The position numbers and the translations under genes are program-made. The notes under the pieces are model-generated. The model saw only the letters and a list, made by a program, of their open reading frames with translations, made no database searches and was not told where the DNA came from. Of a DNA stretch of 64,000 bases, positions 1 through 64,000 are shown in pieces. How positions within the stretch are numbered: position 1 is the first letter of the stretch; every line of letters begins with the position of its first letter. The DNA is from Azospirillum thermophilum (GTDB taxonomy: Bacteria; Pseudomonadota; Alphaproteobacteria; Azospirillales; Azospirillaceae), in assembly GCF_003130795.1 (NCBI RefSeq), contig NZ_CP029356.1:124001-188000 (forward strand), given 5' to 3'.

Positions 1-2315
1 GCCGTCGTGGTGCCGCCGCGCACGTAGATCGAGGCGATGTCGTCCGGATTGCGCCGATCGATGTTGGCGACCTGCACGATCACGTCATACTGCTTGCCGT
101 CGCGCTTGAAGCGGGTGACCTGCCGGCCGCCGAGCAGCGTCTCCAGCGTGCGGCCGACGGTATCCACGTCGACGCCGAGGTCGGCCGACTTGTCGCGGTC
201 GAGCGAGATGCGCAGTTCCGGCTTGTTCAGCTTCAGGTCGGTGTCGAGGTTGGTCAGGCCGGGGAAGTTGCGCGCCTCCGCCATCATGGCGTTGACCATC
301 TTCTGCAGCTCGTCATAGGGAAGCGCGGTCTGGATGACGAAGTTGACCGGCTTCTCGACCGGGCTCTGGCCCAGCGACGGCGGGTTGGTGACGAAGGCCA
401 GCACGCCCGGGATGCCGAACATCTTGGGGAAGAGCTGGGCGGTGATCGCCTGCTGCTTCACGTCGCGCTCGTCCCAGTCGATCAGGCGGACGAAGCTGAT
501 GCCCTGGTTGACCACCGGGAATCCGACGACGACGAAGAACTTCTCCAGCACGGGGATCTGCTTGAACAGCCCTTCCATGCGCTGCATGTAGCTCTGCGTG
601 TAGTCCAGCGTCGAGCCTTCCGGCGCGATGGCGATGCCGACGATGGTGCCGCGGTCCTCGACCGGGGACAGCTCGGACTTCAGGCCGGTGAACAGCATGT
701 AGCTGGCCGCGGCGACGCCGGCGCCGATCAGCAGGACCAGCGGCCGCGCCCGCAGCGACAGCCGCAGCATCCCGCGGTAACCGCGGGTCATCCCCTCCAG
801 GAATCTCTCGATCAGCCGGTAGAGCAGCCCGTGCTTGGCCTCGTGCTTCAGCAGCTTGGAACACATCATCGGCGACAGGGTCAGCGCGACGAAGCCCGAG
901 ACGATCACCGCGCCGGCCAGCGTCAGGGCGAATTCGGTGAACAGGCGCCCGGTGCGGCCGGTCATGAAGCCGATGGGGGCATAGACCGCGGCCAGCGTGA
1001 TGGTCATCGCGATGACCGCGAAGCCGATCTCCTTCGATCCCTTCAGCGCCGCCTGGAAGGGGTTCATCCCCTCTTCCACGTAGCGGAAGATGTTCTCCAG
1101 CATGACGATGGCGTCGTCCACCACGAGGCCGATCGCCAGCACCATCGCCAGCAGGGTCAGCGTGTTGATGGAGAAGCCGAAGACCAGCATCAGCGCGAAG
1201 CTGCCGACCAGCGACACCGGGATGGTCACCAGCGGTACCAGCGTGGCGCGCAGGCTGCGCAGGAAGAAGAAGATCACCAGCACGACCAGCACGATCGCCT
1301 CGAAGATCGTGCGGAACACCGCGTCGATCGACTTGGCGATGAAGACCGAGCTGTCATAGCCGACATCCACCCCCATGCCGTCCGGCAGGGCGGTGCGGAT
1401 CAGCGGCAGTGCGTTGTTGACCGCCTTGGACACGTCCAGCGGGTTGGCGGTGGACTGCTTCACGACGCCGATGGCGACGGCGCTGCGGCCGTTGAAGCGG
1501 GCGCTGACCCGCTCGTCCGCGGCGCCGATCTCGGCCCGGCCGACGTCGCGCAGCCGCACCAGATAGCCGCCGTCGTCGCGCAGGATGATCCGCTCGAACT
1601 CCTCGGGCGTGCGCAGGTCGGTCTCCGACACCACGGTGAATTCGCGTGCCACGCTCTCGACGCGGCCGGCCGGGATCTCGACGTTCTGCCGGCGCAGCGC
1701 GTTCTCGACGTCCTGCGGCGTGACGTGATAGGCGGCCATGCGCTGGGGATCGAGCCACAGCCGCATGGCGAACTTGCGCTCGCCGAAGATGCGGACCTGC
1801 GCCACGCCCGGCAGGTTCTGCAGCCGGTCCTTGACGTAGCGGTCGGCGAAGTCGGTCACGTCGAGCGGCGAATGCCGGTCGGAGGAGAAGGCGAGATAGA
1901 TGATCGGCTGGGCGTCGGCCTCGACCTTCGCGATCACCGGCTCGTCGATCTCGTTCGGCAGCAGGGAGCGCACGCGCCCCACGCGGTCGCGCACGTCGCT
2001 GGCCGCCACGTCGACGTTGCGGTCCAGGCGGAAGCGCAGGGTGATCTGGCTCTTCTCCGCGCGGCTGATGGAGGACATCACGTCGATGCCCTCGATGCCG
2101 GAGAGGCTGTCCTCCAGCGTCTGGGTGACCTGGCTTTCGATGATCTGGGCGGAGGCGCCCTTGTAGGTCGTCTCGACCGTGACCACCGGCTCGTCGATCT
2201 TGGGGTACTCGCGCACCGACAGGCGCTGGTACGACACGATGCCGATCAGCATGAGCGCGAGGCTCATGACGGTCGCCAGCACCGGCCGGCGGACGGAGAT
2301 GTCGGACAGCTTCAT
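1..2315 (-). CDS. RND efflux permease, HAE1 family (3' end outside window)
   Basis: Inner-membrane pump subunit of a tripartite resistance-nodulation-division efflux system, driven by proton flux. The visible protein (about 770 residues, C-terminus cut off by the window) starts MKLSDISVRRPVLATVMS, the usual cytoplasmic N-terminus leading into TM1. It continues through the porter domain (DVRDRVGRVRSLLPNEIDEP) and the TM3-TM4 block with the proton-relay segment GLVVDDAIVMLEN. The ATG lies 4 bp after the stop of the membrane-fusion protein gene, so the two are co-transcribed. Substrate cannot be told from sequence; the family exports drugs, dyes or solvents. An outer-membrane factor gene, if linked, would be beyond the left edge. 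Confidence 0.95.
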   Translation of the reverse strand, partial: MKLSDISVRRPVLATVMSLALMLIGIVSYQRLSVREYPKIDEPVVTVETTYKGASAQIIESQVTQTLEDSLSGIEGIDVMSSISRAEKSQITLRFRLDRNVDVAASDVRDRVGRVRSLLPNEIDEPVIAKVEADAQPIIYLAFSSDRHSPLDVTDFADRYVKDRLQNLPGVAQVRIFGERKFAMRLWLDPQRMAAYHVTPQDVENALRRQNVEIPAGRVESVAREFTVVSETDLRTPEEFERIILRDDGGYLVRLRDVGRAEIGAADERVSARFNGRSAVAIGVVKQSTANPLDVSKAVNNALPLIRTALPDGMGVDVGYDSSVFIAKSIDAVFRTIFEAIVLVVLVIFFFLRSLRATLVPLVTIPVSLVGSFALMLVFGFSINTLTLLAMVLAIGLVVDDAIVMLENIFRYVEEGMNPFQAALKGSKEIGFAVIAMTITLAAVYAPIGFMTGRTGRLFTEFALTLAGAVIVSGFVALTLSPMMCSKLLKHEAKHGLLYRLIERFLEGMTRGYRGMLRLSLRARPLVLLIGAGVAAASYMLFTGLKSELSPVEDRGTIVGIAIAPEGSTLDYTQSYMQRMEGLFKQIPVLEKFFVVVGFPVVNQGISFVRLIDWDERDVKQQAITAQLFPKMFGIPGVLAFVTNPPSLGQSPVEKPVNFVIQTALPYDELQKMVNAMMAEARNFPGLTNLDTDLKLNKPELRISLDRDKSADLGVDVDTVGRTLETLLGGRQVTRFKRDGKQYDVIVQVANIDRRNPDDIASIYVRGGTTT

Positions 2316-2319
2316 GGCG

Positions 2320-3474
2320 TCAGCTCGCCGGCTTGGAGTTGATCACCGCGACCGGCGCGCCGTCGCGGATCTTGAGCTGGCCGGCGGTCACCACCACGTC
2401 GCCCGGCTTCAGCCCCTGGGTGATCTCGGCCTCGGCGTTGCGCCGCTCGCCCACCGCGACCCGGGTCTGGGCGACCTTGCCCTCCACCACCTTGAACACG
2501 AACTGGTCCTTGCCGAAGGCGACCAGCGCCTGTTCCGGCACCAGCACGGCGTCCGGCACGGTGTTCAGCGTCAGGGTCACGCGGGCGAACAGGCCCGGCC
2601 GCAGCACGCCGTCCGGGTTGGCGACGCGGGCCCGCAGCGCCAGCGCCCGGCCGTTCACGTCGATCAGCGGGTCGATGGCGTAGACCTGGCCCGTGAACTT
2701 GCGGCCGCCGAAGGCATCCACCTGGATCTCCACCGGCTGCCCGACCTTGACCGCCGGCAGGAACATCTCGGGGATGCGGAAATCGACCTTGAGGGTGTCG
2801 ATCGCCTCCAGGTTCACGATGTCCTTGCCGGCCTGCACCATGTCGCCCACCGACACCTTGCGCAGGCCGAGCACCCCGTCGAAGGGGGCCGTCAGCACCA
2901 TCTTGTCGAGCTGCGCCCTGGCGAGCTGCACGGAGGCCTCGTCGGCCTGCAGCTTGGCGGCGGCCTGCTCGCGGTTGCGCAGCGGGCCGGTGTTCTGGCG
3001 GGCGAGCTGATCGGCGCGCGCCAGCTCGGCGCGGGAGAAGGCGATGCTCGCCTGCGCCTGGGCCAGGGTGGCGCGGGCGACCGAATCATCCAGCCGGACC
3101 AGCACCGTCCCCTTGCCGACGCGCTGCCCCTCCTGGAAGGGAAGCTCTACGATGCGGCCGGCCACTTCCGGCCGGACGACGACCGACTCGTTTGACAGCA
3201 GGGAGCCAACCGCGGTCACGGTGCGGGTCACCGCCCCGACGCGGACGGGCGACGCCTCGACCGGCATCGGCGGCATGGCGCCCGGCGCGCCTCCCGGGCC
3301 GCCGGGACCGGCCGGCTTGCCGGCGGACGCCCCGCCCTGGGCGGGCGCCCCTGCCCCGGTCGCCAGCGCCATCAGCCCGGCGACGGTGCCGCCCTGCTTG
3401 ACGAAGTACCAGTACGCCCCGCCGCTGAGGGCAGCCAGGACAAGGATGGCGACGATGCGGAACGTATGGCGCAT
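2320..3474 (-). CDS. RND efflux periplasmic adaptor (membrane-fusion protein)
   Basis: HlyD/AcrA-type adaptor of about 384 residues that links the RND permease to an outer-membrane channel. It begins MRHTFRIVAILVLAALSG, an uncleaved anchor or signal segment, followed by a Gly/Pro/Ala-rich linker. Then come the split biotinyl-lipoyl domain (GRIVELPFQEGQRVGKGTVL and APFDGVLGLRKVSVGDMV) flanking a short alpha-hairpin, and beta-barrel and membrane-proximal domains ending VVTAGQLKIRDGAPV. I prefer ATG 3474 over a GTG at 3531 because the GTG would add 19 polar residues before the membrane segment. It is the first gene of the operon with the RND permease. A palindrome lies 77-96 bp upstream of the start. 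Confidence 0.92.
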   Translation of the reverse strand: MRHTFRIVAILVLAALSGGAYWYFVKQGGTVAGLMALATGAGAPAQGGASAGKPAGPGGPGGAPGAMPPMPVEASPVRVGAVTRTVTAVGSLLSNESVVVRPEVAGRIVELPFQEGQRVGKGTVLVRLDDSVARATLAQAQASIAFSRAELARADQLARQNTGPLRNREQAAAKLQADEASVQLARAQLDKMVLTAPFDGVLGLRKVSVGDMVQAGKDIVNLEAIDTLKVDFRIPEMFLPAVKVGQPVEIQVDAFGGRKFTGQVYAIDPLIDVNGRALALRARVANPDGVLRPGLFARVTLTLNTVPDAVLVPEQALVAFGKDQFVFKVVEGKVAQTRVAVGERRNAEAEITQGLKPGDVVVTAGQLKIRDGAPVAVINSKPAS

Positions 3475-3550
3475 GGGGGTCCGGTCCGAATGGGTCGGCA
3501 AAAATCTGTCGGCAATGATCTTTCGCGGCACAGCATCGGCTGAATCGCGG

Positions 3551-3570
3551 ACTGAACTATATCGTTCAGT
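3551..3570. promoter_or_regulatory. Palindromic operator upstream of the RND operon
   Basis: The sequence ACTGAACTATATCGTTCAGT is a 20-bp palindrome with 9 of 10 arm positions matching and perfect 7-bp outer arms. Length and symmetry are typical of TetR/AcrR-family operators that control RND pumps (family knowledge). On the minus strand a possible promoter overlaps it: TCGACA, 17 bp, GATATA. No TetR gene is adjacent in the window; it may lie beyond the left end or elsewhere. Confidence 0.6.
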
Positions 3571-3597
3571 TCACTTCCTCTGTCGAGAAAGTTCCGC

Positions 3598-3947
3598 TCA
3601 CTGACCGATTGGCGCCGGAATGTGGCCGCTGCGCATCTCCACCGGCCCCAGCCGCGGCAGGACCAGCGCCAGATCGGCCGGTTCGCCCGGCCCGACCCGC
3701 CCGCCCGCGGTCAGCGGCTGCACCGGCGTCCCGCCGAGATCGAGTCCGGGGAACAGCAGGGGGCCTCCCCGGCCGGCAGCACGGCGCGAATCCGCCCGGC
3801 CTCCACCCGGATGTCCGCCAGCAGCCGCCCGTCGGGATCGGGGGGCGGCGTATCGCCGGTCAGCAGGGCTGCGTCCACCAGGGCGCGCTTCAACCAGAAC
3901 TTTCCGGACAGCGGCAGGCGCGACAGGCAGCAGCTTGCGGGTTCCAT
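3598..3947 (-). pseudogene. Remnant of an amidohydrolase (cytosine deaminase-like), frameshifted and internally deleted
   Basis: From ATG 3947 (AAGG just upstream) the first 60 or so residues resemble the N-terminal beta-sandwich of amidohydrolases such as cytosine deaminase (SGKFWLKRALVDAALLTG, LLADIRVEAGRI). At the G5 run 3759-3763 the frame breaks. Adding one base restores FPGLDLGGTPVQ and then TAGGRVGPGEPADLALVL, which is the C-terminal sandwich strand of the same fold, ending at a TGA at 3598. Even after repair the protein would be only about 116 residues, so the whole metal-binding TIM barrel with its HxH motif is missing. I read this as a decayed gene with a large internal deletion. 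It could alternatively be a small unknown protein. Confidence 0.55.
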
Positions 3948-4318
3948 GGCCCTTCCCGAGGGGCAGAGGGGAAAGCGGGCGCGGTCCCGGCCCGCAGGCT
4001 GCGGCGGCGCGCCCTGCGTCATCCTGTCGCAAAATGGTAAAGCAGGGATTGCCAAATCCGCGGATCCGATGCCCATGGACCGCAACGGTGCCGGATCCCG
4101 CGCGCCCTGCCGCACCCGCTTTCCGCAGGATGTCGCCTCCGCCGCCCTCTTCCCTTTCGGTCAGGGCGGCTTCCTGGCCGGCGCATGCGCTGCCCGGGGC
4201 GTGTGATTCACTGCTTGAAGCCGCAGGGAAGTCAGTCATACTTTCCGGCATCATCGGCCTTGGGCGGGCCATCCCGCCACCAGGCCTGGCCCCGCTGCCG
4301 CGCCTCGTTCCCGCCCCC

Positions 4319-4360
4319 TCGCTGCCACCCCCCTCGCTGCCACCCCCCTCGCTGCCACCA
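4319..4360. repeat. 15-bp tandem repeat, 2.8 copies
   Basis: The unit TCGCTGCCACCCCCC occurs at 4319-4333 and 4334-4348, followed by a partial third copy at 4349-4360 (TCGCTGCCACCA). It lies in non-coding DNA upstream of dusA. Such short units expand and contract by slippage; no function is evident. Confidence 0.85.
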
Positions 4361-4502
4361 GGAAGCGCTGGCCGGTGCCACAGGACTTCTTCAATAACCT
4401 CTTCGCTATACGCTTGTCCGCTCCCTGCAGCCCGGCGTGAGCCGGCGGCGCGGTGCGGATTGGCACGTCATGGGTGATGGCCATGTGTCCGGAGGGCGGC
4501 GA

Positions 4503-4607
4503 TGCACAACGACCGTGTACAGATGACTCCTCGCAAACCTCTGTCCTGCATCGGAAATTCCCTGCTCCCCACCATTGTGCGTCCGGTGGTCGATGCACAA
4601 TGCACAA
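4503..4607 (+). repeat. Dispersed intergenic element, copy A
   Basis: This roughly 105-bp segment aligns without net gaps to the reverse complement of 13371-13475. Three motifs sit at identical offsets in both copies: TGCACAACG at offset 1, CATTGTGC at offset 71 and TGCACAAT at offset 92. The last two form an inverted repeat, ATTGTGC and GCACAAT, around a 14-bp spacer containing GTGGT. Also shared is CGTGTAC at offset 12. Copy A points toward dusA. It could be a multi-site operator, a small RNA gene or an extragenic repeat; the sequence alone does not decide. Confidence 0.55.
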
Positions 4608-4707
4608 GGCGGCTGCGCGGCGGGACGGGCGTCGCCGCCCTTGCGAATCGACGGCGGTTCGGCCAGATGAAACCGCTTCCTCCCTCCTCCAGGACAAGTC
4701 CCCGCGC

Positions 4708-5688
4708 ATGACCGCGATCCCGCTGAGCGTCGCCCCCATGATGGACTGGACCGACCGCCATTGTCGGTACTTCCACCGCATCCTGTCCAAGGGCACGCTC
4801 CTCTACACCGAGATGGTCACCACCGGCGCCATCCTGCACGGCGACCGTGACCGCTATCTCGACTTCGACGCGGCGGAGCATCCGGTCGCCCTCCAGCTCG
4901 GCGGGTCGGAGCCGGCGCAGCTGGCCGCCTGCGCCCGCGTGGCGGAGGAGTGGGGCTATGACGAGGTGAACCTGAATGTCGGCTGCCCCAGCGACCGGGT
5001 GCAGTCCGGCCGCTTCGGCGCCTGCCTGATGGCCGAACCCGACCTCGTCGCCCGCCTCGTCGGGGCGATGCGCGGGGCGGTGTCGATCCCGGTGACGGTC
5101 AAGTCGCGCATCGCCATCGACGAGATGGAGGAATGGCCGACGCTGGACCGTTTCATCCGCACCGTCTCGGCCGCCGGGTGCAGCCACTTCATCGTCCATG
5201 CCCGCAAGGCCTGGCTGAAGGGCCTGAGCCCCAAGGAGAACCGCGACATCCCGCCGCTGCGCTACGACCTCGTCCACCGGCTGAAGCAGGAGCATCCCCA
5301 CCTCACCATCGCCATCAACGGCGGCATCCGGACGCTGGACGCGGCGGCGGAGCATCTCGCCGGGCTGGACAGCGTGATGATCGGCCGGGCCGCCTACGAG
5401 GATCCCTACATCCTGGCCGACGCCGACCGCCGCTTCTTCGGCGGCCAGCCGGGGCCGGACCGGCAGGCGGTGGTGCAGGCGATGGTTCCCTATGTGGAGC
5501 GGCAGTTGTCCCGCGGCACGCCGCTGTCGGCGGTGACCCGCCACATGCTCGGCCTCTTCCAGGGGTTGCCGGGGGCGCGGGCGTGGCGCCGGCACCTCAG
5601 CGAGAACGCCCACCGGCCCGGCGCCGGGCCGGAGGTGATGCTGTCCGCGGCATCCCTGGTCGGCCGCCGGCGGGCGGAGGCGGCGTGA
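4708..5688 (+). CDS. dusA: tRNA-dihydrouridine(20/20a) synthase
   Basis: FMN-dependent enzyme of 326 residues that reduces uridines 20 and 20a in the tRNA D-loop using NADPH; cytoplasmic. The N-terminus SVAPMMDWTDRHCRYFHR is the DusA-type FMN-binding start. NLNVGCPSDRVQSGRFGACL holds the catalytic cysteine (Cys93 in GCP), KSRIAIDE the next FMN contact, HARKAWLKGLSPKENR the tRNA-binding segment typical of DusA, and INGGIRT plus MIGRAAYEDP the phosphate-binding loops. The full length matches the family. I chose ATG 4708 because it directly precedes the conserved start; longer frames upstream have no conserved sequence. The stop overlaps the next gene's GTG start by 4 bp, so the two are translationally coupled. 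Confidence 0.95.
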   Translation: MTAIPLSVAPMMDWTDRHCRYFHRILSKGTLLYTEMVTTGAILHGDRDRYLDFDAAEHPVALQLGGSEPAQLAACARVAEEWGYDEVNLNVGCPSDRVQSGRFGACLMAEPDLVARLVGAMRGAVSIPVTVKSRIAIDEMEEWPTLDRFIRTVSAAGCSHFIVHARKAWLKGLSPKENRDIPPLRYDLVHRLKQEHPHLTIAINGGIRTLDAAAEHLAGLDSVMIGRAAYEDPYILADADRRFFGGQPGPDRQAVVQAMVPYVERQLSRGTPLSAVTRHMLGLFQGLPGARAWRRHLSENAHRPGAGPEVMLSAASLVGRRRAEAA

Positions 5689-6578
5689 TCCGGCTGCGGC
5701 ACATCGAGGCCTTCTACGCCATCCGCAAGGCGGGCTCGGTCAATGCCGCGGCGAAGATCCTCAACATCTCGCAGCCGGCGTTGAGCAGGACGATCCAGCA
5801 TGCGGAATCGCTGATCGGCTTCGCGCTCTTCACCCGTGCCGGCAAGCGCCTCGTCCCCACCGTGGAGGCCGAGATCATCTTCGTCGAGGCGGAGAAGATC
5901 TACCGCGGGGTGGAGGAGTTGCGGCGGCTGGTGAAGAACCTGAAGGGCGGGGCGGTGACCAACCTGCGGGTCGGCCTGCTGCCCAGCCTGGGGGTCGGGC
6001 TGGCGCCGCAGGCGATCACCGCCTTCCGGGCGGTCAATCCCCTGGTCACCTTCGAGATCCGGACCCTGAACCACGACGACATGCTGGCCAAGCTGCGGTC
6101 GCTGGAGATCGACGTCGGCGTCGCCTTCGACATCCGCAAGCAGCCGGGCATCGCCAGCACCTCCATCGGGGAGGCCGACCTCGTCTATGTCGATCGGCCG
6201 GGCGCGCTGGCCGGCACGGGTCCGGTGCCGCTGACCGGGATCGACGCCGACCGGCTGATCGGGCTCGACCTCGATTCGCCGGTCGGCACCCTGCTGGTGG
6301 AGGCCTTCGGCAACAGCGGGCTCGACTACAGCCCGGCGATCCAGGTCTACACCTACGCCGTCGCCGCGGCCTTCGCGACCGAGGGGGCCGGCTGCGCCAT
6401 CCTCGACGAGTTCACGGCGCGAAGCTGGGGGCACCGGCTGGATATCCGCCCGCTCGACCCGCGGCTGACCTTCTCGGTCGTGGCGCTGACGCCGGAGCTG
6501 GCGCCACCGACCCAGACGGTGCGCAACTTCGTCGATACCCTGCGCCGGACGCTGCAGGCCCGTCCGGCGCTGGTTTGA
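5685..6578 (+). CDS. LysR-family transcriptional regulator
   Basis: A 297-residue LysR-type regulator. The winged helix-turn-helix is at residues 1-60 (RLRHIEAFYAIRKAGSVNAAAKILNISQPALSRTIQ, here described by its key turn AAAKILNISQPALSR). A periplasmic-binding-protein-like effector domain follows from about residue 90 to 290. The start is GTG 5685, overlapping the dusA stop, with GGCGGAGGCGG just upstream. The closest general resemblance is to the OccR/NocR branch, which senses amino acids or opines. Its stop faces that of the convergent DadA-like dehydrogenase, which is a possible target by proximity only. Effector and targets are not shown by the sequence. Confidence 0.88.
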   Translation: MIRLRHIEAFYAIRKAGSVNAAAKILNISQPALSRTIQHAESLIGFALFTRAGKRLVPTVEAEIIFVEAEKIYRGVEELRRLVKNLKGGAVTNLRVGLLPSLGVGLAPQAITAFRAVNPLVTFEIRTLNHDDMLAKLRSLEIDVGVAFDIRKQPGIASTSIGEADLVYVDRPGALAGTGPVPLTGIDADRLIGLDLDSPVGTLLVEAFGNSGLDYSPAIQVYTYAVAAAFATEGAGCAILDEFTARSWGHRLDIRPLDPRLTFSVVALTPELAPPTQTVRNFVDTLRRTLQARPALV

Positions 6579-6599
6579 GGCCCCCTGTCCGCCGCCGGC

Positions 6600-7847
6600 T
6601 CAGGCGGCCAGCCGGAAGCCGTCCATCGGGATCGCCGCCGGCCGCTCCACCAGCAGGTCGGCGATCAGCCGCCCGGCGCCGAAGCCCAGCGTGAAGCCCA
6701 GCCCGCCGAGCCCGGCGCACAGGTGCAGGTTGGCGACCGGGCTGCGGCCCAGCAGCGGCCGGCCGGTCGGGGTGGCCGGCCGCCGGCCGCACCACACCTC
6801 GGCACCCGAGAAGTCGGCCAGCGCGCCGAAGCCGTCCATCGCCTGCCGGCGGAGCTGGCGCACCCGCGAGGGGCTGGGCTCCGGGTCGGCGGAGATGTCG
6901 GCGAAGCCGGCCGCCCGGATCGTGCCGCCCAGCGGGGCGTAGACGATCTTGTTGGCGAAGTCGGTGACGCTGATCTTCAGCGGCGTGACGCCCGGCCGCA
7001 TCGGGGCGGTGACGCTGTAGCCCTTCAGGGCATGGATCGGCAGGGTGAAGCCCAGCGGGCGCAGCAGGGCGTTGATGTCGGTGCCGGCAGCGACCACCAC
7101 CGCGTCGGCCGGGATCTCGCCCTGGCTGGTGCGGACCGCGGTGATCCGCTCGCCCTGCCGGACGAAGCCGGTGACGTCGGCGTTGTAGCGGAACCGTCCG
7201 CCCTGGCGGAGCACGGCGGCGGCCAGCCCCTCGCACAGCTTGCGGCAGTCGGCCGTCGCCTCGCTGCGGGTGAAGATGCCGCCGACGATCCGCTCGCCGA
7301 GGGCGGCCAGGGCCGGCTCCAGCGTCAGGCAGGCGGCGCGGTCCAGCGCCTCCTGCTCGCAGCCCAGGCTCGCCTGGTAGTCCATCTGGCGCTTGGCGCT
7401 CTCGAAGCCGGCGGCGTCGGAATGGACGATCAGCTTGCCGGTCGGGGCATGGTCGAAGGCGACGTCCGGCTCCTCGGCCAGGAAGGCGGCCATCAGGCTC
7501 CGGCTGAGGAAGGACAGCGACAGCAGGTCCCGGGTGGTGCGGTCGCTCGCCTCGCGGGTGCAGGCCATCAGGAAGGACAGCACCCAGCGCCATTGGGCGG
7601 GGTCGGCGCTCGGGCTGAAGCGGGCGGGGGCCGACGGGTTCAGCAGCCAGAAGGGCAGCTTGGCCGGCACGTCCGGCCCGGCGAAGGGGGCGACGTAGCT
7701 GTAGCTGAGCTGAGCGCCGTTGGCGAAGCTCGTCTCCTGCGCCGCCGCGCCATGGCGGTCCACCACGGTCACCTCGTGACCGTCGCGCGCCAGATAGTAG
7801 GCCGTGCTGGTCCCGGCGATCCCCGCCCCGATGACGACTACCCTCAT
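6600..7847 (-). CDS. FAD-dependent D-amino acid dehydrogenase-like oxidoreductase
   Basis: DAO/DadA-family flavoenzyme of 415 residues. The N-terminus MRVVVIGAGIAGTSTAYYLA carries the FAD-binding GxGxxG, followed by the acidic end of the second beta strand (VVDRHGAAAQETSFANGAQ, the DadA-type signature). The C-terminus has WCGRRPATPTGRPLLG and GLGGLGFTLGFGAGRLIADL, which close the FAD site. By family it oxidatively deaminates D-amino acids to 2-oxo acids, feeding electrons to the respiratory chain from the inner face of the membrane. ATG 7847 has GAAGGG 4-5 bp upstream. It is monocistronic, facing the LysR gene. A related function, such as oxidation of another secondary amine, cannot be excluded. 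Confidence 0.88.
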   Translation of the reverse strand: MRVVVIGAGIAGTSTAYYLARDGHEVTVVDRHGAAAQETSFANGAQLSYSYVAPFAGPDVPAKLPFWLLNPSAPARFSPSADPAQWRWVLSFLMACTREASDRTTRDLLSLSFLSRSLMAAFLAEEPDVAFDHAPTGKLIVHSDAAGFESAKRQMDYQASLGCEQEALDRAACLTLEPALAALGERIVGGIFTRSEATADCRKLCEGLAAAVLRQGGRFRYNADVTGFVRQGERITAVRTSQGEIPADAVVVAAGTDINALLRPLGFTLPIHALKGYSVTAPMRPGVTPLKISVTDFANKIVYAPLGGTIRAAGFADISADPEPSPSRVRQLRRQAMDGFGALADFSGAEVWCGRRPATPTGRPLLGRSPVANLHLCAGLGGLGFTLGFGAGRLIADLLVERPAAIPMDGFRLAA

Positions 7848-7942
7848 GACCCTTCGCTCCCCGACAGCCTGCCCGCAACACCACGGTAGGCCAAGCCTAG
7901 CGGCAGCGGGACCGCGGCCGGAAATAGCTTTCGGTGCGGTGC

Positions 7943-8692
7943 TTATAACCTCTGGGCAGGATCGGCCGCCCCGGCTCCGGCCACCGCCTGGCGCAGCATC
8001 GCCGCGCGCTGCGACCAGTCGGCCGCCTCGACCTCGTCCGTCGCGGCGCCGGCTCCCTGCTCGTAGATCTGGGCGAGCGCCGTCATGGCGTCGCGGTTCC
8101 CGCGCTGCGCCGCCCGGCTCAGCCAGCGGAACGCCTCCACCGGGTCGGCGGCGCAGCCGGTGCCGTCGCGCAGGCAAAGACCGAGGCGGGCCTGCGCCGG
8201 CGCATGCCCCTGGGCGGCCGACCGGCGCAGCCACAGCACGGCCTCCGTCTCGTCCCGCGCCACTCCCCGCCCCTCGAGCAGCAGGACGGCAAGGTTCATC
8301 TGCGCCGTGGCGGAGTGCTGGAGCGCGGCCAGCCGGTACCACAGCGCCGCCTTGCTCTCATCCTTCGGGACGCCGAAGCCCTTCTCGTACATATAGCCGA
8401 GATTGTTCTGGGCGCCGACATCCCCCATGCGCGCCGCCCGCCGGTACCAGGCGACGGCCGCCCGCGGGTTGGGCTGGGTGCCAAGGCCATTCGCCAGCAG
8501 GAAGGCGAGCATCGTCTGGGCCGCCAGATGGCCGGCCTTGGCCGACCGGCGATACCAGTAGACCGCGGTGGACAGGTCCACGGCCTTCCCGTCCAGGCCC
8601 TGCCGCCACGCCTCGGCAAGCGCGTACTGCGCATCGGCGTCGCCGAGCCGGGCATTCACTTCTGTCCAGATCGACCTCCAGGTGGGGCGCAT
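7943..8692 (-). CDS. Sel1-repeat (TPR-like) protein
   Basis: A 249-residue protein made almost entirely of Sel1-like repeats of about 36 residues. Examples are GDADAQYALAEAWRQG, AVYWYRRSAKAGHLAAQTML, NPRAAVAWYRRAARMGDVGA and EAVLWLRRSAAQGHAPAQAR, giving about six alpha-alpha hairpins. There is no clear signal peptide from ATG 8692, which has GAGGAG about 12 bp upstream. Longer in-frame starts would add low-complexity sequence. Sel1 proteins act as scaffolds in signalling, envelope or exopolysaccharide regulation; the specific partner here is unknown. It lies between the DadA-like and hydroxyacid dehydrogenase genes on the same strand, but with gaps of 95 and 191 bp it need not be in an operon. 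Confidence 0.85.
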   Translation of the reverse strand: MRPTWRSIWTEVNARLGDADAQYALAEAWRQGLDGKAVDLSTAVYWYRRSAKAGHLAAQTMLAFLLANGLGTQPNPRAAVAWYRRAARMGDVGAQNNLGYMYEKGFGVPKDESKAALWYRLAALQHSATAQMNLAVLLLEGRGVARDETEAVLWLRRSAAQGHAPAQARLGLCLRDGTGCAADPVEAFRWLSRAAQRGNRDAMTALAQIYEQGAGAATDEVEAADWSQRAAMLRQAVAGAGAADPAQRL

Positions 8693-8883
8693 GCCGCCGC
8701 AACTCTCCTCAGTCTCCGGGTGCCTGCCCTCTTGTGTAGGCTCTTTTCCCGCAGATGCAACGGCCCGGCCGCCGATGACCAGGGAATTGTCACCAAGCGC
8801 AGAGTGGGTATCGGCAGTCGTCCCGCCTCCTCGCATGATACCCGGACGGATAGGGAAGCGACCGGGATGAGGAGCGGCCGGAG

Positions 8884-9879
8884 CTAACGGACAGGCGCCT
8901 TGGGAGGAACCGGCGTCTCCGGAACGGGGGTGAGCGGTCCCTGGCCGGCGAACCAGGAGCGCAGGTTGTCGACCACGAGCTGCCCCATGGCCTGCCGGGT
9001 ATGGACCGAGGCGGAGCCGATGTGCGGCAGCAGCACCGTGTTGTCGAGCGCGATCAACTCCTCCGGGACCCGCGGCTCGTCCTCGAACACGTCGAGGCCG
9101 GCGGCCAGGATGCGCTTCTCCCGCAGGGCGTCGATGACGGCCCGCTCGTCCACCACGGATCCGCGGGCGACGTTGATGAGGATGCCGTCCGGCCCCAGCG
9201 CCCCCAGCACCTCGGCATTCACCAGCCGCTCCGTCTGGGCGGTGGCAGGGGTGACCACGATCAGCACGTCGACGTCCCGCGCCATCTCGACCAGTGACCC
9301 GAAATAGCGGTAGGCGACGTCCTCCTGCCGGTGGCGGCCGTGATAGGCGACCTCCAGCCCGAAGGCCTCGCAGCGCCGGGCCACAGCCTTGCCGATGCGC
9401 CCGAGCCCGAGGATGCCGATGGTCCGTCCGCGCAGGGAGGTGGACAGCGGGAACGCCCCCTTCAGCCAGCGACCCTCGCGCAGGAAGCGGTCGGCCTGCG
9501 GCAACCGCCGCACCGTCGCCAGCAGCAGGCCGAGCGCCAGATCGGCGACCTCCTCCGTCAGCACGTCCGGCGTGTTGGTGACCACGACGCCGCGGGCGGC
9601 GGCGGCGGCCACATCGACCTTGTCGTAGCCGACCCCGAAGTTGGCGACGAGTTCCAGCGCCGGCAGCCGGTCCATCAAGGCGCCGTCGATCGGAACATGG
9701 CCGCCGGCGGCAAGCCCCCGGATGCGGGGACCGACCTCGGCAAGCAGGGCCTGCGGGTCTGCCGCCTCCCACAGCCGATGGACGGTGAAGGCGGCCTCGA
9801 ACGCCTCGGGCGACGGCATCGCCATGGGGGAGGTCTGCAGAATCTCGACGCGCCCGCCGGCCGGTCCCTGTCCGCTCAT
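8884..9879 (-). CDS. D-isomer-specific 2-hydroxyacid dehydrogenase (glyoxylate/hydroxypyruvate reductase type)
   Basis: A 331-residue NAD(P)-dependent reductase of 2-oxo acids. The Rossmann motif GLGRIG is at 158-163. The catalytic triad is visible as Arg239 (NVARGSVVDE), Glu268 (DVFEDEP) and His286 (LLPHIGSA). The segment NFGVGYDKVDV is typical of the GhrB/GyaR branch that reduces glyoxylate or hydroxypyruvate. The GLGRIG context with GRHRQ after the second strand suggests NADPH preference. ATG 9879 has AGGAGAGG about 10 bp upstream. It is divergent from pflB, with a 390-bp intergenic region between them. D-lactate formation in fermentation is a less likely alternative. Confidence 0.9.
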   Translation of the reverse strand: MSGQGPAGGRVEILQTSPMAMPSPEAFEAAFTVHRLWEAADPQALLAEVGPRIRGLAAGGHVPIDGALMDRLPALELVANFGVGYDKVDVAAAAARGVVVTNTPDVLTEEVADLALGLLLATVRRLPQADRFLREGRWLKGAFPLSTSLRGRTIGILGLGRIGKAVARRCEAFGLEVAYHGRHRQEDVAYRYFGSLVEMARDVDVLIVVTPATAQTERLVNAEVLGALGPDGILINVARGSVVDERAVIDALREKRILAAGLDVFEDEPRVPEELIALDNTVLLPHIGSASVHTRQAMGQLVVDNLRSWFAGQGPLTPVPETPVPPKAPVR

Positions 9880-10075
9880 GCCTCTGGTCCTCTCCTGCTG
9901 CCATTTCCAGTTGCCACCAGCCAAACACCGACGGCCGCCTCTGTCCAGCCCGCGGCGGTGCAGGTCAGCTCTCCGTTCGGCCTGTCCGGACGGACCTGTC
10001 CGGCAGGGAACGGACCGGGCCTCCGGCAGGTTTGCGCAAGGGGCGGAGCAGACCCAGGACTTTCGGATGCGACCG

Positions 10076-10116
10076 TTGATCCAGGTCAAGCCAGCCCCCG
10101 GCAGTCGGCGTATCAT
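10076..10116 (+). promoter_or_regulatory. FNR/FnrN box and -10 of a class II anaerobic promoter for pflBA
   Basis: TTGATCCAGGTCAA at 10076-10089 matches the FNR consensus TTGAT-N4-ATCAA at 9 of 10 defined positions. TATCAT at 10111-10116 is a good -10. With a start point near 10123-10124 the FNR box would be centred at about -41.5, the textbook class II activator position. The leader to pflB would be about 147 nt. This predicts induction of pflBA at low oxygen. Confidence 0.72.
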
Positions 10117-10270
10117 GACGATGGTGCTGCCGGGACGGCGGCGCCCAAGCTGACGCGCCGGCCGCCCGCCGGCACAGTCCGCGGCCCTCCTCCGGACCAT
10201 CGCTGCACTTCAAGTTGCAGGCCGGTTCAGGAAGCAGAGGGGCCGCCGGCGCTTTTGGAGAGGTGAGATC

Positions 10271-12556
10271 ATGGACAGCCTGCTGTCGGCATATCCCCGC
10301 GAAGAGATCGGGCAGGAGACGGCGTCCCGCCCGTGGCGGAACTTCACCCCTGGTGCGTGGCAGCATGAGGTCAATGTCCGCGACTTCATCGTCCGCAACG
10401 TCACCCCGTATGAAGGCACCTCCGGGTTCCTGGCCGGCGCCACCGACCGGACCAAGGCGCTGTGGGACGAGGTGACGGACCTCCTGAAGAAGGAGCGGGC
10501 GAGCCAGGGCGGCGTGCTCGACGCCGACACCGAGGTCTTCTCCTCGATCACCTCGCACGCCCCGGGCTACATCGACCGGGCGCTGGAGGTCGTGGTCGGC
10601 CTGCAGACCGAGAAGCCCCTCAAGCGCGCCCTGATGCCGTTCGGCGGCTGGCGCATGGTGAAGGCAGGTCTGGAAGCCTACGGCTACACCCCCTCGCCCA
10701 AGCTCGAGGAGGTCTTCCCGGCCCTGCGCAAGACCCACAACGACGGCGTCTTCGACGCCTACTCCGAGGAGGCCCTGCGCTGCCGCAAGTCCGGCGTCAT
10801 CACCGGGCTGCCCGACGCCTACGGCCGCGGCCGCATCATCGGCGACTACCGCCGCCTCGCGCTCTACGGCGCCGACTTCCTGATCGAGGACAAGAAGGCC
10901 CAGGTCAAGTCGCTCGAGCTCAACAGCCTCGACGAGGACACGCTGCGCCTGCGCGAGGAGCTGGCCGAGCAGATCAAGGCCCTCAAGGACTTGGTCAAGA
11001 TGGCCAAGTCCTACGGCTTCGACGTCGCCCGCCCGGCCGCCAACGCCCGCGAGGCGGTGCAGTGGACCTATCTGGCCTATCTGGCGGCGGTCAAGGAGGC
11101 CAACGGTGCCGCCATGTCCTTGGGCCGCGTCTCCAGCTTCCTCGACGTCTACATCGAGCGCGACCTGCGGGACGGTGTCCTGACCGAGACGGAAGCCCAG
11201 GAGCTGGTCGACCAGTTCGTGATGAAGCTGCGCATGGTCCGCTTCCTGCGCACGCCGGAATACGACCAGCTGTTCTCCGGCGACCCGACCTGGGTGACCG
11301 AGTGCATCGGCGGCATGGCGCTGGACGGCCGGCCGCTGGTGACGAAGAACAGCTTCCGCATGCTGCAGACCCTGCACAACCTCGGCCCGGCGCCCGAGCC
11401 GAACCTGACGGTGCTGTGGTCGGAGAAGCTGCCGGAGGGCTTCAAGGCCTTCTGCGCCGAGACCTCGATCAGGACCTGCTCGCTGCAGTATGAGAGCGAC
11501 GACCTGATGCGGCCCTACTGGGGCGACGACTACGGCATCGCCTGCTGCGTCTCGGCCATGCGCATCGGCAAGCAGATGCAGTTCTTCGGCGCCCGCGCCA
11601 ACCTGGCCAAGACGCTGTTGTACGCCATCAACGGCGGGCGCGACGAGGTGTCGGGCGAGCAGGTCGGCCCGGCCTTCGCGCCGGTCACCGGCGACGTGCT
11701 CGACTACGACACGGTGGTGGCGCGCTTCGTGCCGATGATGGAGTGGCTGGCCAAGGCCTACATGAACGCGCTCAACACCATCCACTACATGCACGACAAG
11801 TACATGTACGAGCGGCTGGAGATGGCTCTGCACGACCGCGACATCCTGCGCACCATGGCCTGCGGCATCGCCGGCCTGTCGGTGGTGGCGGACAGCCTGT
11901 CGGCGATCCGGCACGCCACGGTGAAGATGGTGCGCGACGAGCGCGGGCTGGCGACCGACTTCGTGATCGAGGGCGAGTACCCGGCCTTCGGCAACAACGA
12001 CGAGCGGGTGGACGCCATCGCGACCTGGCTGGTCGAGACCTTCATGGGGATGCTGCGCAAGCAGAAGACCTACCGCAACGCGCTGCCGACGCAGTCGGTG
12101 CTGACCATCACCTCCAACGTGGTGTACGGCAAGAAGACGGGCAACACGCCGGACGGCCGCAAGGCCGGCCAGCCCTTCGCGCCGGGAGCCAACCCGATGC
12201 ACGGGCGGGACAGGAAGGGGGCGGTGGCCTCGATGGCGTCGGTGGCGAAGCTGCCCTACGCGCACGCGCAGGACGGCATCAGCTACACCTTCACCATCGT
12301 GCCGGGCGCCCTGGGCCGCACCGAGGGCGAGCGGGTGGACAATCTGGTGGGTCTGCTCGACGGCTACTTCGCCCAGGGCGGCCACCACATCAACGTCAAC
12401 GTCTTCGACCGCGAGACGCTGCTGCACGCCATGGACCATCCGGAGCTCTATCCGCAGCTCACCATCCGGGTGTCCGGCTATGCCGTCAACTTCATCAAGC
12501 TGACGCGCGAGCAGCAGCTCGACGTCATCTCCCGGACCTTCCATGACAAGCACTGA
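10271..12556 (+). CDS. pflB: Pyruvate formate-lyase (formate C-acetyltransferase)
   Basis: Glycyl-radical enzyme of 761 residues that converts pyruvate and CoA to acetyl-CoA and formate under anoxia. The adjacent catalytic cysteines are Cys425-Cys426 (GIACCVSAM). The radical glycine is Gly736 in RVSGYAVNF near the C-terminus. Length and motifs match E. coli PflB closely. Substrate-site residues of true pyruvate lyases are present ([19 protein letters not shown] region), so diol dehydratase or choline lyase is unlikely. ATG 10271 is preceded by GGAGAGGTGAGATC. The 3' end overlaps pflA by 14 bp, indicating tight co-expression of enzyme and activase. An FNR-type promoter lies upstream. PFL is not universal in alphaproteobacteria, so it signals a fermentative or microaerobic capacity. 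Confidence 0.97.
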
Positions 12557-13337
12557 TCTGACGACCCCGCCCGCCTCCCCCAGGGGAGCGGGCGGGGTCG
12601 CCCGTCCCTCCGTTCGCGGCTGGGTCCACTCCGTGGAGACCGGCGGCACGGTGGACGGGCCGGGTATCCGCTACGTCCTGTTCCTCTCCGGTTGTCCGCT
12701 GCGCTGCCAATACTGCCACAATCCCGATACCTGGCACCTGCATGACGGCACGCCGACCCAGTCGAGCGAGATCCTCGACGATCTGGCGACCTACGCGACC
12801 TTCCTGAAACGCGCCCATGGCGGCCTGACGCTGAGCGGCGGCGAGCCGCTGGTCCAGCCCGAGTTCAGTGCCGCCCTGTTCCGCGGGGCGAAGGACATGG
12901 GTCTGCACACCGCCCTCGATACCTCCGGCTTTCTCGGCAGCCATGCTGACGACCACCTGCTGGCGGACGTCGATCTGGTGCTGCTCGACATCAAGGCCTT
13001 CAAGGAAGCGACCTACCGCAAGATCACCGGCGCCCCGCTGCGGCCGACGCTGGAGTTCGCCGAGCGGCTGTCGCAGATGGGCAAGGCGATCTGGCTGCGC
13101 TACGTGCTGGTTCCCGGCCTCAGCGACGACCTGAAGGAGATCGGGGATCTGGCGGAGTTCGCCGCCGGCCTCGGCGTGGTGGAGCGGGTCGACGTCCTGC
13201 CCTTCCACAAGATGGGCGAGCACAAATGGCGGGCCATGGGGCAGCCCTACAAGCTGTGGAACACCCAGCCCCCTTCCGACGAGCTGCTGCAACAGGTCAT
13301 CGGCATCTACCGCAGCCACGGCCTGAAGGTCGCCTGA
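12543..13337 (+). CDS. pflA: Pyruvate formate-lyase activating enzyme (radical SAM)
   Basis: Radical-SAM enzyme of 264 residues that places the glycyl radical on PflB. The [4Fe-4S] motif CxxxCxxC is Cys51-Cys55-Cys58 in [29 protein letters not shown] is the SAM-binding GGE motif, and LLDIKAF and [12 protein letters not shown] match PflA of enterobacteria. The first 25 residues ([18 protein letters not shown]) are an extension not expected in the family. The true start could be further in, but ATG 12543 gives the classic overlap with pflB. There is only one cluster motif, so it belongs to the simple PFL-activase class and not to the extended ferredoxin-like activases. Confidence 0.96.
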
Positions 13338-13370
13338 GCCCCGCGGCACGGCGCCCGGTCAGGCACCGCG

Positions 13371-13475
13371 GTGCATATTGTGCAGAACCACTTTGATGCA
13401 CAATGACGGCGGGAGGGGCTTTCCCGTTCCCGACCAAGGGCTTGTCCTGCACCATTCGTACACGTCCGTTGTGCA
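13371..13475 (-). repeat. Dispersed intergenic element, copy B
   Basis: Reverse-strand copy of the element at 4503-4607. Read on the minus strand it shows TGCACAACG (starting at 13475), CATTGTGC and TGCACAAT at the same spacings of 70 and 21 bp, with CGTGTAC and GTGGT also kept. It lies between the convergent 3' ends of pflA and the ATPase gene, so this copy cannot be a 5' regulatory region of either neighbour. That argues for a small RNA or an extragenic repeat over a simple operator. Confidence 0.55.
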
Positions 13476-13618
13476 GCGCCTGCCCAGGTTCCGGCCGGGC
13501 CCCACGGGGCCGGACCTGTCGAAGGCCCTGACCGCCTGATCGAGGGCATGAAGCGGGCGTTGACGGGGAAAAGGCTAACGCAGGGGCGCCGGCCGGGCAA
13601 GAGCGTCCGGAAAACTGC

Positions 13619-16408
13619 TCAGCCCCGCGTCACGCCCAGCCGGCGCAGCACCGCCTTCTCCCCCTCGATCGCCGCGAACAGCAGGGCGCCGACCACCAGG
13701 ATGGGGAAGCCCTGGGCGAGGGTCAGCGGCCGCGTCCCGAACAGGCCCGCCATCACCGGCGCGTAGGTGAAGAAAAGCTGCAGTCCGACCACGACGCCGA
13801 CCGCCCCGAGGACCGGACCGGTGCCGAGCACGCCGCGCAGCGTCAGCGACGGCGCCCGCAGATAGCGGACGCTGAACATATAGAAGACCTCCATCGCCAC
13901 CAGCGTGTTGACCGCCACCGTCCGCGCGGCCTCCAGGTCGGCGCCGTGCCGCAGCGACCACCGGAACATGGCGAAGATGCCGCCGGTCATCAGCAGCGAG
14001 ACGAAGGCGACCCGCCAGACCAGGAATCCAGACAACAGGGGCTCGGCGGCCGGACGTGGCGGGCGCCGCATGACGTCGGGCTCCGGCGGTTCGAAGGCGA
14101 GCGCGAGCGCGAGGCCGATGGAGCTGACCATGTTGATCCACAGGATCTGCAGCGGCGTGATGGGCAGCGTCAGCCCGGCGACGATGCCGATGATGACGCT
14201 GATCGACTCGCCGCCGTTGATCGGCAGCAGAAAGACGATGGCCTTCTTCAGATTGTCGTAGACCGTCCGCCCTTCATGCACCGCCCGCGCGATGGAGGCG
14301 AAGTTGTCGTCGGTCAGGACAATCTCCGCCACCTCCTTCGCGGCCTCCGTCCCCTTGCAGCCCATGGCGACCCCGACGTCGGCGCGCTTCAGCGCCGGCG
14401 CGTCGTTCACCCCGTCGCCGGTCATCGCCAGGATGAAGCCGCGGTGCTGCAGGGCCCGCACCAGCCGCAGCTTGTGCTCCGGACTGGCACGGGCGAAGAC
14501 GTCGATGTCCGGCGCGCGCCGCGCCAGCTCCTCGTCGCCCAGCCTGTCGATCTCCGGCCCGGTCAGCGCGTCGCGGACATTCTCCAGCCCGAGCTGGGCG
14601 GCGATGGCCCGCGCCGTCACGGCGTGGTCGCCGGTGATCATCTTCACCCGGATGCCGGCGGCCCGGCAGGTCCGCACCGCCTCCACCGCCTCCTCCCGCG
14701 GGGGATCGATCATCCCGACGAGGCCGAGCAGCACCAGCCCGCCGCGCACATCCTCGAAACGCAGCTCCCGCCGCAGGCCCTCTCCTCCGCCGGCCCCCGT
14801 GGAGCCTTGCCGCACCGCCATCGCCAGGACCCGCTGTCCCTGGGAGGCCAGCGCCTCGATCCGCTCCTGCCAGCCGGCCGGGTCGAGCGGCCGGTCGCCA
14901 TCCAACCCCCGCTCCGCCCTGCACATCGCCAGGACCTGTTCCGGCGCCCCCTTCACGCAGAGCAGCTCGCCGCCGTCATGGTCGTGATGCAGGGTCGCCA
15001 TGAAGCGGTGTTCGGACTCGAAGGGGATCAGATCGATGCGCGGCAGCCGGCGTGCCTCCGCCGCCATGTCGAGCCCGGCCTTGGCGGCCAGCACCAGCAG
15101 CGCCCCCTCCATCGGGTCGCCGTCCACCTGCCAGCCGCCGTCGGTCCGGCGCAGGACGGCGTCGTTGCACAGCGCCCCGGCCCGCGCCAGCTCCACCAGG
15201 ACGGGGTCGCCGTCAGCCAGCCGCTCCTGCCCGTCGCACTGGAAGCCGCCATGCGGATCATAGCCGACGCCGCCCACCATGTAGGCGCCGCCGGCGGTGG
15301 CGACGGTCCGCACGGTCATCTCGTTGCGGGTCAGCGTACCGGTCTTGTCGGTGCAGATGATGGAGACGGAGCCCAGCGTCTCCACCGCCGGGAGGCGGCG
15401 GATGATCGCGTTGCACCGCGCCATGCGCTGCACGCCGATCGCCAGCGTGATGGTGAGGATGGCCGGCAGCCCTTCGGGAATCGCGGCGACCGCCAGGCTG
15501 ACCACCGCCATGAACAGCTCCGCGGTCTCATAGTCCCGGGCCAGCAGCCCGACCACGAAGACCAGCGCCGCCACCGCCAGGATGAAGGCGGTGATCCGGC
15601 GGGCAAGCCCGGCCATCTGGCGCAGCAGCGGGGTTTCCAGCACCTCCAGCCGTGCCATCATGCCGCTGATCCGGCCGATCTCGCTGGCCGTGCCGGTGGC
15701 GACGGCGATGCCCCGCCCCTGCCCGTGCGTCACCAGGGTGCCGGAATAGGCCATGGAGCTGCGGTCGCCGAGCGGAGCATCGGCCGGCGCCGGCTCCGTC
15801 CCCTTGGCGACGGGAACCGACTCGCCGGTCAGGGCGGCCTCCTGGATGTGGAGGTTGCGCGTCCAGACCAGCCGCAGATCGGCCGGCACCTTGTCCCCCG
15901 CCTCCAGCAGCACGAGGTCGCCGGGCACCAGCTCTTCCGCCGGAACGGCGGTGCGCCGGCCGCCGCGCAGCACCGTGGCGCTGGCCGACAGCATGTGGCG
16001 GATGGCGCCCAGCGCCTGTTCCGCCTTGCCCTCCTGAATGAAGCCGACCAGGGCGTTCAGGATGCAGACCGCCAGGATCACCGCCGCGTCGGTCAGGTGG
16101 CCGAGCGCCGCCGTGACCGTGGCGGCGCAGAGCAGGACCTGGATCAGCAGATTGTTGAACTGCGACAGGAAGCGCAGCAGCGGCCCGCGCGTCCGCGGCG
16201 GCGGCAGGCTGTTGGGGCCGTAGCGCAGTTGCCGCTCGCGCACCTCCGTCGCGGTCAGCCCCTCGGGCCGGGCAGCCAGCAGGGAACGCGTGTCCGCCAC
16301 GGTGAGGACATGCCAGGCGGGGACGTCCGCGACGGAGCCCGGTTCGCACGGAAGAGCGCCGGGGTCGGGCTGTCCGCGCGGCTGCTCCCGTGACTGGTCC
16401 AGGGTCAT
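13619..16408 (-). CDS. P2-type cation-transporting ATPase
   Basis: P-type ATPase of 929 residues. Visible landmarks are an N-terminal cation-ATPase domain (LTATEVRERQLRYGPNSLP), the actuator motif TGES at 194-197, the M4 ion site PEGLP at 311-315, the phosphorylated Asp354 in DKTGTLT, the nucleotide-binding KGAPE, the hinge MTGDGVNDAPAL and a C-terminal set of membrane helices. PEGLP in M4 and NxxSS in M6 (NMVSSIGLALA) place it in the type II (P2A/Ca2+ or P2-like) group. Bacterial members export Ca2+ or Mn2+, or are of unknown specificity. ATG 16408 has GGGGAAG upstream. It is monocistronic; the specific ion is not determinable here. Confidence 0.93.
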   Translation of the reverse strand: MTLDQSREQPRGQPDPGALPCEPGSVADVPAWHVLTVADTRSLLAARPEGLTATEVRERQLRYGPNSLPPPRTRGPLLRFLSQFNNLLIQVLLCAATVTAALGHLTDAAVILAVCILNALVGFIQEGKAEQALGAIRHMLSASATVLRGGRRTAVPAEELVPGDLVLLEAGDKVPADLRLVWTRNLHIQEAALTGESVPVAKGTEPAPADAPLGDRSSMAYSGTLVTHGQGRGIAVATGTASEIGRISGMMARLEVLETPLLRQMAGLARRITAFILAVAALVFVVGLLARDYETAELFMAVVSLAVAAIPEGLPAILTITLAIGVQRMARCNAIIRRLPAVETLGSVSIICTDKTGTLTRNEMTVRTVATAGGAYMVGGVGYDPHGGFQCDGQERLADGDPVLVELARAGALCNDAVLRRTDGGWQVDGDPMEGALLVLAAKAGLDMAAEARRLPRIDLIPFESEHRFMATLHHDHDGGELLCVKGAPEQVLAMCRAERGLDGDRPLDPAGWQERIEALASQGQRVLAMAVRQGSTGAGGGEGLRRELRFEDVRGGLVLLGLVGMIDPPREEAVEAVRTCRAAGIRVKMITGDHAVTARAIAAQLGLENVRDALTGPEIDRLGDEELARRAPDIDVFARASPEHKLRLVRALQHRGFILAMTGDGVNDAPALKRADVGVAMGCKGTEAAKEVAEIVLTDDNFASIARAVHEGRTVYDNLKKAIVFLLPINGGESISVIIGIVAGLTLPITPLQILWINMVSSIGLALALAFEPPEPDVMRRPPRPAAEPLLSGFLVWRVAFVSLLMTGGIFAMFRWSLRHGADLEAARTVAVNTLVAMEVFYMFSVRYLRAPSLTLRGVLGTGPVLGAVGVVVGLQLFFTYAPVMAGLFGTRPLTLAQGFPILVVGALLFAAIEGEKAVLRRLGVTRG

Positions 16409-16577
16409 GGCGTCTTCCCCACCTTGGATCCGACCGTTCTCCGGTTCGGTGAGCCCGGCCGGTCCGGCCTCCTGTCCGGACGGGGCCGCATCGTTCCACG
16501 ATCATGCTGCCACATCCGGTTGCGGACGGCCGCGATCGGGATGACGCGCCGGCCGGAACGCGCCGACGGCCGGAGTG

Positions 16578-17843
16578 TCAGGGGGCGCGGACGGTGAAGC
16601 AGTCCTGCCCCTTGGCCTTCAGGATCTCGCAGGCCGCCGCCGCCGCCCCGGACCCGAAGCCGGTGACCTGGGCCTTGTGGACACCGTCCGCCGACACGAC
16701 CAGCGGCCTGGAGCCGGCGGCCAGCCGGCCGAGTTCGTCCGCCGCCGCGGTGGCGGTCCGCCGGGCGGCGGCATTGGTGGAGAAGGCGCCGACCTGGATG
16801 CTCCAGCCACGCCGTCCGCCGGCGGCATGCCCCACCGGACCGGCGCCGGCCGGGGCGGTGCTGACCGTGGTGGCCATCACCTCCCCGTCCTCGCCGCCGT
16901 CGTCCCGGCCATCGTCGTTCCGGCTGTCGTCCGCAACCGCCCGGTCCATATGGGACGAGGAGCCGACCGACGCGACGAGCGCATCGGGAACCCGCGGGGC
17001 CGGAGCGCGCGGCGCGCTGCGGAAGCCGGAATCGAGCAGGGCCGCCACCCGGGCGTCGCGCAGAGCCGCACTCTGCCCGCCGAGCACGACGGCGATCAGG
17101 CGGCGCCCGTCCCGCACCGCCGAGGCCGCGAGGTTGAAGCCCGAGGCGGCGATGTAGCCGGTCTTCAGCCCGTCCATGCCGGGATAGCGCGCCATCAGCC
17201 GGTTGTGGCCGTAGACGCGGTGGCCCTGCCAGTCGAAGCTGCGCCGGCTGAAATAGGCGTAGTGGCGCGCCGGCCGGTCGACCAGCGCCTTGGCGAGGAT
17301 CGCCATGTCGCGGGCCGTGGTGCGCTGCGCGGCGTTCGGCAGGCCCGAGGCGTTGCGGAACACGGTGCGGCGCATGCCGAGCGCCTTGGCCCGCCGGGTC
17401 ATGCGCTCGGCGAAGGCCGATTCCGATCCGCCGATCGCCTCCGCCAGGACGACGGCGGCGTCGTTGGCCGATTTGGTGACGAGGGCCAGGATGGCGTCCT
17501 CCACCCGGATGGTGCTGCCGACGCCGAGCCCGAGCTTCGAGGGCGCCATGCCGGCGGCGTGGCGGGAGACCGGAAGCCTCTGGTCCAGCCGCAGCCGCCC
17601 CTGGTCCAGCGCCTCGAAGGTGAGGAGCAGGGTCATCATCTTGGTCAGCGACGCGGGATAGGTCAGCGTGTCGGCATTGCGGGCGCTGATGACTGCCCCG
17701 CTGCGCGCGTCCATCAGGATCTCGGCGGCGAGCGGACGCGTGGACGCGGACCGGCGCCCCTTCTTCGCCAGGGCGGCGGAATCCGGGATGCAGGCGATGG
17801 CGACGACCAGGACGAGGATCGCCAGGCTTCGCACACGCAACAT
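16578..17843 (-). CDS. D-alanyl-D-alanine carboxypeptidase (PBP5/6 type) with C-terminal SPOR-like domain
   Basis: Peptidase S11 enzyme of 421 residues that trims the terminal D-Ala from peptidoglycan pentapeptides in the periplasm. The signal peptide MLRVRSLAILVLVVAIACIP ends near SAALA. The serine-enzyme motifs are all present: Ser65-Leu-Thr-Lys68, Ser125-Ala-Asn127 and Lys227-Thr-Gly229. A Ser/Asp/Gly-rich linker (about 290-345) leads to a C-terminal domain with WSIQVGAFSTNAAARR and AQVTGFGSGAAAAACEILK, a SPOR-like fold that binds denuded glycan at division sites. ATG 17843 has GGAGGAG 6-7 bp upstream, which favours it over ATG 17882. S11-SPOR fusions are common in alphaproteobacteria. Confidence 0.93.
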   Translation of the reverse strand: MLRVRSLAILVLVVAIACIPDSAALAKKGRRSASTRPLAAEILMDARSGAVISARNADTLTYPASLTKMMTLLLTFEALDQGRLRLDQRLPVSRHAAGMAPSKLGLGVGSTIRVEDAILALVTKSANDAAVVLAEAIGGSESAFAERMTRRAKALGMRRTVFRNASGLPNAAQRTTARDMAILAKALVDRPARHYAYFSRRSFDWQGHRVYGHNRLMARYPGMDGLKTGYIAASGFNLAASAVRDGRRLIAVVLGGQSAALRDARVAALLDSGFRSAPRAPAPRVPDALVASVGSSSHMDRAVADDSRNDDGRDDGGEDGEVMATTVSTAPAGAGPVGHAAGGRRGWSIQVGAFSTNAAARRTATAAADELGRLAAGSRPLVVSADGVHKAQVTGFGSGAAAAACEILKAKGQDCFTVRAP

Positions 17844-18255
17844 GACCGCTCCTCCAGAGGGATGGCGCCAGAGGGAATGCACAGCAACGTTGCATAGTAA
17901 AGTTACGGCAAGGTTTCAGTCACCGTTTTCCGACATGCCCTGTCGGATGACACCGCCCGGCGGTGCCGTTCCGGCTCCCGTCCCGCGATCCACCGACGGA
18001 TGGTCGGATACAAGCCCGAAAGAAGGATTGCAAATCCCGGAATCGGCCGCGCCGATACCGATAGTCATAGGCGAAGTTCATGCGACGGCTCTGTACGGTA
18101 CCAACAAAGGCAAGGACTGCGGTGCAGCGGAACCGCCCGGCATGAAGACCGTTGTTGAGGGTCGGCTGTGCTGTTTTTCCTTCCATTCCCCCATTTCCAA
18201 CCGCCGCCTGAGGTATCTTCCCCGCCTCTTGCGTCGAACGATCATCGGAGCGCGC
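17844..18255. other. 412-bp divergent intergenic region
   Basis: This lies between the carboxypeptidase (minus) and glycosyltransferase (plus) genes and must hold both promoters. I see no convincing operator, RNA or small gene. An in-frame upstream ATG at 18142 would extend the glycosyltransferase by 38 basic residues but has no ribosome-binding site. Confidence 0.5.
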
Positions 18256-19422
18256 ATGGAATACGCAGACAAGAGCGAGGTGCTTCCCATCGAGGGATCG
18301 CCGCCCCCGTCCGGCCGTACCCGGCGTCCCAGCGACTTCATCTGCTTCTCGCATCTGCGATGGGGCTTCGTGCATCAGCGTCCGCAACATTTGATGGAAC
18401 GCTTCGCCCGGGAGTTCCGCCTGTTCTATGTCGAGGAACCCGTCGAGGCCGACATCGACGAGCCGGGGATGGTGGTCTATGACGGGTCGGCGGGCATCAG
18501 GCTGCTGGTGCCGCAGCTCCCGCGCGGGATGAGCGGCCGGGAGGCGGAGGTGGCGCAGCGCCGGGTGCTGGAGCGCAAATTCGCCGAACTGGGCATCCGC
18601 AACCCCGTGCTGTGGTACTACAATCCGATGGCGCCGCAGTTCGCCGACCATCTGGCGGCGGCGGCGGTGGTCTACGACTGCATGGACGAGCTGTCGGCCT
18701 TCCGCGGCGCCCCGCCCGAGCTGGTGGAGCGCGAGCGCGGGCTTCTGCAGCGCGCGGACGTCGTCTTCACCGGCGGCTACAGCCTCTACGAGGCGAAGCG
18801 CGACCGCCACCCGAACGTCCATCCCTTCCCCAGCAGCGTCGACGTCAAGCACTTCGCCGCGGCGCGCGACGGCCGCGAGCCGGCCGACCAGGCGGATCTG
18901 CCTCGGCCGCGTCTCGGCTTCTACGGCGTGATCGACGAGAGGCTGGACCTGGAACTGCTGGACGCCGCCGCGCGTCTGCGGCCGGACTGGCAGTTCGTCA
19001 TCCTGGGGCCGGTGGTGAAGATCGACCCCGCCGCCCTGCCGCAGGCGCCGAACATCAGCTATCCCGGCATGCGCGGCTATGGCGAGCTGCCCGCCTATCT
19101 CGCCGGCTGGGACGTGGCGCTGATGCCCTTCGCGCTCAACGAGTCCACCCGCTTCATCAGCCCGACCAAGACGCCGGAGTATCTGGCGGCGGGCTGCCCG
19201 GTCGTCTCCACCCCGATCACCGACGTGGTGCGGACCTACGGCGACAGCGGGCTGGTGTGGATCGCCGACACGCCGGAGGCCTTCGTCGCCGCCTGCGAAG
19301 AGGCCCTGAAGGTCGACCGCCATGCGCCGGACTGGCTCGGCGCCATCGACCGCGTCCTGGGCGACATGTCCTGGGACACCACCTGGGGCCGCATGAAGAC
19401 CCTGGTCGACAGCGCCTGCTGA
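18256..19422 (+). CDS. Glycosyltransferase, GT-B fold (group 1-like)
   Basis: A 388-residue cytoplasmic glycosyltransferase. After a polar N-terminus comes DFICFSHLRWGFVHQRPQHL, the start of the N-terminal Rossmann domain seen in a subfamily of group 1 transferases. VVYDCMDELSAF follows, then the C-terminal domain with LGFYGVIDERLDLELLD, DWQFVILGPV and the donor-binding region [16 protein letters not shown] with Glu at the expected nucleotide-sugar contact. ATG 18256 has GGAG 6 bp upstream. It heads a run of carbohydrate genes and is followed 115 bp later by the first glycosidase-reductase fusion. Donor and acceptor are unknown; the mutase gene (glf) in the same island makes UDP-galactofuranose one candidate donor. 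Confidence 0.88.
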   Translation: MEYADKSEVLPIEGSPPPSGRTRRPSDFICFSHLRWGFVHQRPQHLMERFAREFRLFYVEEPVEADIDEPGMVVYDGSAGIRLLVPQLPRGMSGREAEVAQRRVLERKFAELGIRNPVLWYYNPMAPQFADHLAAAAVVYDCMDELSAFRGAPPELVERERGLLQRADVVFTGGYSLYEAKRDRHPNVHPFPSSVDVKHFAAARDGREPADQADLPRPRLGFYGVIDERLDLELLDAAARLRPDWQFVILGPVVKIDPAALPQAPNISYPGMRGYGELPAYLAGWDVALMPFALNESTRFISPTKTPEYLAAGCPVVSTPITDVVRTYGDSGLVWIADTPEAFVAACEEALKVDRHAPDWLGAIDRVLGDMSWDTTWGRMKTLVDSAC

Positions 19423-19537
19423 ACGGGACCGCCCGCAATACTCCGGTCCGCGGCGGCCGGCCGGTGGGGACGACCCCCGCCTGCCGGCGCCATGACCACG
19501 CGCCCGTTCCGCGCAAGGCGGACAGCAAGGGGAGCCG

Positions 19538-21820
19538 ATGCCTGACATCGAAATCTGGGGCGGTCTCGAATGCACGGTCGCGCGCATCCGGGACGCCTAC
19601 GTCGACCAGACCTTGCTGAACGGGCATGAGCATCGGCCGGAGGATCTGGACCGCTTCGCCTCGCTGGGGATCACGCGGCTGCGCTATCCGGTGCTGTGGG
19701 AGCGGGTGGCGCCGGACGGGTTCGACCGCGCCGACTGGCGCTGGACGGACGAGCGGCTGACCCGCCTGCGCGATCTCGGCATCAAGCCGATCGTCACGCT
19801 GGTCCACCATGGCAGCGGCCCGCGCAACACCAGCCTGCTGGACCCGGACTTCGCCACCGGCGTCGGCCGCTTCGCCGGAATGGTGGCCGGGCGCTACCCC
19901 TGGGTCGACGCCTACACGCCGGTGAACGAACCGCTGACCACCGCGCGGTTCAGCGGGCTCTACGGCCTGTGGTACCCGCATCTGCGGGACGAGGCGGCCT
20001 TCCTGCGCATGCTGGTGACCGAGACGCGGGCGACGCGGTTGGCCATGGCGGCGATCCGCCGGGTCAACCCGGACGCCCTGCTGATCCAGACCGAGGATCT
20101 GGCGAAGATCCACGCGACCCCGCCGCTGGCCGCCGCCGCGGAGATGCAGAACCAGCGACGCTGGCTGAGCCTGGACCTGCTGACCGGGCGCGTCACGCCG
20201 GACCATCCGTTCTGGCCGCGGTTGCGCGATGCCGGGCTGGCCGAGGAGATCGCCGGCTTCGTCGCGGATCCCTGCCCGCCGGACATCATCGGCTTCAACC
20301 ACTACCTGTCGAGCGAACGCTGCCTCGACCACCGGGTCCACCGCTACCGCGGTCTCGGCCGGTCGCGCGACGGCAGCAACGGCCACATCGACGTCGAGGC
20401 CGTCTCGCTGATGGCGGAAGGGCCGACCGGCCCCGGCGGGCTGCTGCGAGAGGCCTGGGAGCGCTACCGCCTGCCGATGGCGGTGACGGAGGTGCACAAC
20501 GGCTCGACCCGCGAGGACCAGCTCCGCTGGCTGTACGAGGTCTGGCAGGACGCCCGGTCGCTCGCCGCGGAGGGGGTGGATTTGCGGGCCGTCACGGTGT
20601 GGTCGCTGCTGGGCAGCTACGACTGGGACCAGTTGCTGACGCGCTGCGTCGGCTATTACGAGGCCGGGCCGTTCGACGTGCGGGCGCCGGTGCCGCGCGA
20701 GACGGCGCTGGCCCGCATGGTCCGCCGGATGGCGGACGGCGGTGCGGTCGATCATCCGGTGCTGGACGGCCCCGGACGCTGGCACCGTGCCGACCGGTTC
20801 CGCTGGCGCCCGGTGCGCTGCCGCCCGGACGTGCCGGACCGCCCCATCCCCTCCTGGCACCGCAGGCCGGAGGACGCGCGGCGGCTGCTGATCGTCGGCG
20901 CGACGGGAACGCTGGGCCGCGCCTTCGCCCGGGTCGCGGCCCGGCGCGGCCTCGCCCACCATCCGGCGGGCCGCGGCGAGGTGGACATCGCCGACCCGGC
21001 CTCGGTACAGGCGGCGCTGCTCCGCCACCGGCCCTGGGCGGTGATCAACGCCGCCGGCTTCGTCCGGGTGGACGAGGCGGAGGCGGACGGCCGGCGCTGC
21101 CGGCGCGAGAACGCCGAGGGGCCGGCCGTGCTGGCCGCCGCCTGCGCCGCGGCGGGCATCCCGCTGGTCGGCTTCTCCTCCGACCTCGTGTTCGACGGGA
21201 CGAAGCGGGCGTCCTATGTGGAGGAAGACGCGGTTTGTCCGCTGAACGTCTATGGCGAGACGAAGGTCGCGGCCGAGCGGGCCATCGCGGCGACGGAGCG
21301 CGGGCTGGTCGTCCGCACCGGCGCCTTCTTCGGTCCCTGGGACGATCACAACTTCATCACCACCGCGCTCCGCCGGATGGAGCAGGGTCTGCCCGTCGCC
21401 GCGGCGGAGGACGTCACCGTCTCCCCCACCTATGTGCCCGATCTGGTCAACACGGTGCTGGAGCTGCTGATCGACGGCGAGCGGGGGATCTGGCACCTCG
21501 CCAGCGCCGGGGCCGTCACCTGGGCCGAACTGGCGCGGGAGGCGGCGCGGCGGGCCGGGCTGGATGCCGGGCTGGTCCGCGCGCTGCCGGGGGAGGAGCT
21601 GGGCTGGGCGGCGCGGCGGCCGCGCTACAGCGTGCTGGGCAGCGGGCGCGCGTCGCTGATGCCGCCGCTCGACGACGCGCTGGGCGCCTTCTTCCACGCA
21701 TGGCGGGAGGAACGGCGGCGGAGCGCCGCGCCGGCCTCCGCCGTGCTGCCGCCGCCGGGACCGGAGACCCGCTCGGCCCCGACGCCGTCGGTGTCGCCGG
21801 CCTGCGACGCGGCGGAGTGA
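19538..21820 (+). CDS. Fusion: family-1-type glycoside hydrolase + RmlD-type sugar-nucleotide reductase (copy 1)
   Basis: A 760-residue two-domain protein. Residues 1-410 form a clan GH-A barrel like family 1 glycosidases: RYPVLWERVAP, acid/base Glu131 in YTPVNEP and nucleophile Glu318 in VTEVHNGS. Residues 448-735 form an SDR-type RmlD domain: VGATGTLG nucleotide-binding loop, SSDLVFDG, and Tyr572/Lys576 in VYGETKVAAE, as in dTDP-4-dehydrorhamnose reductase. The C-terminus is low-complexity. There is no signal peptide, so it works in the cytoplasm. ATG 19538 has AAGGGGAG 7 bp upstream. A paralogue lies at 24928-27234 on the other strand. The enzyme pair implies both glycoside cleavage and reduction or epimerisation of a nucleotide sugar; the substrate is unknown. 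Confidence 0.9.
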   Translation: MPDIEIWGGLECTVARIRDAYVDQTLLNGHEHRPEDLDRFASLGITRLRYPVLWERVAPDGFDRADWRWTDERLTRLRDLGIKPIVTLVHHGSGPRNTSLLDPDFATGVGRFAGMVAGRYPWVDAYTPVNEPLTTARFSGLYGLWYPHLRDEAAFLRMLVTETRATRLAMAAIRRVNPDALLIQTEDLAKIHATPPLAAAAEMQNQRRWLSLDLLTGRVTPDHPFWPRLRDAGLAEEIAGFVADPCPPDIIGFNHYLSSERCLDHRVHRYRGLGRSRDGSNGHIDVEAVSLMAEGPTGPGGLLREAWERYRLPMAVTEVHNGSTREDQLRWLYEVWQDARSLAAEGVDLRAVTVWSLLGSYDWDQLLTRCVGYYEAGPFDVRAPVPRETALARMVRRMADGGAVDHPVLDGPGRWHRADRFRWRPVRCRPDVPDRPIPSWHRRPEDARRLLIVGATGTLGRAFARVAARRGLAHHPAGRGEVDIADPASVQAALLRHRPWAVINAAGFVRVDEAEADGRRCRRENAEGPAVLAAACAAAGIPLVGFSSDLVFDGTKRASYVEEDAVCPLNVYGETKVAAERAIAATERGLVVRTGAFFGPWDDHNFITTALRRMEQGLPVAAAEDVTVSPTYVPDLVNTVLELLIDGERGIWHLASAGAVTWAELAREAARRAGLDAGLVRALPGEELGWAARRPRYSVLGSGRASLMPPLDDALGAFFHAWREERRRSAAPASAVLPPPGPETRSAPTPSVSPACDAAE

Positions 21821-21924
21821 CTTTCCCCGGACATATCTTGCGTGGGCTTGGCCATACACCGGCCGTTAACCATAATTCGCAATGATGCCCCGGCAAGAAA
21901 AACGCCGGAAAAACAAGGTGCGTC

Positions 21925-22053
21925 ATGCGGATCGCTCTCCTGATCTTCGTCCTTCTGGCCGGGCTCGGCATTGCCGCGGGCAACCTGCTGCAGGGCCGGG
22001 AGCCGGCCGGCCCCTCGACCCTGACGCTCACGCGGTCGTCCGACATGCTATGA
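21925..22053 (+). CDS. Small single-span membrane protein, 42 residues (hypothetical)
   Basis: A short frame beginning ATG with AAGGTG 6 bp upstream. The product starts MRIALLIFVLLAGLGIAAG, a strong hydrophobic segment after a single Arg, and continues with a 23-residue polar tail ending SSDML. It could be a small membrane protein or a secreted peptide with an uncleaved leader. Its stop overlaps the 3' end of the convergent MFS gene by 6 bp. Upstream, TTAACCATAATTCGC gives AT-rich promoter-like sequence. No family is recognised; support is the ribosome-binding site plus the clean membrane segment. Confidence 0.5.
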   Translation: MRIALLIFVLLAGLGIAAGNLLQGREPAGPSTLTLTRSSDML

Positions 22054-23541
22054 CGGGGAGCCGGCGGCGCCCGGCTCCTCCGGCTTGCGGTCGACCAGCC
22101 GGCCGAAGGGGAAGGTCGTCGCCAGACGCAGCCCGCCCACCGAGGACAGGCTGCGCATGCTGCGCCTGACCTCCAGCGCGAAGAGCTGGACCACCCGGCG
22201 CTCGCTGACCTCCTCCTCCTCGCGGACCAGCGTCAGGGCATGCAGCGCGTAGAGCCCGACCGCGAAGGAGAAGGCGAAGAAGAACTCCCACCGGCGCAGC
22301 CGCATGGCGAGCGCCTCGGCCTCCACCCCCGGGGCCGCCCAGTGGATGACCACCGACAGCTCCCGCGCGCCGAACCAGTCGGCGAAAAGGCCGCTGACGA
22401 TCGGCGCGATGCCGGCGGCCAGCGAGCCGAACAGGCTGACCGAGGCGAGATAGGCCGTCCCCTGCCCCTCCGGCGCCAGCTTCAGGCCGATGTTGCCGGT
22501 GGCGAGCCCGATGCCGCCGGTGGCGGCCCCCATCACGGCATGGATCAGCGCCAGCAGGGGCAGCGTCAGCATGTGGCGCTCCGGCAGGGCGGTGAAGGGC
22601 AGCGCCAGGACGCAGCCGAGGAAGACCGGGGCCGCCAGCGCCAGGATCGCCTTGTTCGACAGCCGGTCCGACAGCCGCCCCCACTGCCGCAGCGTGATCG
22701 CGTTCGCCGTCTGGCTGATCGCCCAGAGGATCACCACCACCCCCAGGTCGAATTCGAGCTGGAGCAGCAGATAGGTGGTGAGGAACGGGGCGGACAGGTT
22801 CACCGCGAAGTTCCAGCTCGTCATGAAGATGATGAGCCGGCGGAAGTTGGTGTCGTGCAGCGGCACCCGCAGCATCGGCAGGAAGGGCTGGCGCTCGTAG
22901 CTGCCGCGCATCACCGGCTCCGGCACCCGGGTCAGCCAGTAGGAGCTGACGAAGCCGGCGAGACCGGCGACGGCGAAGACCAGGGAATAGCTGTAGATCT
23001 TCTCGCCGAAGGGCCAATGGTCCACCAGCAGCCCGCCGGCGAGCCCGGTCACCAGCGCCAGCGTCGTCGCCCAGAACAGGCGGCGGGCGAAGAACTGGCC
23101 CAGCCCCTCCCTGGGCAGCAGGTCGTGCATCCAGGAGTTCCAGGAACAGGCGCTGACGGCGCCCAGCACCGCGACCGCCATCTGCCCGAGGATCAGCAGC
23201 CCCAGCGCGGTCGGGCGGTCCTCCAGGAAGGGCAGCAGCGCGCAGGCCAGGATGACGATGCGGGCGAGCGTGATGGCGATGACGGAGATCTTGCGCCTCT
23301 GCCGCACCCGCTGCACGAGCCCGATCGCCGGGATCTGCGCGAGCTGGCCGAAGAAGGGGATGGCGGCCAGCGCCCCGATGGCGAGCGGCCCGGCGTCCAG
23401 CGCCAGGGCGAAGCCCACCAGGATGATCCCGCCGGACAGGGCGCCGACGACATTCGCCCAGGCTCCGTCATAGACGAGGGCGCGCTTGCCCTGCTCGACG
23501 TCGGACGGGGTGACCAGGGGGTCGGGAGCGAGCGACTTCAT
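22048..23541 (-). CDS. Major facilitator superfamily transporter
   Basis: A 497-residue integral membrane protein with about 12 helices. Visible segments include GALSGGIILVGFALALDAG, IGALAAIPFFGQLAQIPAIG followed by the basic loop RVRQRRK (MFS motif A region), and SWNSWMHDLLP. A cytoplasmic C-terminal tail (EVSERRVVQLFALEVRRSMR) is longer than usual. The start at ATG 23541 fits the conserved N-terminus but has no clear ribosome-binding site; a TTG at 23610 is possible. It lies just downstream of the ATPase-less ABC protein gene on the same strand (95-bp gap). In this island it may move a sugar, oligosaccharide or glycoside; direction is not evident. Confidence 0.85.
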   Translation of the reverse strand: MKSLAPDPLVTPSDVEQGKRALVYDGAWANVVGALSGGIILVGFALALDAGPLAIGALAAIPFFGQLAQIPAIGLVQRVRQRRKISVIAITLARIVILACALLPFLEDRPTALGLLILGQMAVAVLGAVSACSWNSWMHDLLPREGLGQFFARRLFWATTLALVTGLAGGLLVDHWPFGEKIYSYSLVFAVAGLAGFVSSYWLTRVPEPVMRGSYERQPFLPMLRVPLHDTNFRRLIIFMTSWNFAVNLSAPFLTTYLLLQLEFDLGVVVILWAISQTANAITLRQWGRLSDRLSNKAILALAAPVFLGCVLALPFTALPERHMLTLPLLALIHAVMGAATGGIGLATGNIGLKLAPEGQGTAYLASVSLFGSLAAGIAPIVSGLFADWFGARELSVVIHWAAPGVEAEALAMRLRRWEFFFAFSFAVGLYALHALTLVREEEEVSERRVVQLFALEVRRSMRSLSSVGGLRLATTFPFGRLVDRKPEEPGAAGSPS

Positions 23542-23636
23542 GTGCGGGAACGCCGGCTGTTGCGTGGCGTAAGCACTTCGATCCGCGGCGGCGGGAAGTC
23601 CACTCCTCAACCTGAGTATGCCGTTCGCGCCGGAGC

Positions 23637-24689
23637 CTACTCCGCGGCGACCGCCAGCGCCGGCACCGGGCAGGGCACCGCATCCTCAGCGCCCGCCGCA
23701 GCCCCGCCGGCCGCCGCTTCGTCGTCCGGCGGACCATAGGCGTCGAGTTCGGCGAAGAAGGCCTTGATGGCGGGGATCGTCTCCATCCACTGCCTCTGCA
23801 GCTCGATCCCGGCGCCGACGCAGTTCATCAGGTAGGTCGACCAGCTCAGCGAGGCGAGGAAGTAGCCGAGCGAATAGACCCCGCTGTCGACATACCAGGC
23901 GCCGACCCCCCAACTGCACAGGTTGGTCACGTTGACGATCAGGCCACGGCCGAAGTTGAAGGCGAGGAAGCGCCGCCCGGTGAGGGCGCCGAAGCCGGCG
24001 AAGGCGGCGTAGCGCTCGTCATAGTCGGCGACCGCCTGCCGCTCCTTGCTCTCGACGATCAGGCCGAGCAGGTTGCGGAAGACATGGGTGTGGACCCGCT
24101 GCCGCTCGTAGTCGAGTTCCTGCAGCCGGGTATAGAGCGGGCGCAGGACCTTGTTCAGGTAGACGGTCGCCAGGATGTCGAGCGTGCCGCCGACGATGGC
24201 GATCAGCCCGATCAGCGGGTACCACCAGAGCAGAAGCCCGAGCGTGACCAGACCCGGCAGGATCACCGGAATGGCGACGCGGACGACGGCATTGACGAAC
24301 TGCATCAGCACCAGTTCGCCCCGCTCGATCACCGCCTGCTGCATGGCGGTGTCCCGCCCCTCGGGCGACAGGCGGGGACGCAGGACCCGGTGCAGGACGC
24401 TGACGCCGAGATGGCGGGGGCCGTCATACTGGAAGCGGGCGAGGTCCACGCGGCCGGTCAGGTAGGGAAGGACGTTGCCGTGGCAGACCCAGAAGAGGAA
24501 GGCGGTGGCGGTCATCGCGTAGATGGCGTCGAGCGTCTGGCGCTGCGCCATGGCGTCGATGACCCGGCCGCCGAACAGGGGCACCAGAAGGTCGCCCGCC
24601 TTCTGCAGCATCATCAGAAGCGCGATCAGGGCGAGCTGACGCCAGAAGGGGCGGAACAGGCTCATCACTCGGCGGACGGTGGTCAGCAT
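23637..24689 (-). CDS. ABC transporter transmembrane protein lacking an ATP-binding domain
   Basis: A 350-residue protein corresponding to an ABC exporter type-1 membrane domain: six helices from FWRQLALIALLMMLQKAGD to LGYFLASLSWSTYLMNCV, with coupling-helix-like loops between. The sequence stops at about residue 325 where the nucleotide-binding domain would begin and ends in a Gly/Ala-rich tail (EAAAGGAAAGAED). No Walker A, LSGGQ or Walker B is present, and none follows in any frame before the MFS gene. It therefore needs a partner ATPase; the complete ABC exporter at 30376-32184 in the same island is the obvious candidate for a heterodimer. ATG 24689 has AGGGA upstream. Confidence 0.85.
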   Translation of the reverse strand: MLTTVRRVMSLFRPFWRQLALIALLMMLQKAGDLLVPLFGGRVIDAMAQRQTLDAIYAMTATAFLFWVCHGNVLPYLTGRVDLARFQYDGPRHLGVSVLHRVLRPRLSPEGRDTAMQQAVIERGELVLMQFVNAVVRVAIPVILPGLVTLGLLLWWYPLIGLIAIVGGTLDILATVYLNKVLRPLYTRLQELDYERQRVHTHVFRNLLGLIVESKERQAVADYDERYAAFAGFGALTGRRFLAFNFGRGLIVNVTNLCSWGVGAWYVDSGVYSLGYFLASLSWSTYLMNCVGAGIELQRQWMETIPAIKAFFAELDAYGPPDDEAAAGGAAAGAEDAVPCPVPALAVAAE

Positions 24690-24927
24690 GACGGTCCCTG
24701 CAATGGCTGCGCATGTCTCTTGCCCGCCAGACTGGCTACCGACCCTTAAGTGAATGTGAAGTTGGGGAAAAGTCCCAGAAATACCCCACCTGTCGGATTA
24801 GACCTTCTATCCTTTATTGCGGAACATCGGGCCAGGAACTTTCTCCGCTGCGGAAATAGACTTATCACGCGGCGCACTTCTCATCCGACTGCTGCCGGGT
24901 CCACCGACGGTCGCGTCTCCCGCCGCG

Positions 24928-27234
24928 TCAGACAGCCGATACCGCCTCCGGCACGCAGACCTCCGCCGCGTCGTGCGGCACGGGTCCGCGGGCGGCGAGG
25001 AAGCGGTGCAGGGCATGCTCGACGGAGGGCAGCCCCGCCCCGCGGGCGGAGGCGAGGACGCTGTAGGCCGGCCGCCGGGCGACCCAGCCGAGATCGGCGG
25101 CAGGCACGCCGAGCACCCGGTCGGGGTTCAGCCCGGCGCCGCGCACCGCGGCACGGGCGAATTCGGCCCAGGTGACGGCGCCGCCGTTGGCGAGGTGCCA
25201 GATCCCGCGCTCCCCGTCGATCAGCAGGTCGAGCGCGACGTTGACGAGGTCCGGCAGGTAGGTCGGCGAGACGGTGACGTCGCAGGCCGCCGAGAAGAAG
25301 CGGCCGCCGGCGACGGTACGGATGGCGCGGGCGGCGGGGCTGCGGTCGTCCCACGGGCCGAACAGGGCGCCGCTGCGGACCATCAGCGCGGCCGGACAGC
25401 GGTCGAGAACCGCCAGTTCGGCCTCCCGCTTGCTGCGCCCGTAGCCGTTGAGCGGGCGGGCGTCGTCCTGCTCCCGATAGGGCGTCCGCTTCTCCCCGTC
25501 GAACACCAGATGGGTGGAGAAGCCCAGCAGGGGCAGGCCCGCCGCGGCACAGGCACCGGCAAGGATGCTCGCGGCGCGGACGTTGTCGCGCTGCGCCCGG
25601 GCGGGACACAGTTCGGCCTCGTCGACGCGGGCCAGTCCGGCAGCGTTGACCACGGCCCAGGGGCGCATGCGCTCCAGCACCTCCGCCACGGCGCCGGCAT
25701 CGGTCAGGTCCAGCTCGGCCCGCGTCAGCCGCACATGGGGCAGACCGCGCACCATGCACAGCCGCGCCACGGCCTCGGCCAGGGTGCCGCCGCCCCCGGC
25801 GATCAGCAGGCGGCGCGGCGCGGCATCCGGCGGGGTCCAGCCATTGCGGGTGATGACGTAGGGGGAACTGCGCACGGGCGCCCAGTGGAAACGGTCCTCG
25901 CGCCGCCACCAGCCCGGCCCGTCGAAGACCGGATGGTCCGCATCGCCCGTCCGCGCCAGATCGCGCAGCAGCCCGGCCAGCGCGGTCGGGCGGATCCGCG
26001 GCCCGCGCACGTCGAACACGCCGGACTCGTAGAACCCGTCGCGGCGGGTCATCAGGCTGTTCCAGTCATAGCTGCCGAGAAGCGCCCAGGCCGTCACCGC
26101 CCGGACATCCACCCCCCGTTCCCGCAGACGCCGCGCGCCGTCCCAGGCTTCCTTGACCCAGCGGAGCTGCTCCTCCCGGCTGGAGCCGTTGTGGACCTCG
26201 GTGGCGGCGACGGGCAGGCGGTAGCGGGTCCAGGCCTCCTCCATCAGCGTCTCCAACCCGTCGACCCCCTCGGCCAGGACGCGGACGGCCTCCAGGTCGA
26301 CGTGGCGCTCGCCGCCCTCCGCCGTCGGCCGAACGCCGGGATACCGGCGCACCCGCTCGTCGAGGAAGCGTTCGCTGGTCAGGTAATGGTCGATGCCCAG
26401 GATGTCCGGCGGGCAGGGATCGGCGGCCAGCTCGTCCAGATCGCGCTCCAGACCGGCCTCGGCCAGCCAGGAGCGCAGCGGATGGTCGCGGCCGACGCGG
26501 CCGGCCAGCAGATCGAAGGTCAGCCAGCGCCGCTGGTTCTCGTGCTCCGCCTGCCGGGCCATGTGCGGCGTGCCGTGGACCTTGCCCGGATCCTCCGTCT
26601 GCACCAGCTTCGCCGCCGGGTTCACGGCGCGGATCGCCGCCATCGCCAGCCGGGTCGCCTGGATCTGGTTGACCAGGATGCGGCGGAAGACGCCCTGGTC
26701 GCGGGCATGCGGATGCCAGAATCCGTAGAGGGCGCAGAAACGCGCCGTCGTCAGCGGCTCGTTGATCGGGGTGTAAAGCTCCAGCCAGGGATAGCGGCGG
26801 GCGACCGCGGCGGCATAGGCGGCGAATTTCGCCGGAAAGTCCGGCCGCGTCAGATCCGTGCCGCGCGGCCCGTTGCCGTGATGCAGCAGCGTCGCGATCG
26901 GCTTGACCCCAAGATCGCGCAGCCGCCCCAGCCGTTCGTCCGTCCAGCGCCAGTCGGCGTCGCGCAGACCGCGCGGCGCCACCCGTTCCCACAGCACCGG
27001 ATAGCGGATCGCCCTGATCCCCAGCTCCGCGAAGGCGTCGAGGTCTCCCGGCCGGTCCTGGTGGCCGCTGAGCCGCGTCTGGTCGACGCCGCCGCCGCGC
27101 AGCCGGACGACCGAGCATTCCACACCACCCCACAGTTCCAGGGGCGGGCGCTCGGGCGTTGCCGGATGAGTCGGGACCGGCGTGGCGGCGACCGGCATGG
27201 CGGCGACCGGCGTGGTGTCTGCGCGTGACGGCAA
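24928..27234 (-). CDS. Fusion: family-1-type glycoside hydrolase + RmlD-type reductase (copy 2)
   Basis: A 768-residue paralogue of the protein at 19538-21820, with the same domain order. The barrel has acid/base Glu159 (YTPINEP) and nucleophile Glu346 (ATEVHNGS). The SDR domain begins near residue 474 with LLIAGGGGTLAEA, a less canonical glycine loop than copy 1, and has STHLVFDG and Tyr598/Lys602 (YGRSK). The start is TTG 27234: it has a strong Shine-Dalgarno (CAGGAGG) 7 bp upstream. The ATG at 27198 has none, and the frame above the TTG shows no conserved sequence. There is no signal peptide. It is divergent from the GH2 gene across a 306-bp regulatory region. The weaker nucleotide loop suggests altered cofactor use or loss of reductase activity. 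Confidence 0.88.
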   Translation of the reverse strand: MPSRADTTPVAAMPVAATPVPTHPATPERPPLELWGGVECSVVRLRGGGVDQTRLSGHQDRPGDLDAFAELGIRAIRYPVLWERVAPRGLRDADWRWTDERLGRLRDLGVKPIATLLHHGNGPRGTDLTRPDFPAKFAAYAAAVARRYPWLELYTPINEPLTTARFCALYGFWHPHARDQGVFRRILVNQIQATRLAMAAIRAVNPAAKLVQTEDPGKVHGTPHMARQAEHENQRRWLTFDLLAGRVGRDHPLRSWLAEAGLERDLDELAADPCPPDILGIDHYLTSERFLDERVRRYPGVRPTAEGGERHVDLEAVRVLAEGVDGLETLMEEAWTRYRLPVAATEVHNGSSREEQLRWVKEAWDGARRLRERGVDVRAVTAWALLGSYDWNSLMTRRDGFYESGVFDVRGPRIRPTALAGLLRDLARTGDADHPVFDGPGWWRREDRFHWAPVRSSPYVITRNGWTPPDAAPRRLLIAGGGGTLAEAVARLCMVRGLPHVRLTRAELDLTDAGAVAEVLERMRPWAVVNAAGLARVDEAELCPARAQRDNVRAASILAGACAAAGLPLLGFSTHLVFDGEKRTPYREQDDARPLNGYGRSKREAELAVLDRCPAALMVRSGALFGPWDDRSPAARAIRTVAGGRFFSAACDVTVSPTYLPDLVNVALDLLIDGERGIWHLANGGAVTWAEFARAAVRGAGLNPDRVLGVPAADLGWVARRPAYSVLASARGAGLPSVEHALHRFLAARGPVPHDAAEVCVPEAVSAV

Positions 27235-27540
27235 GGCCCGTCCTCCTGAACCGTTTCGGCGGGGCCGTAGGTGGCACCCCGTCCGGTCTGGCGCGGACTT
27301 GGTTAGCAGGAGATTAAGAAGACCTCGCTGGTCACAGCAGCCCAACTTTGTCACACCTCAAGTTCTTTCCCGTTTTTGTCACACCACCCGGAAGTCCCGT
27401 AGGAGCGGGCTTTTTGCCGGCACCCCTTTTTAGCGGGCTGTACGGAGTAATCCGGGTTATCTTTTGTTAACCATGACGATCAAACCTCCGCTCACCTTTT
27501 CGGGGTCCTCCGCATCGAGGGCCGCGGCGCAACCGAAGAC
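27235..27540. promoter_or_regulatory. Divergent regulatory region with paired direct repeats
   Basis: This lies between glycosidase-reductase copy 2 (minus) and the GH2 gene (plus). TTTGTCACACC occurs twice in the same orientation, at 27347-27357 and 27375-27385, 28 bp start to start. That is close to an integral number of helical turns, as expected for cooperative binding of a regulator. An imperfect hairpin with CCCG/CGGG followed by TTTTT (27391-27415) points toward the GH2 gene and could be a weak attenuator. AGCGGGCT is also repeated (27404 and 27432). No regulator gene is adjacent. Confidence 0.5.
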
Positions 27541-30300
27541 ATGCGGAGCGAAGCCTTGCAGCGCACCACCCTCTCTCTCGACGGCGATTGGGATTTCCAG
27601 TTTTTCGGCGACGAGGATGTCGCCCTCCAGGACGTGACCGAGTGGCGGACCGCGACCGTGCCCGGCCCGTGGCAGGCGCAGTTCGAGGATCTGCGCGACC
27701 GCCAGGGCCGCGCCTGGTACCGCCGCAGCATCGAGCTTCCCATGGACTGGGCCGGCGCGCCGGTCTTCCTGCGGTTCGGCGCGGTGAACTATCACGCCCG
27801 CGTCCTGGTCAACGGCATCGAAGTGGCGGCCCATGAGGGCGGCTACCTGCCGTTCGAAGCGTCGGTCGGCCGTTTCCTGCGCCCCGGCCGCAACGAGATC
27901 GCGGTCGCCGTCACCGCCCCGACCGACGATCCCGACGCCTATCCCGAGTTCCCCTTCGCCGAGACGCCCTTCGGCAAGCAGAGCTGGTACGGCCCGCTGT
28001 CGGGCATCTGGCAGTCGGTGACGATGGAACGCCGCGCCGCCGACCATGTCACGGGGCTGCGGGTGGTCGGCGAGCTGGCCGACGGGTCGGTGAGGATCGC
28101 CGTCCAGCTCGCGCAGCCGCTGCGCCGCGACCATGACATCGACCTGGAGATCAGCGGGCCGGACGGCGTCTGCGCCTCGCTGGCGGCGGTCGCCGCGGCC
28201 GGCCAGGACCGGGTGACGGCCGAGATGGTGGTTCCCCAGGTGCAGGCCTGGTCGCCCGAGAGCCCGACGCTCTACCGCCTGACCGCCATCCTGCGCCAGG
28301 ACGGCGAGAGCGTGGACAGCCGGACCGAGAGCTTCGGTTTCCGCACCGTCGAGACGCGGGACGGCCGCATCTGCCTGAACGGCCGGCCGATCCTGCTGCG
28401 TTCGGCGCTCGACCAGGATTACTATCCGGACGGCATCTGCACCGTTCCGTCGATGGAGTTCCTGGAAGACCAGTTCCGCAAGGCCAAGGAGCTGGGGCTG
28501 AATTGCCTGCGCTGCCACATCAAGGTGCCGGACCCGCGCTATTACGAGGCGGCGGACCGCATCGGGCTGCTGATCTGGACCGAGCTGCCCAACGCCGGCC
28601 GCCTGACCGAGCAGTCCGCCCGCCGCCTGCGCGCCACGCTGCAGGGGATCGTCGAGCGCGACGGCAACCATCCGTCCATCATTTGCTGGACGATCATCAA
28701 CGAGAACTGGGGCACCGACCTCGTCCACAACGCCGAGCACCGCGCCTGGGTCAACAAGACCTACGGCTGGCTGAAGGCGTTCGACCCCACCCGGCTGGTG
28801 GTGGACAACTCGCCGCTGTGGCCGAGCTTCCACGTCCAGTCGGACATCGAGGACTATCACTTCTACGCCGCCATTCCCGACCATCGCGGCTCGTGGGACG
28901 GCTTCGTCGAGCGCATGGCCAACCGGCGCGAGGCGACCTACACCCACCACGGCGACGCGAAGCGGACCGGGCAGGAGCCGGTGATGTGCTCCGAATTCGG
29001 CAACTGGGGCCTGCCCGACCCGAAGACGCTGCGCGGCGCCGACGGCAAGGAGCCCTGGTGGTTCGAGACCGGCCATGACTGGGGCGAAGGCGTCATGTAC
29101 CCGCACGGGATCGAGACGCGCTTCACCGCCTACGGCCTGGACCGCGTGTTCGGCAGCCTGGAGCGCTTCGTCGAGGCGGCCCAGTGGCAGCAGTTCCGCG
29201 CCCTGAAGTACCAGATCGAGGCGATGCGCCGGCAGCCGGCGCTCGCGGGCTACGTCATCACCGAATTCACCGACTGCCACTGGGAATCGAACGGGCTGCT
29301 GGACATGCGCCGCAACCCGCGCGCCTTCCACGGCGTGTTCCACACCATCAACGCCGACACGGTCATCGTGCCGCAGTGGGACCGCGTCGCCTACTGGGAG
29401 GGTGAGGAGATCCGCGTCGGCCTCGCCGCCGCCCAGGGCAACGGCGAGACGGTGACGGGCACCGAGCTGCGCTGGACCGTCGACGCCGGCGCGGTCGGCG
29501 GGTCGGAAGCGATGGACCTGGAGCCGGGCGTGAGCCACGGCCGCGAGGCGGTCTTCCCCGCCCCGACGGTCGAGCGGCCGGAACTCCACCGGCTGGAGCT
29601 GGAGATCGCCACGCCGGACGGCGTGCTCGCCACCAACCATGTCGAGCTGGCGATCCATCCCCGCCGCACCGGCCCGTCCGCCGGCCCGGCGACGGTGTGG
29701 ACGCCGGAGGCCGAGCTGGCCGACCGCTTCGCCGCTCTCGGCTACGGCATCGCCGCCGACGCCGCCGGCGCGGACGTGGTGGTCGCCCGCCGGCTGGACG
29801 AGGAACGGTGCGCGGAGGTGCGTGCCGGGGCGCGGCTGGTGCTGCTGGCCGACGAGCCGCAGGACCTGCAGCCGGTCTTCCCGCACTTCCAGAACGTCCG
29901 CGTGGTGTCGCGCCACGGCTCGATGTGGCTGGGCGCCTGGGCGTCCTCCTTCTCCTGGGTCAAGCGGTCGGGCCCCTTCGCCCGCCTGCCGGGCGGTCCG
30001 CTGATCGACCACAGCTTCGACCGGGTGATCCCCGACCACGTCATCGCCAACTGCACCACCTGGGACTTCCAGGCGCGGGTGCATGCGGGGATGGTCGTGG
30101 GCTGGGTGCACAAGCCGGCGGCGCTGATCGTGGAGCGCAACTGCGGCCATGGCCGCATGGTCGCCACCACCTTCCGCCTGCTGCGCGACGCGCCGGGCGC
30201 CGACCCGACCGCCACCGCCCTGCTGGACGGGCTGGTCGAGCTGGCGCTGAAGGGCCGTGACGGCGTGCGCGAGGAGCGGGTGCGGGAGACCGCGGAGTAA
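27541..30300 (+). CDS. Glycoside hydrolase family 2 protein (beta-galactosidase/beta-glucuronidase type)
   Basis: A 919-residue GH2 enzyme. An N-terminal sugar-binding jelly roll (LSLDGDWDFQF, VPGPWQ, ARVLVNGIEVAAHEGGYLPF) is followed by an immunoglobulin-like domain and the TIM barrel. The barrel has acid/base Glu388 in IINENWG and nucleophile Glu485 in MCSEFGNWG. About 300 C-terminal residues form extra beta domains of unknown role. There is no signal peptide, so the substrate must be made or imported in the cytoplasm. ATG 27541 lacks a strong ribosome-binding site but begins the conserved fold. It is followed by a rho-independent terminator, so it is probably monocistronic. Sugar specificity (galactoside, glucuronide or arabinoside) is not certain. 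Confidence 0.9.
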   Translation: MRSEALQRTTLSLDGDWDFQFFGDEDVALQDVTEWRTATVPGPWQAQFEDLRDRQGRAWYRRSIELPMDWAGAPVFLRFGAVNYHARVLVNGIEVAAHEGGYLPFEASVGRFLRPGRNEIAVAVTAPTDDPDAYPEFPFAETPFGKQSWYGPLSGIWQSVTMERRAADHVTGLRVVGELADGSVRIAVQLAQPLRRDHDIDLEISGPDGVCASLAAVAAAGQDRVTAEMVVPQVQAWSPESPTLYRLTAILRQDGESVDSRTESFGFRTVETRDGRICLNGRPILLRSALDQDYYPDGICTVPSMEFLEDQFRKAKELGLNCLRCHIKVPDPRYYEAADRIGLLIWTELPNAGRLTEQSARRLRATLQGIVERDGNHPSIICWTIINENWGTDLVHNAEHRAWVNKTYGWLKAFDPTRLVVDNSPLWPSFHVQSDIEDYHFYAAIPDHRGSWDGFVERMANRREATYTHHGDAKRTGQEPVMCSEFGNWGLPDPKTLRGADGKEPWWFETGHDWGEGVMYPHGIETRFTAYGLDRVFGSLERFVEAAQWQQFRALKYQIEAMRRQPALAGYVITEFTDCHWESNGLLDMRRNPRAFHGVFHTINADTVIVPQWDRVAYWEGEEIRVGLAAAQGNGETVTGTELRWTVDAGAVGGSEAMDLEPGVSHGREAVFPAPTVERPELHRLELEIATPDGVLATNHVELAIHPRRTGPSAGPATVWTPEAELADRFAALGYGIAADAAGADVVVARRLDEERCAEVRAGARLVLLADEPQDLQPVFPHFQNVRVVSRHGSMWLGAWASSFSWVKRSGPFARLPGGPLIDHSFDRVIPDHVIANCTTWDFQARVHAGMVVGWVHKPAALIVERNCGHGRMVATTFRLLRDAPGADPTATALLDGLVELALKGRDGVREERVRETAE

Positions 30301-30323
30301 CCCTCTCCGCCTCATGACGCGAA

Positions 30324-30364
30324 ACGCGGCGGGGCGCTCCGGGGCGCTCCGCCGCGTCTCTTTT
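30324..30364 (+). terminator. Rho-independent terminator after the GH2 gene
   Basis: A 9-bp perfect stem ACGCGGCGG (30324-30332) and CCGCCGCGT (30349-30357) is followed by CTCTTTT. It sits 24 bp after the GH2 stop and before the convergent ABC exporter stop, so it could act for the plus strand and partly for both. Confidence 0.8.
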
Positions 30365-30375
30365 GCGGTGCGGCG

Positions 30376-32184
30376 TTACTCCGCCGCGCGCAGGCCGCGG
30401 TCCAGCGCCTCGTCCATCGAGAAGCCCTCCGCCTGCAGGCGCCACAGGGCATCGAAGGTGCCGCCGCGCCGACGCAGCTCGGCCGGGTGGCCGTCCTCGA
30501 CGATGCGGCCGTCGATCAGGACGACGATGCGGTCGAAGCCCGACAGGGTCGACAGCCGGTGCGCCACCGCCAGCACGGTGCGGCCGTGCATCAGGTCCTT
30601 CAGCGCGCGCTGGATCTCGATCTCGCTCTCGGTGTCGAGGGCGGAGGTCGCCTCGTCCAGGATCAGGATGGGCGCGTCCTTCAGGAAGGCGCGGGCGATG
30701 CCGATGCGCTGGCGCTGGCCGCCCGACAGCTTCACCCCGCGCTCGCCGACCAGCGTGTCGTAGCCCTGCGGCAGCTCGCGGATGAAATCGTCGCAGTAGG
30801 CGGCACGGGCGGCGGCGCGCACCTCCTCGTCGGTGGCGTCGGGGCGGCCGTAGCGGATATTCTCCAGGATCGAGCGGTGGAACAGCGAGATCTCCTGCGG
30901 GACGGTGGCGATGGCCGACCGCAGGCTCTCCTGGTCGATCGCGGAGATGCACTGGCCGTCGACCAGGACGCGGCCCTCCTGCACGTCGTCCAGGCGCTGC
31001 AGCAGGCTGACCAGGGTCGATTTGCCGGCGCCGGACGGGCCGACGATGCCGATGCGCTGGCCGGCCGGAATGTGCAGCGACAGGGTGCGGAAGACCTGCC
31101 GGCCGTCGGCGTAGGCGAAGCCGACGCCCTCGAAGTCGATCGCCCCGCCGAGCCCGATCAGCGACTGCGCGCCCGGCCGGTCGGCCACCGCATGGGGCTG
31201 GCCGATCACCCGCAGCGTCTCGGCGATCTGGCCGAAATGCTGGGTTGTGCCGACCAGCGCGAAGGCGAGGTCGCGGGAGCCGTGCAGGATGCGGAAGGTC
31301 AGCGCGCTGACCATCACCACGTCGCCCGGGCTGATCCGGCCGGACACCCACAGCGAGACCGCCCAGACCAGCATGCCGCCGGCCATCACCCACAGGCAGA
31401 GGTCGTGGACGACGCGGGTCTTCTCCAGATAGAGCCAGCTCCGCCGCTGGGCCGCGGCTTCCGACGCGAACTTGGCGGCCAGCCGGTCGCGCTCGCGCCG
31501 GCGGGCGGAGAAGGCCTGCACCGCCCAGACGTTCGACACCACGTCCACCAGCTCGCCCGCCACGTAGGAGGCCTTGTCGGCATAGCTGCGGTGGAGCGGC
31601 CGGCCGCGCACGCCGATCAGCGCGATGGCGCTGGCGACCACCGTCACGAAGACCACCAGCGCCGCCGCCATCCGCCAGTCCACCGTCGTCAGCACCAGCA
31701 CGGCGCCGATGAAGTCGGTGATCGGCGGCAGGATGTTCCAGGTGAAGGTGCTGATGAGCGCGCCGGACGCCCCGGCCGTCGCGGTGATGCGGTTGCCGAG
31801 CGAGCCGGAGAAATGCTCGGAGAAGTACCGCATGGAATGGCCCGTCAGGTGCTGGAACAGGTCGAGCCTGATGTCCACGCCGACGCCGACCACCGTCCGG
31901 CACCCCAGCCAGCCGCCCAGCCGCCACAGCAGGTTCTCCACCCCGATCAGCACGACGAAGAGGGTCAGCGGCCCCCAGACGATCGCGGCGTCGCGCTCCG
32001 GCGCCGCCATGGCGTCGACCAGCAGCTTCATGCCGTACTGGACGGCGACGGCGCAGGCGGCGGCCCCGATGACCAGGGCCAGCAGCCCGCCGAAATGCCC
32101 CGGCCAGCGCCGGACATAGCGCAGGAAGAAGGGAATCGGACGCTGCGGAAACGGCGCGTCGGATGTCCGATGCTCGCAAGCCAT
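30376..32184 (-). CDS. ABC exporter, fused membrane and ATP-binding domains
   Basis: A half-transporter of 602 residues. Residues 15-310 form a type-1 exporter membrane domain with six helices (FGGLLALVIGAAACAVAVQ, LTLFVVLIGVENLLW). Residues 340-580 form the ATPase with Walker A GPSGAGKST, signature LSGGQRQR, Walker B ILILDEAT and switch His in VLAVAHRLSTL. Such proteins export lipids, glycolipids, peptides or cyclic glucans as dimers. It may be a homodimer or pair with the ATPase-less protein at 23637-24689. It lies 24 bp downstream of the clan GH-A glycosidase gene and is likely in one operon with that and glf. ATG 32184 has GAGG 9 bp upstream. Confidence 0.93.
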   Translation of the reverse strand: MACEHRTSDAPFPQRPIPFFLRYVRRWPGHFGGLLALVIGAAACAVAVQYGMKLLVDAMAAPERDAAIVWGPLTLFVVLIGVENLLWRLGGWLGCRTVVGVGVDIRLDLFQHLTGHSMRYFSEHFSGSLGNRITATAGASGALISTFTWNILPPITDFIGAVLVLTTVDWRMAAALVVFVTVVASAIALIGVRGRPLHRSYADKASYVAGELVDVVSNVWAVQAFSARRRERDRLAAKFASEAAAQRRSWLYLEKTRVVHDLCLWVMAGGMLVWAVSLWVSGRISPGDVVMVSALTFRILHGSRDLAFALVGTTQHFGQIAETLRVIGQPHAVADRPGAQSLIGLGGAIDFEGVGFAYADGRQVFRTLSLHIPAGQRIGIVGPSGAGKSTLVSLLQRLDDVQEGRVLVDGQCISAIDQESLRSAIATVPQEISLFHRSILENIRYGRPDATDEEVRAAARAAYCDDFIRELPQGYDTLVGERGVKLSGGQRQRIGIARAFLKDAPILILDEATSALDTESEIEIQRALKDLMHGRTVLAVAHRLSTLSGFDRIVVLIDGRIVEDGHPAELRRRGGTFDALWRLQAEGFSMDEALDRGLRAAE

Positions 32185-32208
32185 GGCGAAGATGCCTCGT
32201 TGGATTGG

Positions 32209-33363
32209 TCAGGCGACGCGCGCCGCCCGCTGGCCGAACTCCCGGTCGAGACGCCGGTCGAACAGCCGCTGCCAGCGGTCGAGCGTGTCGGCCAGCGGCC
32301 GGTGGACGGGGCGGCCGCCGGTCTCGGGAAAGCCGAGCAGCCCCACGGGGCAGTGCCGGTCGTTGGTCCATCCGGGGTAGTCGAGGATCGGGTAGAGGCA
32401 GATGCCCTCGACCGGGATGCCGGCCTCCATGGCCGCCAGCACCTCGCCCGCCACATAGTCGAGCCAGGGGGAGCGGGCGTCGCCCTCCGCCCCCGTCTCG
32501 GCCACCAGGATGGGCCGCCGGAAGCGCTGCCACACGTCGGCGAGGATGTCGCGGAACGGCCTGTAGCGCGGGTCCTCCCGCCCGATCGTGCCGCCGCCGA
32601 GGAACCACTGGTTGTCGGAGTAGTAGTTGACCCCGATGACGTCCAGCAGCTCCGGGCGGCCGCCGAGGCCGGGCCACAGCTCGCCGGCCGTCATGTCCCA
32701 GCCCTGGTACTGGGCGCGGGTGTAGGCCGCCGCCTCCGTCGCGTCGTCCGGGCGGTCGGGATGGGCGGCCACGTTGATGACCGGGTCGACATGCACGAAG
32801 CGGGCGCGCGGGTCGACCGCCCGCACCGCCCCGATTCCGGCGATCGCTGCACGGACGAGCTGGTGCTTCAGCTCGAAGCCGCGGCCGGTGGCGCAGGGGT
32901 TCATCATCCCGCGGTCGCCGCCGGCCCAGGACCAGTAGGCGATCTCGTTGACCGGGCAGAAGACCGGCACATCGTCCGTCTCCTCGCGCAGCAGCCGCGT
33001 CACGGCGGCGGCGAAGCGGGCGAAGCGGTCGACGAACTGCGGGCGCCAGATGTCGATGTCGTCCGGGTGGCCATAGTGGCAGAGGTCCCAGACGACCTGC
33101 ACCCCCGCCTCCCGCGCCGCGTGGACCATGGGAAGCAGGCTCGACCAGTCATAGCGGCCGGGGCTGGTCTCGATCAGGTGCCAGCGCACGCCGTCGCGCA
33201 CGCTGCCGATCCCGTGGCGCAGCATCGCCCGATAGTCCTGCGCCGCGGCGCGGCCGTGTCCGGTCGCCTCGATCAGGTCGAGGCGCCGGCCGTCGTCGCG
33301 CCGGTGGGTGGAGCATTCGAAGCCGCCCAGGAAAAAGCTCTGGAACAACGTCGGCGTATGCAT
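32209..33363 (-). CDS. Clan GH-A glycoside hydrolase (beta-glucosidase-like)
   Basis: A 384-residue barrel glycosidase. It starts FFLGGFECSTHR, similar to the first strand of the fusion proteins in this island. Visible motifs are SVRDGVRWHLIE, the putative acid/base Glu140 in CPVNEIAYWSW and the nucleophile Glu289 in LVAETGAEG. It lacks the reductase domain. There is no signal peptide, so it is cytoplasmic. ATG 33363 has AAGGAAG 5 bp upstream. It sits between glf (83-bp gap) and the ABC exporter (24-bp gap), suggesting one operon glf, glycosidase, exporter. The exact family number and sugar are not determinable by eye. Confidence 0.85.
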   Translation of the reverse strand: MHTPTLFQSFFLGGFECSTHRRDDGRRLDLIEATGHGRAAAQDYRAMLRHGIGSVRDGVRWHLIETSPGRYDWSSLLPMVHAAREAGVQVVWDLCHYGHPDDIDIWRPQFVDRFARFAAAVTRLLREETDDVPVFCPVNEIAYWSWAGGDRGMMNPCATGRGFELKHQLVRAAIAGIGAVRAVDPRARFVHVDPVINVAAHPDRPDDATEAAAYTRAQYQGWDMTAGELWPGLGGRPELLDVIGVNYYSDNQWFLGGGTIGREDPRYRPFRDILADVWQRFRRPILVAETGAEGDARSPWLDYVAGEVLAAMEAGIPVEGICLYPILDYPGWTNDRHCPVGLLGFPETGGRPVHRPLADTLDRWQRLFDRRLDREFGQRAARVA

Positions 33364-33446
33364 CCGTCTTCCTTCCGGTCGTTGGTGCGGATGATGTCCG
33401 TCGGGTTCGTCTGTCGGGGGATCGTCTGTCGGGAAAGGGCCGCCGG

Positions 33447-34724
33447 CTATTCGGCGGCATCCACCCGCTTCTTCAGGGGCGTGCCCTGCATGAGGCCGGA
33501 GAATGCCTTCGCCGCTTCGGTCAGCGACCGGCCGCCGGTCTCGGCATGCAGGATGCGGTCGAAGAGCTTCAACGCCTGCGCCACCACCTGGTCCATGTTG
33601 TAGTAGCGGTAGGTCGCCAGCCGGCCGACGAAGTGGACGTTCGGCGTGGCGTCGGCCAGCGCCTGGTACTTGCGGTAGAGCTCCGCATTCTCGGGCTTGG
33701 GCACGGGATAGTAGGGGTCGCCCTCGGCGGAGGGGAACTCGTAGGTCAGGCTGGTCCGGGGATGCTGCTGGCCGGTCAGGTGCTTGTATTCGGTGATGCG
33801 CGTATAGGGCACATCCTCCGCCGGGTAGTTGACCACGGCCACCGGCTGGAACCGCTCCTGGTCGACCATCTCGTGACGGAACTTCAGGGACCGGTAGGGC
33901 AGCTTGCCGTAGCGGTAGTCGAAATACTCGTCCACCGGTCCGGTGAAGATCAGGTTGTCGTAGCGGACCTCGCGCTGGACCTCGCGGTAGTCGGTGTTCA
34001 GCATGATCTTGATGTTGGGATGGTCCAGCATGTTCTCGAACATGCGCGTGTAGCCGTGCAGCGGCATGTTCTGGAAGCTGTCGCCGAAATAGCGGTCGTC
34101 GTCGTTGGTCCGCGTCGGCACGCGCGACGTCACCGCCTTGTCGAGCTGCGACGGATCGAGGCCCCACTGCTTGCGGGTGTAGCCGCGGAAGAACTTCTCG
34201 TAGAGTTCCCGCCCGACCGCCCCGACCACCACATCCTCCGACGTGCGGATATCGGCCACCGGCTCGGCCCGCCCGGCGAGGAAGGCGGCGACGCCGGCCT
34301 CGTCCAGCTCCAGGCCATAAAGGGTATTCACCGTCCTGCGGTTGATCGGGATGGGGACGAGCTGCTGGTCGACATGGGCGAGCACCTTGTGCTCGTACGG
34401 GCGCCATCTGGTGAAGCGCGAAAGATACTCCGCGACCTGGGTCGAGTTGGTGTGGAAGATGTGCGGCCCGTAGCGGTGGATCAGCACCCCGTGGTCGTCG
34501 TAATGGTCGTAGGCGTTGCCGCCGATATGCGGGCGGCGGTCGATCAGGAGAACCCGCTTGCCCAGGCCCCGGGCCAGCCGCTCGGCCAGCACGCTGCCGG
34601 CGAATCCGGCCCCGACGATCAGGTAGTCGAAGCCGGCGCGCCCGCTCAGCGCGACGCCGTTGCGGACCCCGTGGAGGGGGGTGACCGCGGGCCCGCCCGC
34701 AGCACCGGTCATCACGTCACGCAT
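33447..34724 (-). CDS. glf: UDP-galactopyranose mutase
   Basis: A 425-residue FAD enzyme that interconverts UDP-galactopyranose and UDP-galactofuranose, supplying Galf for glycans. The FAD motif GAGFAG is at 38-43. LIDRRPHIGGNAYDHYDDHG, HRYGPHIFHTNS, PIPINRRTVN, GYTRKQWGLDP and VGRLATYRYYNMDQV are the family landmarks, the last including flavin and substrate contacts. The N-terminal 30 residues (MRDVMTGAAGG onwards) are an extension; ATG 34724 has AAAGGA 9 bp upstream. It is the first gene of a probable operon with the GH-A glycosidase and ABC exporter, which suggests that a galactofuranose-containing compound is made and exported. Confidence 0.96.
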   Translation of the reverse strand: MRDVMTGAAGGPAVTPLHGVRNGVALSGRAGFDYLIVGAGFAGSVLAERLARGLGKRVLLIDRRPHIGGNAYDHYDDHGVLIHRYGPHIFHTNSTQVAEYLSRFTRWRPYEHKVLAHVDQQLVPIPINRRTVNTLYGLELDEAGVAAFLAGRAEPVADIRTSEDVVVGAVGRELYEKFFRGYTRKQWGLDPSQLDKAVTSRVPTRTNDDDRYFGDSFQNMPLHGYTRMFENMLDHPNIKIMLNTDYREVQREVRYDNLIFTGPVDEYFDYRYGKLPYRSLKFRHEMVDQERFQPVAVVNYPAEDVPYTRITEYKHLTGQQHPRTSLTYEFPSAEGDPYYPVPKPENAELYRKYQALADATPNVHFVGRLATYRYYNMDQVVAQALKLFDRILHAETGGRSLTEAAKAFSGLMQGTPLKKRVDAAE

Positions 34725-35444
34725 TCGATCGGTCCTTTCATTCGGCCCCAGGTCGAACCCCAGGACTGGTCGTGGCAGTCGATTGCCGCCGCGGCCCGTC
34801 CAGGGGACGAGGACCACGCCGGCAGTGATCAGGTCGGGAAGCTCCGCCTTACAGAATCAGGGCGGTATTCGCATGGACCTCCTTGACGAAATCTCTCGCA
34901 CGACCAGCTATCATCATGCGTTCGGAGTACTTCATGCGCCACATCCCCACGATCCGATGACTTTCGAAAAATCAGATCATCCAGGCCTTGCCCGTCGTTC
35001 TGTGATTTGACGAACAAACCATCACGGCATTCTATTCCGAGGTCGGGGAACAGCGAAAATCCCCTCGGGTTCCCGTACTGTGCTGCCGAGATTTCGCTTC
35101 AAATCGATTGAGATACCAGCGGAGACGTCATTGGGAATGGGACAGCGAATCAGCCATTTTCATAGAGTTTGCAGACACTAAGACCCCCGGCCTCCAGCGC
35201 GTCGGTTTGACTGGAGAATTGCTTTGCGCTGCGGGCCCGAAGCGGCTTCTATTCTTCTGGCATATCACCAAGTCGGTAGCGGATCGCGCCGGCCGGCCGC
35301 GACAAAAATGGGATCGCGCCGGTTCCGGCGCTTTCGCCCTCCCACCTTTCGCGGAATCGACCGCCACGGCCGGCGATGGGAAGATCAGGCACGGGCAGCC
35401 GCGGTTTCCGGCCCCCCGCCCCGGCCATCAGGACAGGACGCAGA
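34725..35444. other. 720-bp divergent intergenic region, glf and galM
   Basis: Visibly less GC-rich than its surroundings, especially 34.86-35.25 kb. A 45-codon frame (ATG 34873 to 35010) is present but has no family match or ribosome-binding site I trust. I cannot assign promoters or operators here with confidence. Confidence 0.5.
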
Positions 35445-36368
35445 ATGCCGACCAATCCCGCCGCGCCGCGGCTGCCCGGCGTCGTCACCATCGCCGCCGG
35501 CCCCTTCACGCTCGACGTCGCGCCGCAGGTCGGCGGATCGATCGCCCGCTTCGCCGGCCTGTGGGACGGCCGACCGATCGACTGGCTGCGTCCCGCCAGC
35601 GCGGAGGCGATCGCCGACCGAAACCCGCTGGGCATGGCGAGCTTCCCGCTGATCCCCTACTGCAACCGGATCCGCGACGGGCATTTCACCTTCGACGGCG
35701 TCGAGGTGACCCTGCCGCAGAACTATGCCGCCTCGCGCCATGCCATCCACGGCGATGCCTGGCGGCGGCCCTGGACGGTGGCAAGCCACGGGGACTCCAC
35801 CCTCTCCCTCGCCTTCGAGCATGAGCCGGCGGCCTGGCCCTTCGCCTATTCGGCGGCACAGGTCTTCGAGCTGAGCGAGGCGGGATTGCAGGTGACGCTG
35901 GCGGTGACCAACCGCGGCGACCGGCCAATGCCGCTCGGCCTCGGCCATCACCCCTACTGGCCGCGCACACCGGAAACGACGATCACCGCCACGGTCGACG
36001 CGATCTGGTCCGCCGACGAGGAGGTGATGCCGACCGCGCTGGAGCGGAGCTGGGTGTGCGAGCGGCTCGCCACCGGCCTGAGGGTGAGCGACGCCGATCT
36101 CGACAACAACTTCACGGGCTGGGACCGCACCGCCACCGTCCGCTGGCCGGAGCGGAACGCCGCCATGCGCATGGTCGCGGACGCGCCGCTGGATTTCATG
36201 GTCGCCTATACGCCGTCCGCCTACGACTTCTTCTGCCTGGAGCCGGTCAGCAACTGCACGGACTGGCCGAACCTGACCCATCTCGGCCGGGAGAAGGTCG
36301 GCGGCATGGTGCTGGCCCCCGGGGAGAGCACGCAGGCGGCCTTCCGGCTGGAGCCCTGCCGGCCGTGA
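35445..36368 (+). CDS. Aldose 1-epimerase (mutarotase)
   Basis: GalM-family protein of 307 residues that interconverts alpha and beta anomers of free sugars such as galactose, arabinose or glucose. Visible motifs are FPLIPYCNRIRDGHF (arginine of the substrate site), SRHAIHGDAWRRPW (first catalytic His), PLGLGHHPYWPR (second catalytic His) and FCLEPVSNCTDWPN (catalytic Glu). ATG 35445 is preceded by AGGACAGGACGC; the upstream in-frame sequence is low-complexity. It is cytoplasmic, with no signal peptide. It could serve either the glycosidase island on the left or the arabinose pathway on the right. It is followed by a bidirectional-looking terminator. Confidence 0.9.
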   Translation: MPTNPAAPRLPGVVTIAAGPFTLDVAPQVGGSIARFAGLWDGRPIDWLRPASAEAIADRNPLGMASFPLIPYCNRIRDGHFTFDGVEVTLPQNYAASRHAIHGDAWRRPWTVASHGDSTLSLAFEHEPAAWPFAYSAAQVFELSEAGLQVTLAVTNRGDRPMPLGLGHHPYWPRTPETTITATVDAIWSADEEVMPTALERSWVCERLATGLRVSDADLDNNFTGWDRTATVRWPERNAAMRMVADAPLDFMVAYTPSAYDFFCLEPVSNCTDWPNLTHLGREKVGGMVLAPGESTQAAFRLEPCRP

Positions 36369-36373
36369 ACGAG

Positions 36374-36399
36374 AAAGGCCGCCCCGAAGGACGGCCTTT
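36374..36399. terminator. Bidirectional hairpin between galM and hflX
   Basis: AAAGGCCG (36374-36381) and CGGCCTTT (36392-36399) form an 8-bp perfect stem with a 10-nt loop. The A-run and T-run at the stem ends suit termination from both sides. It lies between the convergent stops of the epimerase and HflX genes. Confidence 0.75.
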
Positions 36400-36419
36400 C
36401 CATCGTCAGATCAGTTCGC

Positions 36420-37760
36420 TCAAGCCGCGAGCCGCTGTTCCAGCCGGGCGAGAAGCGCCGGCTCGATGGCGACCTGCAGGTGGGCGAGGCGATCGTCGTC
36501 GCGGCGGCCCTGCACCTCGCCGTTGGCGTAGAGCCAGGCGAGCGTCGCGCCGTCGGACAGCTCGATGTCCATCTCCACCAGCTTGCGCCCGGCGGTCATC
36601 CGGCGGTCGAGCAGGGCCGCCAGGGTGTCCAGCCCCTCCCCCGTCGTGGCGGAGACGGCGCACAGGCTGCCGGACCGCTCCGCCCGGGCGAGCACGGCCT
36701 CGCGGCCCTGCGCGTCCAGCAGGTCGATCTTGTTGGCGACCTCGACCACCCGCGGGTCCTGCTGCGGATCGATGCCGAGATCCCGCAGCACGCCATCCAC
36801 ATCCGCCTTCTGGGCTTCGCTGTCGGGATGGGCGATGTCGCGGACATGCAGGATGATGTCCGCCGACTGCACCTCCTCCAGCGTCGCGCGGAAGGCGGCG
36901 ACCAGATGGGTCGGCAGGTCCGAGATGAAGCCCACCGTGTCGGACAGGATCACCTTGCGGCCGGTCGGCAGCCCGATGGCGCGCATGGTGGGATCGAGCG
37001 TCGCGAACAGCAGGTCCTTGGCGAAGACGTCCGCCCCGGCCATCCGGTTGAACAGGGTGGACTTGCCGGCGTTGGTATAGCCGACCAGCACCACCACGGG
37101 GTACGGCACCTTGGCGCGCGCCTTGCGGTGCAGGCCGCGGGTCCGCCGCACCTCGTCCAGTTCCCTCTTCAGCTTGTCGATGCGGCCGGCGATCAGACGC
37201 CGGTCGATCTCGAGCTGCGATTCACCGGGACCACCGATGAAGCCGAAGCCGCCGCGCTGCCGTTCCAGGTGGGTCCAGGAGCGGACGAGGCGGGACTTCT
37301 GATAGCTGAGCGCCGCCAGCTCGACCTGGAGCTGGCCTTCGTGGGTGCGGGCACGGGCGCCGAAGATCTCCAGGATCAGGCCGGTGCGGTCGATCACCTT
37401 GGCACCGAAGGCCTTTTCCAGGTTGCGCTGCTGGACCGGCGACAGGGCGTGGTCGACGATGACGAGGTCGATGTCCTCGTCCCGCCCGCGCGCCTCTTCC
37501 ATCAGGCGGCCGGCCTGCTCGACGGCGCCGCCGCCCAGCAGGGTTGCCGGCTGCGGCCGGCTGACCTTGACGACCGCCGCGTGGACGACCTCCAGATCGA
37601 TGGCGCGGGCGAGACCGACCGCCTCCTCGAGGCTGGCCTCGGGGCTGCGGGGGCTGTCCTGCTCCCTGCTTCGCAGGACGGGGTGGAGGACGAGCGCGCG
37701 TCCGCTGCCGGTGCGCGCAAGGCCGGACCGGCCGGCTTGAAGATTGGTGTGATGTCCCAT
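36420..37760 (-). CDS. hflX: GTPase HflX
   Basis: Ribosome-associated GTPase of 446 residues that splits stalled 70S ribosomes under stress. The HflX N-terminal domain (AIDLEVVHAAVVKVSRPQPA, VDHALSPVQQRNLEKAFG, VIDRTGLILEIFGARART) and the conserved GGFGFIGGPGESQLEIDRR precede the G domain. The G domain has G1 GYTNAGKS, G2 DPTMR, G3 DTVGF, G4 NKID and G5 SATTGEG. ATG 37760 has GGGAAAG 9 bp upstream and begins shortly before the conserved region. The open frame continues to 38276, but the upstream part is low-complexity and unconserved. In many proteobacteria it follows hfq; here it stands alone. Confidence 0.95.
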   Translation of the reverse strand: MGHHTNLQAGRSGLARTGSGRALVLHPVLRSREQDSPRSPEASLEEAVGLARAIDLEVVHAAVVKVSRPQPATLLGGGAVEQAGRLMEEARGRDEDIDLVIVDHALSPVQQRNLEKAFGAKVIDRTGLILEIFGARARTHEGQLQVELAALSYQKSRLVRSWTHLERQRGGFGFIGGPGESQLEIDRRLIAGRIDKLKRELDEVRRTRGLHRKARAKVPYPVVVLVGYTNAGKSTLFNRMAGADVFAKDLLFATLDPTMRAIGLPTGRKVILSDTVGFISDLPTHLVAAFRATLEEVQSADIILHVRDIAHPDSEAQKADVDGVLRDLGIDPQQDPRVVEVANKIDLLDAQGREAVLARAERSGSLCAVSATTGEGLDTLAALLDRRMTAGRKLVEMDIELSDGATLAWLYANGEVQGRRDDDRLAHLQVAIEPALLARLEQRLAA

Positions 37761-38599
37761 ACCGGTTCTTTCCCATGGCAGGCTCCCGGACCCGGGAAGG
37801 CTGCGGGTTGCGACGATCCGGCATTCGACGCCGCCGGAGGAGCGTGCACGCCCGCCGGTACGGCAGGACGCTGCGGATGGGGGTCCTCCCCGGCCGCGGG
37901 GCGGCGCCAGACCGTCGGGAGGGGACGGCAAGGCGGCCAGCCCCGGAGCAAGGCCGGGGAGGATCGGAGAGGCCCGCCGAAAAAAGCGGACCGATGGGGA
38001 TCGTCTGGTGATGACGGCGTCAGGCGAACCGGACCGGCGCCGGCCTTTCGGCGGCGGACGGCGGCAAAGCCTGCACGGCAGCAGACCAAGGGTCTCTGCA
38101 GACCCGAGGTTTCCGGGCGAGGCCGGCAAGAGAGCCGGACCCCGAAGTCCGAACGCGGTCCCGAGCTTTTGGGAGGCGGCGTCGGTTCTGCTTAGTTCAT
38201 TGAAGCACCAGCTTTTGATACGGGCGCCGGACGTCCGGCGACCGGCCATAGATGGGAAGGCCGGGGCGGCGGTCAAGCGGCCCGAGCGGAAAAATCGTCA
38301 CCCCGTTCCGGACGGGATCGCGCCCCCCGGCCGGCGGTGGCTTCACCGGACGGGGTGCCCAAACAGCATGTGCGATAGCAAAACGGTTATCAAGCTTAAC
38401 GATTTATGAATTTGACAGTTATGGCGAACAAACAGATTCTTCCTCCCGTGTCCGGCGACAAGACGCGGGTGCCGTGACGCAGTCGGGAGACCCGCCCAAG
38501 CAAATCGCCGAGGCGGGGACTGCCGCGCTCAAGTTGCCCGATGCAAAAGCGGGCGACGCCTCAACAGGGCAATGCCGAACAACCGGGAGGAAGGGACGG
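37761..38599. promoter_or_regulatory. 839-bp divergent region upstream of chvE, with candidate LysR site and promoter
   Basis: I see no gene in this interval. Near its right end, 38386-38400 reads GTTATCAAGCTTAAC, an interrupted palindrome with GTTA/TAAC arms that also fits the LysR T-N11-A rule. TTGACA at 38412-38417, with GATTCT 17 bp later, is a possible promoter for chvE with a leader of about 150 nt. In Agrobacterium and Azospirillum chvE-type genes are controlled by the LysR protein GbpR, and a GbpR-like gene occurs at 50180-51148. The link between site and regulator is inference. Confidence 0.45.
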
Positions 38600-39676
38600 A
38601 TGAAATCCCCAGTATTCGCGATCGCCGGGCTGGCGATCGGCCTGTTCGCCGCGATGGCCCCGACCGGGCAGACGGCGCTGGCCCAGGACAAGGGCACAGT
38701 CGGCATCGCCATGCCGACCAAATCCTCGGCCCGCTGGATCGCCGACGGCAGCAACATGGCCAAGTACTTCCAGGAAAAGGGGTACAAGACCGACCTGCAA
38801 TATGCCGAGGACGACATCCCCAACCAGCTCGCCCAGATCGAGAACATGGTCACCAAGAACGTGAAGGTTCTGGTGATCGCCGCGATCGACGGGACGACGC
38901 TGACCGAGGTGCTGCAGAACGCGGCGGACCGCGGCATCAAGGTGCTGGCCTACGACCGGCTGATCCGCAATTCCTCCAACGTCGACTACTACGCGACCTT
39001 CGACAATTTCCGGGTCGGCGTCCTGCAGGGCGGCTACATCGAGCAGGCGCTGGGCCTGAAGGAGGGCAAGGGCCCCTTCACCATCGAGCTGTTCGGCGGC
39101 TCGCCCGACGACAACAACGCCTACTTCTTCTACAACGGCGCGATGTCCGTCCTGAAGCCCTACATCGACAGCGGCAAGCTGAAGGTGGCCAGCGGCCAGA
39201 TGGGCATGGACAAGGTCTCCACCCTGCGCTGGGACGGCGCCACCGCCCAGGCGCGCATGGACAATCTGCTGAGCGCCTATTACGGCAACCGCCGGCTGGA
39301 CGCGGTGCTGTCGCCCTATGACGGGATCAGCATCGGCATCATCTCCTCGCTGAAGGGCGTGGGATACGGCACGCCGCAGCAGCCGATGCCGGTGGTGACC
39401 GGCCAGGACGCCGAGATCCCCTCGATGAAGTCGATCCTGGCGGGCGAGCAGCGCTCCACCGTCTTCAAGGACACGCGCGAGCTGGCGAAGGTGACGGTGC
39501 AGATGGTCGAGGCGCTGATGAGCGGCGGCGCCCCGCCGGTCAACGACACCAAGACCTATGACAACGGCAAGAAGGTCGTGCCGTCCTACCTGCTGAAGCC
39601 GGTCAGCGTCGACGCGTCGAACTGGAAACAGGTCCTGGTCGACAGCGGTTACTACAAGGAAAGCGAGATCCGCTGA
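38600..39676 (+). CDS. chvE: Sugar-binding periplasmic protein ChvE/SbpA
   Basis: Type I periplasmic binding protein of 358 residues for aldoses such as L-arabinose, D-galactose and D-xylose; in Azospirillum its counterpart also serves sugar chemotaxis. The signal peptide [20 protein letters not shown] ends near TALAQD. The mature start [20 protein letters not shown], then [40 protein letters not shown] and [17 protein letters not shown], are typical of ChvE. GGGAGGAAGGGACGG precedes ATG 38600. It is the first gene of the eight-gene arabinose operon. A hairpin in the gap to gguA may raise its mRNA level relative to the other transporter genes. Confidence 0.95.
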
Positions 39677-39692
39677 TCCGAGCCGCGCGAAA

Positions 39693-39716
39693 CCGGCCGC
39701 CCTCCGGGGCGGCCGG
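39693..39716 (+). promoter_or_regulatory. Intra-operon hairpin between chvE and gguA
   Basis: CCGGCCGCC (39693-39701) and GGCGGCCGG (39708-39716) form a 9-bp stem with a 6-nt loop and no T-run. Such stems after binding-protein genes commonly protect the upstream mRNA and cause partial termination. This would explain high ChvE relative to GguAB. Confidence 0.6.
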
Positions 39717-39746
39717 GGCGACCCGTTTCGCAACCAGGATGGCCGG

Positions 39747-41278
<1,532 letters not shown>

Positions 41279-41282
<4 letters not shown>

Positions 41283-42487
41283 GTGCCGAGATCAATCTTC
41301 CCGCCCCCGCCTCCCAGCAGTCGCCCGAAGGATCGCTGGGCCGGTTCGTGAAGAGCCACATGCGCGATTACGGCATGCTGCTGTCGCTGGTCGCCATCGT
41401 CCTGTTCTTCGAATACATGACCGGCGGCACGCTGCTGCAGCCGCTGAACCTGACCAACCTGGTCCTGCAGAACAGCTACATCGTCATCATGGCGCTGGGC
41501 ATGCTGCTGGTGATCGTGGCGGGCCACATCGACCTGTCGGTCGGGTCGGTGGTGGGGTTCATCGGCGCGCTCGCCGCCATCCTGATGGTGCGCTACGGCC
41601 TGCACTTCATCCCGACGACGATCCTCTGCCTGCTGGTCGGCGCGGCCATCGGCGCGGCGCAGGGCTATTGGGTCGCCTATTTCCGCATCCCCTCCTTCAT
41701 CGTCACGCTGGCCGGCATGCTGGTGTTCCGCGGCCTCAGCCTGACGCTGCTGGCCGGCCAGTCGGTCGGCCCCTTCCCGGTGGAGTTCCAGCGCCTCAGC
41801 TCCGGCTTCATCCCGGACCTGTTCGGGGTCCAGGGCGTCCACATGACGACGCTGCTGCTGTGCGGCGCGGTCGCGCTGGCGCTGGTGGGGCTGAACCTGG
41901 CGACCCGGCTGCGCCGCCAGCGCCTGGAGATCGAGCAGGAACCCCTGGTCCTGTTCGTCGGGAAGAACCTGGTGCTGGCCGGCGGCATGACCTACCTCGG
42001 CTACCTGATGGCATCCTACAAGGGGCTGCCGAACGTCCTGATCATCATGAGCCTGCTGATCGCGCTCTATGCGTTCGTCACCCGGGACACGACGATCGGG
42101 CGGCGCGTCTACGCCATGGGCGGCAACGAGAAGGCGGCCAAGCTGTCCGGCATCGATACCCGCCGGCTCAGCTTCTACACCTTCGTCAACATGGGCGTGC
42201 TGGCGGCGCTGGCCGGCCTGATCTTCGCCGCGCGCCTGAACACGGCGACGCCGAAAGCCGGCGTTTCCTTCGAACTGGATGTCATCGCCGCCTGTTTCAT
42301 CGGCGGGGCGTCGGCGTCGGGCGGTGTCGGCAAGGTCACCGGCGCGGTGATCGGCGCCTTCATCATGGGCGTGATGAACAACGGCATGTCGATCCTCGGC
42401 ATCGGCATCGACTGGCAGCAGGTCATCAAGGGCCTGGTGCTGCTCGCCGCGGTGTTCTTCGACGTCTACAACAAGAACAAGGGCTGA
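41279..42487 (+). CDS. gguB: Sugar ABC importer, permease GguB (MmsB type)
   Basis: Integral membrane permease of 402 residues in the MglC/XylH/RbsC family. About ten helices are visible, such as [40 protein letters not shown] (signature region HIDLSVGSV) and [13 protein letters not shown] at the end. The EAA-like coupling region is [22 protein letters not shown] 41279 overlaps the end of gguA. With ChvE and GguA it forms a complete importer for L-arabinose and related sugars. It is followed directly by a strong hairpin, then araA. Confidence 0.96.
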
Positions 42488-42508
42488 GGCGCCGGCCCGA
42501 CCGGCGCC
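42488..42508 (+). promoter_or_regulatory. Intra-operon hairpin after gguB
   Basis: GGCGCCGG (42488-42495) and CCGGCGCC (42501-42508) form a perfect 8-bp stem with a 5-nt loop, beginning at the first base after the gguB stop. It has no T-run. It may mark a processing or partial-termination point separating transport genes from the catabolic genes. Confidence 0.55.
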
Positions 42509-42532
42509 CGGCCCCAACGCCAGGTGCAAGCC

Positions 42533-43489
42533 ATGAGCAGACCGACACTGGGCATCGTCGGCGTGGGCAAGATCGCCCGCGACCAGCATCTGCCCTCCAT
42601 CGCCGAGACCGGCAGCTTCGAGCTGGCGGCGCTGGTCAGCCCGCACGGGACCGGGCTGGAAGGCGACGGGCCCGAGGGCGTGCCGACCTTCCGCAGCCAG
42701 GAGGAGATGCTGGCCGCCCTGCCCCGGCTCGACGCGGTCGCGCTCTGCACGCCGCCCTCGGTCCGCCACGGGCTGGCGGCGGCGGCGCTGGCGGCCGGCA
42801 AGCATGTGCTGGTGGAAAAGCCGCCGGCCGCCACCGTGTCCGAGCTGCACGACCTCGTCGCCGTCGCCGCCCGCAACCGGCGGGTCCTGTTCACCGCCTG
42901 GCATTCGCAGTTCAACCCGGCGGTGGAGGCGGCGCGCGAGCGGCTGGCCGGCGCCGCCATCCGGGCCGTGCGGATCGACTGGAAGGAGGATGTCCGGCGC
43001 TGGCATCCCGGCCAGGAGTGGATCTGGCAGCCCGGCGGCTTCGGGGTGTTCGATCCTGGGATCAACGCCCTGTCGATCCTGACCCGCATCATGCCGGCGC
43101 CCCTCTTCGTCCGCGAGGCGGAACTGCTGGTGCCGGAGAACCGCGAGACGCCGATCGCCGTCACGATGACGCTGCGCGCCGCCGCCGGCGCCCCCGTCGG
43201 CCCGGTGTCGGTCGAGTTCGACTTCCGGCAGGAGGGCGAGCAGACCTGGACCATCGCGGTCGAGCTGGAGGACGGCCGCCGGCTGGAGTTGACCCACGGC
43301 GGCACGCGCCTGTTCGTCGACGGCACCCCGGTGCTGTCCGAGCCCGACAGCGAATACCGCCGCATCTATCGCCGTTTCCGGCGGTTGATCGACGAGGGGA
43401 CGAGCGACGTGGACGCCGCCCCGCTGCATCTGGTCGCCGACGCCTGGTCCGTCGGCCGCCGCAGGACGACCGCAGCCTTTCACTGGTGA
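42533..43489 (+). CDS. araA: L-arabinose 1-dehydrogenase, Gfo/Idh/MocA type
   Basis: NAD(P)-dependent enzyme of 318 residues that oxidises L-arabinose (and usually D-galactose) to the lactone, the first pathway step. The Rossmann start LGIVGVGKIARDQHLPSI is nearly the A. brasilense sequence as I recall it. The catalytic lysine is Lys96 in VEKPPA, and Asp174/Asn178 in FDPGINALS match the known substrate-binding pair. WKEDVRRWHPGQEWIWQPGG is another strongly conserved stretch. ATG 42533 has AGGTG 8 bp upstream. It is cytoplasmic. The name araA here follows Azospirillum usage and is unrelated to the E. coli isomerase. Confidence 0.93.
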   Translation: MSRPTLGIVGVGKIARDQHLPSIAETGSFELAALVSPHGTGLEGDGPEGVPTFRSQEEMLAALPRLDAVALCTPPSVRHGLAAAALAAGKHVLVEKPPAATVSELHDLVAVAARNRRVLFTAWHSQFNPAVEAARERLAGAAIRAVRIDWKEDVRRWHPGQEWIWQPGGFGVFDPGINALSILTRIMPAPLFVREAELLVPENRETPIAVTMTLRAAAGAPVGPVSVEFDFRQEGEQTWTIAVELEDGRRLELTHGGTRLFVDGTPVLSEPDSEYRRIYRRFRRLIDEGTSDVDAAPLHLVADAWSVGRRRTTAAFHW

Positions 43490-43569
43490 GGCCCCGCGAG
43501 AGGCCCGCCACCCCCTGAAGACGTCCCATGATGCCGCGGTCAGCGGCATCGGCCCCGAGGAGAGTCCCG

Positions 43570-45390
43570 ATGTCCGATCCCACCCACGCAGGCAAGCCCG
43601 CCGCACCGCAGAAGACGCTGCGCTCCCGCGCGTGGTTCGACAATCCAGACAACCCCGACATGACGGCGCTGTACCTGGAGCGCTACCTGAACTTCGGCCT
43701 GACGCGGGAGGAGCTGCAGTCCGGCAAGCCGATCATCGGCATCGCCCAGACCGGCTCCGACCTCAGCCCGTGCAACCGCCACCATCTCGTGCTGGCCGAG
43801 CGGATCCGCGACGGCATCCGGGCCGCCGGCGGCATTCCGATGGAGTTCCCCGTCCACCCGATCCAGGAGACCGGCAAGCGGCCGACCGCCGCGCTCGACC
43901 GCAACCTCGCCTATCTCGGGCTGGTCGAGGTGCTGTACGGCTATCCGCTGGACGGCGTGGTGCTGACCATCGGCTGCGACAAGACCACCCCGGCCTGCCT
44001 GATGGCCGCCGCGACGGTCAACATTCCGGCCATCGCCCTGTCGGTCGGGCCGATGCTGAACGGCTGGTTCCGCGGCGAGCGGACCGGGTCGGGCACCATC
44101 GTGTGGCGTGCCCGCCAGATGATGGCGGCGGGCGAGATCGACTATCAGGGCTTCGTCGAGCTGGTGGCCTCCTCGGCCCCCTCCACCGGCTACTGCAACA
44201 CCATGGGCACCGCCACGACGATGAATTCGCTGACGGAGGTGCTGGGCATGCAGCTCCCCGGCAGCGCCGCGATTCCGGCGCCCTACCGCGAGCGCCAGCA
44301 GGCCGCCTTCGAGACCGGCAAGCGCATCGTCGAGATGGTCGAGCAGGACATCAAGCCGTCGGACATCCTGACGCGCGACGCCTTCCTCAACGCCATCGCC
44401 GTCAATTCCGCCATCGGCGGCTCCACCAACGCGCCCATCCACCTGAACGCCATCGCCCGCCATGTCGGGGTGGAGCTGTCGGTGGACGACTGGCAGACCC
44501 ACGGCTACGAGATCCCGCTGCTGGTCAACCTGCAGCCGGCCGGCGAGTATCTCGGCGAGGACTATCATCATGCCGGCGGCGTGCCGGCGGTCGTGTCGCA
44601 GCTCATCAGCCGCGGCCTGATCCGCGAGGACGCGATGAACGTCAACGGCAGGACCATCGGCGAGAACTGCCGCGACAAGCCGATCCTGGACGAGCGGGTG
44701 ATCCGCCCCTTCGACAGTCCCCTGAAGGAGAAGGCCGGATTCGTCGTGCTGCGCGGCAACCTGTTCGGCAGCGCCATCATGAAGACCAGCGTGATCTCCG
44801 AGGAGTTCCGCGAGCGCTACCTGTCGAACCCCGACGATCCCGACGCCTTCGAAGGCAAGGTCGTGGTGTTCGACGGGCCGGAGGACTATCACCACCGCAT
44901 CGACGATCCGGATCTGGGCGTCGACGCCTATACGATCCTGGTCATGCGCGGGACCGGCCCGATCGGCTATCCCGGCGGGGCCGAGGTCGTGAACATGCGG
45001 CCCCCGGCCCACCTCATCAAGCAGGGCGTCCATTCCCTGCCCTGCATCGGCGACGGCCGCCAGTCGGGCACCTCGGGCTCCCCCTCGATCCTGAACGCGG
45101 CACCCGAGGCCGCGGCGGGCGGCGGGCTGGCCCTGCTGAAGAGCGGCGACCGCATCCGCATCGACCTGAAGACCGGTGCCGCCGACATGCTGGTCCCGGA
45201 GGAGGAGCTGCAGGCCCGGCGCGCCGCGCTGGAAGCGGACGGCGGCTACCGGTATCCGGCGTCGCAGACCCCCTGGCAGGAGATCCAGCGCGGCATGGTG
45301 GAGCAGCTCGACGAGGGCATGGTGCTGAAGCCGGCGGTGAAGTACCAGCGCGTCGCCCAGACCTTCGGCATCCCGCGCGACAACCACTGA
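43570..45390 (+). CDS. araC: L-arabonate dehydratase (IlvD/Edd family)
   Basis: Fe-S dehydratase of 606 residues that converts L-arabonate to L-2-keto-3-deoxyarabonate. Cysteine ligands lie in [19 protein letters not shown] and [54 protein letters not shown] and the end [20 protein letters not shown] match the sugar-acid dehydratase branch, not the branched-chain amino acid enzyme IlvD. ATG 43570 has GAGGAGAG 7 bp upstream. It follows araA by 80 bp and precedes the lactonase by 10 bp. It is not related to the E. coli regulator named AraC. Confidence 0.94.
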
Positions 45391-45400
45391 CGGGACGACG

Positions 45401-46270
45401 ATGGACATCGACGCACGCTGCCTCTGGCCGGCCGGCGCCATCCTCGGCGAGGGGCCCTTGTGGTCGCCGGGCCGGAACGCCGTCTATGCCGTGGACATCC
45501 GCGGGTCGCGCATCCTGCGGCTGTCGCTCGCGGATGGGGCACGGACCGTCTGGCCGATGGAGGAGGCGGCCTGCTGGCTGGTGGAGCGCCGCGACGGCGA
45601 CGGGTTCGTCGCCGGGCTGCGCAGCCGGCGGGTGGTCCATCTGCGCCTCGACGGCCCGCATCCGGAGATCGTGGCGGAGCTGGCCCGGCTGGAGGACCAT
45701 GCCACGGCCAACCGCCTGAACGACGCCAAGGCCGACCCGCTGGGCCGGCTGTGGATCGGGTCGATGCACGATGCCGAGGAGGAGGCGTCGGGCGCCCTGC
45801 ACTGCCTCCACCCGGACGGCACGGTGGTCCGCGTCGATCCCGGCTACACGGTCGCCAACGGCCCCGCCCTGTCGCCGGACGGGCGCACGCTCTACCACAC
45901 CGACAGCTTCACCCGGACCATCTACGCCTTCACGCGGCATGCGGACGGCACGCTGTCCGACCGGCGGGTACATCTCCGCTTCGCCGAGGCCGACGGCTTC
46001 CCGGACGGCATGACCTGCGATGCCGAGGGCGGGCTGTGGGTCGCCCACTGGGACGGCGGCCGGGTCAGCCGCTTCCTGCCGGACGGGACGCCGGAGCGGA
46101 TCGTCCGGCTGCCGGTGTCGCGCGTCACCTCCTGCACCTTCGCCGGCCGCGATCTCGACCGGCTGATCATCACGACCGCCGCCCACGAGCGGCCCGGCGA
46201 GCCGCTGGCCGGCGGCATCTTCGAGTGCGTCCCCGGCGTGGCCGGCCTGCCGCCGGACCGCTTCGGGTAA
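45401..46270 (+). CDS. araB: L-arabinonolactonase (SMP-30/gluconolactonase family)
   Basis: Beta-propeller lactonase of 289 residues that opens L-arabino-gamma-lactone to L-arabonate using a divalent metal. The metal site is indicated by Glu17 in LGEGPLWSP, the Asn in ATANRLNDAKADPLGRLWIG, the Asn in YTVANGPALSPDG and the Asp in DGFPDGMTCDAEGGLWVAHW. The start ATG 45401 lies 10 bp after araC (CGGGACGACG between). It is cytoplasmic. Full length for the family. A second, less similar SMP-30 protein lies at 55213-56130 in the neighbouring cluster. Confidence 0.93.
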   Translation: MDIDARCLWPAGAILGEGPLWSPGRNAVYAVDIRGSRILRLSLADGARTVWPMEEAACWLVERRDGDGFVAGLRSRRVVHLRLDGPHPEIVAELARLEDHATANRLNDAKADPLGRLWIGSMHDAEEEASGALHCLHPDGTVVRVDPGYTVANGPALSPDGRTLYHTDSFTRTIYAFTRHADGTLSDRRVHLRFAEADGFPDGMTCDAEGGLWVAHWDGGRVSRFLPDGTPERIVRLPVSRVTSCTFAGRDLDRLIITTAAHERPGEPLAGGIFECVPGVAGLPPDRFG

Positions 46271-46307
46271 CGGGCGACCACAAGTTTCATCGAGAGGAGT
46301 GACTTCC

Positions 46308-47237
46308 ATGACGGCAGGCGTTGAGCCCCGTTACCGCGGCGTTTTCCCGGTGGTCCCCACCATCTTCGACGAGCGTGGCGGGCTCGACCTCGACGGCCAG
46401 ATGCGCTGCGTCGACTTCATGATCGACGCCGGCTCCAACGGCCTGTGCATCCTCGCCAACTTCTCCGAGCAGTTCGTGCTGACCGACGAGGAGCGCACGC
46501 TGCTGATCGACCGCATCCTGTCCCATGTGGCGGGGCGCGTGCCGGTGATCGTGACGACGACGCATTTCAGCTCGCGCGCCTGCGCCGGGCGCAGCCGGGC
46601 GGCGCAGGACGCCGGGGCCGCCATGGTGATGGTCATGCCGCCCTATCATGGCGCGACCATCCGGGTGCCGGAGCGCGGGATCCACGAGTTCTTCCGCATC
46701 GTCTCCGACGCCATCGCCATCCCGATCATGATCCAGGACGCCCCGGTCAGCGGCACCGCCCTGTCCGCACCCTTCCTGGCGCGCATGGCGAAGGAGATCG
46801 CCAACGTCAGCTACTTCAAGATCGAAGTGCCGGGGGCGGCCTCCAAGCTGCGCGAACTGATCGAGTTGGGCGGCGACGCCATCGAAGGGCCGTGGGACGG
46901 CGAGGAGGCGATCACCCTGCTGCCCGACCTCGACGCCGGCGCCACCGGGGCGATGACCGGCGGCGGCTATCCCGATGGCATCCGGCAGATCATGGACCCC
47001 TGGCAGGCCGGCGACCGCGAGGCCGCCGTCGCGGCCTATGGCCGCTGGCTGCCGCTGATCAACTACGAGAACCGGCAGGCGGGGCTGATCGCCGCCAAGG
47101 CGCTGATGAAGGAGGGCGGCATCATCGCCAGCGAGGCGGTGCGCCATCCGCTGCAGCCGCTGCACCCGAAGACGCGCGCCGGCCTGATCGAGACGGCCCG
47201 GCGCCTCGACCCGCTGGTCCTGCGCTGGGCGCGCTGA
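46308..47237 (+). CDS. araD: L-2-keto-3-deoxyarabonate dehydratase (DHDPS/NAL family)
   Basis: TIM-barrel lyase of 309 residues that dehydrates L-2-keto-3-deoxyarabonate to 2-oxoglutarate semialdehyde through a lysine Schiff base. The Schiff-base lysine is Lys171 (SYFKIEVPG). [20 protein letters not shown] and [20 protein letters not shown] are the family N-terminal strands. I use ATG 46308 because GAGAGGAG lies 8 bp upstream; the GTG at 46299 overlaps that site. The context with araC and araB makes the dehydratase role more likely than an aldolase role, since the pathway has no separate aldolase product enzyme. Confidence 0.92.
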
Positions 47238-47245
47238 CCGCGGGC

Positions 47246-47313
47246 GGCGGCGTCCGGGCAGTGCCGGGCGGGGGCCGGCCCGCCGTCCACGGCCGCACCC
47301 CACGGACGCCGCC
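47246..47313 (+). promoter_or_regulatory. Long hairpin between araD and the semialdehyde dehydrogenase gene
   Basis: GGCGGCGTCCG (47246-47256) and CGGACGCCGCC (47303-47313) are perfect 11-bp inverted arms enclosing 46 nt that can fold further (GGGCGGGGGCCGGCCCGCC region). There is no T-run, and the ribosome-binding site of the next gene follows 17 bp later. It may tune expression of the last pathway gene. Confidence 0.55.
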
Positions 47314-47340
47314 CCACCCCAGTGCCTTGAGGAGTTCCCC

Positions 47341-48924
47341 ATGACGACACTCACCGGCGAGATGCTGATCGGCTCGTCCAGCATCCGCGGCAGCGACGCC
47401 GAGTTCCACGCGGTGAATCCCGCGACCGGAGAGCGGATGGAGCCGGCCTTCGGCGGCGGGACCAGGGCGGAGGTCGACCGTGCCTGCGATCTGGCCTGGG
47501 CCGCCTTCGACGCCTATCGCGAGACCGACGCCGAGAGCCGCGCGCGCTTCCTGGAAGCTATCGCGCAGGCCATCATCGACATCGGCGACCCGCTGATCGA
47601 GCGCGCCATGGCCGAAAGCGGCCTGCCGCGCGCCCGGCTGGAGGGCGAGCGGGCGCGCACCGCCGGGCAGCTCCGCCTGTTCGCCGAGGTGCTGCGCGAG
47701 GGAAGCTGGCCGGAGCTGCGCTTCGACACGCCGCTGCCCGACCGCAAGCCCCTGCCGCGGCCCGACCTGCGCCAGCGCCACATCGCCGTCGGCCCCGTCG
47801 CCGTCTTCGGCGCCAGCAACTTCCCGCTGGCCTTCTCGGTGGCCGGGGGCGACACCGCCTCGGCGCTGGCCGCCGGCTGCCCGGTGGTGGTGAAGGCGCA
47901 CCCCGCCCATCCCGGCACGTCGGAGCTGGTCGGCCGGGCCGTCCAGGCGGCCGCGACGGCCTGCGGCATGCCGGAGGGCGTCTTCTCCATGCTGGTCGGG
48001 ACGGGCAACCAGATCGGCACCGACCTCGTCGCGCACCGCCACATCAAGGCGGTGGGCTTCACCGGCTCCCGCCGCGGCGGGCTGGCGCTGATGGGGGTGG
48101 CGGCGGCACGGCCGGAGCCGATCCCGGTCTATGCGGAGATGAGCAGCGTCAATCCCTTCATCCTGATGCCCGGCGCGCTGGCCCGGCGGGCCGAGGCGAT
48201 CGGCAAGGGGTTCGTCGGGTCGCTCACCATGGGGGCCGGGCAGTTCTGCACCAATCCCGGCCTCGTCCTGGCGGTCGGGGGAGACGGGCTGGACGCGTTC
48301 CTGGCCGCGGCGGCGGACGCGCTCGGCGGCGTGCAGCCGGCGACCATGCTGACGCCCGGCATCCATGCCGCCTACACGGCCGGGCTGGAAAAGCTGGCGG
48401 GCAATCCGACGGTGCGGGAGGTGGGGCGCGGCTGCGCCTGCAATGGCCCGAACCAGAGCCAGGCCGCGCTGTTCGTCACGGAGGCCGCGAGCTTCCTGTC
48501 CGATCCGGCGCTGGAGGAGGAGAATTTCGGCTCCTCCTCCCTCGTCGTCCGCTGCCCCGACCTCGCGACGCTGCGCACCGTGGTGGAGCATATCGAAGGC
48601 CAGCTCACCGCCACCATCCACATGGAGGAGAGCGACACCGGGGAGGTGCGCGCCCTGCTGCCGGTGCTGGAGCGGCGGGTCGGCCGCATCCTGGTCAACG
48701 GCTACCCGACGGGGGTGGAGGTCGGCCACGCCATGGTGCATGGCGGCCCCTTCCCCGCCACCTCCGACGGGCGCACCACGTCGGTCGGCACGCTGGCGAT
48801 CCGCCGGTTCCTGCGGCCGGTCTGCTACCAGGACCTGCCGCAGGCCCTGCTGCCGGAGGCCCTGCGCGACGGCAATCCGCTGAAGCTCTGGCGGCGGGTG
48901 GACGGGATGCTCACCCGCGACTGA
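47341..48924 (+). CDS. 2-oxoglutarate semialdehyde dehydrogenase
   Basis: Aldehyde dehydrogenase of 527 residues that oxidises alpha-ketoglutaric semialdehyde to 2-oxoglutarate, the last step. Catalytic residues are Cys303 ([10 protein letters not shown]), Glu266 ([10 protein letters not shown]) and Asn160 ([10 protein letters not shown]). The length and motifs fit the roughly 525-residue KGSADH type described for glucarate or hydroxyproline pathways, not the shorter GabD-like type I enzyme (about 480 residues) that I recall as AraE of A. brasilense. Position at the end of the ara operon still makes the same reaction by far the most likely. ATG 47341 has GAGGAG 7 bp upstream. Confidence 0.92.
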
Positions 48925-48932
48925 CAGGCGGG

Positions 48933-48963
48933 TGGCCGGCCGGGCCTCACGGGGCGCCGGCCA
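48933..48963. terminator. Candidate bidirectional terminator hairpin
   Basis: TGGCCGGC (48933-48940) and GCCGGCCA (48956-48963) form a perfect 8-bp stem. It lies between the convergent ends of the ara operon and the FAH gene and overlaps the FAH stop codon. There is no T-run, so it is a weaker case than the hairpin at 36374. Confidence 0.4.
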
Positions 48964-50124
48964 GCCCCCGCTTCGCCAGGTTGCGCATCAGCGCGCCGAT
49001 CCCGAAGCTCCACGGCGCGATCCGGTCGCTGTGGTTCACCCGGTTGACCAGCCGGCCGAGCCGCGGCGACCCGATGGCGACCGTGTCGCCCAGGCGATGG
49101 GTGAAGCCGGCGCCCGGCGCCCCGCGATCCTGGATCGGGGCGAACATGGTGCCGAGGAACAGCACGAAGCCGTCCGGATACTGGTGGTTGCCGTTGATCG
49201 TCTGGGCCACGAGGTCCAGCGGATCGCGGCTGATCATCGACATGGCGCTGCTGCCGGTCAGGACGAAGCCGTCCTCGCCCGTGACGGTGACGGTCACCTC
49301 GGCGGAGCGCACGTCGTCGATGCCGAACCCCTCGCCGAACAGGCGGATGAACGGGCCGACGGCGCAGGAGGCGTTGTTGTCCTTCGCCTTGCTGAGGAGA
49401 AGGGCGCTGCGCCCCTCGAAGTCGCGCAGGTTGACGTCGTTGCCCAGCGTGGCGCCCTTGACCGCGCCGCGGCTGTCCACCGCCAGCACCACCTCCGGCT
49501 CCGGGTTGTTCCATTCCGACTTCGGGTGGATGCCGATCTCGGCCCCGGCCCGACGGCGGAGAGCGGCTGCGCCTTGGTGAAGACCTCGGCGTCGGGGCCG
49601 ATGCCCACCTCCAGATATTGCGACCACATGCCCTGGGCGACCAGCATCTCCTTCAGCCGCTGCGCGGCGGGAGAGCCGGGCTGCAGGCTGGCGAGGCTGC
49701 TGCCGAGCACGCCGGCGATGGCGGCGCGCACCTCCTCGGCACGCGATGCATCGCCCTTCGCCCGCTCCTCGATCACGCGTTCCAGCAGGCTGACGACGAA
49801 GGTGACGCCGGCGGCCTTGACCGCCTGCAGGTCGCAGGGGGCGAGCAGCCAGGGCAGCGCGGGGTCGCGGGCGTCCCAGCGCGAATTGGCGAGGACGGCG
49901 TCCGCCGCCCCCAGCCGGGTGCCGCCGTGGCTGCGCACCGCCTCGGCCGGCCGGTCGAGCTCCAGCAGCGCGCTCATCGTCGGGGCGAGGGCGGAGAGGT
50001 CGTAGACGCCCTCGGCGGTGACGCGGACCACGGCCGGCCCGCCGGCATCGGGCAGCCAGACCCGCCCGACGAGCGTCGCGCGGTCGTGATCCTGGGGCAG
50101 GCAGTCGGCGGGGGTCAGGTCCAT
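48947..50124 (-). pseudogene. FAH-family enzyme (AraD1-like), single-base frameshift
   Basis: Fumarylacetoacetate-hydrolase-family protein that would be about 392 residues if the frame were intact. The first 190 residues run from MDLTPADCLPQDHDRATLVG to FTKAQPLSAVGPG; the rest continues in another frame as AEIGIHPKSEWNNPEPEVVL to GALMRNLAKRGLAG. The break is at the C4 run 49543-49546, where one extra base would rejoin the frames. The catalytic metal region EPEVVLAVDSRGAVKGATLG and NDVNLRDFEGRSALLLSKAK is present. This full-length two-part FAH type is linked in other bacteria with pentonate or deoxy-ketoacid degradation. It is the last gene of the TRAP/LysR operon. Sequencing error and real inactivation are both possible. 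Confidence 0.85.
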
Positions 50125-50179
50125 GGGGGCTTTCCCGGTGAAGTTGCCGATGAACGGGCGGAGGAACGGGGATGCGGCG

Positions 50180-51148
50180 TCAGTCCGCCCCGACCAGCAG
50201 GTCGGCGTCGCACATGGCGGCGCGGATCTCCTGCAGGACGGTCAGCGCGCCCGGCGACAGCGGCCGGCCGCGCAGGCGGACGATTCCGAAGGGCTCGACG
50301 GCGAAACGCTTCTCGAAGGGCAGCATGGCGAAGCGCCCCGGCGCCTGGAACAGGCAGGCCAGCGGGCGCGACAAGGCGGTGATGGTGTCGGTCGGCGCGA
50401 CCAGCGCCGCCAGCATGACCGGCGAGACGCTCTCCACCACCCGTGACGGCGCGGGCAGCCCGGCCGAGCGGAACATGGCGTCCACCCGGTCGCGCAGCAG
50501 GGTCCCGCGCGGCGGCAGCGCCCAGAGCTGGTCGGCGAAATCCTCCAGCCTGACCGGCCGGCCGAGATCGAGCAGCGGGTGGCCGTCGCGACAGAGGAAG
50601 CTCAGTTCCTCCTCGCCGATCTCGTCATAGAGGAAGATGGAGGGGTCGCGCGCCTTGGACGGCCGGGCCAGCGCGAAATCCAGCCGGCCATGCTCGACAT
50701 GGTTCAGCAGCACGTCGCTGTTCTCCAGCTCGACCGTGATGCGCAGGCGCGGGTGGGCCCGCTGCAGCCGGTCCACCGCCTTGGCGAGATACTCCACCGC
50801 CGGGCCGGTGACCGTGCCGATCATCACCCGGCCGCTGTGCCCGGCGTGGAGCGCCGTCAGTTCCTGCCCGATCTCGCCCAGCTCCGACAGGATCATCCGG
50901 GCGTGGCGGATCATGAGGGCGCCGTACCAGTTCGGCTCGATCCCGCGCGGGTGGCGCTCGAACAGCTCCACCCCCAGCGAGTCCTCCAGGTCGCACAGCA
51001 GCTTGGAGGCGGCGGGCTGCGACAGGTTGAGGCTGGCGGCGGCGCGGTGCAGGTTGCGGTGCTCGTCCAGCGCCAGGAAAAGCTGCATGTGGCGTAGCTT
51101 CAGCCGGGCGCGCAGGAACCAGTCGGCGGGGAACTGCTTCGTGGACAT
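50180..51148 (-). CDS. LysR-family regulator, GbpR-like
   Basis: A 322-residue LysR protein. The helix-turn-helix is in residues 20-60 (LKLRHMQLFLALDEHRNLHR, AAASLNLSQPAASKLLCDLE), and LGVELFERHPRGIEPNWYG is the wing and linker typical of GbpR, the galactose-binding-protein regulator known from Agrobacterium and Azospirillum. The effector domain follows from about residue 100. ATG 51148 lies 15 bp after the dctM stop, so it belongs to the TRAP operon. It may act on this operon, on the chvE/ara operon whose end faces it, or on both. Confidence 0.88.
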   Translation of the reverse strand: MSTKQFPADWFLRARLKLRHMQLFLALDEHRNLHRAAASLNLSQPAASKLLCDLEDSLGVELFERHPRGIEPNWYGALMIRHARMILSELGEIGQELTALHAGHSGRVMIGTVTGPAVEYLAKAVDRLQRAHPRLRITVELENSDVLLNHVEHGRLDFALARPSKARDPSIFLYDEIGEEELSFLCRDGHPLLDLGRPVRLEDFADQLWALPPRGTLLRDRVDAMFRSAGLPAPSRVVESVSPVMLAALVAPTDTITALSRPLACLFQAPGRFAMLPFEKRFAVEPFGIVRLRGRPLSPGALTVLQEIRAAMCDADLLVGAD

Positions 51149-51162
51149 GGGACCTCGCAGGT

Positions 51163-52482
51163 TCACGGCTTCCACCAGAGCGCGATCCACGGAAAAGCCA
51201 GCACCAGGGCCAACGCCAGGATCTGGAGGCCGATGAAGGGGACCAGGGACCGGAAGATGATGCCCAGCGTGATCCCCGGCGGCGCCACGCTCTTCAGATA
51301 GAAGGCGGCGGGGCCGAAGGGCGGCGACAGGAAGGACACCTGCATGTTCATCGAGAACAGGACGCCGAACCACACCGGATCGTACCCCAGCTTCACCACG
51401 ATCGGGGCGAAGATCGGGATGCACAGCAGCGCGATGCCGACCCAGTCGAGGAACATGCCGAGCACGCCCAGGATGAGCATCATCAAGAGCACGATGACGA
51501 TCGGCGTGTCGGAGACGTTCAGCAGCAGCCCCTCGATGAAGCGGATGCCGCCCATCAGGTTGTAGACGCCGATCAGCGCGCTGGCGCCGATGCCGATCCA
51601 GACGATCATGCCGCAGGTGGACAGCGTCTGCAGCGCGCTGTCCCACAGCATCCGCCACGAGAACTCGCCGCGCAGGACGGTGGACAGGATCACGCCGGCC
51701 ACGCCGATGGCCGAGGCCTCCGTCACCGAGGCGATGCCGCCGTAGATCGAGCCCAGCACGAAGACGACCACCAGCAGCGGCATGATCAGCCCCTTCATCA
51801 GGGACCAGCGGTCCGCCGCGGCCATCCCGTCGCCCTCGTCCGGCAGCGGCGCCAGCGACGGGTTCAGCCGCACCCGGATCAGCACATAGGCCGCATAGAG
51901 CGAGGCGAGCAGCAGCCCCGGAACGAAGGAGGCGGTGAAGAGGTCGCCGATCGACACGTTGGCCGACAGGCCGTAGATGATGAGGACGATGCTCGGCGGG
52001 ATCATGGTGCCGAGCGCGCCGCCCGAGCAGACGACGCCGATCGCCATGTTGCGGTCGTAGCCCAGCCGCAGCATCTGCGGCAGCGCCAGCAGGCCCAGCA
52101 GCACGATCTCGCCGCCGATGATGCCGGACATCGCCGCGAGGATGACGGAGACCACAAGGGTCTGCACCGCCACGCCGCCGCGCACCCGCCCGCCGATGAT
52201 CTTCATGGCGTCGAACAGGTCGCGCGCGATGCCGGAGCGGTCGAGGATCGACGCCATCAGCACGAACATCGGCACCGAGACGAAGACGTACTGGGTGATG
52301 AAGGAGTAGATGCGCGTGGTGACGATCGGGATCACCATCGGCCCGAACCATCCCAGCGCGAAGATCAGCGCCACCAGGATGGTGACGAAGGCGAGCGGCA
52401 TGCCGGTGACCAGCAGGCCGAGCAGCAGCGCGAACATCGTCAGGCTGCCGCCGCCGATGCCAAGGTCCTGCAGGTTAAGCAT
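51163..52482 (-). CDS. TRAP transporter large permease (DctM), system 1
   Basis: Integral membrane subunit of 439 residues with about 12 helices. It couples Na+ flux to uptake of an organic acid delivered by the DctP protein. Visible segments are LTMFALLLGLLVTGMPLAFV, VFVSVPMFVLMASILDRSGI, ALGTMIPPSIVLIIYGL and FLSPPFGPAAFYLKSVAPP, all characteristic of DctM. The gene starts within the last codons of dctQ (8-bp overlap), so the two are translationally coupled. The long loop LNPSLAPLPDEGDG is ordinary for the family. Confidence 0.95.
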   Translation of the reverse strand: MLNLQDLGIGGGSLTMFALLLGLLVTGMPLAFVTILVALIFALGWFGPMVIPIVTTRIYSFITQYVFVSVPMFVLMASILDRSGIARDLFDAMKIIGGRVRGGVAVQTLVVSVILAAMSGIIGGEIVLLGLLALPQMLRLGYDRNMAIGVVCSGGALGTMIPPSIVLIIYGLSANVSIGDLFTASFVPGLLLASLYAAYVLIRVRLNPSLAPLPDEGDGMAAADRWSLMKGLIMPLLVVVFVLGSIYGGIASVTEASAIGVAGVILSTVLRGEFSWRMLWDSALQTLSTCGMIVWIGIGASALIGVYNLMGGIRFIEGLLLNVSDTPIVIVLLMMLILGVLGMFLDWVGIALLCIPIFAPIVVKLGYDPVWFGVLFSMNMQVSFLSPPFGPAAFYLKSVAPPGITLGIIFRSLVPFIGLQILALALVLAFPWIALWWKP

Positions 52483-53062
52483 CCTCGTAAACCCCCGCGC
52501 CGGGCTGGCCGTGATGGACGTCGCCGGGCGGGCGACGGATGTGGCGCCACATCTGCAGCAGGAACTGCAGCGTCATCACCACCAGGATCAGGAACAGGAA
52601 GGGCTTCAGCAGGGCCGGAGAGGGCGGGTTCCAGGCGCTGCCGCTGGTCTCGATCCGGAAGGCGCCGGACGGGGTGAACAGCGACTTCCAGGCCATGCCC
52701 CAGGAGGCGTAGGCCATCAGCCCGCACACCCCCGCGCCGACGAGGCTGATGACGATGTCCATCCAGCGCCGGACCCGGGGGCCGACATGGTCGTAGATCA
52801 GGACGACGCGGATGTGCTTGTCGGTCGCCAGGCAATAGGCCCCGCCGAAGGCGAAGCAGATCGCCGTCAGCGTGGTCGTCGTCTCGTGGACCCAGACCGT
52901 CGGCGAATTGAACAGGTAGCGCATGACGATCTCGTAGACCGAGACCGCCGTGCTGACGATGAACAGGATGCAGAGATAGCGCCCTATCCAGGCGATGACC
53001 GCGGACAGGCGGTCCGTCGGCTGGCCCGGCGGCGCGGCCCCGCCGTCATGCTGCGTCTCCAT
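52475..53062 (-). CDS. TRAP transporter small permease (DctQ), system 1
   Basis: A 195-residue membrane protein with four helices: RYLCILFIVSTAVSVYEIVM, TTTTLTAICFAFGGAYCLAT, VISLVGAGVCGLMAYASWGM and LFLILVVMTLQFLLQMW. WVHETTTTLTA and DKHIRVVLIYDH are the conserved DctQ positions. ATG 53062 has GGGAGGAG 4 bp upstream. It forms the membrane complex with DctM. The gap to dctP is 82 bp. Confidence 0.93.
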   Translation of the reverse strand: METQHDGGAAPPGQPTDRLSAVIAWIGRYLCILFIVSTAVSVYEIVMRYLFNSPTVWVHETTTTLTAICFAFGGAYCLATDKHIRVVLIYDHVGPRVRRWMDIVISLVGAGVCGLMAYASWGMAWKSLFTPSGAFRIETSGSAWNPPSPALLKPFLFLILVVMTLQFLLQMWRHIRRPPGDVHHGQPGAGVYEDA

Positions 53063-53144
53063 GGCTCCTCCCAGCGCCGGGCGGTCGGGCCGCCCGGCTT
53101 CGTCACGCGTCGCGGTTTGCCGCCGGTACCGGCACCGGCCCGGG

Positions 53145-54179
53145 TCAGAGCAGCCCCTGGTCCTTCAGATAGGCCGTCAGGGCCTGGTAGACCTTCTGCG
53201 CGTTGGGGGAGCGCTCGGCGAACTTGGCCCACTGCGACTGGGCGATCTGGCGGAACTTCTGCCGCTCCTCCAGCGGCCAGTCATGGATGGTCACGTCGCC
53301 GCGGGCGCGCAGCTTGGCCGCGACCTTCTTGTCCATCATGGCGACCCGCGAGACGCTGTCGCGGGCGAGGTCGTTGACCGACACGGTGAGGATGGTCTTC
53401 AGATCCTCCGGCATCTCGTCCCAGATCGCCTTGTTGATCGAGATGTCGACGATCGGCAGCGAGTGGAAGCCGGGCCAGAGCGGGTGCTTGGCGATGTCGT
53501 GAAGGCCCATGGAGTCGTTGGTGGCGAGCGTGGTGGCGTCGGCCGCCTCGATGACGCCCTTGTCGAGCGAGGTGAAGACCTCCGACTGCGGCAGGTTCAC
53601 CGGCGAGGCGCCGGCGGCGGCGAAGGTGGACTGCACCAGCCCTTCCGGCGCGCGGATCTTCAGCCCCTTGAGGTCGGCGACCTTGTCGATCGGCACGCGC
53701 GAGGCGATGGATTCGACCGCCGCCGCCGAGGCGCCGATGAACTGCACGCCGTAGGGATTGACGATCTGGTTGTAGACCTCGCGCCCGCCGCCGTAGTTGA
53801 AGAAGTTCAGCATGTCGTTGGGGTCGCTCCACGCCCCCACCGGGTTGGCGATCAGCGCGAAGGCCGGATCCTTGCCGGTGAAGTAGGAGCTGTCGGTGAC
53901 GTGGCCCTGCAGGATGCCGGCGCCCACCGCCTCCAGCGTCTCGCTGTATTCGACGACGGAGCCCACCGGCATCATCTCGATCCTGATGCGGCCGCCGCTC
54001 ATCTTGCCGACACGCTCGGCCCAGTCCCTGGCGATCTGGAAGGCGAGCGCGCCGGACGTGTCGCTGGACTGGAAACGCAGCTCGTAGGTCTTGCCCTTGC
54101 CCTGCGCCATGGCCGGGCCGGACAGCGCGGCCATGGCCACGAGCGATGCCGCCGCCGCGGCCGACAAAAGTTTGCTCAT
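53145..54179 (-). CDS. TRAP transporter substrate-binding protein (DctP), system 1
   Basis: Periplasmic protein of 344 residues. The signal peptide MSKLLSAAAAASLVAMAALS ends near PAMAQG. KTYELRFQSSDTSGALAFQI starts the mature domain. The Arg that binds the substrate carboxylate is expected in KGLKIRAPEGLVQSTFAAAG, and DKGVIEAADATTLATNDSMG is the usual hinge region. ATG 54179 has GAGGAGGG 9 bp upstream; the preceding TTG is less likely. The adjacent LysR and FAH genes and the nearby ara operon suggest a sugar acid or keto-acid ligand, but this is inference. Confidence 0.93.
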   Translation of the reverse strand: MSKLLSAAAAASLVAMAALSGPAMAQGKGKTYELRFQSSDTSGALAFQIARDWAERVGKMSGGRIRIEMMPVGSVVEYSETLEAVGAGILQGHVTDSSYFTGKDPAFALIANPVGAWSDPNDMLNFFNYGGGREVYNQIVNPYGVQFIGASAAAVESIASRVPIDKVADLKGLKIRAPEGLVQSTFAAAGASPVNLPQSEVFTSLDKGVIEAADATTLATNDSMGLHDIAKHPLWPGFHSLPIVDISINKAIWDEMPEDLKTILTVSVNDLARDSVSRVAMMDKKVAAKLRARGDVTIHDWPLEERQKFRQIAQSQWAKFAERSPNAQKVYQALTAYLKDQGLL

Positions 54180-54277
54180 CAATGGGTCCCTCCTCGTTCC
54201 GGCCCTGCGATCCGTCAGGGCTTCTGCCGGGCGCTTCCCACCGGGAGCGGGCGCGCACCACTCTGTTCGTATCCGTG

Positions 54278-54329
54278 ATTATCCAGAGGCGTGACAATAT
54301 ATCAAGGGATGATTATTATTTTTCATCCC
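54278..54329 (-). promoter_or_regulatory. Promoter of the dctPQM-lysR-FAH operon with adjoining palindromic operator
   Basis: On the minus strand TTGATA (54305-54300) and GATAAT (54283-54278), 16 bp apart, form a good sigma-70 promoter. Directly upstream is a perfect inverted repeat, GGGATGA (54306-54312) and TCATCCC (54323-54329), with an AT-rich 10-bp spacer. CTGTTCGTA at 54263-54271 overlaps the start point. The palindrome lies between dctP and the divergent GntR gene, the usual place for a FadR-type operator. Confidence 0.62.
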
Positions 54330-54447
54330 ACCTAATCTCCGCAGCCTGCGACGCCGGTGTTGACCGGGAAACCGGGGGGCGGTCCTATTGCCTTCCCCTT
54401 CCGCGCCGGTACCGTGCGACGGGGATTCTTGCCGAAGGAGCGGTCCG

Positions 54448-55200
54448 TTGCGGATGAAGGACAGGGACAGCGGGGAGCAGCCGGCGACCAGCCGCGTGGC
54501 CGGCGTGGCCGAGGTGCTCGGCCGCCGGATCGCCGAAGGGCGATACCCCCCCGACTCGACCCTGCCGACCGAGCCGGAGCTGGCCGACGCGCTGGGGGTC
54601 GGGCGCAACGCGGTGCGCGAGGCGGTGAAGATGCTGGCCGGCAAGGGGCTGCTGCGCACCAGCCGGCGCGCCGGCACCATCGTGCAGCCCCACGCGGAAT
54701 GGAACCTGCTGGACCCCGACCTGCTGTCCTGGAGCCTGGGAAGCCCGCAGGCGCGCGAACGGCTGCTGGACGAGCTGATGGACCTGCGCTGGATGATCGA
54801 GCCGGAGGTGGCGGCAAAGGCCGCCCGCCGGGCGACGACCGTGCAGTGCCTGCGCATGTGGGAGGCGTTCGAGGCGATGGAGCGCGAGCGGGACGACCCC
54901 GTCGCGTCGATCGACGCCGACATCCTGTTCCACCGCCGCCTGTTCGAGGCCGCCGACAGCCGCCTGCTGCTCAGCGTCTTCACCGCCTTCTCGGTCCTGC
55001 TGCGCGTGAACTTCGCCACCGCGAACGAGCACGACAACGCCTTCGTCTCGAACCTGGAGGAGCACAAGGCCGTGCTGGAGGCGGTGCAGCGCCGCGACGC
55101 GGACGGGGCGGCGGCGGCGATGCGCAAGCTGCTGACCAACAACCGCGCCGACATCGAGCGGGTGCGGGCGCAGTCCCGCGGCGAGATGGCGCAGGTCTGA
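54448..55200 (+). CDS. GntR-family regulator, FadR subfamily (FCD domain)
   Basis: About 250 residues. The N-terminal winged helix is at roughly 15-80 (VAEVLGRRIAEGRYPPDSTL, LPTEPELADALGVGRNAVRE). A FadR C-terminal (FCD) ligand domain runs from about 95 to 240, with metal-type residues in ASIDADILFHRRLFEAAD and SNLEEHKAVLEAVQRRD. I choose TTG 54448 because AAGGAG ends 7 bp upstream; ATG 54454, two codons later, is the alternative. It is divergent from dctPQM system 1 and probably represses it, releasing DNA when a sugar acid binds. It may also control the SMP-30/TRAP system 2 genes to its right. Confidence 0.88.
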   Translation: MRMKDRDSGEQPATSRVAGVAEVLGRRIAEGRYPPDSTLPTEPELADALGVGRNAVREAVKMLAGKGLLRTSRRAGTIVQPHAEWNLLDPDLLSWSLGSPQARERLLDELMDLRWMIEPEVAAKAARRATTVQCLRMWEAFEAMERERDDPVASIDADILFHRRLFEAADSRLLLSVFTAFSVLLRVNFATANEHDNAFVSNLEEHKAVLEAVQRRDADGAAAAMRKLLTNNRADIERVRAQSRGEMAQV

Positions 55201-55212
55201 CCGCGCCGCCCT

Positions 55213-56130
55213 TCAGGCCCGCGCCGCACCCGCCACGCCGACGCTGAGGCCGTAGAGGGTCGAGGTGGCGGTGATGAACAGCGTGTTGCGCCGCGGACCG
55301 CCGAAGGTCAGGTTGGACACCATCTGCGGAATCCGCACCTTGCCGAGCAGCGCGCCGTCCGGCGCGAAGCACTGCACGCCGTCGCGGGCACTGGTCCAGA
55401 CATTGCCCTGACCATCGACGCGGAAGCCGTCCGGCACGCCGGGCGAGATCTCGGCGAAGACCCGGCCGCCGGACAGCCGCCCGTCGTCGCCGACCGTGAA
55501 GGCGCGGATATGGTGCGGCCCCTGCGGGTCGTGCGACACCCCGGAGTCCGCGACATACAGGGTGCGCTCGTCGGGCGAGAAGGCGAGACCGTTGGGCTTG
55601 GCGAAATCCTCCGCCACCACCCCGAGGTCGCCCGTCGCGGGGTCGAGGCGGAAGACGTAGCAGCCCGCCAGCTCCGGCTCGGCCTTGTAGCCCTCATAGT
55701 CGGAGAGGATGCCGTAGGTCGGGTCGGTGAACCACACCGTGCCGTCGGATTTCACCACCACGTCGTTGGGCGAGTTCAGCCGCTTGCCCTCGAACCGGTC
55801 GGCCAGGACGGTGATGCGCCCATCGTGTTCGGTCCGCGTCACCCTGCGGCCGCCATGCTCGCAACTGACCAGCCGCCCCTCGCGGTCGCGGGTGTTGCCG
55901 TTGGCATAGTTCGAGTTGGCGCGGAACACCCCGACGCCGAGATCCGGCACCCAGCGCAGCAGCCGGTTGTTGGGAATGTCGCTCCAGACCAGATAGCCGC
56001 CGTCGGCGAACCAGACCGGACCCTCGGCCCAGCGGCAGCCGGTGAACAGCGTCTCCAGCGGCGCAATCGGCACCGTCAGGTCGTAGAAGCGCCGGTCGTG
56101 GTATTCGAGGTGATCGCCAACCAGGGACAT
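55213..56130 (-). CDS. SMP-30/gluconolactonase-family lactonase
   Basis: Beta-propeller hydrolase of 305 residues. Metal-site motifs are WAEGPVWFADGGYLVWSDI (Glu), RLNSPNDVVVKSDGTVWFTD (Asn), FAKPNGLAFSPDERTLYVAD (Asn) and PDGFRVDGQGNVW (Asp). It belongs to the larger gluconolactonase branch with the YGILSDYEGYKAEPE insertion. ATG 56130 has GGAGGG 7 bp upstream. It is the last gene of the dctPQM system 2 operon (37-bp gap from dctM). It probably opens an aldonolactone brought in or formed in this cluster. Cytoplasmic, no signal peptide. Confidence 0.9.
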   Translation of the reverse strand: MSLVGDHLEYHDRRFYDLTVPIAPLETLFTGCRWAEGPVWFADGGYLVWSDIPNNRLLRWVPDLGVGVFRANSNYANGNTRDREGRLVSCEHGGRRVTRTEHDGRITVLADRFEGKRLNSPNDVVVKSDGTVWFTDPTYGILSDYEGYKAEPELAGCYVFRLDPATGDLGVVAEDFAKPNGLAFSPDERTLYVADSGVSHDPQGPHHIRAFTVGDDGRLSGGRVFAEISPGVPDGFRVDGQGNVWTSARDGVQCFAPDGALLGKVRIPQMVSNLTFGGPRRNTLFITATSTLYGLSVGVAGAARA

Positions 56131-56167
56131 GCCGCGCCCTCCCCCCCATTCCTTGTCGTTGCCTGCC

Positions 56168-57573
56168 CTACTTGCCCAGCCCCATCGCCCGCGGCAGCCA
56201 CAGCGTGATCTCCGGCACGTAGGTGATGGCGATCAGGGCGGCGAAGAGGGGACCAGCCAGGGCAGGATCGCCATGGTCGTGCGCTCCACCGACAGCTTCG
56301 CCACGCGCGCCAGCACGAACAGCACCATCCCCAGCGGCGGATGCAGCAGCCCGATCATCAGGTTCAGCACCATGACGAGGCCGAAATGCAGCGGGTCGAT
56401 CCCCAGCTTCAACACGATGGGCAGCAGGATCGGCACCAGGATGGTGATCGCCGCGATGGTGTCGATGAAGCAGCCGACGAACAGGATCAGCAGGTTCGCC
56501 AGCAGCAGGAACACCCACTTGTTGTCGGTGAAGCCGAGGATGGCGTCCGACATGATCTGCGCCGCCTGGCTGGCCGTCAGCAGCCAGGCGAAGATCGAGG
56601 CCGCGGTGACGATGAACAGCACCGACGCCGTCGTCTCCACCGTGTCGAACGTCGCCTTGGCGAGCGAGCGCAGCGTCATCGAACGGTAGCGGACCAGCCC
56701 GAGGAACAGCGACCACAGCACCGCCGCGACCGCCGCCTCGGTCGGGGTGAACCAGCCGAGCGTCATGCCGCCGATCAGGATCACCGGCGCCATCAGCGCC
56801 ATCACGGCGGAGAAGTCGAAGTACCAGTCGGCCGCCAGCAGCACGGCCAGGGCGACGGAGATCGCCCAGTTGACCGGGACGCCGGCCAGCGTCATCAGCC
56901 ACACCGCCATCGGGAAGCACAGCACCACGACGATCTCGACCGATGCCGCACCCAGCCGGCGCCAGTCGAAGGCCATGTCGCCGCCCCAATGGTGGCGCCG
57001 GGCATGGATGGCGACGGTCCCCATCATGAAGACGGTCATCAGCACGCCGGGGATCACGCCCGCCAGGAACAGCGCGCCGATGGAGACGTTCGCCATCATC
57101 CCGTAGATCACGAAGGGCAGCGACGGCGGGATGATCGGCCCCAGCGTGGCCGAGGCGGCCGTCACCCCCACCGCGAACTCCGTCGAATAGCCATGGTCCT
57201 TCATGGCCTTGATCTCGATGGTGCCGAGCCCGGCGGCGTCGGCGATGGCGGTGCCGGACATGCCCGAGAAGATCACCGACCCGACGATGTTCACCTGCCC
57301 CAGACCACCGCGCATCCAGCCGACCAGCGCGATGGCGAAGTTGTAGATGCGGCCCGTCACGCCGGCGATGTTCATCAGGTTGCCGGCCAGGATGAAGAAG
57401 GGAACGGCCAGCAGCGGGAAGCTCTCCACACCTGCGATCATGCGCTGGGCGAGCACGAGGTCGGGCACCGAGCCGCTGACCACGATATAGATCAGCGAGG
57501 CCACCGCCATGGCGACCGCCACCGGCAGCCCCAGCAGCATCAGGCCGAGAAAGGAACCGATGAGGATCCACAT
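56168..57573 (-). pseudogene. TRAP transporter large permease (DctM), system 2, single-base frameshift near the 3' end
   Basis: A DctM protein that would be 468 residues. The first 440 run intact from MWILIGSFLGLMLLGLPVAV through AASATLGPIIPPSLPFVIYG to MVLFVLARVAKLSVERTTMA. At the G4 run 56248-56251 (C4 on the coding strand) the frame shifts. One added base restores the last helix PLFAALIAITYVPEITLWLP and a stop at 56168. As written the protein ends about 25 residues early, losing the final helix. Since everything else is intact, a sequencing error or very recent mutation is likely. ATG 57573 lies 4 bp after the dctQ stop. Confidence 0.88.
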
Positions 57574-57577
57574 CCGC

Positions 57578-58204
57578 TTACACTCCCTTCCCGTCGAAGG
57601 CTTCCGGCTTCTCCAGCACCGAATGGCCGCGCCGCCAGTTCACCACCGTCACCTGCAGCGACCGCACCGCCATCAGGGCGCAGCCGCCGAGCACGGCGTA
57701 GTAGAGGAGCCCCTTGGGCAGCTCGACGGTGACCATCATCTCGTCGCCGACCACCTCGATCAGCCGCCACATCAGGTGGGTCAGATAGACGAAGAAGGCG
57801 GTGCGGATCACGTCGACCAGGGTGGAGAGCAGCCGCGCCGGCCCGGCGGGCAGAAAGCGGTAGAGGATGTCCACCTGGATGTGGCGCGACAGCCGCACGC
57901 ACATGGACGACCCGACGAACACCAGCGCCACCAGGCAGTAGGAGGCGATCTCCTCCGTCCAGTTCAGCGAGTCGTTCAGGATGTAGCGGGTGAAGAACTG
58001 CAGGAAGACCGCCGCCGCCATCAGCCAGAACAGGGCGACCGTCGCCCAGTCCTCGACCGCGTAATGCGACAGGTCCGCCGGGGGAGCCTCCTCCACGAAG
58101 CTGTGGGCCAGCTCCTCCGGCGTGATCTGGATGTGGTGTTCCTCCGCGGGAGGCTGGTGGAAACCGGCCCCGTGCGGAACCGACCGCTTTGCGTAGCTCG
58201 TCAT
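57578..58204 (-). CDS. TRAP transporter small permease (DctQ), system 2
   Basis: A 208-residue membrane subunit. An unusually long hydrophilic N-terminus (about 50 residues, MTSYAKRSVPHGAGFHQPPA and an acidic stretch) precedes four helices starting at ATVALFWLMAAAVFLQFFTR. NDSLNWTEEIASYCLVALVF and RLSRHIQVDILYRFLP are the DctQ signature positions. ATG 58204 has only a weak ribosome-binding site (TGGGG). It lies 44 bp after dctP and 4 bp before dctM in a clear operon. Confidence 0.92.
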   Translation of the reverse strand: MTSYAKRSVPHGAGFHQPPAEEHHIQITPEELAHSFVEEAPPADLSHYAVEDWATVALFWLMAAAVFLQFFTRYILNDSLNWTEEIASYCLVALVFVGSSMCVRLSRHIQVDILYRFLPAGPARLLSTLVDVIRTAFFVYLTHLMWRLIEVVGDEMMVTVELPKGLLYYAVLGGCALMAVRSLQVTVVNWRRGHSVLEKPEAFDGKGV

Positions 58205-58248
58205 GCGGACCCCAGTGGCTTGCGGGACGGCGGGCGGCGGGCGGCGCG

Positions 58249-59235
58249 TCACCGCAGCGCCTGGATCGCCTCCCAGTCGGCCTTGCGGTAGCCGGCGCTT
58301 TCGGGCGTCACCGCCTTCATCACCGCGTCCTTGAACTCCGCCTTGTCGACCTCGGTGACGGTCAGGCCCTTCTGGCGGAAGCCCTCCACCAGCTCCTTCT
58401 CCTTGGCCTGGATCTCGGCGGTGGAGCGGGCCGCCGCCTCCTGCGTGACCTCGGTGAAGATCTGGCGGTCCTCCGGCGACAGCTTGGTCCACAGGCTCTT
58501 GGAGATGATGGTGTTCAGGCTGTCGATGATGTGGCCGGTCAGGACGATCTGCTTCTGCACCTCGAAGAACTTCTTGGCCTCGATGGTGGTCAGCGGGTTC
58601 TCCTGGGCGTCGACCGTGCCGTTCTGCAGGGCGAGATAGACCTCGGCGAAGGCGATCGGCGTCGGGTTGGCGCCGCAGGCCTTGGGCATCGCCAGGTAGG
58701 CCGGCGCATCGGGCACGCGGATCTTCAGCCCCTTCATGTCCGCGCAGCTCTGAACGGGCCTGTTGGAGGTGGTGTGGCGCGTGCCGTAGTAGGACAGGGC
58801 CACGATGTGGTTGCCGGTCTTGTCCTCGTAGCCCTTGGCGAGCGTCTTGAAGACGTCGCTCTTCGCGTAGGTCAGCAGATGCTGGGGATCGCGGAAGATG
58901 TAGGGGTAGTAGGTGACGCCGATCGGGGGATAGCTGCGCGCCGCGAAGCTGGACCCCGAGATGATCATGTCGACGGTGCCGAGCGACAGGCCCTGGTTGA
59001 TGTCCGCCTCCTTGCCGAGCTGCGAGGCGGGGAACACGTCGATCTGATAGCGGCCGCTGGTGCGCTTCGCGATCTCCTGCGCCGCCCAGAGCGACTGGGT
59101 GTGGAAGGGCTCCGACGTCTCGTAGACATGCGCCCATTTCAGCTTGGTCTGGGCCTGGGCCGCAGACGGAACGGTGAACGGCAGGGCCATCAGCACGGCG
59201 AAGCCCAACGCCGCGCGCCCGGTGCGAGTTACCAT
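58249..59235 (-). CDS. TRAP transporter substrate-binding protein (DctP), system 2
   Basis: Periplasmic protein of 328 residues. The signal peptide MVTRTGRAALGFAVLMALPF ends near AAQAQT. TKLKWAHVYETSEPFHTQSL is the mature start. MKGLKIRVPDAPAYLAMPKA holds the carboxylate-binding Arg, and FAEVYLALQNGTVDAQENPL is typical of sugar-acid-binding DctP proteins such as those for uronates and aldonates. ATG 59235 has GGAGG 9 bp upstream, which rules out the longer frame to 59352. It heads the operon dctP, dctQ, dctM, SMP-30. The ligand is probably a hexonate, uronate or deoxy-sugar acid, judged by the neighbouring UxaA and SDR genes. Confidence 0.93.
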   Translation of the reverse strand: MVTRTGRAALGFAVLMALPFTVPSAAQAQTKLKWAHVYETSEPFHTQSLWAAQEIAKRTSGRYQIDVFPASQLGKEADINQGLSLGTVDMIISGSSFAARSYPPIGVTYYPYIFRDPQHLLTYAKSDVFKTLAKGYEDKTGNHIVALSYYGTRHTTSNRPVQSCADMKGLKIRVPDAPAYLAMPKACGANPTPIAFAEVYLALQNGTVDAQENPLTTIEAKKFFEVQKQIVLTGHIIDSLNTIISKSLWTKLSPEDRQIFTEVTQEAAARSTAEIQAKEKELVEGFRQKGLTVTEVDKAEFKDAVMKAVTPESAGYRKADWEAIQALR

Positions 59236-59320
59236 TTGGCAGTCCTCCCGATTATAAAGCATCCCCGGTTGGCCGGGGAACCTTGGGGGTCGCGCCGCGC
59301 CCCGGCTGACCGCCCTCCGT

Positions 59321-59329
59321 AATATACCA
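59321..59329 (-). promoter_or_regulatory. Candidate extended -10 promoter for dctP system 2
   Basis: On the minus strand the sequence reads TGGTATATT, a TG-n extended -10 element. It gives a leader of about 80 nt before dctP. No convincing -35 is at 17 bp, as is common for extended -10 promoters. Confidence 0.45.
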
Positions 59330-59427
59330 GCAGCAGATTGTTTGGCGTGCAAGCTATTTTGTTGCGCCGGTCAGCTGATGATCCAATAGACCGCGGCCAG
59401 AGGAAGGAAAACGGCACGCCTGCCCCA

Positions 59428-59446
59428 CGCAACTCATGGAGTTGCG
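59428..59446. promoter_or_regulatory. 19-bp palindrome upstream of dctP system 2
   Basis: CGCAACTCATGGAGTTGCG is a perfect palindrome with 8-bp arms and a 3-bp centre, about 100 bp upstream of the proposed dctP -10. It lies in the gap between the SDR gene and dctP. It fits a dimeric regulator, probably one of the two GntR proteins of this cluster; GATGG-type sequence around it is unremarkable. Confidence 0.55.
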
Positions 59447-59540
59447 CAATGGACATAGGCGCTAAGACATATACAAGCCAGATCCGTTACTTGCTGCCGG
59501 CGAGGTTCCGCTTGCCGGTTATGCAGCAAGGGCGGAGCGA

Positions 59541-60272
59541 TCACATCGTCCAGCCGCCGTCGATGACGTGAATCTGTCCCGTCGTGTAGGTTGCCGTCGC
59601 GAGGTGCAGGGCCAGCTCGGCGATCTCCTCCGGCTGGCCGATGCGGCCGATGGGCTGGCGCGCGATGAAGGCGGCGCGGGCGGTCTCATAGTCCCCCTGC
59701 GCGCTCAGCCGCTGCTGGAGCGAAGGGGACTCGACGGTGCCCGGGCAGATGGCGTTGCAGCGGATGCCCCTCGCCACGAAATCCGCCGCGACCGATTTGG
59801 TGAGCCCGATCACCGCGGCCTTGGTCACGGAATAGGCGAAGCGGTTCGGCACGCCCTTCACGCTGGAGGCGACCGACGACATGTTGATGATCGATCCGTC
59901 GCCGCGCTCCAGCATCCCGGGCAGCACGGCCTGGATGGCGCGCATCATCGCCTTGACGTTCAGGTCGAAGGCGAAGTCGAGATCCTCGACGCCGGCCTCC
60001 AGGATCGTGCCGCTGTGGACGATGCCGGCACAGTTGAACAGGACGTCGATCCGGCCGATGCCGGTCAGCTCCCGCCGCACCGCCTGCGGATCGAGAACGT
60101 CGAGCACGCGCGTCTCGATTCCCCGCCCCTCCAGCTCCGCCAGCTTGGCGCCGTTGATGTCGGTGGCGACGACGCGCGCACCTTCGCGGGCGAACAGCTC
60201 GGCCGTCGCGCGGCCGATGCCCTGCGCGGCGGCGGTGACGACCGCGACCTTGCCGGCCAGCCTTTCCGTCAT
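59541..60272 (-). CDS. Short-chain dehydrogenase, 2-keto-3-deoxy-L-fuconate dehydrogenase-like
   Basis: Classical SDR of 243 residues. The cofactor loop TAAAQGIG is at 13-20 with Asp38 in TDIN, indicating NAD+. NCAG is at 80-83, the catalytic Ser is in INMSSVASS, and Tyr147-Lys151 form YSVTK. The stretches AGKVAVVTAAAQGIGRATAE, SSVKGVPNRFAY and RCNAICPGTVESPSL closely follow the 2-keto-3-deoxy-L-fuconate dehydrogenase group as I recall it. That enzyme oxidises the C4 hydroxyl to give a 2,4-diketo acid. ATG 60272 follows GGGAGAGTGGGAC. It is divergent from the tandem-wing GntR gene. The neighbouring UxaA dehydratase would supply its 2-keto-3-deoxy acid. Confidence 0.88.
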   Translation of the reverse strand: MTERLAGKVAVVTAAAQGIGRATAELFAREGARVVATDINGAKLAELEGRGIETRVLDVLDPQAVRRELTGIGRIDVLFNCAGIVHSGTILEAGVEDLDFAFDLNVKAMMRAIQAVLPGMLERGDGSIINMSSVASSVKGVPNRFAYSVTKAAVIGLTKSVAADFVARGIRCNAICPGTVESPSLQQRLSAQGDYETARAAFIARQPIGRIGQPEEIAELALHLATATYTTGQIHVIDGGWTM

Positions 60273-60345
60273 GTCCCACTCTCCCGTCGTCGTCCCGTCC
60301 GCTGTGAAGGCCGGCGCCGCGCAGGCCGGCCGGGGCGGCACCCTT

Positions 60346-60409
60346 CTGTTCGTTATGATCAAAAAACGGTTGATTCCCGGTGCTGTCAAATTGTTTTTTA
60401 AACGAACAG
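60346..60409. promoter_or_regulatory. Paired inverted operators between SDR and GntR genes
   Basis: CTGTTCGTT (60346-60354) and AACGAACAG (60401-60409) are perfect 9-bp inverted copies 46 bp apart, flanking AT-rich DNA with TTGACA on the minus strand (60389-60384). The 8-mer CTGTTCGT also occurs at 54263-54270 in the dctP system 1 promoter. They are probably half-sites or operators for a GntR regulator of this cluster. Confidence 0.55.
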
Positions 60410-60455
60410 TCCGTCCGCCACGGACAGCCCCCTCCCCTGCCGACGGGCCGGTGCC

Positions 60456-61373
60456 ATGAAGACCAACACCGTCTACAAGCGCGCGTACAACCGGTGCCTG
60501 GACCGACTGGCGGAACTGCCCGCCGGCGGCGACCTGGGATCGGAAACGGAACTGTCGGACCTGCTGGGCGTCAGCCGGACCACGGTGCGCGCCGTCCTCT
60601 CGGCCCTGGCGGAGGCGCGGCTGATCGCGCTGGACGGGCGCGGCAAGACCGTGCTGCGGGCACCGAAGCCGCAGGACTATTTCCCGGACTTCGAGACCGA
60701 ATCGGTCGGCGCCACCGTCGAGAAGAAGTTCATGGAGTGGGTGCTGAAGGGCGACTGCAGGCCGGGCCAGCACATCAACAGTCTGGACCTCGCCCGGCAG
60801 TTCGGCGTGTCGACCTCGGCCATCCGCAATTATCTGGGCCACTTCAACCATTTCGGGCTGCTGAAGAAGTCGCAGAACGGCGGTTGGATGTTCCGCGGCT
60901 TCACCGAGGACTTCGCGCTGGAACTGTCCGAGGTTCGCGAGCTGTTCGAGCACCGCTCGGTCCAGCGCTTCATCGAACAGCCGCCGGACTCGCCGGTCTG
61001 GCGCAAGCTCGACCAGATCGAGCGCCAGCACCTCGCCCTGCTGGACGAGATCGACCAGCGCTTCACCGACTTCTCCGACCTCGACGAGCGGTTCCACCGG
61101 CTGATCAACGATGCGGCCAGCAACCGCTTCATCGGCAACTTCTACGACATTATCTCCATGATCTTCCACTACCACTACCAGTGGAACAAGGCGGAGGAGA
61201 AGGAGCGCAACGCCGTCGCCATCCAGGAGCATCTGGCCTGCATCGCCGCGCTGAAGAGCCGCGACCGCGAGGCGGTGACCATAACCTTCCGTGCGCATCT
61301 GAAGACGGCACGCACCACCCTGCTGCGCTCGCTCTCGCGCATCGACGCGCACCAGACCATCGATGCCGACTGA
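60456..61373 (+). CDS. GntR-family regulator with two winged-helix domains and an FCD domain
   Basis: A 305-residue protein. The first winged helix spans about 10-70 (GGDLGSETELSDLLGVSRTT, VRAVLSALAEARLIALDGRG). A second, independent winged helix follows at about 85-150 (GDCRPGQHINSLDLARQFGV, STSAIRNYLGHFNHFGLLKK). An FCD ligand domain is at about 160-290 (RELFEHRSVQRFIEQPPDSP, LDERFHRLINDAASNRFIGN). Normal FadR-type proteins have one wing and about 240 residues. ATG 60456 lies 11 bp after ACGGGCCGG with only a weak ribosome-binding site, but it begins the domain. It is divergent from the SDR and upstream of UxaA, and so probably regulates both. Confidence 0.85.
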   Translation: MKTNTVYKRAYNRCLDRLAELPAGGDLGSETELSDLLGVSRTTVRAVLSALAEARLIALDGRGKTVLRAPKPQDYFPDFETESVGATVEKKFMEWVLKGDCRPGQHINSLDLARQFGVSTSAIRNYLGHFNHFGLLKKSQNGGWMFRGFTEDFALELSEVRELFEHRSVQRFIEQPPDSPVWRKLDQIERQHLALLDEIDQRFTDFSDLDERFHRLINDAASNRFIGNFYDIISMIFHYHYQWNKAEEKERNAVAIQEHLACIAALKSRDREAVTITFRAHLKTARTTLLRSLSRIDAHQTIDAD

Positions 61374-61530
61374 TTCTTACACTCGTTTTTTCTGCATAAA
61401 AAGCAGGTTGACGAGCCTCCCCCGGCCCCGCTCTTTATAGACACGAAACATGCAGGGCGGCGGATTGTCCGCGACGCGCCCGATATGCCGTCCCCGGATT
61501 GCCGGACGGTCTCCCGCGGAGGATTTCCCG

Positions 61531-63062
61531 ATGTCCGCTGCCTCCAACCTGCCGCGTACGCTTCGCCTCAATCCGCAGGACAACGTCCTGATCGCCATCG
61601 ACGAGCTGGCGGAGGGAACGCCGCTGCCGGGGGTGCGGCCGCCCGTACCCGCATCCCGAAGGGGCACAAGGTGGCGGTCCAGCCGATCGCCGCGGGCGCA
61701 CCGGTGCTGAAGTTCGGGCAGATCATCGGCGCCGCCACCGAACCCGTCGTTCCCGGCGACTGGGTGCATGTGCACAATGCCGGCATGCTCGACTTCGCCC
61801 GCGACCATGACAGCCGCGACGGCTCCCTCCGCGTCGACCTGCTGCCGGACCGCGACCGGGTGACCTTCCAGGGCTTCCGCCGGCCGAACGGCAAGGCGGG
61901 GACCCGCAACTACATCGGCATCGCCACCAGCGTGAACTGCTCGGCCACCGTCGCGCGCTTCATCGCGGAGGAGGTCGCCCGCTCCGGCATCCTGGACGAC
62001 TATCCGAACGTCGACGGCGTGGTCGCGCTGGTCCACGGGACCGGCTGCGGCATGGCGGGCAAGGGCGAGAGCTATGACGTCGTGCAGCGCACGCTGTGGG
62101 GCTACACCTCGCATGCCAACTTCGGCGGCGTGCTGCTGGTCGGGCTGGGCTGCGAGGTGCTGCAGGTCGGCCGGCTGAAGAGCGAATACGGCATGACCGA
62201 GGGGCCGCTGTTCCGCAGCATGACGATCCAGGACACCGGCGGCACCCGCAAGACGGTGGAGGCCGGCGTCGCCCGCGTGCGCGAGATGCTGCCTCTGGTC
62301 AATGCCGTGCGGCGGGAGCCGATCCCGGCGTCGGAGCTGGTGCTGGGCCTGCAGTGCGGCGGGTCCGACGGCTATTCCGGCATCACCGCCAATCCCGCCC
62401 TCGGCGCCGCGGTCGACCTGCTGGTGCGTCACGGCGGCACCGCCATCCTGTCGGAGACCCCGGAGATCTACGGCGCGGAACATCTGCTGACCCGCCGCGC
62501 CGTCTCGCCCGAGATCGCCACCAGGCTGGTCCGGCGGCTGGAGTGGTGGGAGGACTACGCCGCCCGCGCCGGCGGCGAGATGGACAACAACCCCTCGCCG
62601 GGCAACAAGGCCGGCGGCCTGACCACCATCCTGGAAAAGTCGCTGGGCGCCGTCGCCAAGGGCGGCAGCATGCCGCTGGCCGCGGTCTACGAATATGCCG
62701 AGCCGGTGACCGCCAGGGGCTTCGTCTTCATGGACACGCCGGGCTACGACCCGGTATCGGCGACCGGGCAGGTGGCGGGCGGCGCGAACATGCTGTGCTT
62801 CACCACCGGCCGCGGCTCCGCCTTCGGCTGCAAGCCGACGCCGTCGATCAAGCTCGCCACCAACTCCGACGTCTACGCCCGCATGACCGACGACATGGAC
62901 ATCAACTGCGGCGACGTGCTGGAGGGCGTGTCGATCGAGGAGAAGGGGCAGGAGATCTTCCGCAGCATCATCGCCGTCGCCTCGGGCGAGCGCAGCAAGT
63001 CCGAACTGCTCGGCTATGGCGGGAACGAGTTCGTGCCCTGGCAGATCGGCGCTACCATGTAA
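61531..63062 (+). pseudogene. UxaA-family altronate/fuconate-type dehydratase, single-base frameshift
   Basis: It would be 510 residues: an N-terminal SAF-like domain (SNLPRTLRLNPQDNVLIAID, then RIPKGHKVAVQPIAAGAPVL) joined to the catalytic UxaA domain (GFRRPNGKAGTRNYIGIATS, GLQCGGSDGYSGITANPALG, GGLTTILEKSLGAVAKGGS). The frame breaks after about 33 residues at the G5 run 61629-61633; one added G restores PLPGGAAARTRIPKGHK. ATG 61531 has GGAGG 8 bp upstream. The family dehydrates aldonates (altronate, galactarate, and L-fuconate in some bacteria) to 2-keto-3-deoxy acids using iron. All catalytic parts are intact, so error or recent mutation is likely. Confidence 0.87.
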
Positions 63063-63098
63063 AGGAGCTGGGTAAAGGACCCGGGTAAAGGAGCTGGG
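63060..63098 (+). repeat. 13-bp triplicate carrying Shine-Dalgarno sequences
   Basis: TAAAGGAGCTGGG, TAAAGGACCCGGG and TAAAGGAGCTGGG follow head to tail at 63060, 63073 and 63086. The first TAA is the uxaA stop. Two units contain AAAGGAG, an ideal ribosome-binding site, and the last is followed at once by a GTG (63098) in frame with the BKACE gene. Copy-number change could alter translation of that gene. Confidence 0.8.
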
Positions 63099-63127
63099 TG
63101 AACGATCCGGGGAGGCATCGACCGGCC

Positions 63128-63856
63128 ATGATCGTGCAGGCTTGCATCAACGGCGCCCGGCCGCGGGGGTACCATCCCCGGCTGCCGCTGTCGCCGCAGG
63201 AGGTCGCCGACGACGCGGCGGCCTGCATCGCGGCCGGAGCGGCGGAAATCCACCTGCATGTCCGCGGGCCCGACGGGCTGGAAAGCCTGGAGCCGGATGC
63301 CGTCGACGCGACGCTGCTGGCGGTGCGGGCACGGGCGCCCGGCAGCTTCGTCGGCCTCAGCACCGGCGCCTGGATCGAACCGTCGGACGAACGGCGGATC
63401 CAGCTCATCGCCGGCTGGCGGAGCCTGCCCGACCATGCCTCCGTCAACCTCAGCGAGGCGACGGCCCCCGACGTCATCGCCCTGCTTCACCGCCGCGGCA
63501 TCGGGATCGAGGCGGGGCTGGCGTCGGTCCTGGATGCCGAACGGCTGGTTTCGCTCGGCCTTGCGCCGCTCTGCCTGCGCGTCCTGATCGAGATCGAGGA
63601 GCAGGAGACGGAGGAGGCGATGGCCGCCGCCGATGCCATCCTGTCGGTGCTGTCCGCCGCCGGCGTCACCAAGCCGGTCCTGCTCCACGGCGTCGACGAA
63701 ACCGTCTGGGCCTTCGTGGAGCGGGCGGCGCGCGAGGGCTATTCGACCCGCGTCGGGCTGGAGGACGGGTTCCTCCTGCCCGACGGGCTGCCGGCGGACG
63801 GCAATGCCGCGCTGGTCGCCGCGGCGGCGCGAACGATGGGGCGGAACCGGCCTTAA
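63128..63856 (+). CDS. BKACE-family protein (DUF849, beta-keto acid cleavage enzyme)
   Basis: A 242-residue TIM-barrel protein. The metal-binding motif AAEIHLHVRGPDG with His42 and His44 identifies the 3-keto-5-aminohexanoate cleavage enzyme family. VQACINGARPR is the first strand, GLSTGAWIEP and IGIEAGLASVLDAERL are later strands, and STRVGLEDGFLLPDG is the conserved C-terminal segment with Glu. Family members condense a beta-keto acid with acetyl-CoA and split it. It is shorter than the usual 270-310 residues. The start may be GTG 63098 (repeat-borne AAAGGAG upstream, adding 10 residues) or ATG 63128. It follows uxaA directly and is probably co-transcribed. Confidence 0.88.
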   Translation: MIVQACINGARPRGYHPRLPLSPQEVADDAAACIAAGAAEIHLHVRGPDGLESLEPDAVDATLLAVRARAPGSFVGLSTGAWIEPSDERRIQLIAGWRSLPDHASVNLSEATAPDVIALLHRRGIGIEAGLASVLDAERLVSLGLAPLCLRVLIEIEEQETEEAMAAADAILSVLSAAGVTKPVLLHGVDETVWAFVERAAREGYSTRVGLEDGFLLPDGLPADGNAALVAAAARTMGRNRP

Positions 63857-64000
63857 GCCGGATCCTCCGGGCACTCCGCGGGGTCGGTCGGCTGCCAGGG
63901 GAACTCGCCCATCGGACCCATCCGCACCCGGTCGCGCTCCACCGTCACATCGCTCTGCATGTAGAGCGCGACCAGTTCGGCGAGCGAGCAGAGCGAGCTG
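63853..64000 (-). CDS. Unidentified protein, C-terminal fragment (runs off the right edge)
   Basis: The last 48 codons of a minus-strand gene: SSLCSLAELVALYMQSDVTV, ERDRVRMGPMGEFPWQPTDP and AECPEDPA, then a TAA. The stop overlaps the BKACE stop by 4 bp in convergent orientation. The composition is that of a real soluble protein, but I do not recognise the family from this piece. Confidence 0.6.
   Translation of the reverse strand, partial: SSLCSLAELVALYMQSDVTVERDRVRMGPMGEFPWQPTDPAECPEDPA

Follow-up and report, generated by a model that had tools for sequence, protein, structure and literature searches.

A candidate galactofuranose gene set built on a glycosyltransferase, UDP-galactopyranose mutase and GH1-fold glycosidases

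Galactofuranose (Galf) chemistry has been studied mostly in the surface polymers of pathogens. In the pamABCDE cluster of Kingella kingae, as the accessible text describes it, a UDP-galactopyranose mutase (UGM) adjoins glycosyltransferases and UDP-Galf is the donor (PMC12269835). On the degrading side, the accessible sections of PMC12243196 place the beta-D-galactofuranosidase of Streptomyces sp. JHA19 (PDB 9J6M; PMC4560423) in GH2_18, a subfamily whose members are mostly secreted (about 80%), and state that GH2 group III takes in arabinofuranosidases too.

Here, we describe an 18-kb island in which a UGM gene likewise lies with a transferase gene, together with glycosidases and transporters. 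The window is the whole 64-kb stretch of DNA that was analysed, and its host is a soil bacterium related to Azospirillum. The core gene set (transferase, UGM, glycosidase and often an exporter) is widely shared and little noticed, and its probable role is the synthesis, export and recycling of a small molecule that bears Galf.

Gene content of the island

The genes listed in a preliminary description of the window were all found at their places through Pfam/NCBIfam matches (one search behind the gene listing kept matches of at least 50 bits) and codon-position GC, which backs their reading frames in the 64-kb window; for GHA, the frame is backed by the frame profile rather than by the codon-position GC listing.

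18256..19422, plus strand: GT, GT4-like glycosyltransferase, 388 aa, putative galactofuranosyltransferase (Pfam Glyco_trans_1_4; weak TuaH match; Glf fusions elsewhere)
19538..21820, plus strand: GHR1, predicted GH1-fold glycosidase (residues 1-405) and RmlD-like SDR (residues 448-724) in one protein
22048..23610, minus strand: MFS transporter (Pfam MFS_1; a GHR gene is nearby in regions L141 and L146 as well)
23637..24689, minus strand: ABCtm, ABC-exporter transmembrane half without ATPase domain, 350 aa (same-length relatives; PF00664 in relatives)
24928..27354, minus strand: GHR2, second GH1-RmlD fusion (Pfam; identity to GHR1; tree position)
27541..30300, plus strand: GH2, furanosidase-like glycoside hydrolase family 2, 919 aa (closest PDB relatives 7xyr, 9j6n/9j6m)
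30376..32184, minus strand: ABC, full MsbA/ChvA-like exporter, 602 aa (ABC_tran and ABC_membrane; adjoins GHA in relatives)
32209..33363, minus strand: GHA, stand-alone glycosidase of predicted GH1 fold, 384 aa (ribosome-binding-like stretch at start)
33447..34817, minus strand: Glf, putative UDP-galactopyranose mutase (TIGR00031 above cut-off; sole PF03275 match in genome)
35376..36368, plus strand: MUT, aldose 1-epimerase (mutarotase; PF01263, 141 bits)

Glf passes the TIGR00031 equivalog cut-off (398.3 against 303.75 bits), a family-level assignment that would make it a UDP-galactopyranose mutase, and its true start may be internal to the listed frame; no other protein of its genome matches PF03275. 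GT matches TuaH at 80.5 bits against a cut-off of 550 and, like GHA, has no match among PDB sequences at 0.01. GT and Glf are fused in 10 of 58 Glf frames (a count that includes the window and takes some genomes twice), the 10 coming from Cyanobacteriota, Actinomycetota and Azospirillaceae, and the fusion is also present in A. brasilense Sp7 and S. meliloti. Comamonas and Acinetobacter have GHA-GT fusions, the FAD domain of the Acinetobacter protein being an Amino_oxidase match and not PF03275. In D. radiodurans, the accessible text of PMC7022480 calls dr_A0367 glf only within an expression table.

GHA is embedded in a longer 732-aa frame that has no Pfam match, and its start at 33363 is preceded by the ribosome-binding-like stretch. 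PF00232 (gathering score 22.6) is matched by GHR1 (34.8 bits), GHR2 (37.0 bits) and a few relatives of GHA, and is absent from the 732-aa frame itself. For GHA the predicted fold is GH1, and the GH1 barrel appears in confident predicted folds. Proteins like GHA and GHR form large groups (at least 8000 candidates, 6157 at E 1e-3), of which the best 120 of each were examined. The GHR acid/base N130-E131 and nucleophile E318 are kept in all 77 aligned rows (relatives of at least 500 bits), while N139-E140 and E289 of GHA are invariant across 32 rows, an alignment that took in 31 of at least 119 relatives listed; one further homologue alignment took in 62 of at least 119. Judged by these residues, GHA and GHR look catalytically intact.

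The remainder of GHR is an SDR fold with an RmlD-type active site (GxxGxxG, Y-x3-K), in which G454, G457, Y572 and K576 are invariant in the 77 rows and the third glycine is kept in 73. Since GHR1 (205.3 bits) and GHR2 (176.5 bits) miss the TIGR01214 (RmlD) cut-off of 224.05, they are filed as RmlD-like and not RmlD, and a rhamnose-pathway RmlD was dropped as a candidate. The two fusions share 57% identity, and the true start of GHR2 is probably internal, about 70 codons after the GTG listed. In the tree, an Azospirillum TSO22-1 protein groups with GHR1, and GHR2 falls with a second protein from that strain and an A. soli protein (L004, L010); because each pairs with a different Azospirillum protein, a recent duplication was discarded. 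The N-termini of the four glycosidases, read by eye rather than with a predictor, have no signal peptide, as had been noted.

The closest PDB sequences of GH2 are 7xyr (182.8 bits) and 9j6n/9j6m (177.7/177.1 bits), followed by 7sf2 (157.8 bits) and 6ed2 (124.9 bits), so that with the subfamilies of 7XYR and 9J6M as assigned in the accessible part of PMC12243196 its closest solved relatives are of group III (GH2_18/19). Group III is also marked by Thr in place of a ring-stacking Trp, and T574 of GH2, a candidate for this position, corresponds to Thr in 9J6N/9J6M, 7XYR and relatives, in an alignment that holds no group I enzyme. The NE motif is intact in the relatives whose frame spans it unbroken; in this alignment L079 contributes a fragmented GH2, and several further rows are truncated. 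By sequence, then, GH2 resembles the furanoside-cutting GH2 group, a known galactofuranosidase included, and the suggestion that the product contains galactofuranose gains from this likeness and from the GT-Glf fusions. In relatives, GH2, galactokinase (galK) and GalT adjoin the set. In the island's own genome, galK was not detected by a search that was positive in 10 of 14 control genomes, and GalT had no match in a search run without a positive control. In A. soli (L010) the mutarotase gene is flanked by GHR and GHA, and in L139 it adjoins GT. The enzyme could also serve the downstream operon: a ChvE-type system of the sugar ABC class and an oxidative gene set of arabinose/galactose-like kind lie at positions 38252-48924.

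Among NCBIfam models, ABC matches MsbA_rel best (384.8 bits against a cut-off of 780.4) and also lies under the cut-offs of MsbA_lipidA (352.9 against 602) and chvA (283.5 against 585.4). The ABC pair had been called odd, and the oddity is real: all 27 relatives found of ABCtm are 338-364 aa long, which led us to drop a decayed gene as its explanation. Its alignment took in 24 of the 27 relatives, and 13 of the 25 aligned members match ABC_membrane (PF00664), with no other family listed and the window protein itself below threshold; in the PDB only ATM1 is matched, weakly (E 0.008). ABCtm adjoins GHR in L004 and L010. A Pfam scan of 30 frames (6.6-52.5 kb of the window) found the single transferase that had been described and no domain of Wzx/Wzy/Wza, Wzm/Wzt or an initiating transferase. 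With no such partner genes beside the transferase in the window, a polysaccharide locus was dropped as an interpretation.

Partner genes in other genomes

The preliminary description had made its case depend on whether these genes recur together elsewhere, and they do. GT occurs in 12 of 299 sampled Pseudomonadota genomes, its own included (called at E <= 1e-97, with the next best at 6.5e-42 and the cut set after this gap was seen). Every one of the 12 carries glf, which is present in 23 of the 287 others (Fisher ~1e-12). GHA or GHR is likewise present in all 12, and in a single genome among the 287 (Fisher ~2e-20); both values ignore phylogeny. GHA is the form present in 11 and GHR in the twelfth. 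GHA itself is found in 12 of the 299 genomes and has GT and glf as partners in 11, the exception (G300) having neither. In the 11 genomes that have all three, no more than 600 bases separate GT from glf in 9, and no more than 5 kb separate GHA from glf in 10. By itself, glf is no marker of the module, since 23 of the 35 glf genomes in this sample lack this GT.

Gene order was counted in regions picked around matches and not randomly. A compact GT-Glf-GHA-ABC operon, with ABC following GHA, is present in 14 of 20 regions fetched, mainly from the Azospirillum family, and a compact version, with GT and Glf fused, is found on plasmid p3 of A. brasilense Sp7 (L162); in the window, GT and Glf are 14 kb apart. 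Besides these four, no gene cluster, grouped here without family annotation, occurs in more than 7 of the 20 regions. A. larrymoorei has GT and GHA with no Glf match within the 21 kb fetched. In further regions ABC adjoins GHA in 4 of 12, whereas the set has no close relative of it as a neighbour in L149, in L174-L177 or in L163-L167 and L169, which are plasmid records. Gene order favours the proposal that ABC is the exporter of the system, although an ABC gene was seen to adjoin the set in some Pseudomonadota and in no other phylum.

The GHR loci were the best 79 of 329, mostly from Oxalobacteraceae and some ending at a contig edge. At a cut of 60 bits for gene matches, GT, Glf and GHR stand together in 21 of the 79, across seven phyla, and none of the Massilia loci has GT or glf; neighbour clustering used 46 of the 79. 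A check of GHR-bearing genomes, drawing on 42 of these loci, found glf in 37 of 41 and none in 4, and located it elsewhere in 20 of the 24 genomes whose GHR locus shows no glf. Within the family sample, GHR (E <= 1e-60) is present in 8 of 82 genomes, and glf in 8 of these 8 against 34 of the 74 others. The trio of GT, Glf and a GH1-fold enzyme also occurs in Deinococcus and a Ktedonobacteria MAG, and when clusters and fusions are counted, the link between glf, one transferase and an enzyme of GH1 fold extends over eight phyla (seven plus Deinococcota).

These comparisons show that the island is no accident, yet that it is no indivisible pathway. Its core is the conserved set of GT, Glf and a GH1-fold glycosidase, either as GHA or as the RmlD-fused GHR. 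The 18 kb are a merger of two or more conserved blocks: GT-Glf-GHA-ABC is one, GHR with its GH2/galactose genes another, and the MFS and ABC-half genes are locally linked additions. What had been proposed as one system is supported in part, by the conserved core, and not for the full 18 kb.

A proposed route and competing readings

We lean slightly towards the reading, suggested by gene content and conservation, that a small Galf glycoconjugate is made, moved and recycled by the island. Glf would convert UDP-galactopyranose to UDP-Galf, by its family-level assignment, and GT, to go by the GT-Glf fusions, would put Galf onto an acceptor. The probable acceptor is either a lipid or some small soluble molecule, because in the window the set was seen to have no flippase, polymerase or chain-starting transferase next to it. 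GHA and the two GHR fusions may then trim or transglycosylate the product of GT, and the RmlD-like part would reduce a keto-sugar; as the GH1-fold enzymes look intact and are part of the core, a role in biosynthesis or quality control is more probable for them than one in nutrient degradation. Conserved gene order suggests that the MsbA/ChvA-like ABC would move the product over the inner membrane. Finally, GH2 and the mutarotase may release galactose again, which could go to galactokinase and GalT in relatives and, here, where galK is undetected, could enter the adjoining oxidative arabinose/galactose-type operon. Like the preliminary description, we infer that making, editing or recycling takes place inside the cytoplasm. 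The titles, abstracts and listings of literature searched hold no published account of the module, which agrees with the earlier statement that no described pathway has this set.

In plants, a GH1 protein, SFR2, remodels galactolipids during stress. By analogy, and tentatively, the genes may represent an undescribed, phylum-spanning module in which GT and Glf make a Galf-glycoside (e.g., a galactofuranosyl lipid) that GHA/GHR build or remodel, as transglycosidases or oxidoreductive editors, before ABC flips it, so that GH-RmlD would be a new bifunctional sugar editor.

A rather unlikely alternative is that Galf decorates an existing LPS, capsule or lipid-linked glycan encoded elsewhere, with ABC flipping an intermediate like PglK/MsbA and the GH1-fold enzymes acting as editing hydrolases. 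ABC is indeed MsbA-like, bacterial Galf is known mainly from such polymers in the accessible text of PMC7278926, and in K. kingae, according to the available sections of PMC12269835, pam joins glf to transferases acting on LPS. However, the 30 window frames hold no initiating transferase or Wzx/Wzy-type domain, no gene cluster beyond the four genes, grouped without family annotation, recurs in more than 7 of the 20 fetched regions, and the trio's presence in Deinococcus and the Ktedonobacteria MAG spans different envelopes.

Less probable still is a salvage island, in which the MFS transporter and the ChvE-type ABC system import plant galactosides or arabinosides, GH2, GHA and GHR cut them in the cytoplasm, and the mutarotase and downstream oxidative pathway burn the sugar, leaving Glf and GT as bystanders. 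The missing signal peptides, the downstream gene set and the arabinofuranosidases that the accessible text of PMC12243196 counts within GH2 group III are consistent with this. Nevertheless, the ABC next to GHA is of exporter type, Glf and GT accompany GHA in nearly every genome that has it (11 of 12) and both recur beside GHR, and a purely catabolic island leaves the GHA-GT fusions unexplained.

That two unrelated neighbours met here, an independent GHR/GH2/MFS/ABC-half block having inserted between GT and Glf of the operon, fits the 14-kb gap, the compact order elsewhere and the 74 of 82 family genomes without GHR, but is very unlikely, since the occurrence of GHR near GT and Glf in seven phyla and of glf in every GHR genome of the family places the inserted block in the same kind of module.

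Confirmation of the galactofuranose reading would assign a function to large protein groups that currently go by 'family 1 glycosylhydrolase' or 'beta-glucosidase', reveal a new Galf molecule and test whether a retaining glycosidase can belong to the core of a synthetic pathway; the compact version in A. brasilense Sp7 makes the idea testable.

Comparison with described systems

As far as the accessible text goes, pamABCDE has four predicted transferases and a UGM, with no glycosidase and no exporter gene (PMC12269835). In contrast, the island has one transferase, core enzymes of predicted GH1 fold, an ABC exporter and a furanosidase-like GH2. The JHA19 galactofuranosidase is among the closest solved relatives of this GH2 and shares with it the motifs RHIKV, DQ.Y.PDGI.T.P and NE, whereas the window protein exceeds the PDB chain in length (919 and 612 aa), shows no signal peptide and is encoded beside glf. 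ABC shares its domain order with MsbA and ChvA-NdvA, its closest NCBIfam matches, and stays below their curated cut-offs. Compared with RmlD, the dTDP-4-dehydrorhamnose reductase, the corresponding part of GHR scores under the equivalog cut-off and is fused behind a GH1 barrel. Lastly, GHA and GHR have at most 23% identity to GH1 members among the Foldseek matches listed and, unlike the GH1 beta-glycosidases, they sit in, and fuse to, what appears to be a Galf-synthesis set.

Arrangement of the island genes in other genomes

All genes named in the preliminary description are present in the window, as judged by ORF and codon-position analysis together with Pfam and NCBIfam. Three points needed adjustment. 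The GH-A glycosidase (GHA), a stand-alone GH1-fold enzyme, is a 384-aa ORF (32209-33363) inside a longer frame that hides it, and the "odd ABC pair" is real, with a transmembrane-only half (23637-24689, - strand) as its second member; the third point is a sugar operon further downstream, which is separate from the island. The genome carrying the window is 6.78 Mb in size, and Azospirillum sp. TSO22-1 is its closest relative among named loci by the fusion protein (72% identity). Elsewhere in the window (10271-13337, + strand), a pyruvate formate-lyase-like glycyl radical enzyme is encoded with a radical-SAM activase.

Two gene orders recur in the compared genomes. In arrangement A, the GT4-like glycosyltransferase (GT), UDP-galactopyranose mutase (Glf), GHA and the MsbA/ChvA-like exporter (ABC) follow in this order on one strand, as found in 14 regions of a set of 20, of which 18 come from the Azospirillum family. 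Azospirillum brasilense Sp7 has this arrangement with GT and Glf fused. Among 12 further regions, L170-L172 keep the order, and in L173 the GHA-ABC pair is transcribed divergently from GT-Glf. Upstream of the Sp7 GT-Glf gene (L162, 3398-5516) lie genes for a Tat-signal protein and a GMC oxidoreductase, the latter also seen in 7 of the 20 regions.

In arrangement B, GT, Glf and the GH1-RmlD fusion (GHR) lie within 10 kb of each other. This holds for 21 of 79 GHR loci. Record titles place 7 of them in Cyanobacteriota, 5 in Bacteroidota, 4 in Pseudomonadota, 2 in Acidobacteriota and one each in Gemmatimonadota, Actinomycetota and Chloroflexota. GHR is similarly near GT-Glf in four of the 20 regions (L140-L143). 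No ABC relative above about 33% identity was found in the 21 loci, A. soli excepted, so the exporter is a feature of arrangement A. Both arrangements are combined in the window, where 14 kb separate GT from Glf and the interval contains the two GHRs, GH2, MFS and the ABC half. A. soli (L010) carries nearly the same genes in another order: GHR, mutarotase, GHA, ABC, GHR, ABC half, GT, Glf, GH2, galK, galT.

Conservation of MFS and the ABC half is local only, which counts against the pathway proposed below. MFS lies near GHR in L141 and L146, and the ABC half adjoins GHR in L004 and L010. For 7 of 27 ABC halves the longest contig is as long as that of one of the best 120 GHRs listed, which suggests that both genes lie on one contig. 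These exporter halves lacking an ATPase domain form a conserved family (27 relatives among the scored candidates) whose named members are alphaproteobacterial. The lengths of all 27 fall in the range 338-364 aa, even though the search admitted candidates up to 1.75 times as long as the query; 13 of 25 members match ABC_membrane, the only family listed.

Co-occurrence and fusion of the core genes

Among 299 Pseudomonadota genomes, including that of the window, glf (PF03275) occurs in 35, GHA in 12 and GHR in 3. GT is found at E <= 1e-97 in 12, the next match being at 6.5e-42. All 12 GT genomes have glf and 11 have GHA, while the twelfth (G416) carries GHR. Where GT, glf and GHA are all present, GT is at most 600 bases from glf in 9 of the 11 genomes and GHA at most 5 kb from it in 10. 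Counting against the proposed pathway, the majority of glf genomes are without this GT. GHA without glf or GT occurs in one genome, G300 (L180, 8248-9360, - strand), the sole exception in the 299, which has neither a PF03275 match nor a strong match of this GT.

Within the Azospirillum family, where 44 other genomes were counted as belonging to the window's genus, GHR is present in 8 of 82 genomes; glf accompanies it in all 8, versus 34 of the 74 others. Across 41 GHR genomes, drawn from 42 of the 79 loci, 37 carry glf and 4 do not. Since 17 of the 37 already show glf inside the GHR locus, the independent evidence amounts to 20 of 24. Those 4 genomes also count against the proposed pathway, as do the Massilia GHR fusions, which are set apart from glf, although three of six Massilia/Telluria glf regions (L118, L119, L121) hold a GT of about 51% identity within the same 16 kb.

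Several of these genes are also fused. Of 58 frames that match Glf, 10 encode GT and Glf as a single open frame; they come from Cylindrospermum, Calothrix, a Gaiellaceae MAG and seven Azospirillaceae. Annotated records give two more such proteins, of 767 aa in A. brasilense Sp7 and of 783 aa in S. meliloti. In Comamonas, GHA is fused to this GT (788 aa) with glf adjoining, and Acinetobacter venetianus has a 1242-aa fusion of GHA, this GT and a third, FAD-type domain which matches Amino_oxidase, not PF03275. GHA of S. meliloti is joined to a GT4 domain other than this GT, and a 755-aa protein of A. larrymoorei is similar to it. That the genes are fused in differing orders across lineages argues for one pathway, and it is mainly from the fusions that we infer GT to be a Galf (galactofuranose)-transferase.

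Further composite proteins were seen. In S. meliloti RCAM1115 (L163, 5280-13143), three multi-domain proteins make up a rhizobial version; they are GT-Glf, a 1080-aa GT4-GFO/IDH-zinc dehydrogenase and GT4-GHA. On Deinococcus gobiensis plasmid P1 (L166, 8959-16261), GHA is fused to an acyl-CoA dehydrogenase-like domain beside PIG-L deacetylase, methyltransferase, GT2, GT and glf genes, with a "family 1 glycosylhydrolase" 8 kb off. A GH1-like protein encoded on a Microvirga VF16 plasmid (L168, 8449-10248) is extended at its N-terminus by about 185 residues; sigma-factor, CBS and DUF488 genes lie nearby.

Probable galactofuranose cleavage and the possible fate of galactose

The best solved relatives of the window GH2 are 7xyr and the Streptomyces JHA19 galactofuranosidase, assigned to GH2_19 and GH2_18; these groups act on furanoses, both galactofuranosides and arabinofuranosides, and about 10% of GH2_19 have signal peptides (PMC12243196). 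The NE motif is intact in relatives whose frame spans it uninterrupted. Judging from these furanosidase relatives and the intact motif, the island, besides making UDP-Galf, probably splits Galf off again. Against Galf recycling, GH2 group III cuts arabinofuranosides too, and an arabinose-type operon is close by. This separate sugar operon follows the mutarotase and an HflX gene on their downstream side:

38252-48924, + strand, sugar operon: ChvE-type binding protein, ATPase and permease, then GFO/IDH/MocA, IlvD/EDD, SMP-30, DHDPS and aldehyde dehydrogenase (Pfam)

Its binding protein scores above the NCBIfam cut-off, and the operon looks like the oxidative L-arabinose/D-galactose pathway described for A. 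brasilense.

Returning to recycling of Galf, galK occurs in 10 of the 79 GHR loci, GH2 in 9, galT in 8 and a gene resembling M24 peptidases in 5. Lysobacter segetis has galK-galT-GH2 divergent from GT-Glf-GHR, and cyanobacterial L027 and L029 share the order galT-M24-galK-PhyH-GH43-GT-Glf-GHR. Both galT and galK of L029 score above the NCBIfam cut-offs; galT of A. soli falls slightly under (99.7 vs 102.1 bits). In L009, L027, L029, L050, L077 and L179, which come from cyanobacteria, Pelotalea and G416, the M24 gene adjoins galK/galT or GH2 close to the Galf module. The window's own genome lacks galK, and a GalT search that had no positive control gave no match. Free galactose would therefore need another route, for which the downstream oxidative operon is a candidate.

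A possible pathway and its relation to known loci

By family assignment, Glf would supply UDP-Galf, whose sugar GT, judging from the fusions, would place on an acceptor. The GH1-fold enzymes may then edit or extend the product, and GH2 with the mutarotase may give galactose back, both steps being proposed from family and neighbourhood; gene order would make the ABC protein the exporter. The lack of polymer machinery in the window favours a small product; the MsbA-like exporter leans towards a lipid. Module-related genes occur in Massilia, Hymenobacter, Deinococcus, soil cyanobacteria and Azospirillum, an impression from the taxon list that suggests a role in dry or irradiated habitats.

Each gene family is already known. 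In the literature searched, with subscription journals thinly covered, we found no description of the conserved combination, the fusions or a GH1 enzyme that is a core partner to a UGM (Glf). We rate the island as a variant form of Galf-glycoconjugate loci; the role proposed for the GH1 enzyme, if true, could make the module more than such a variant.
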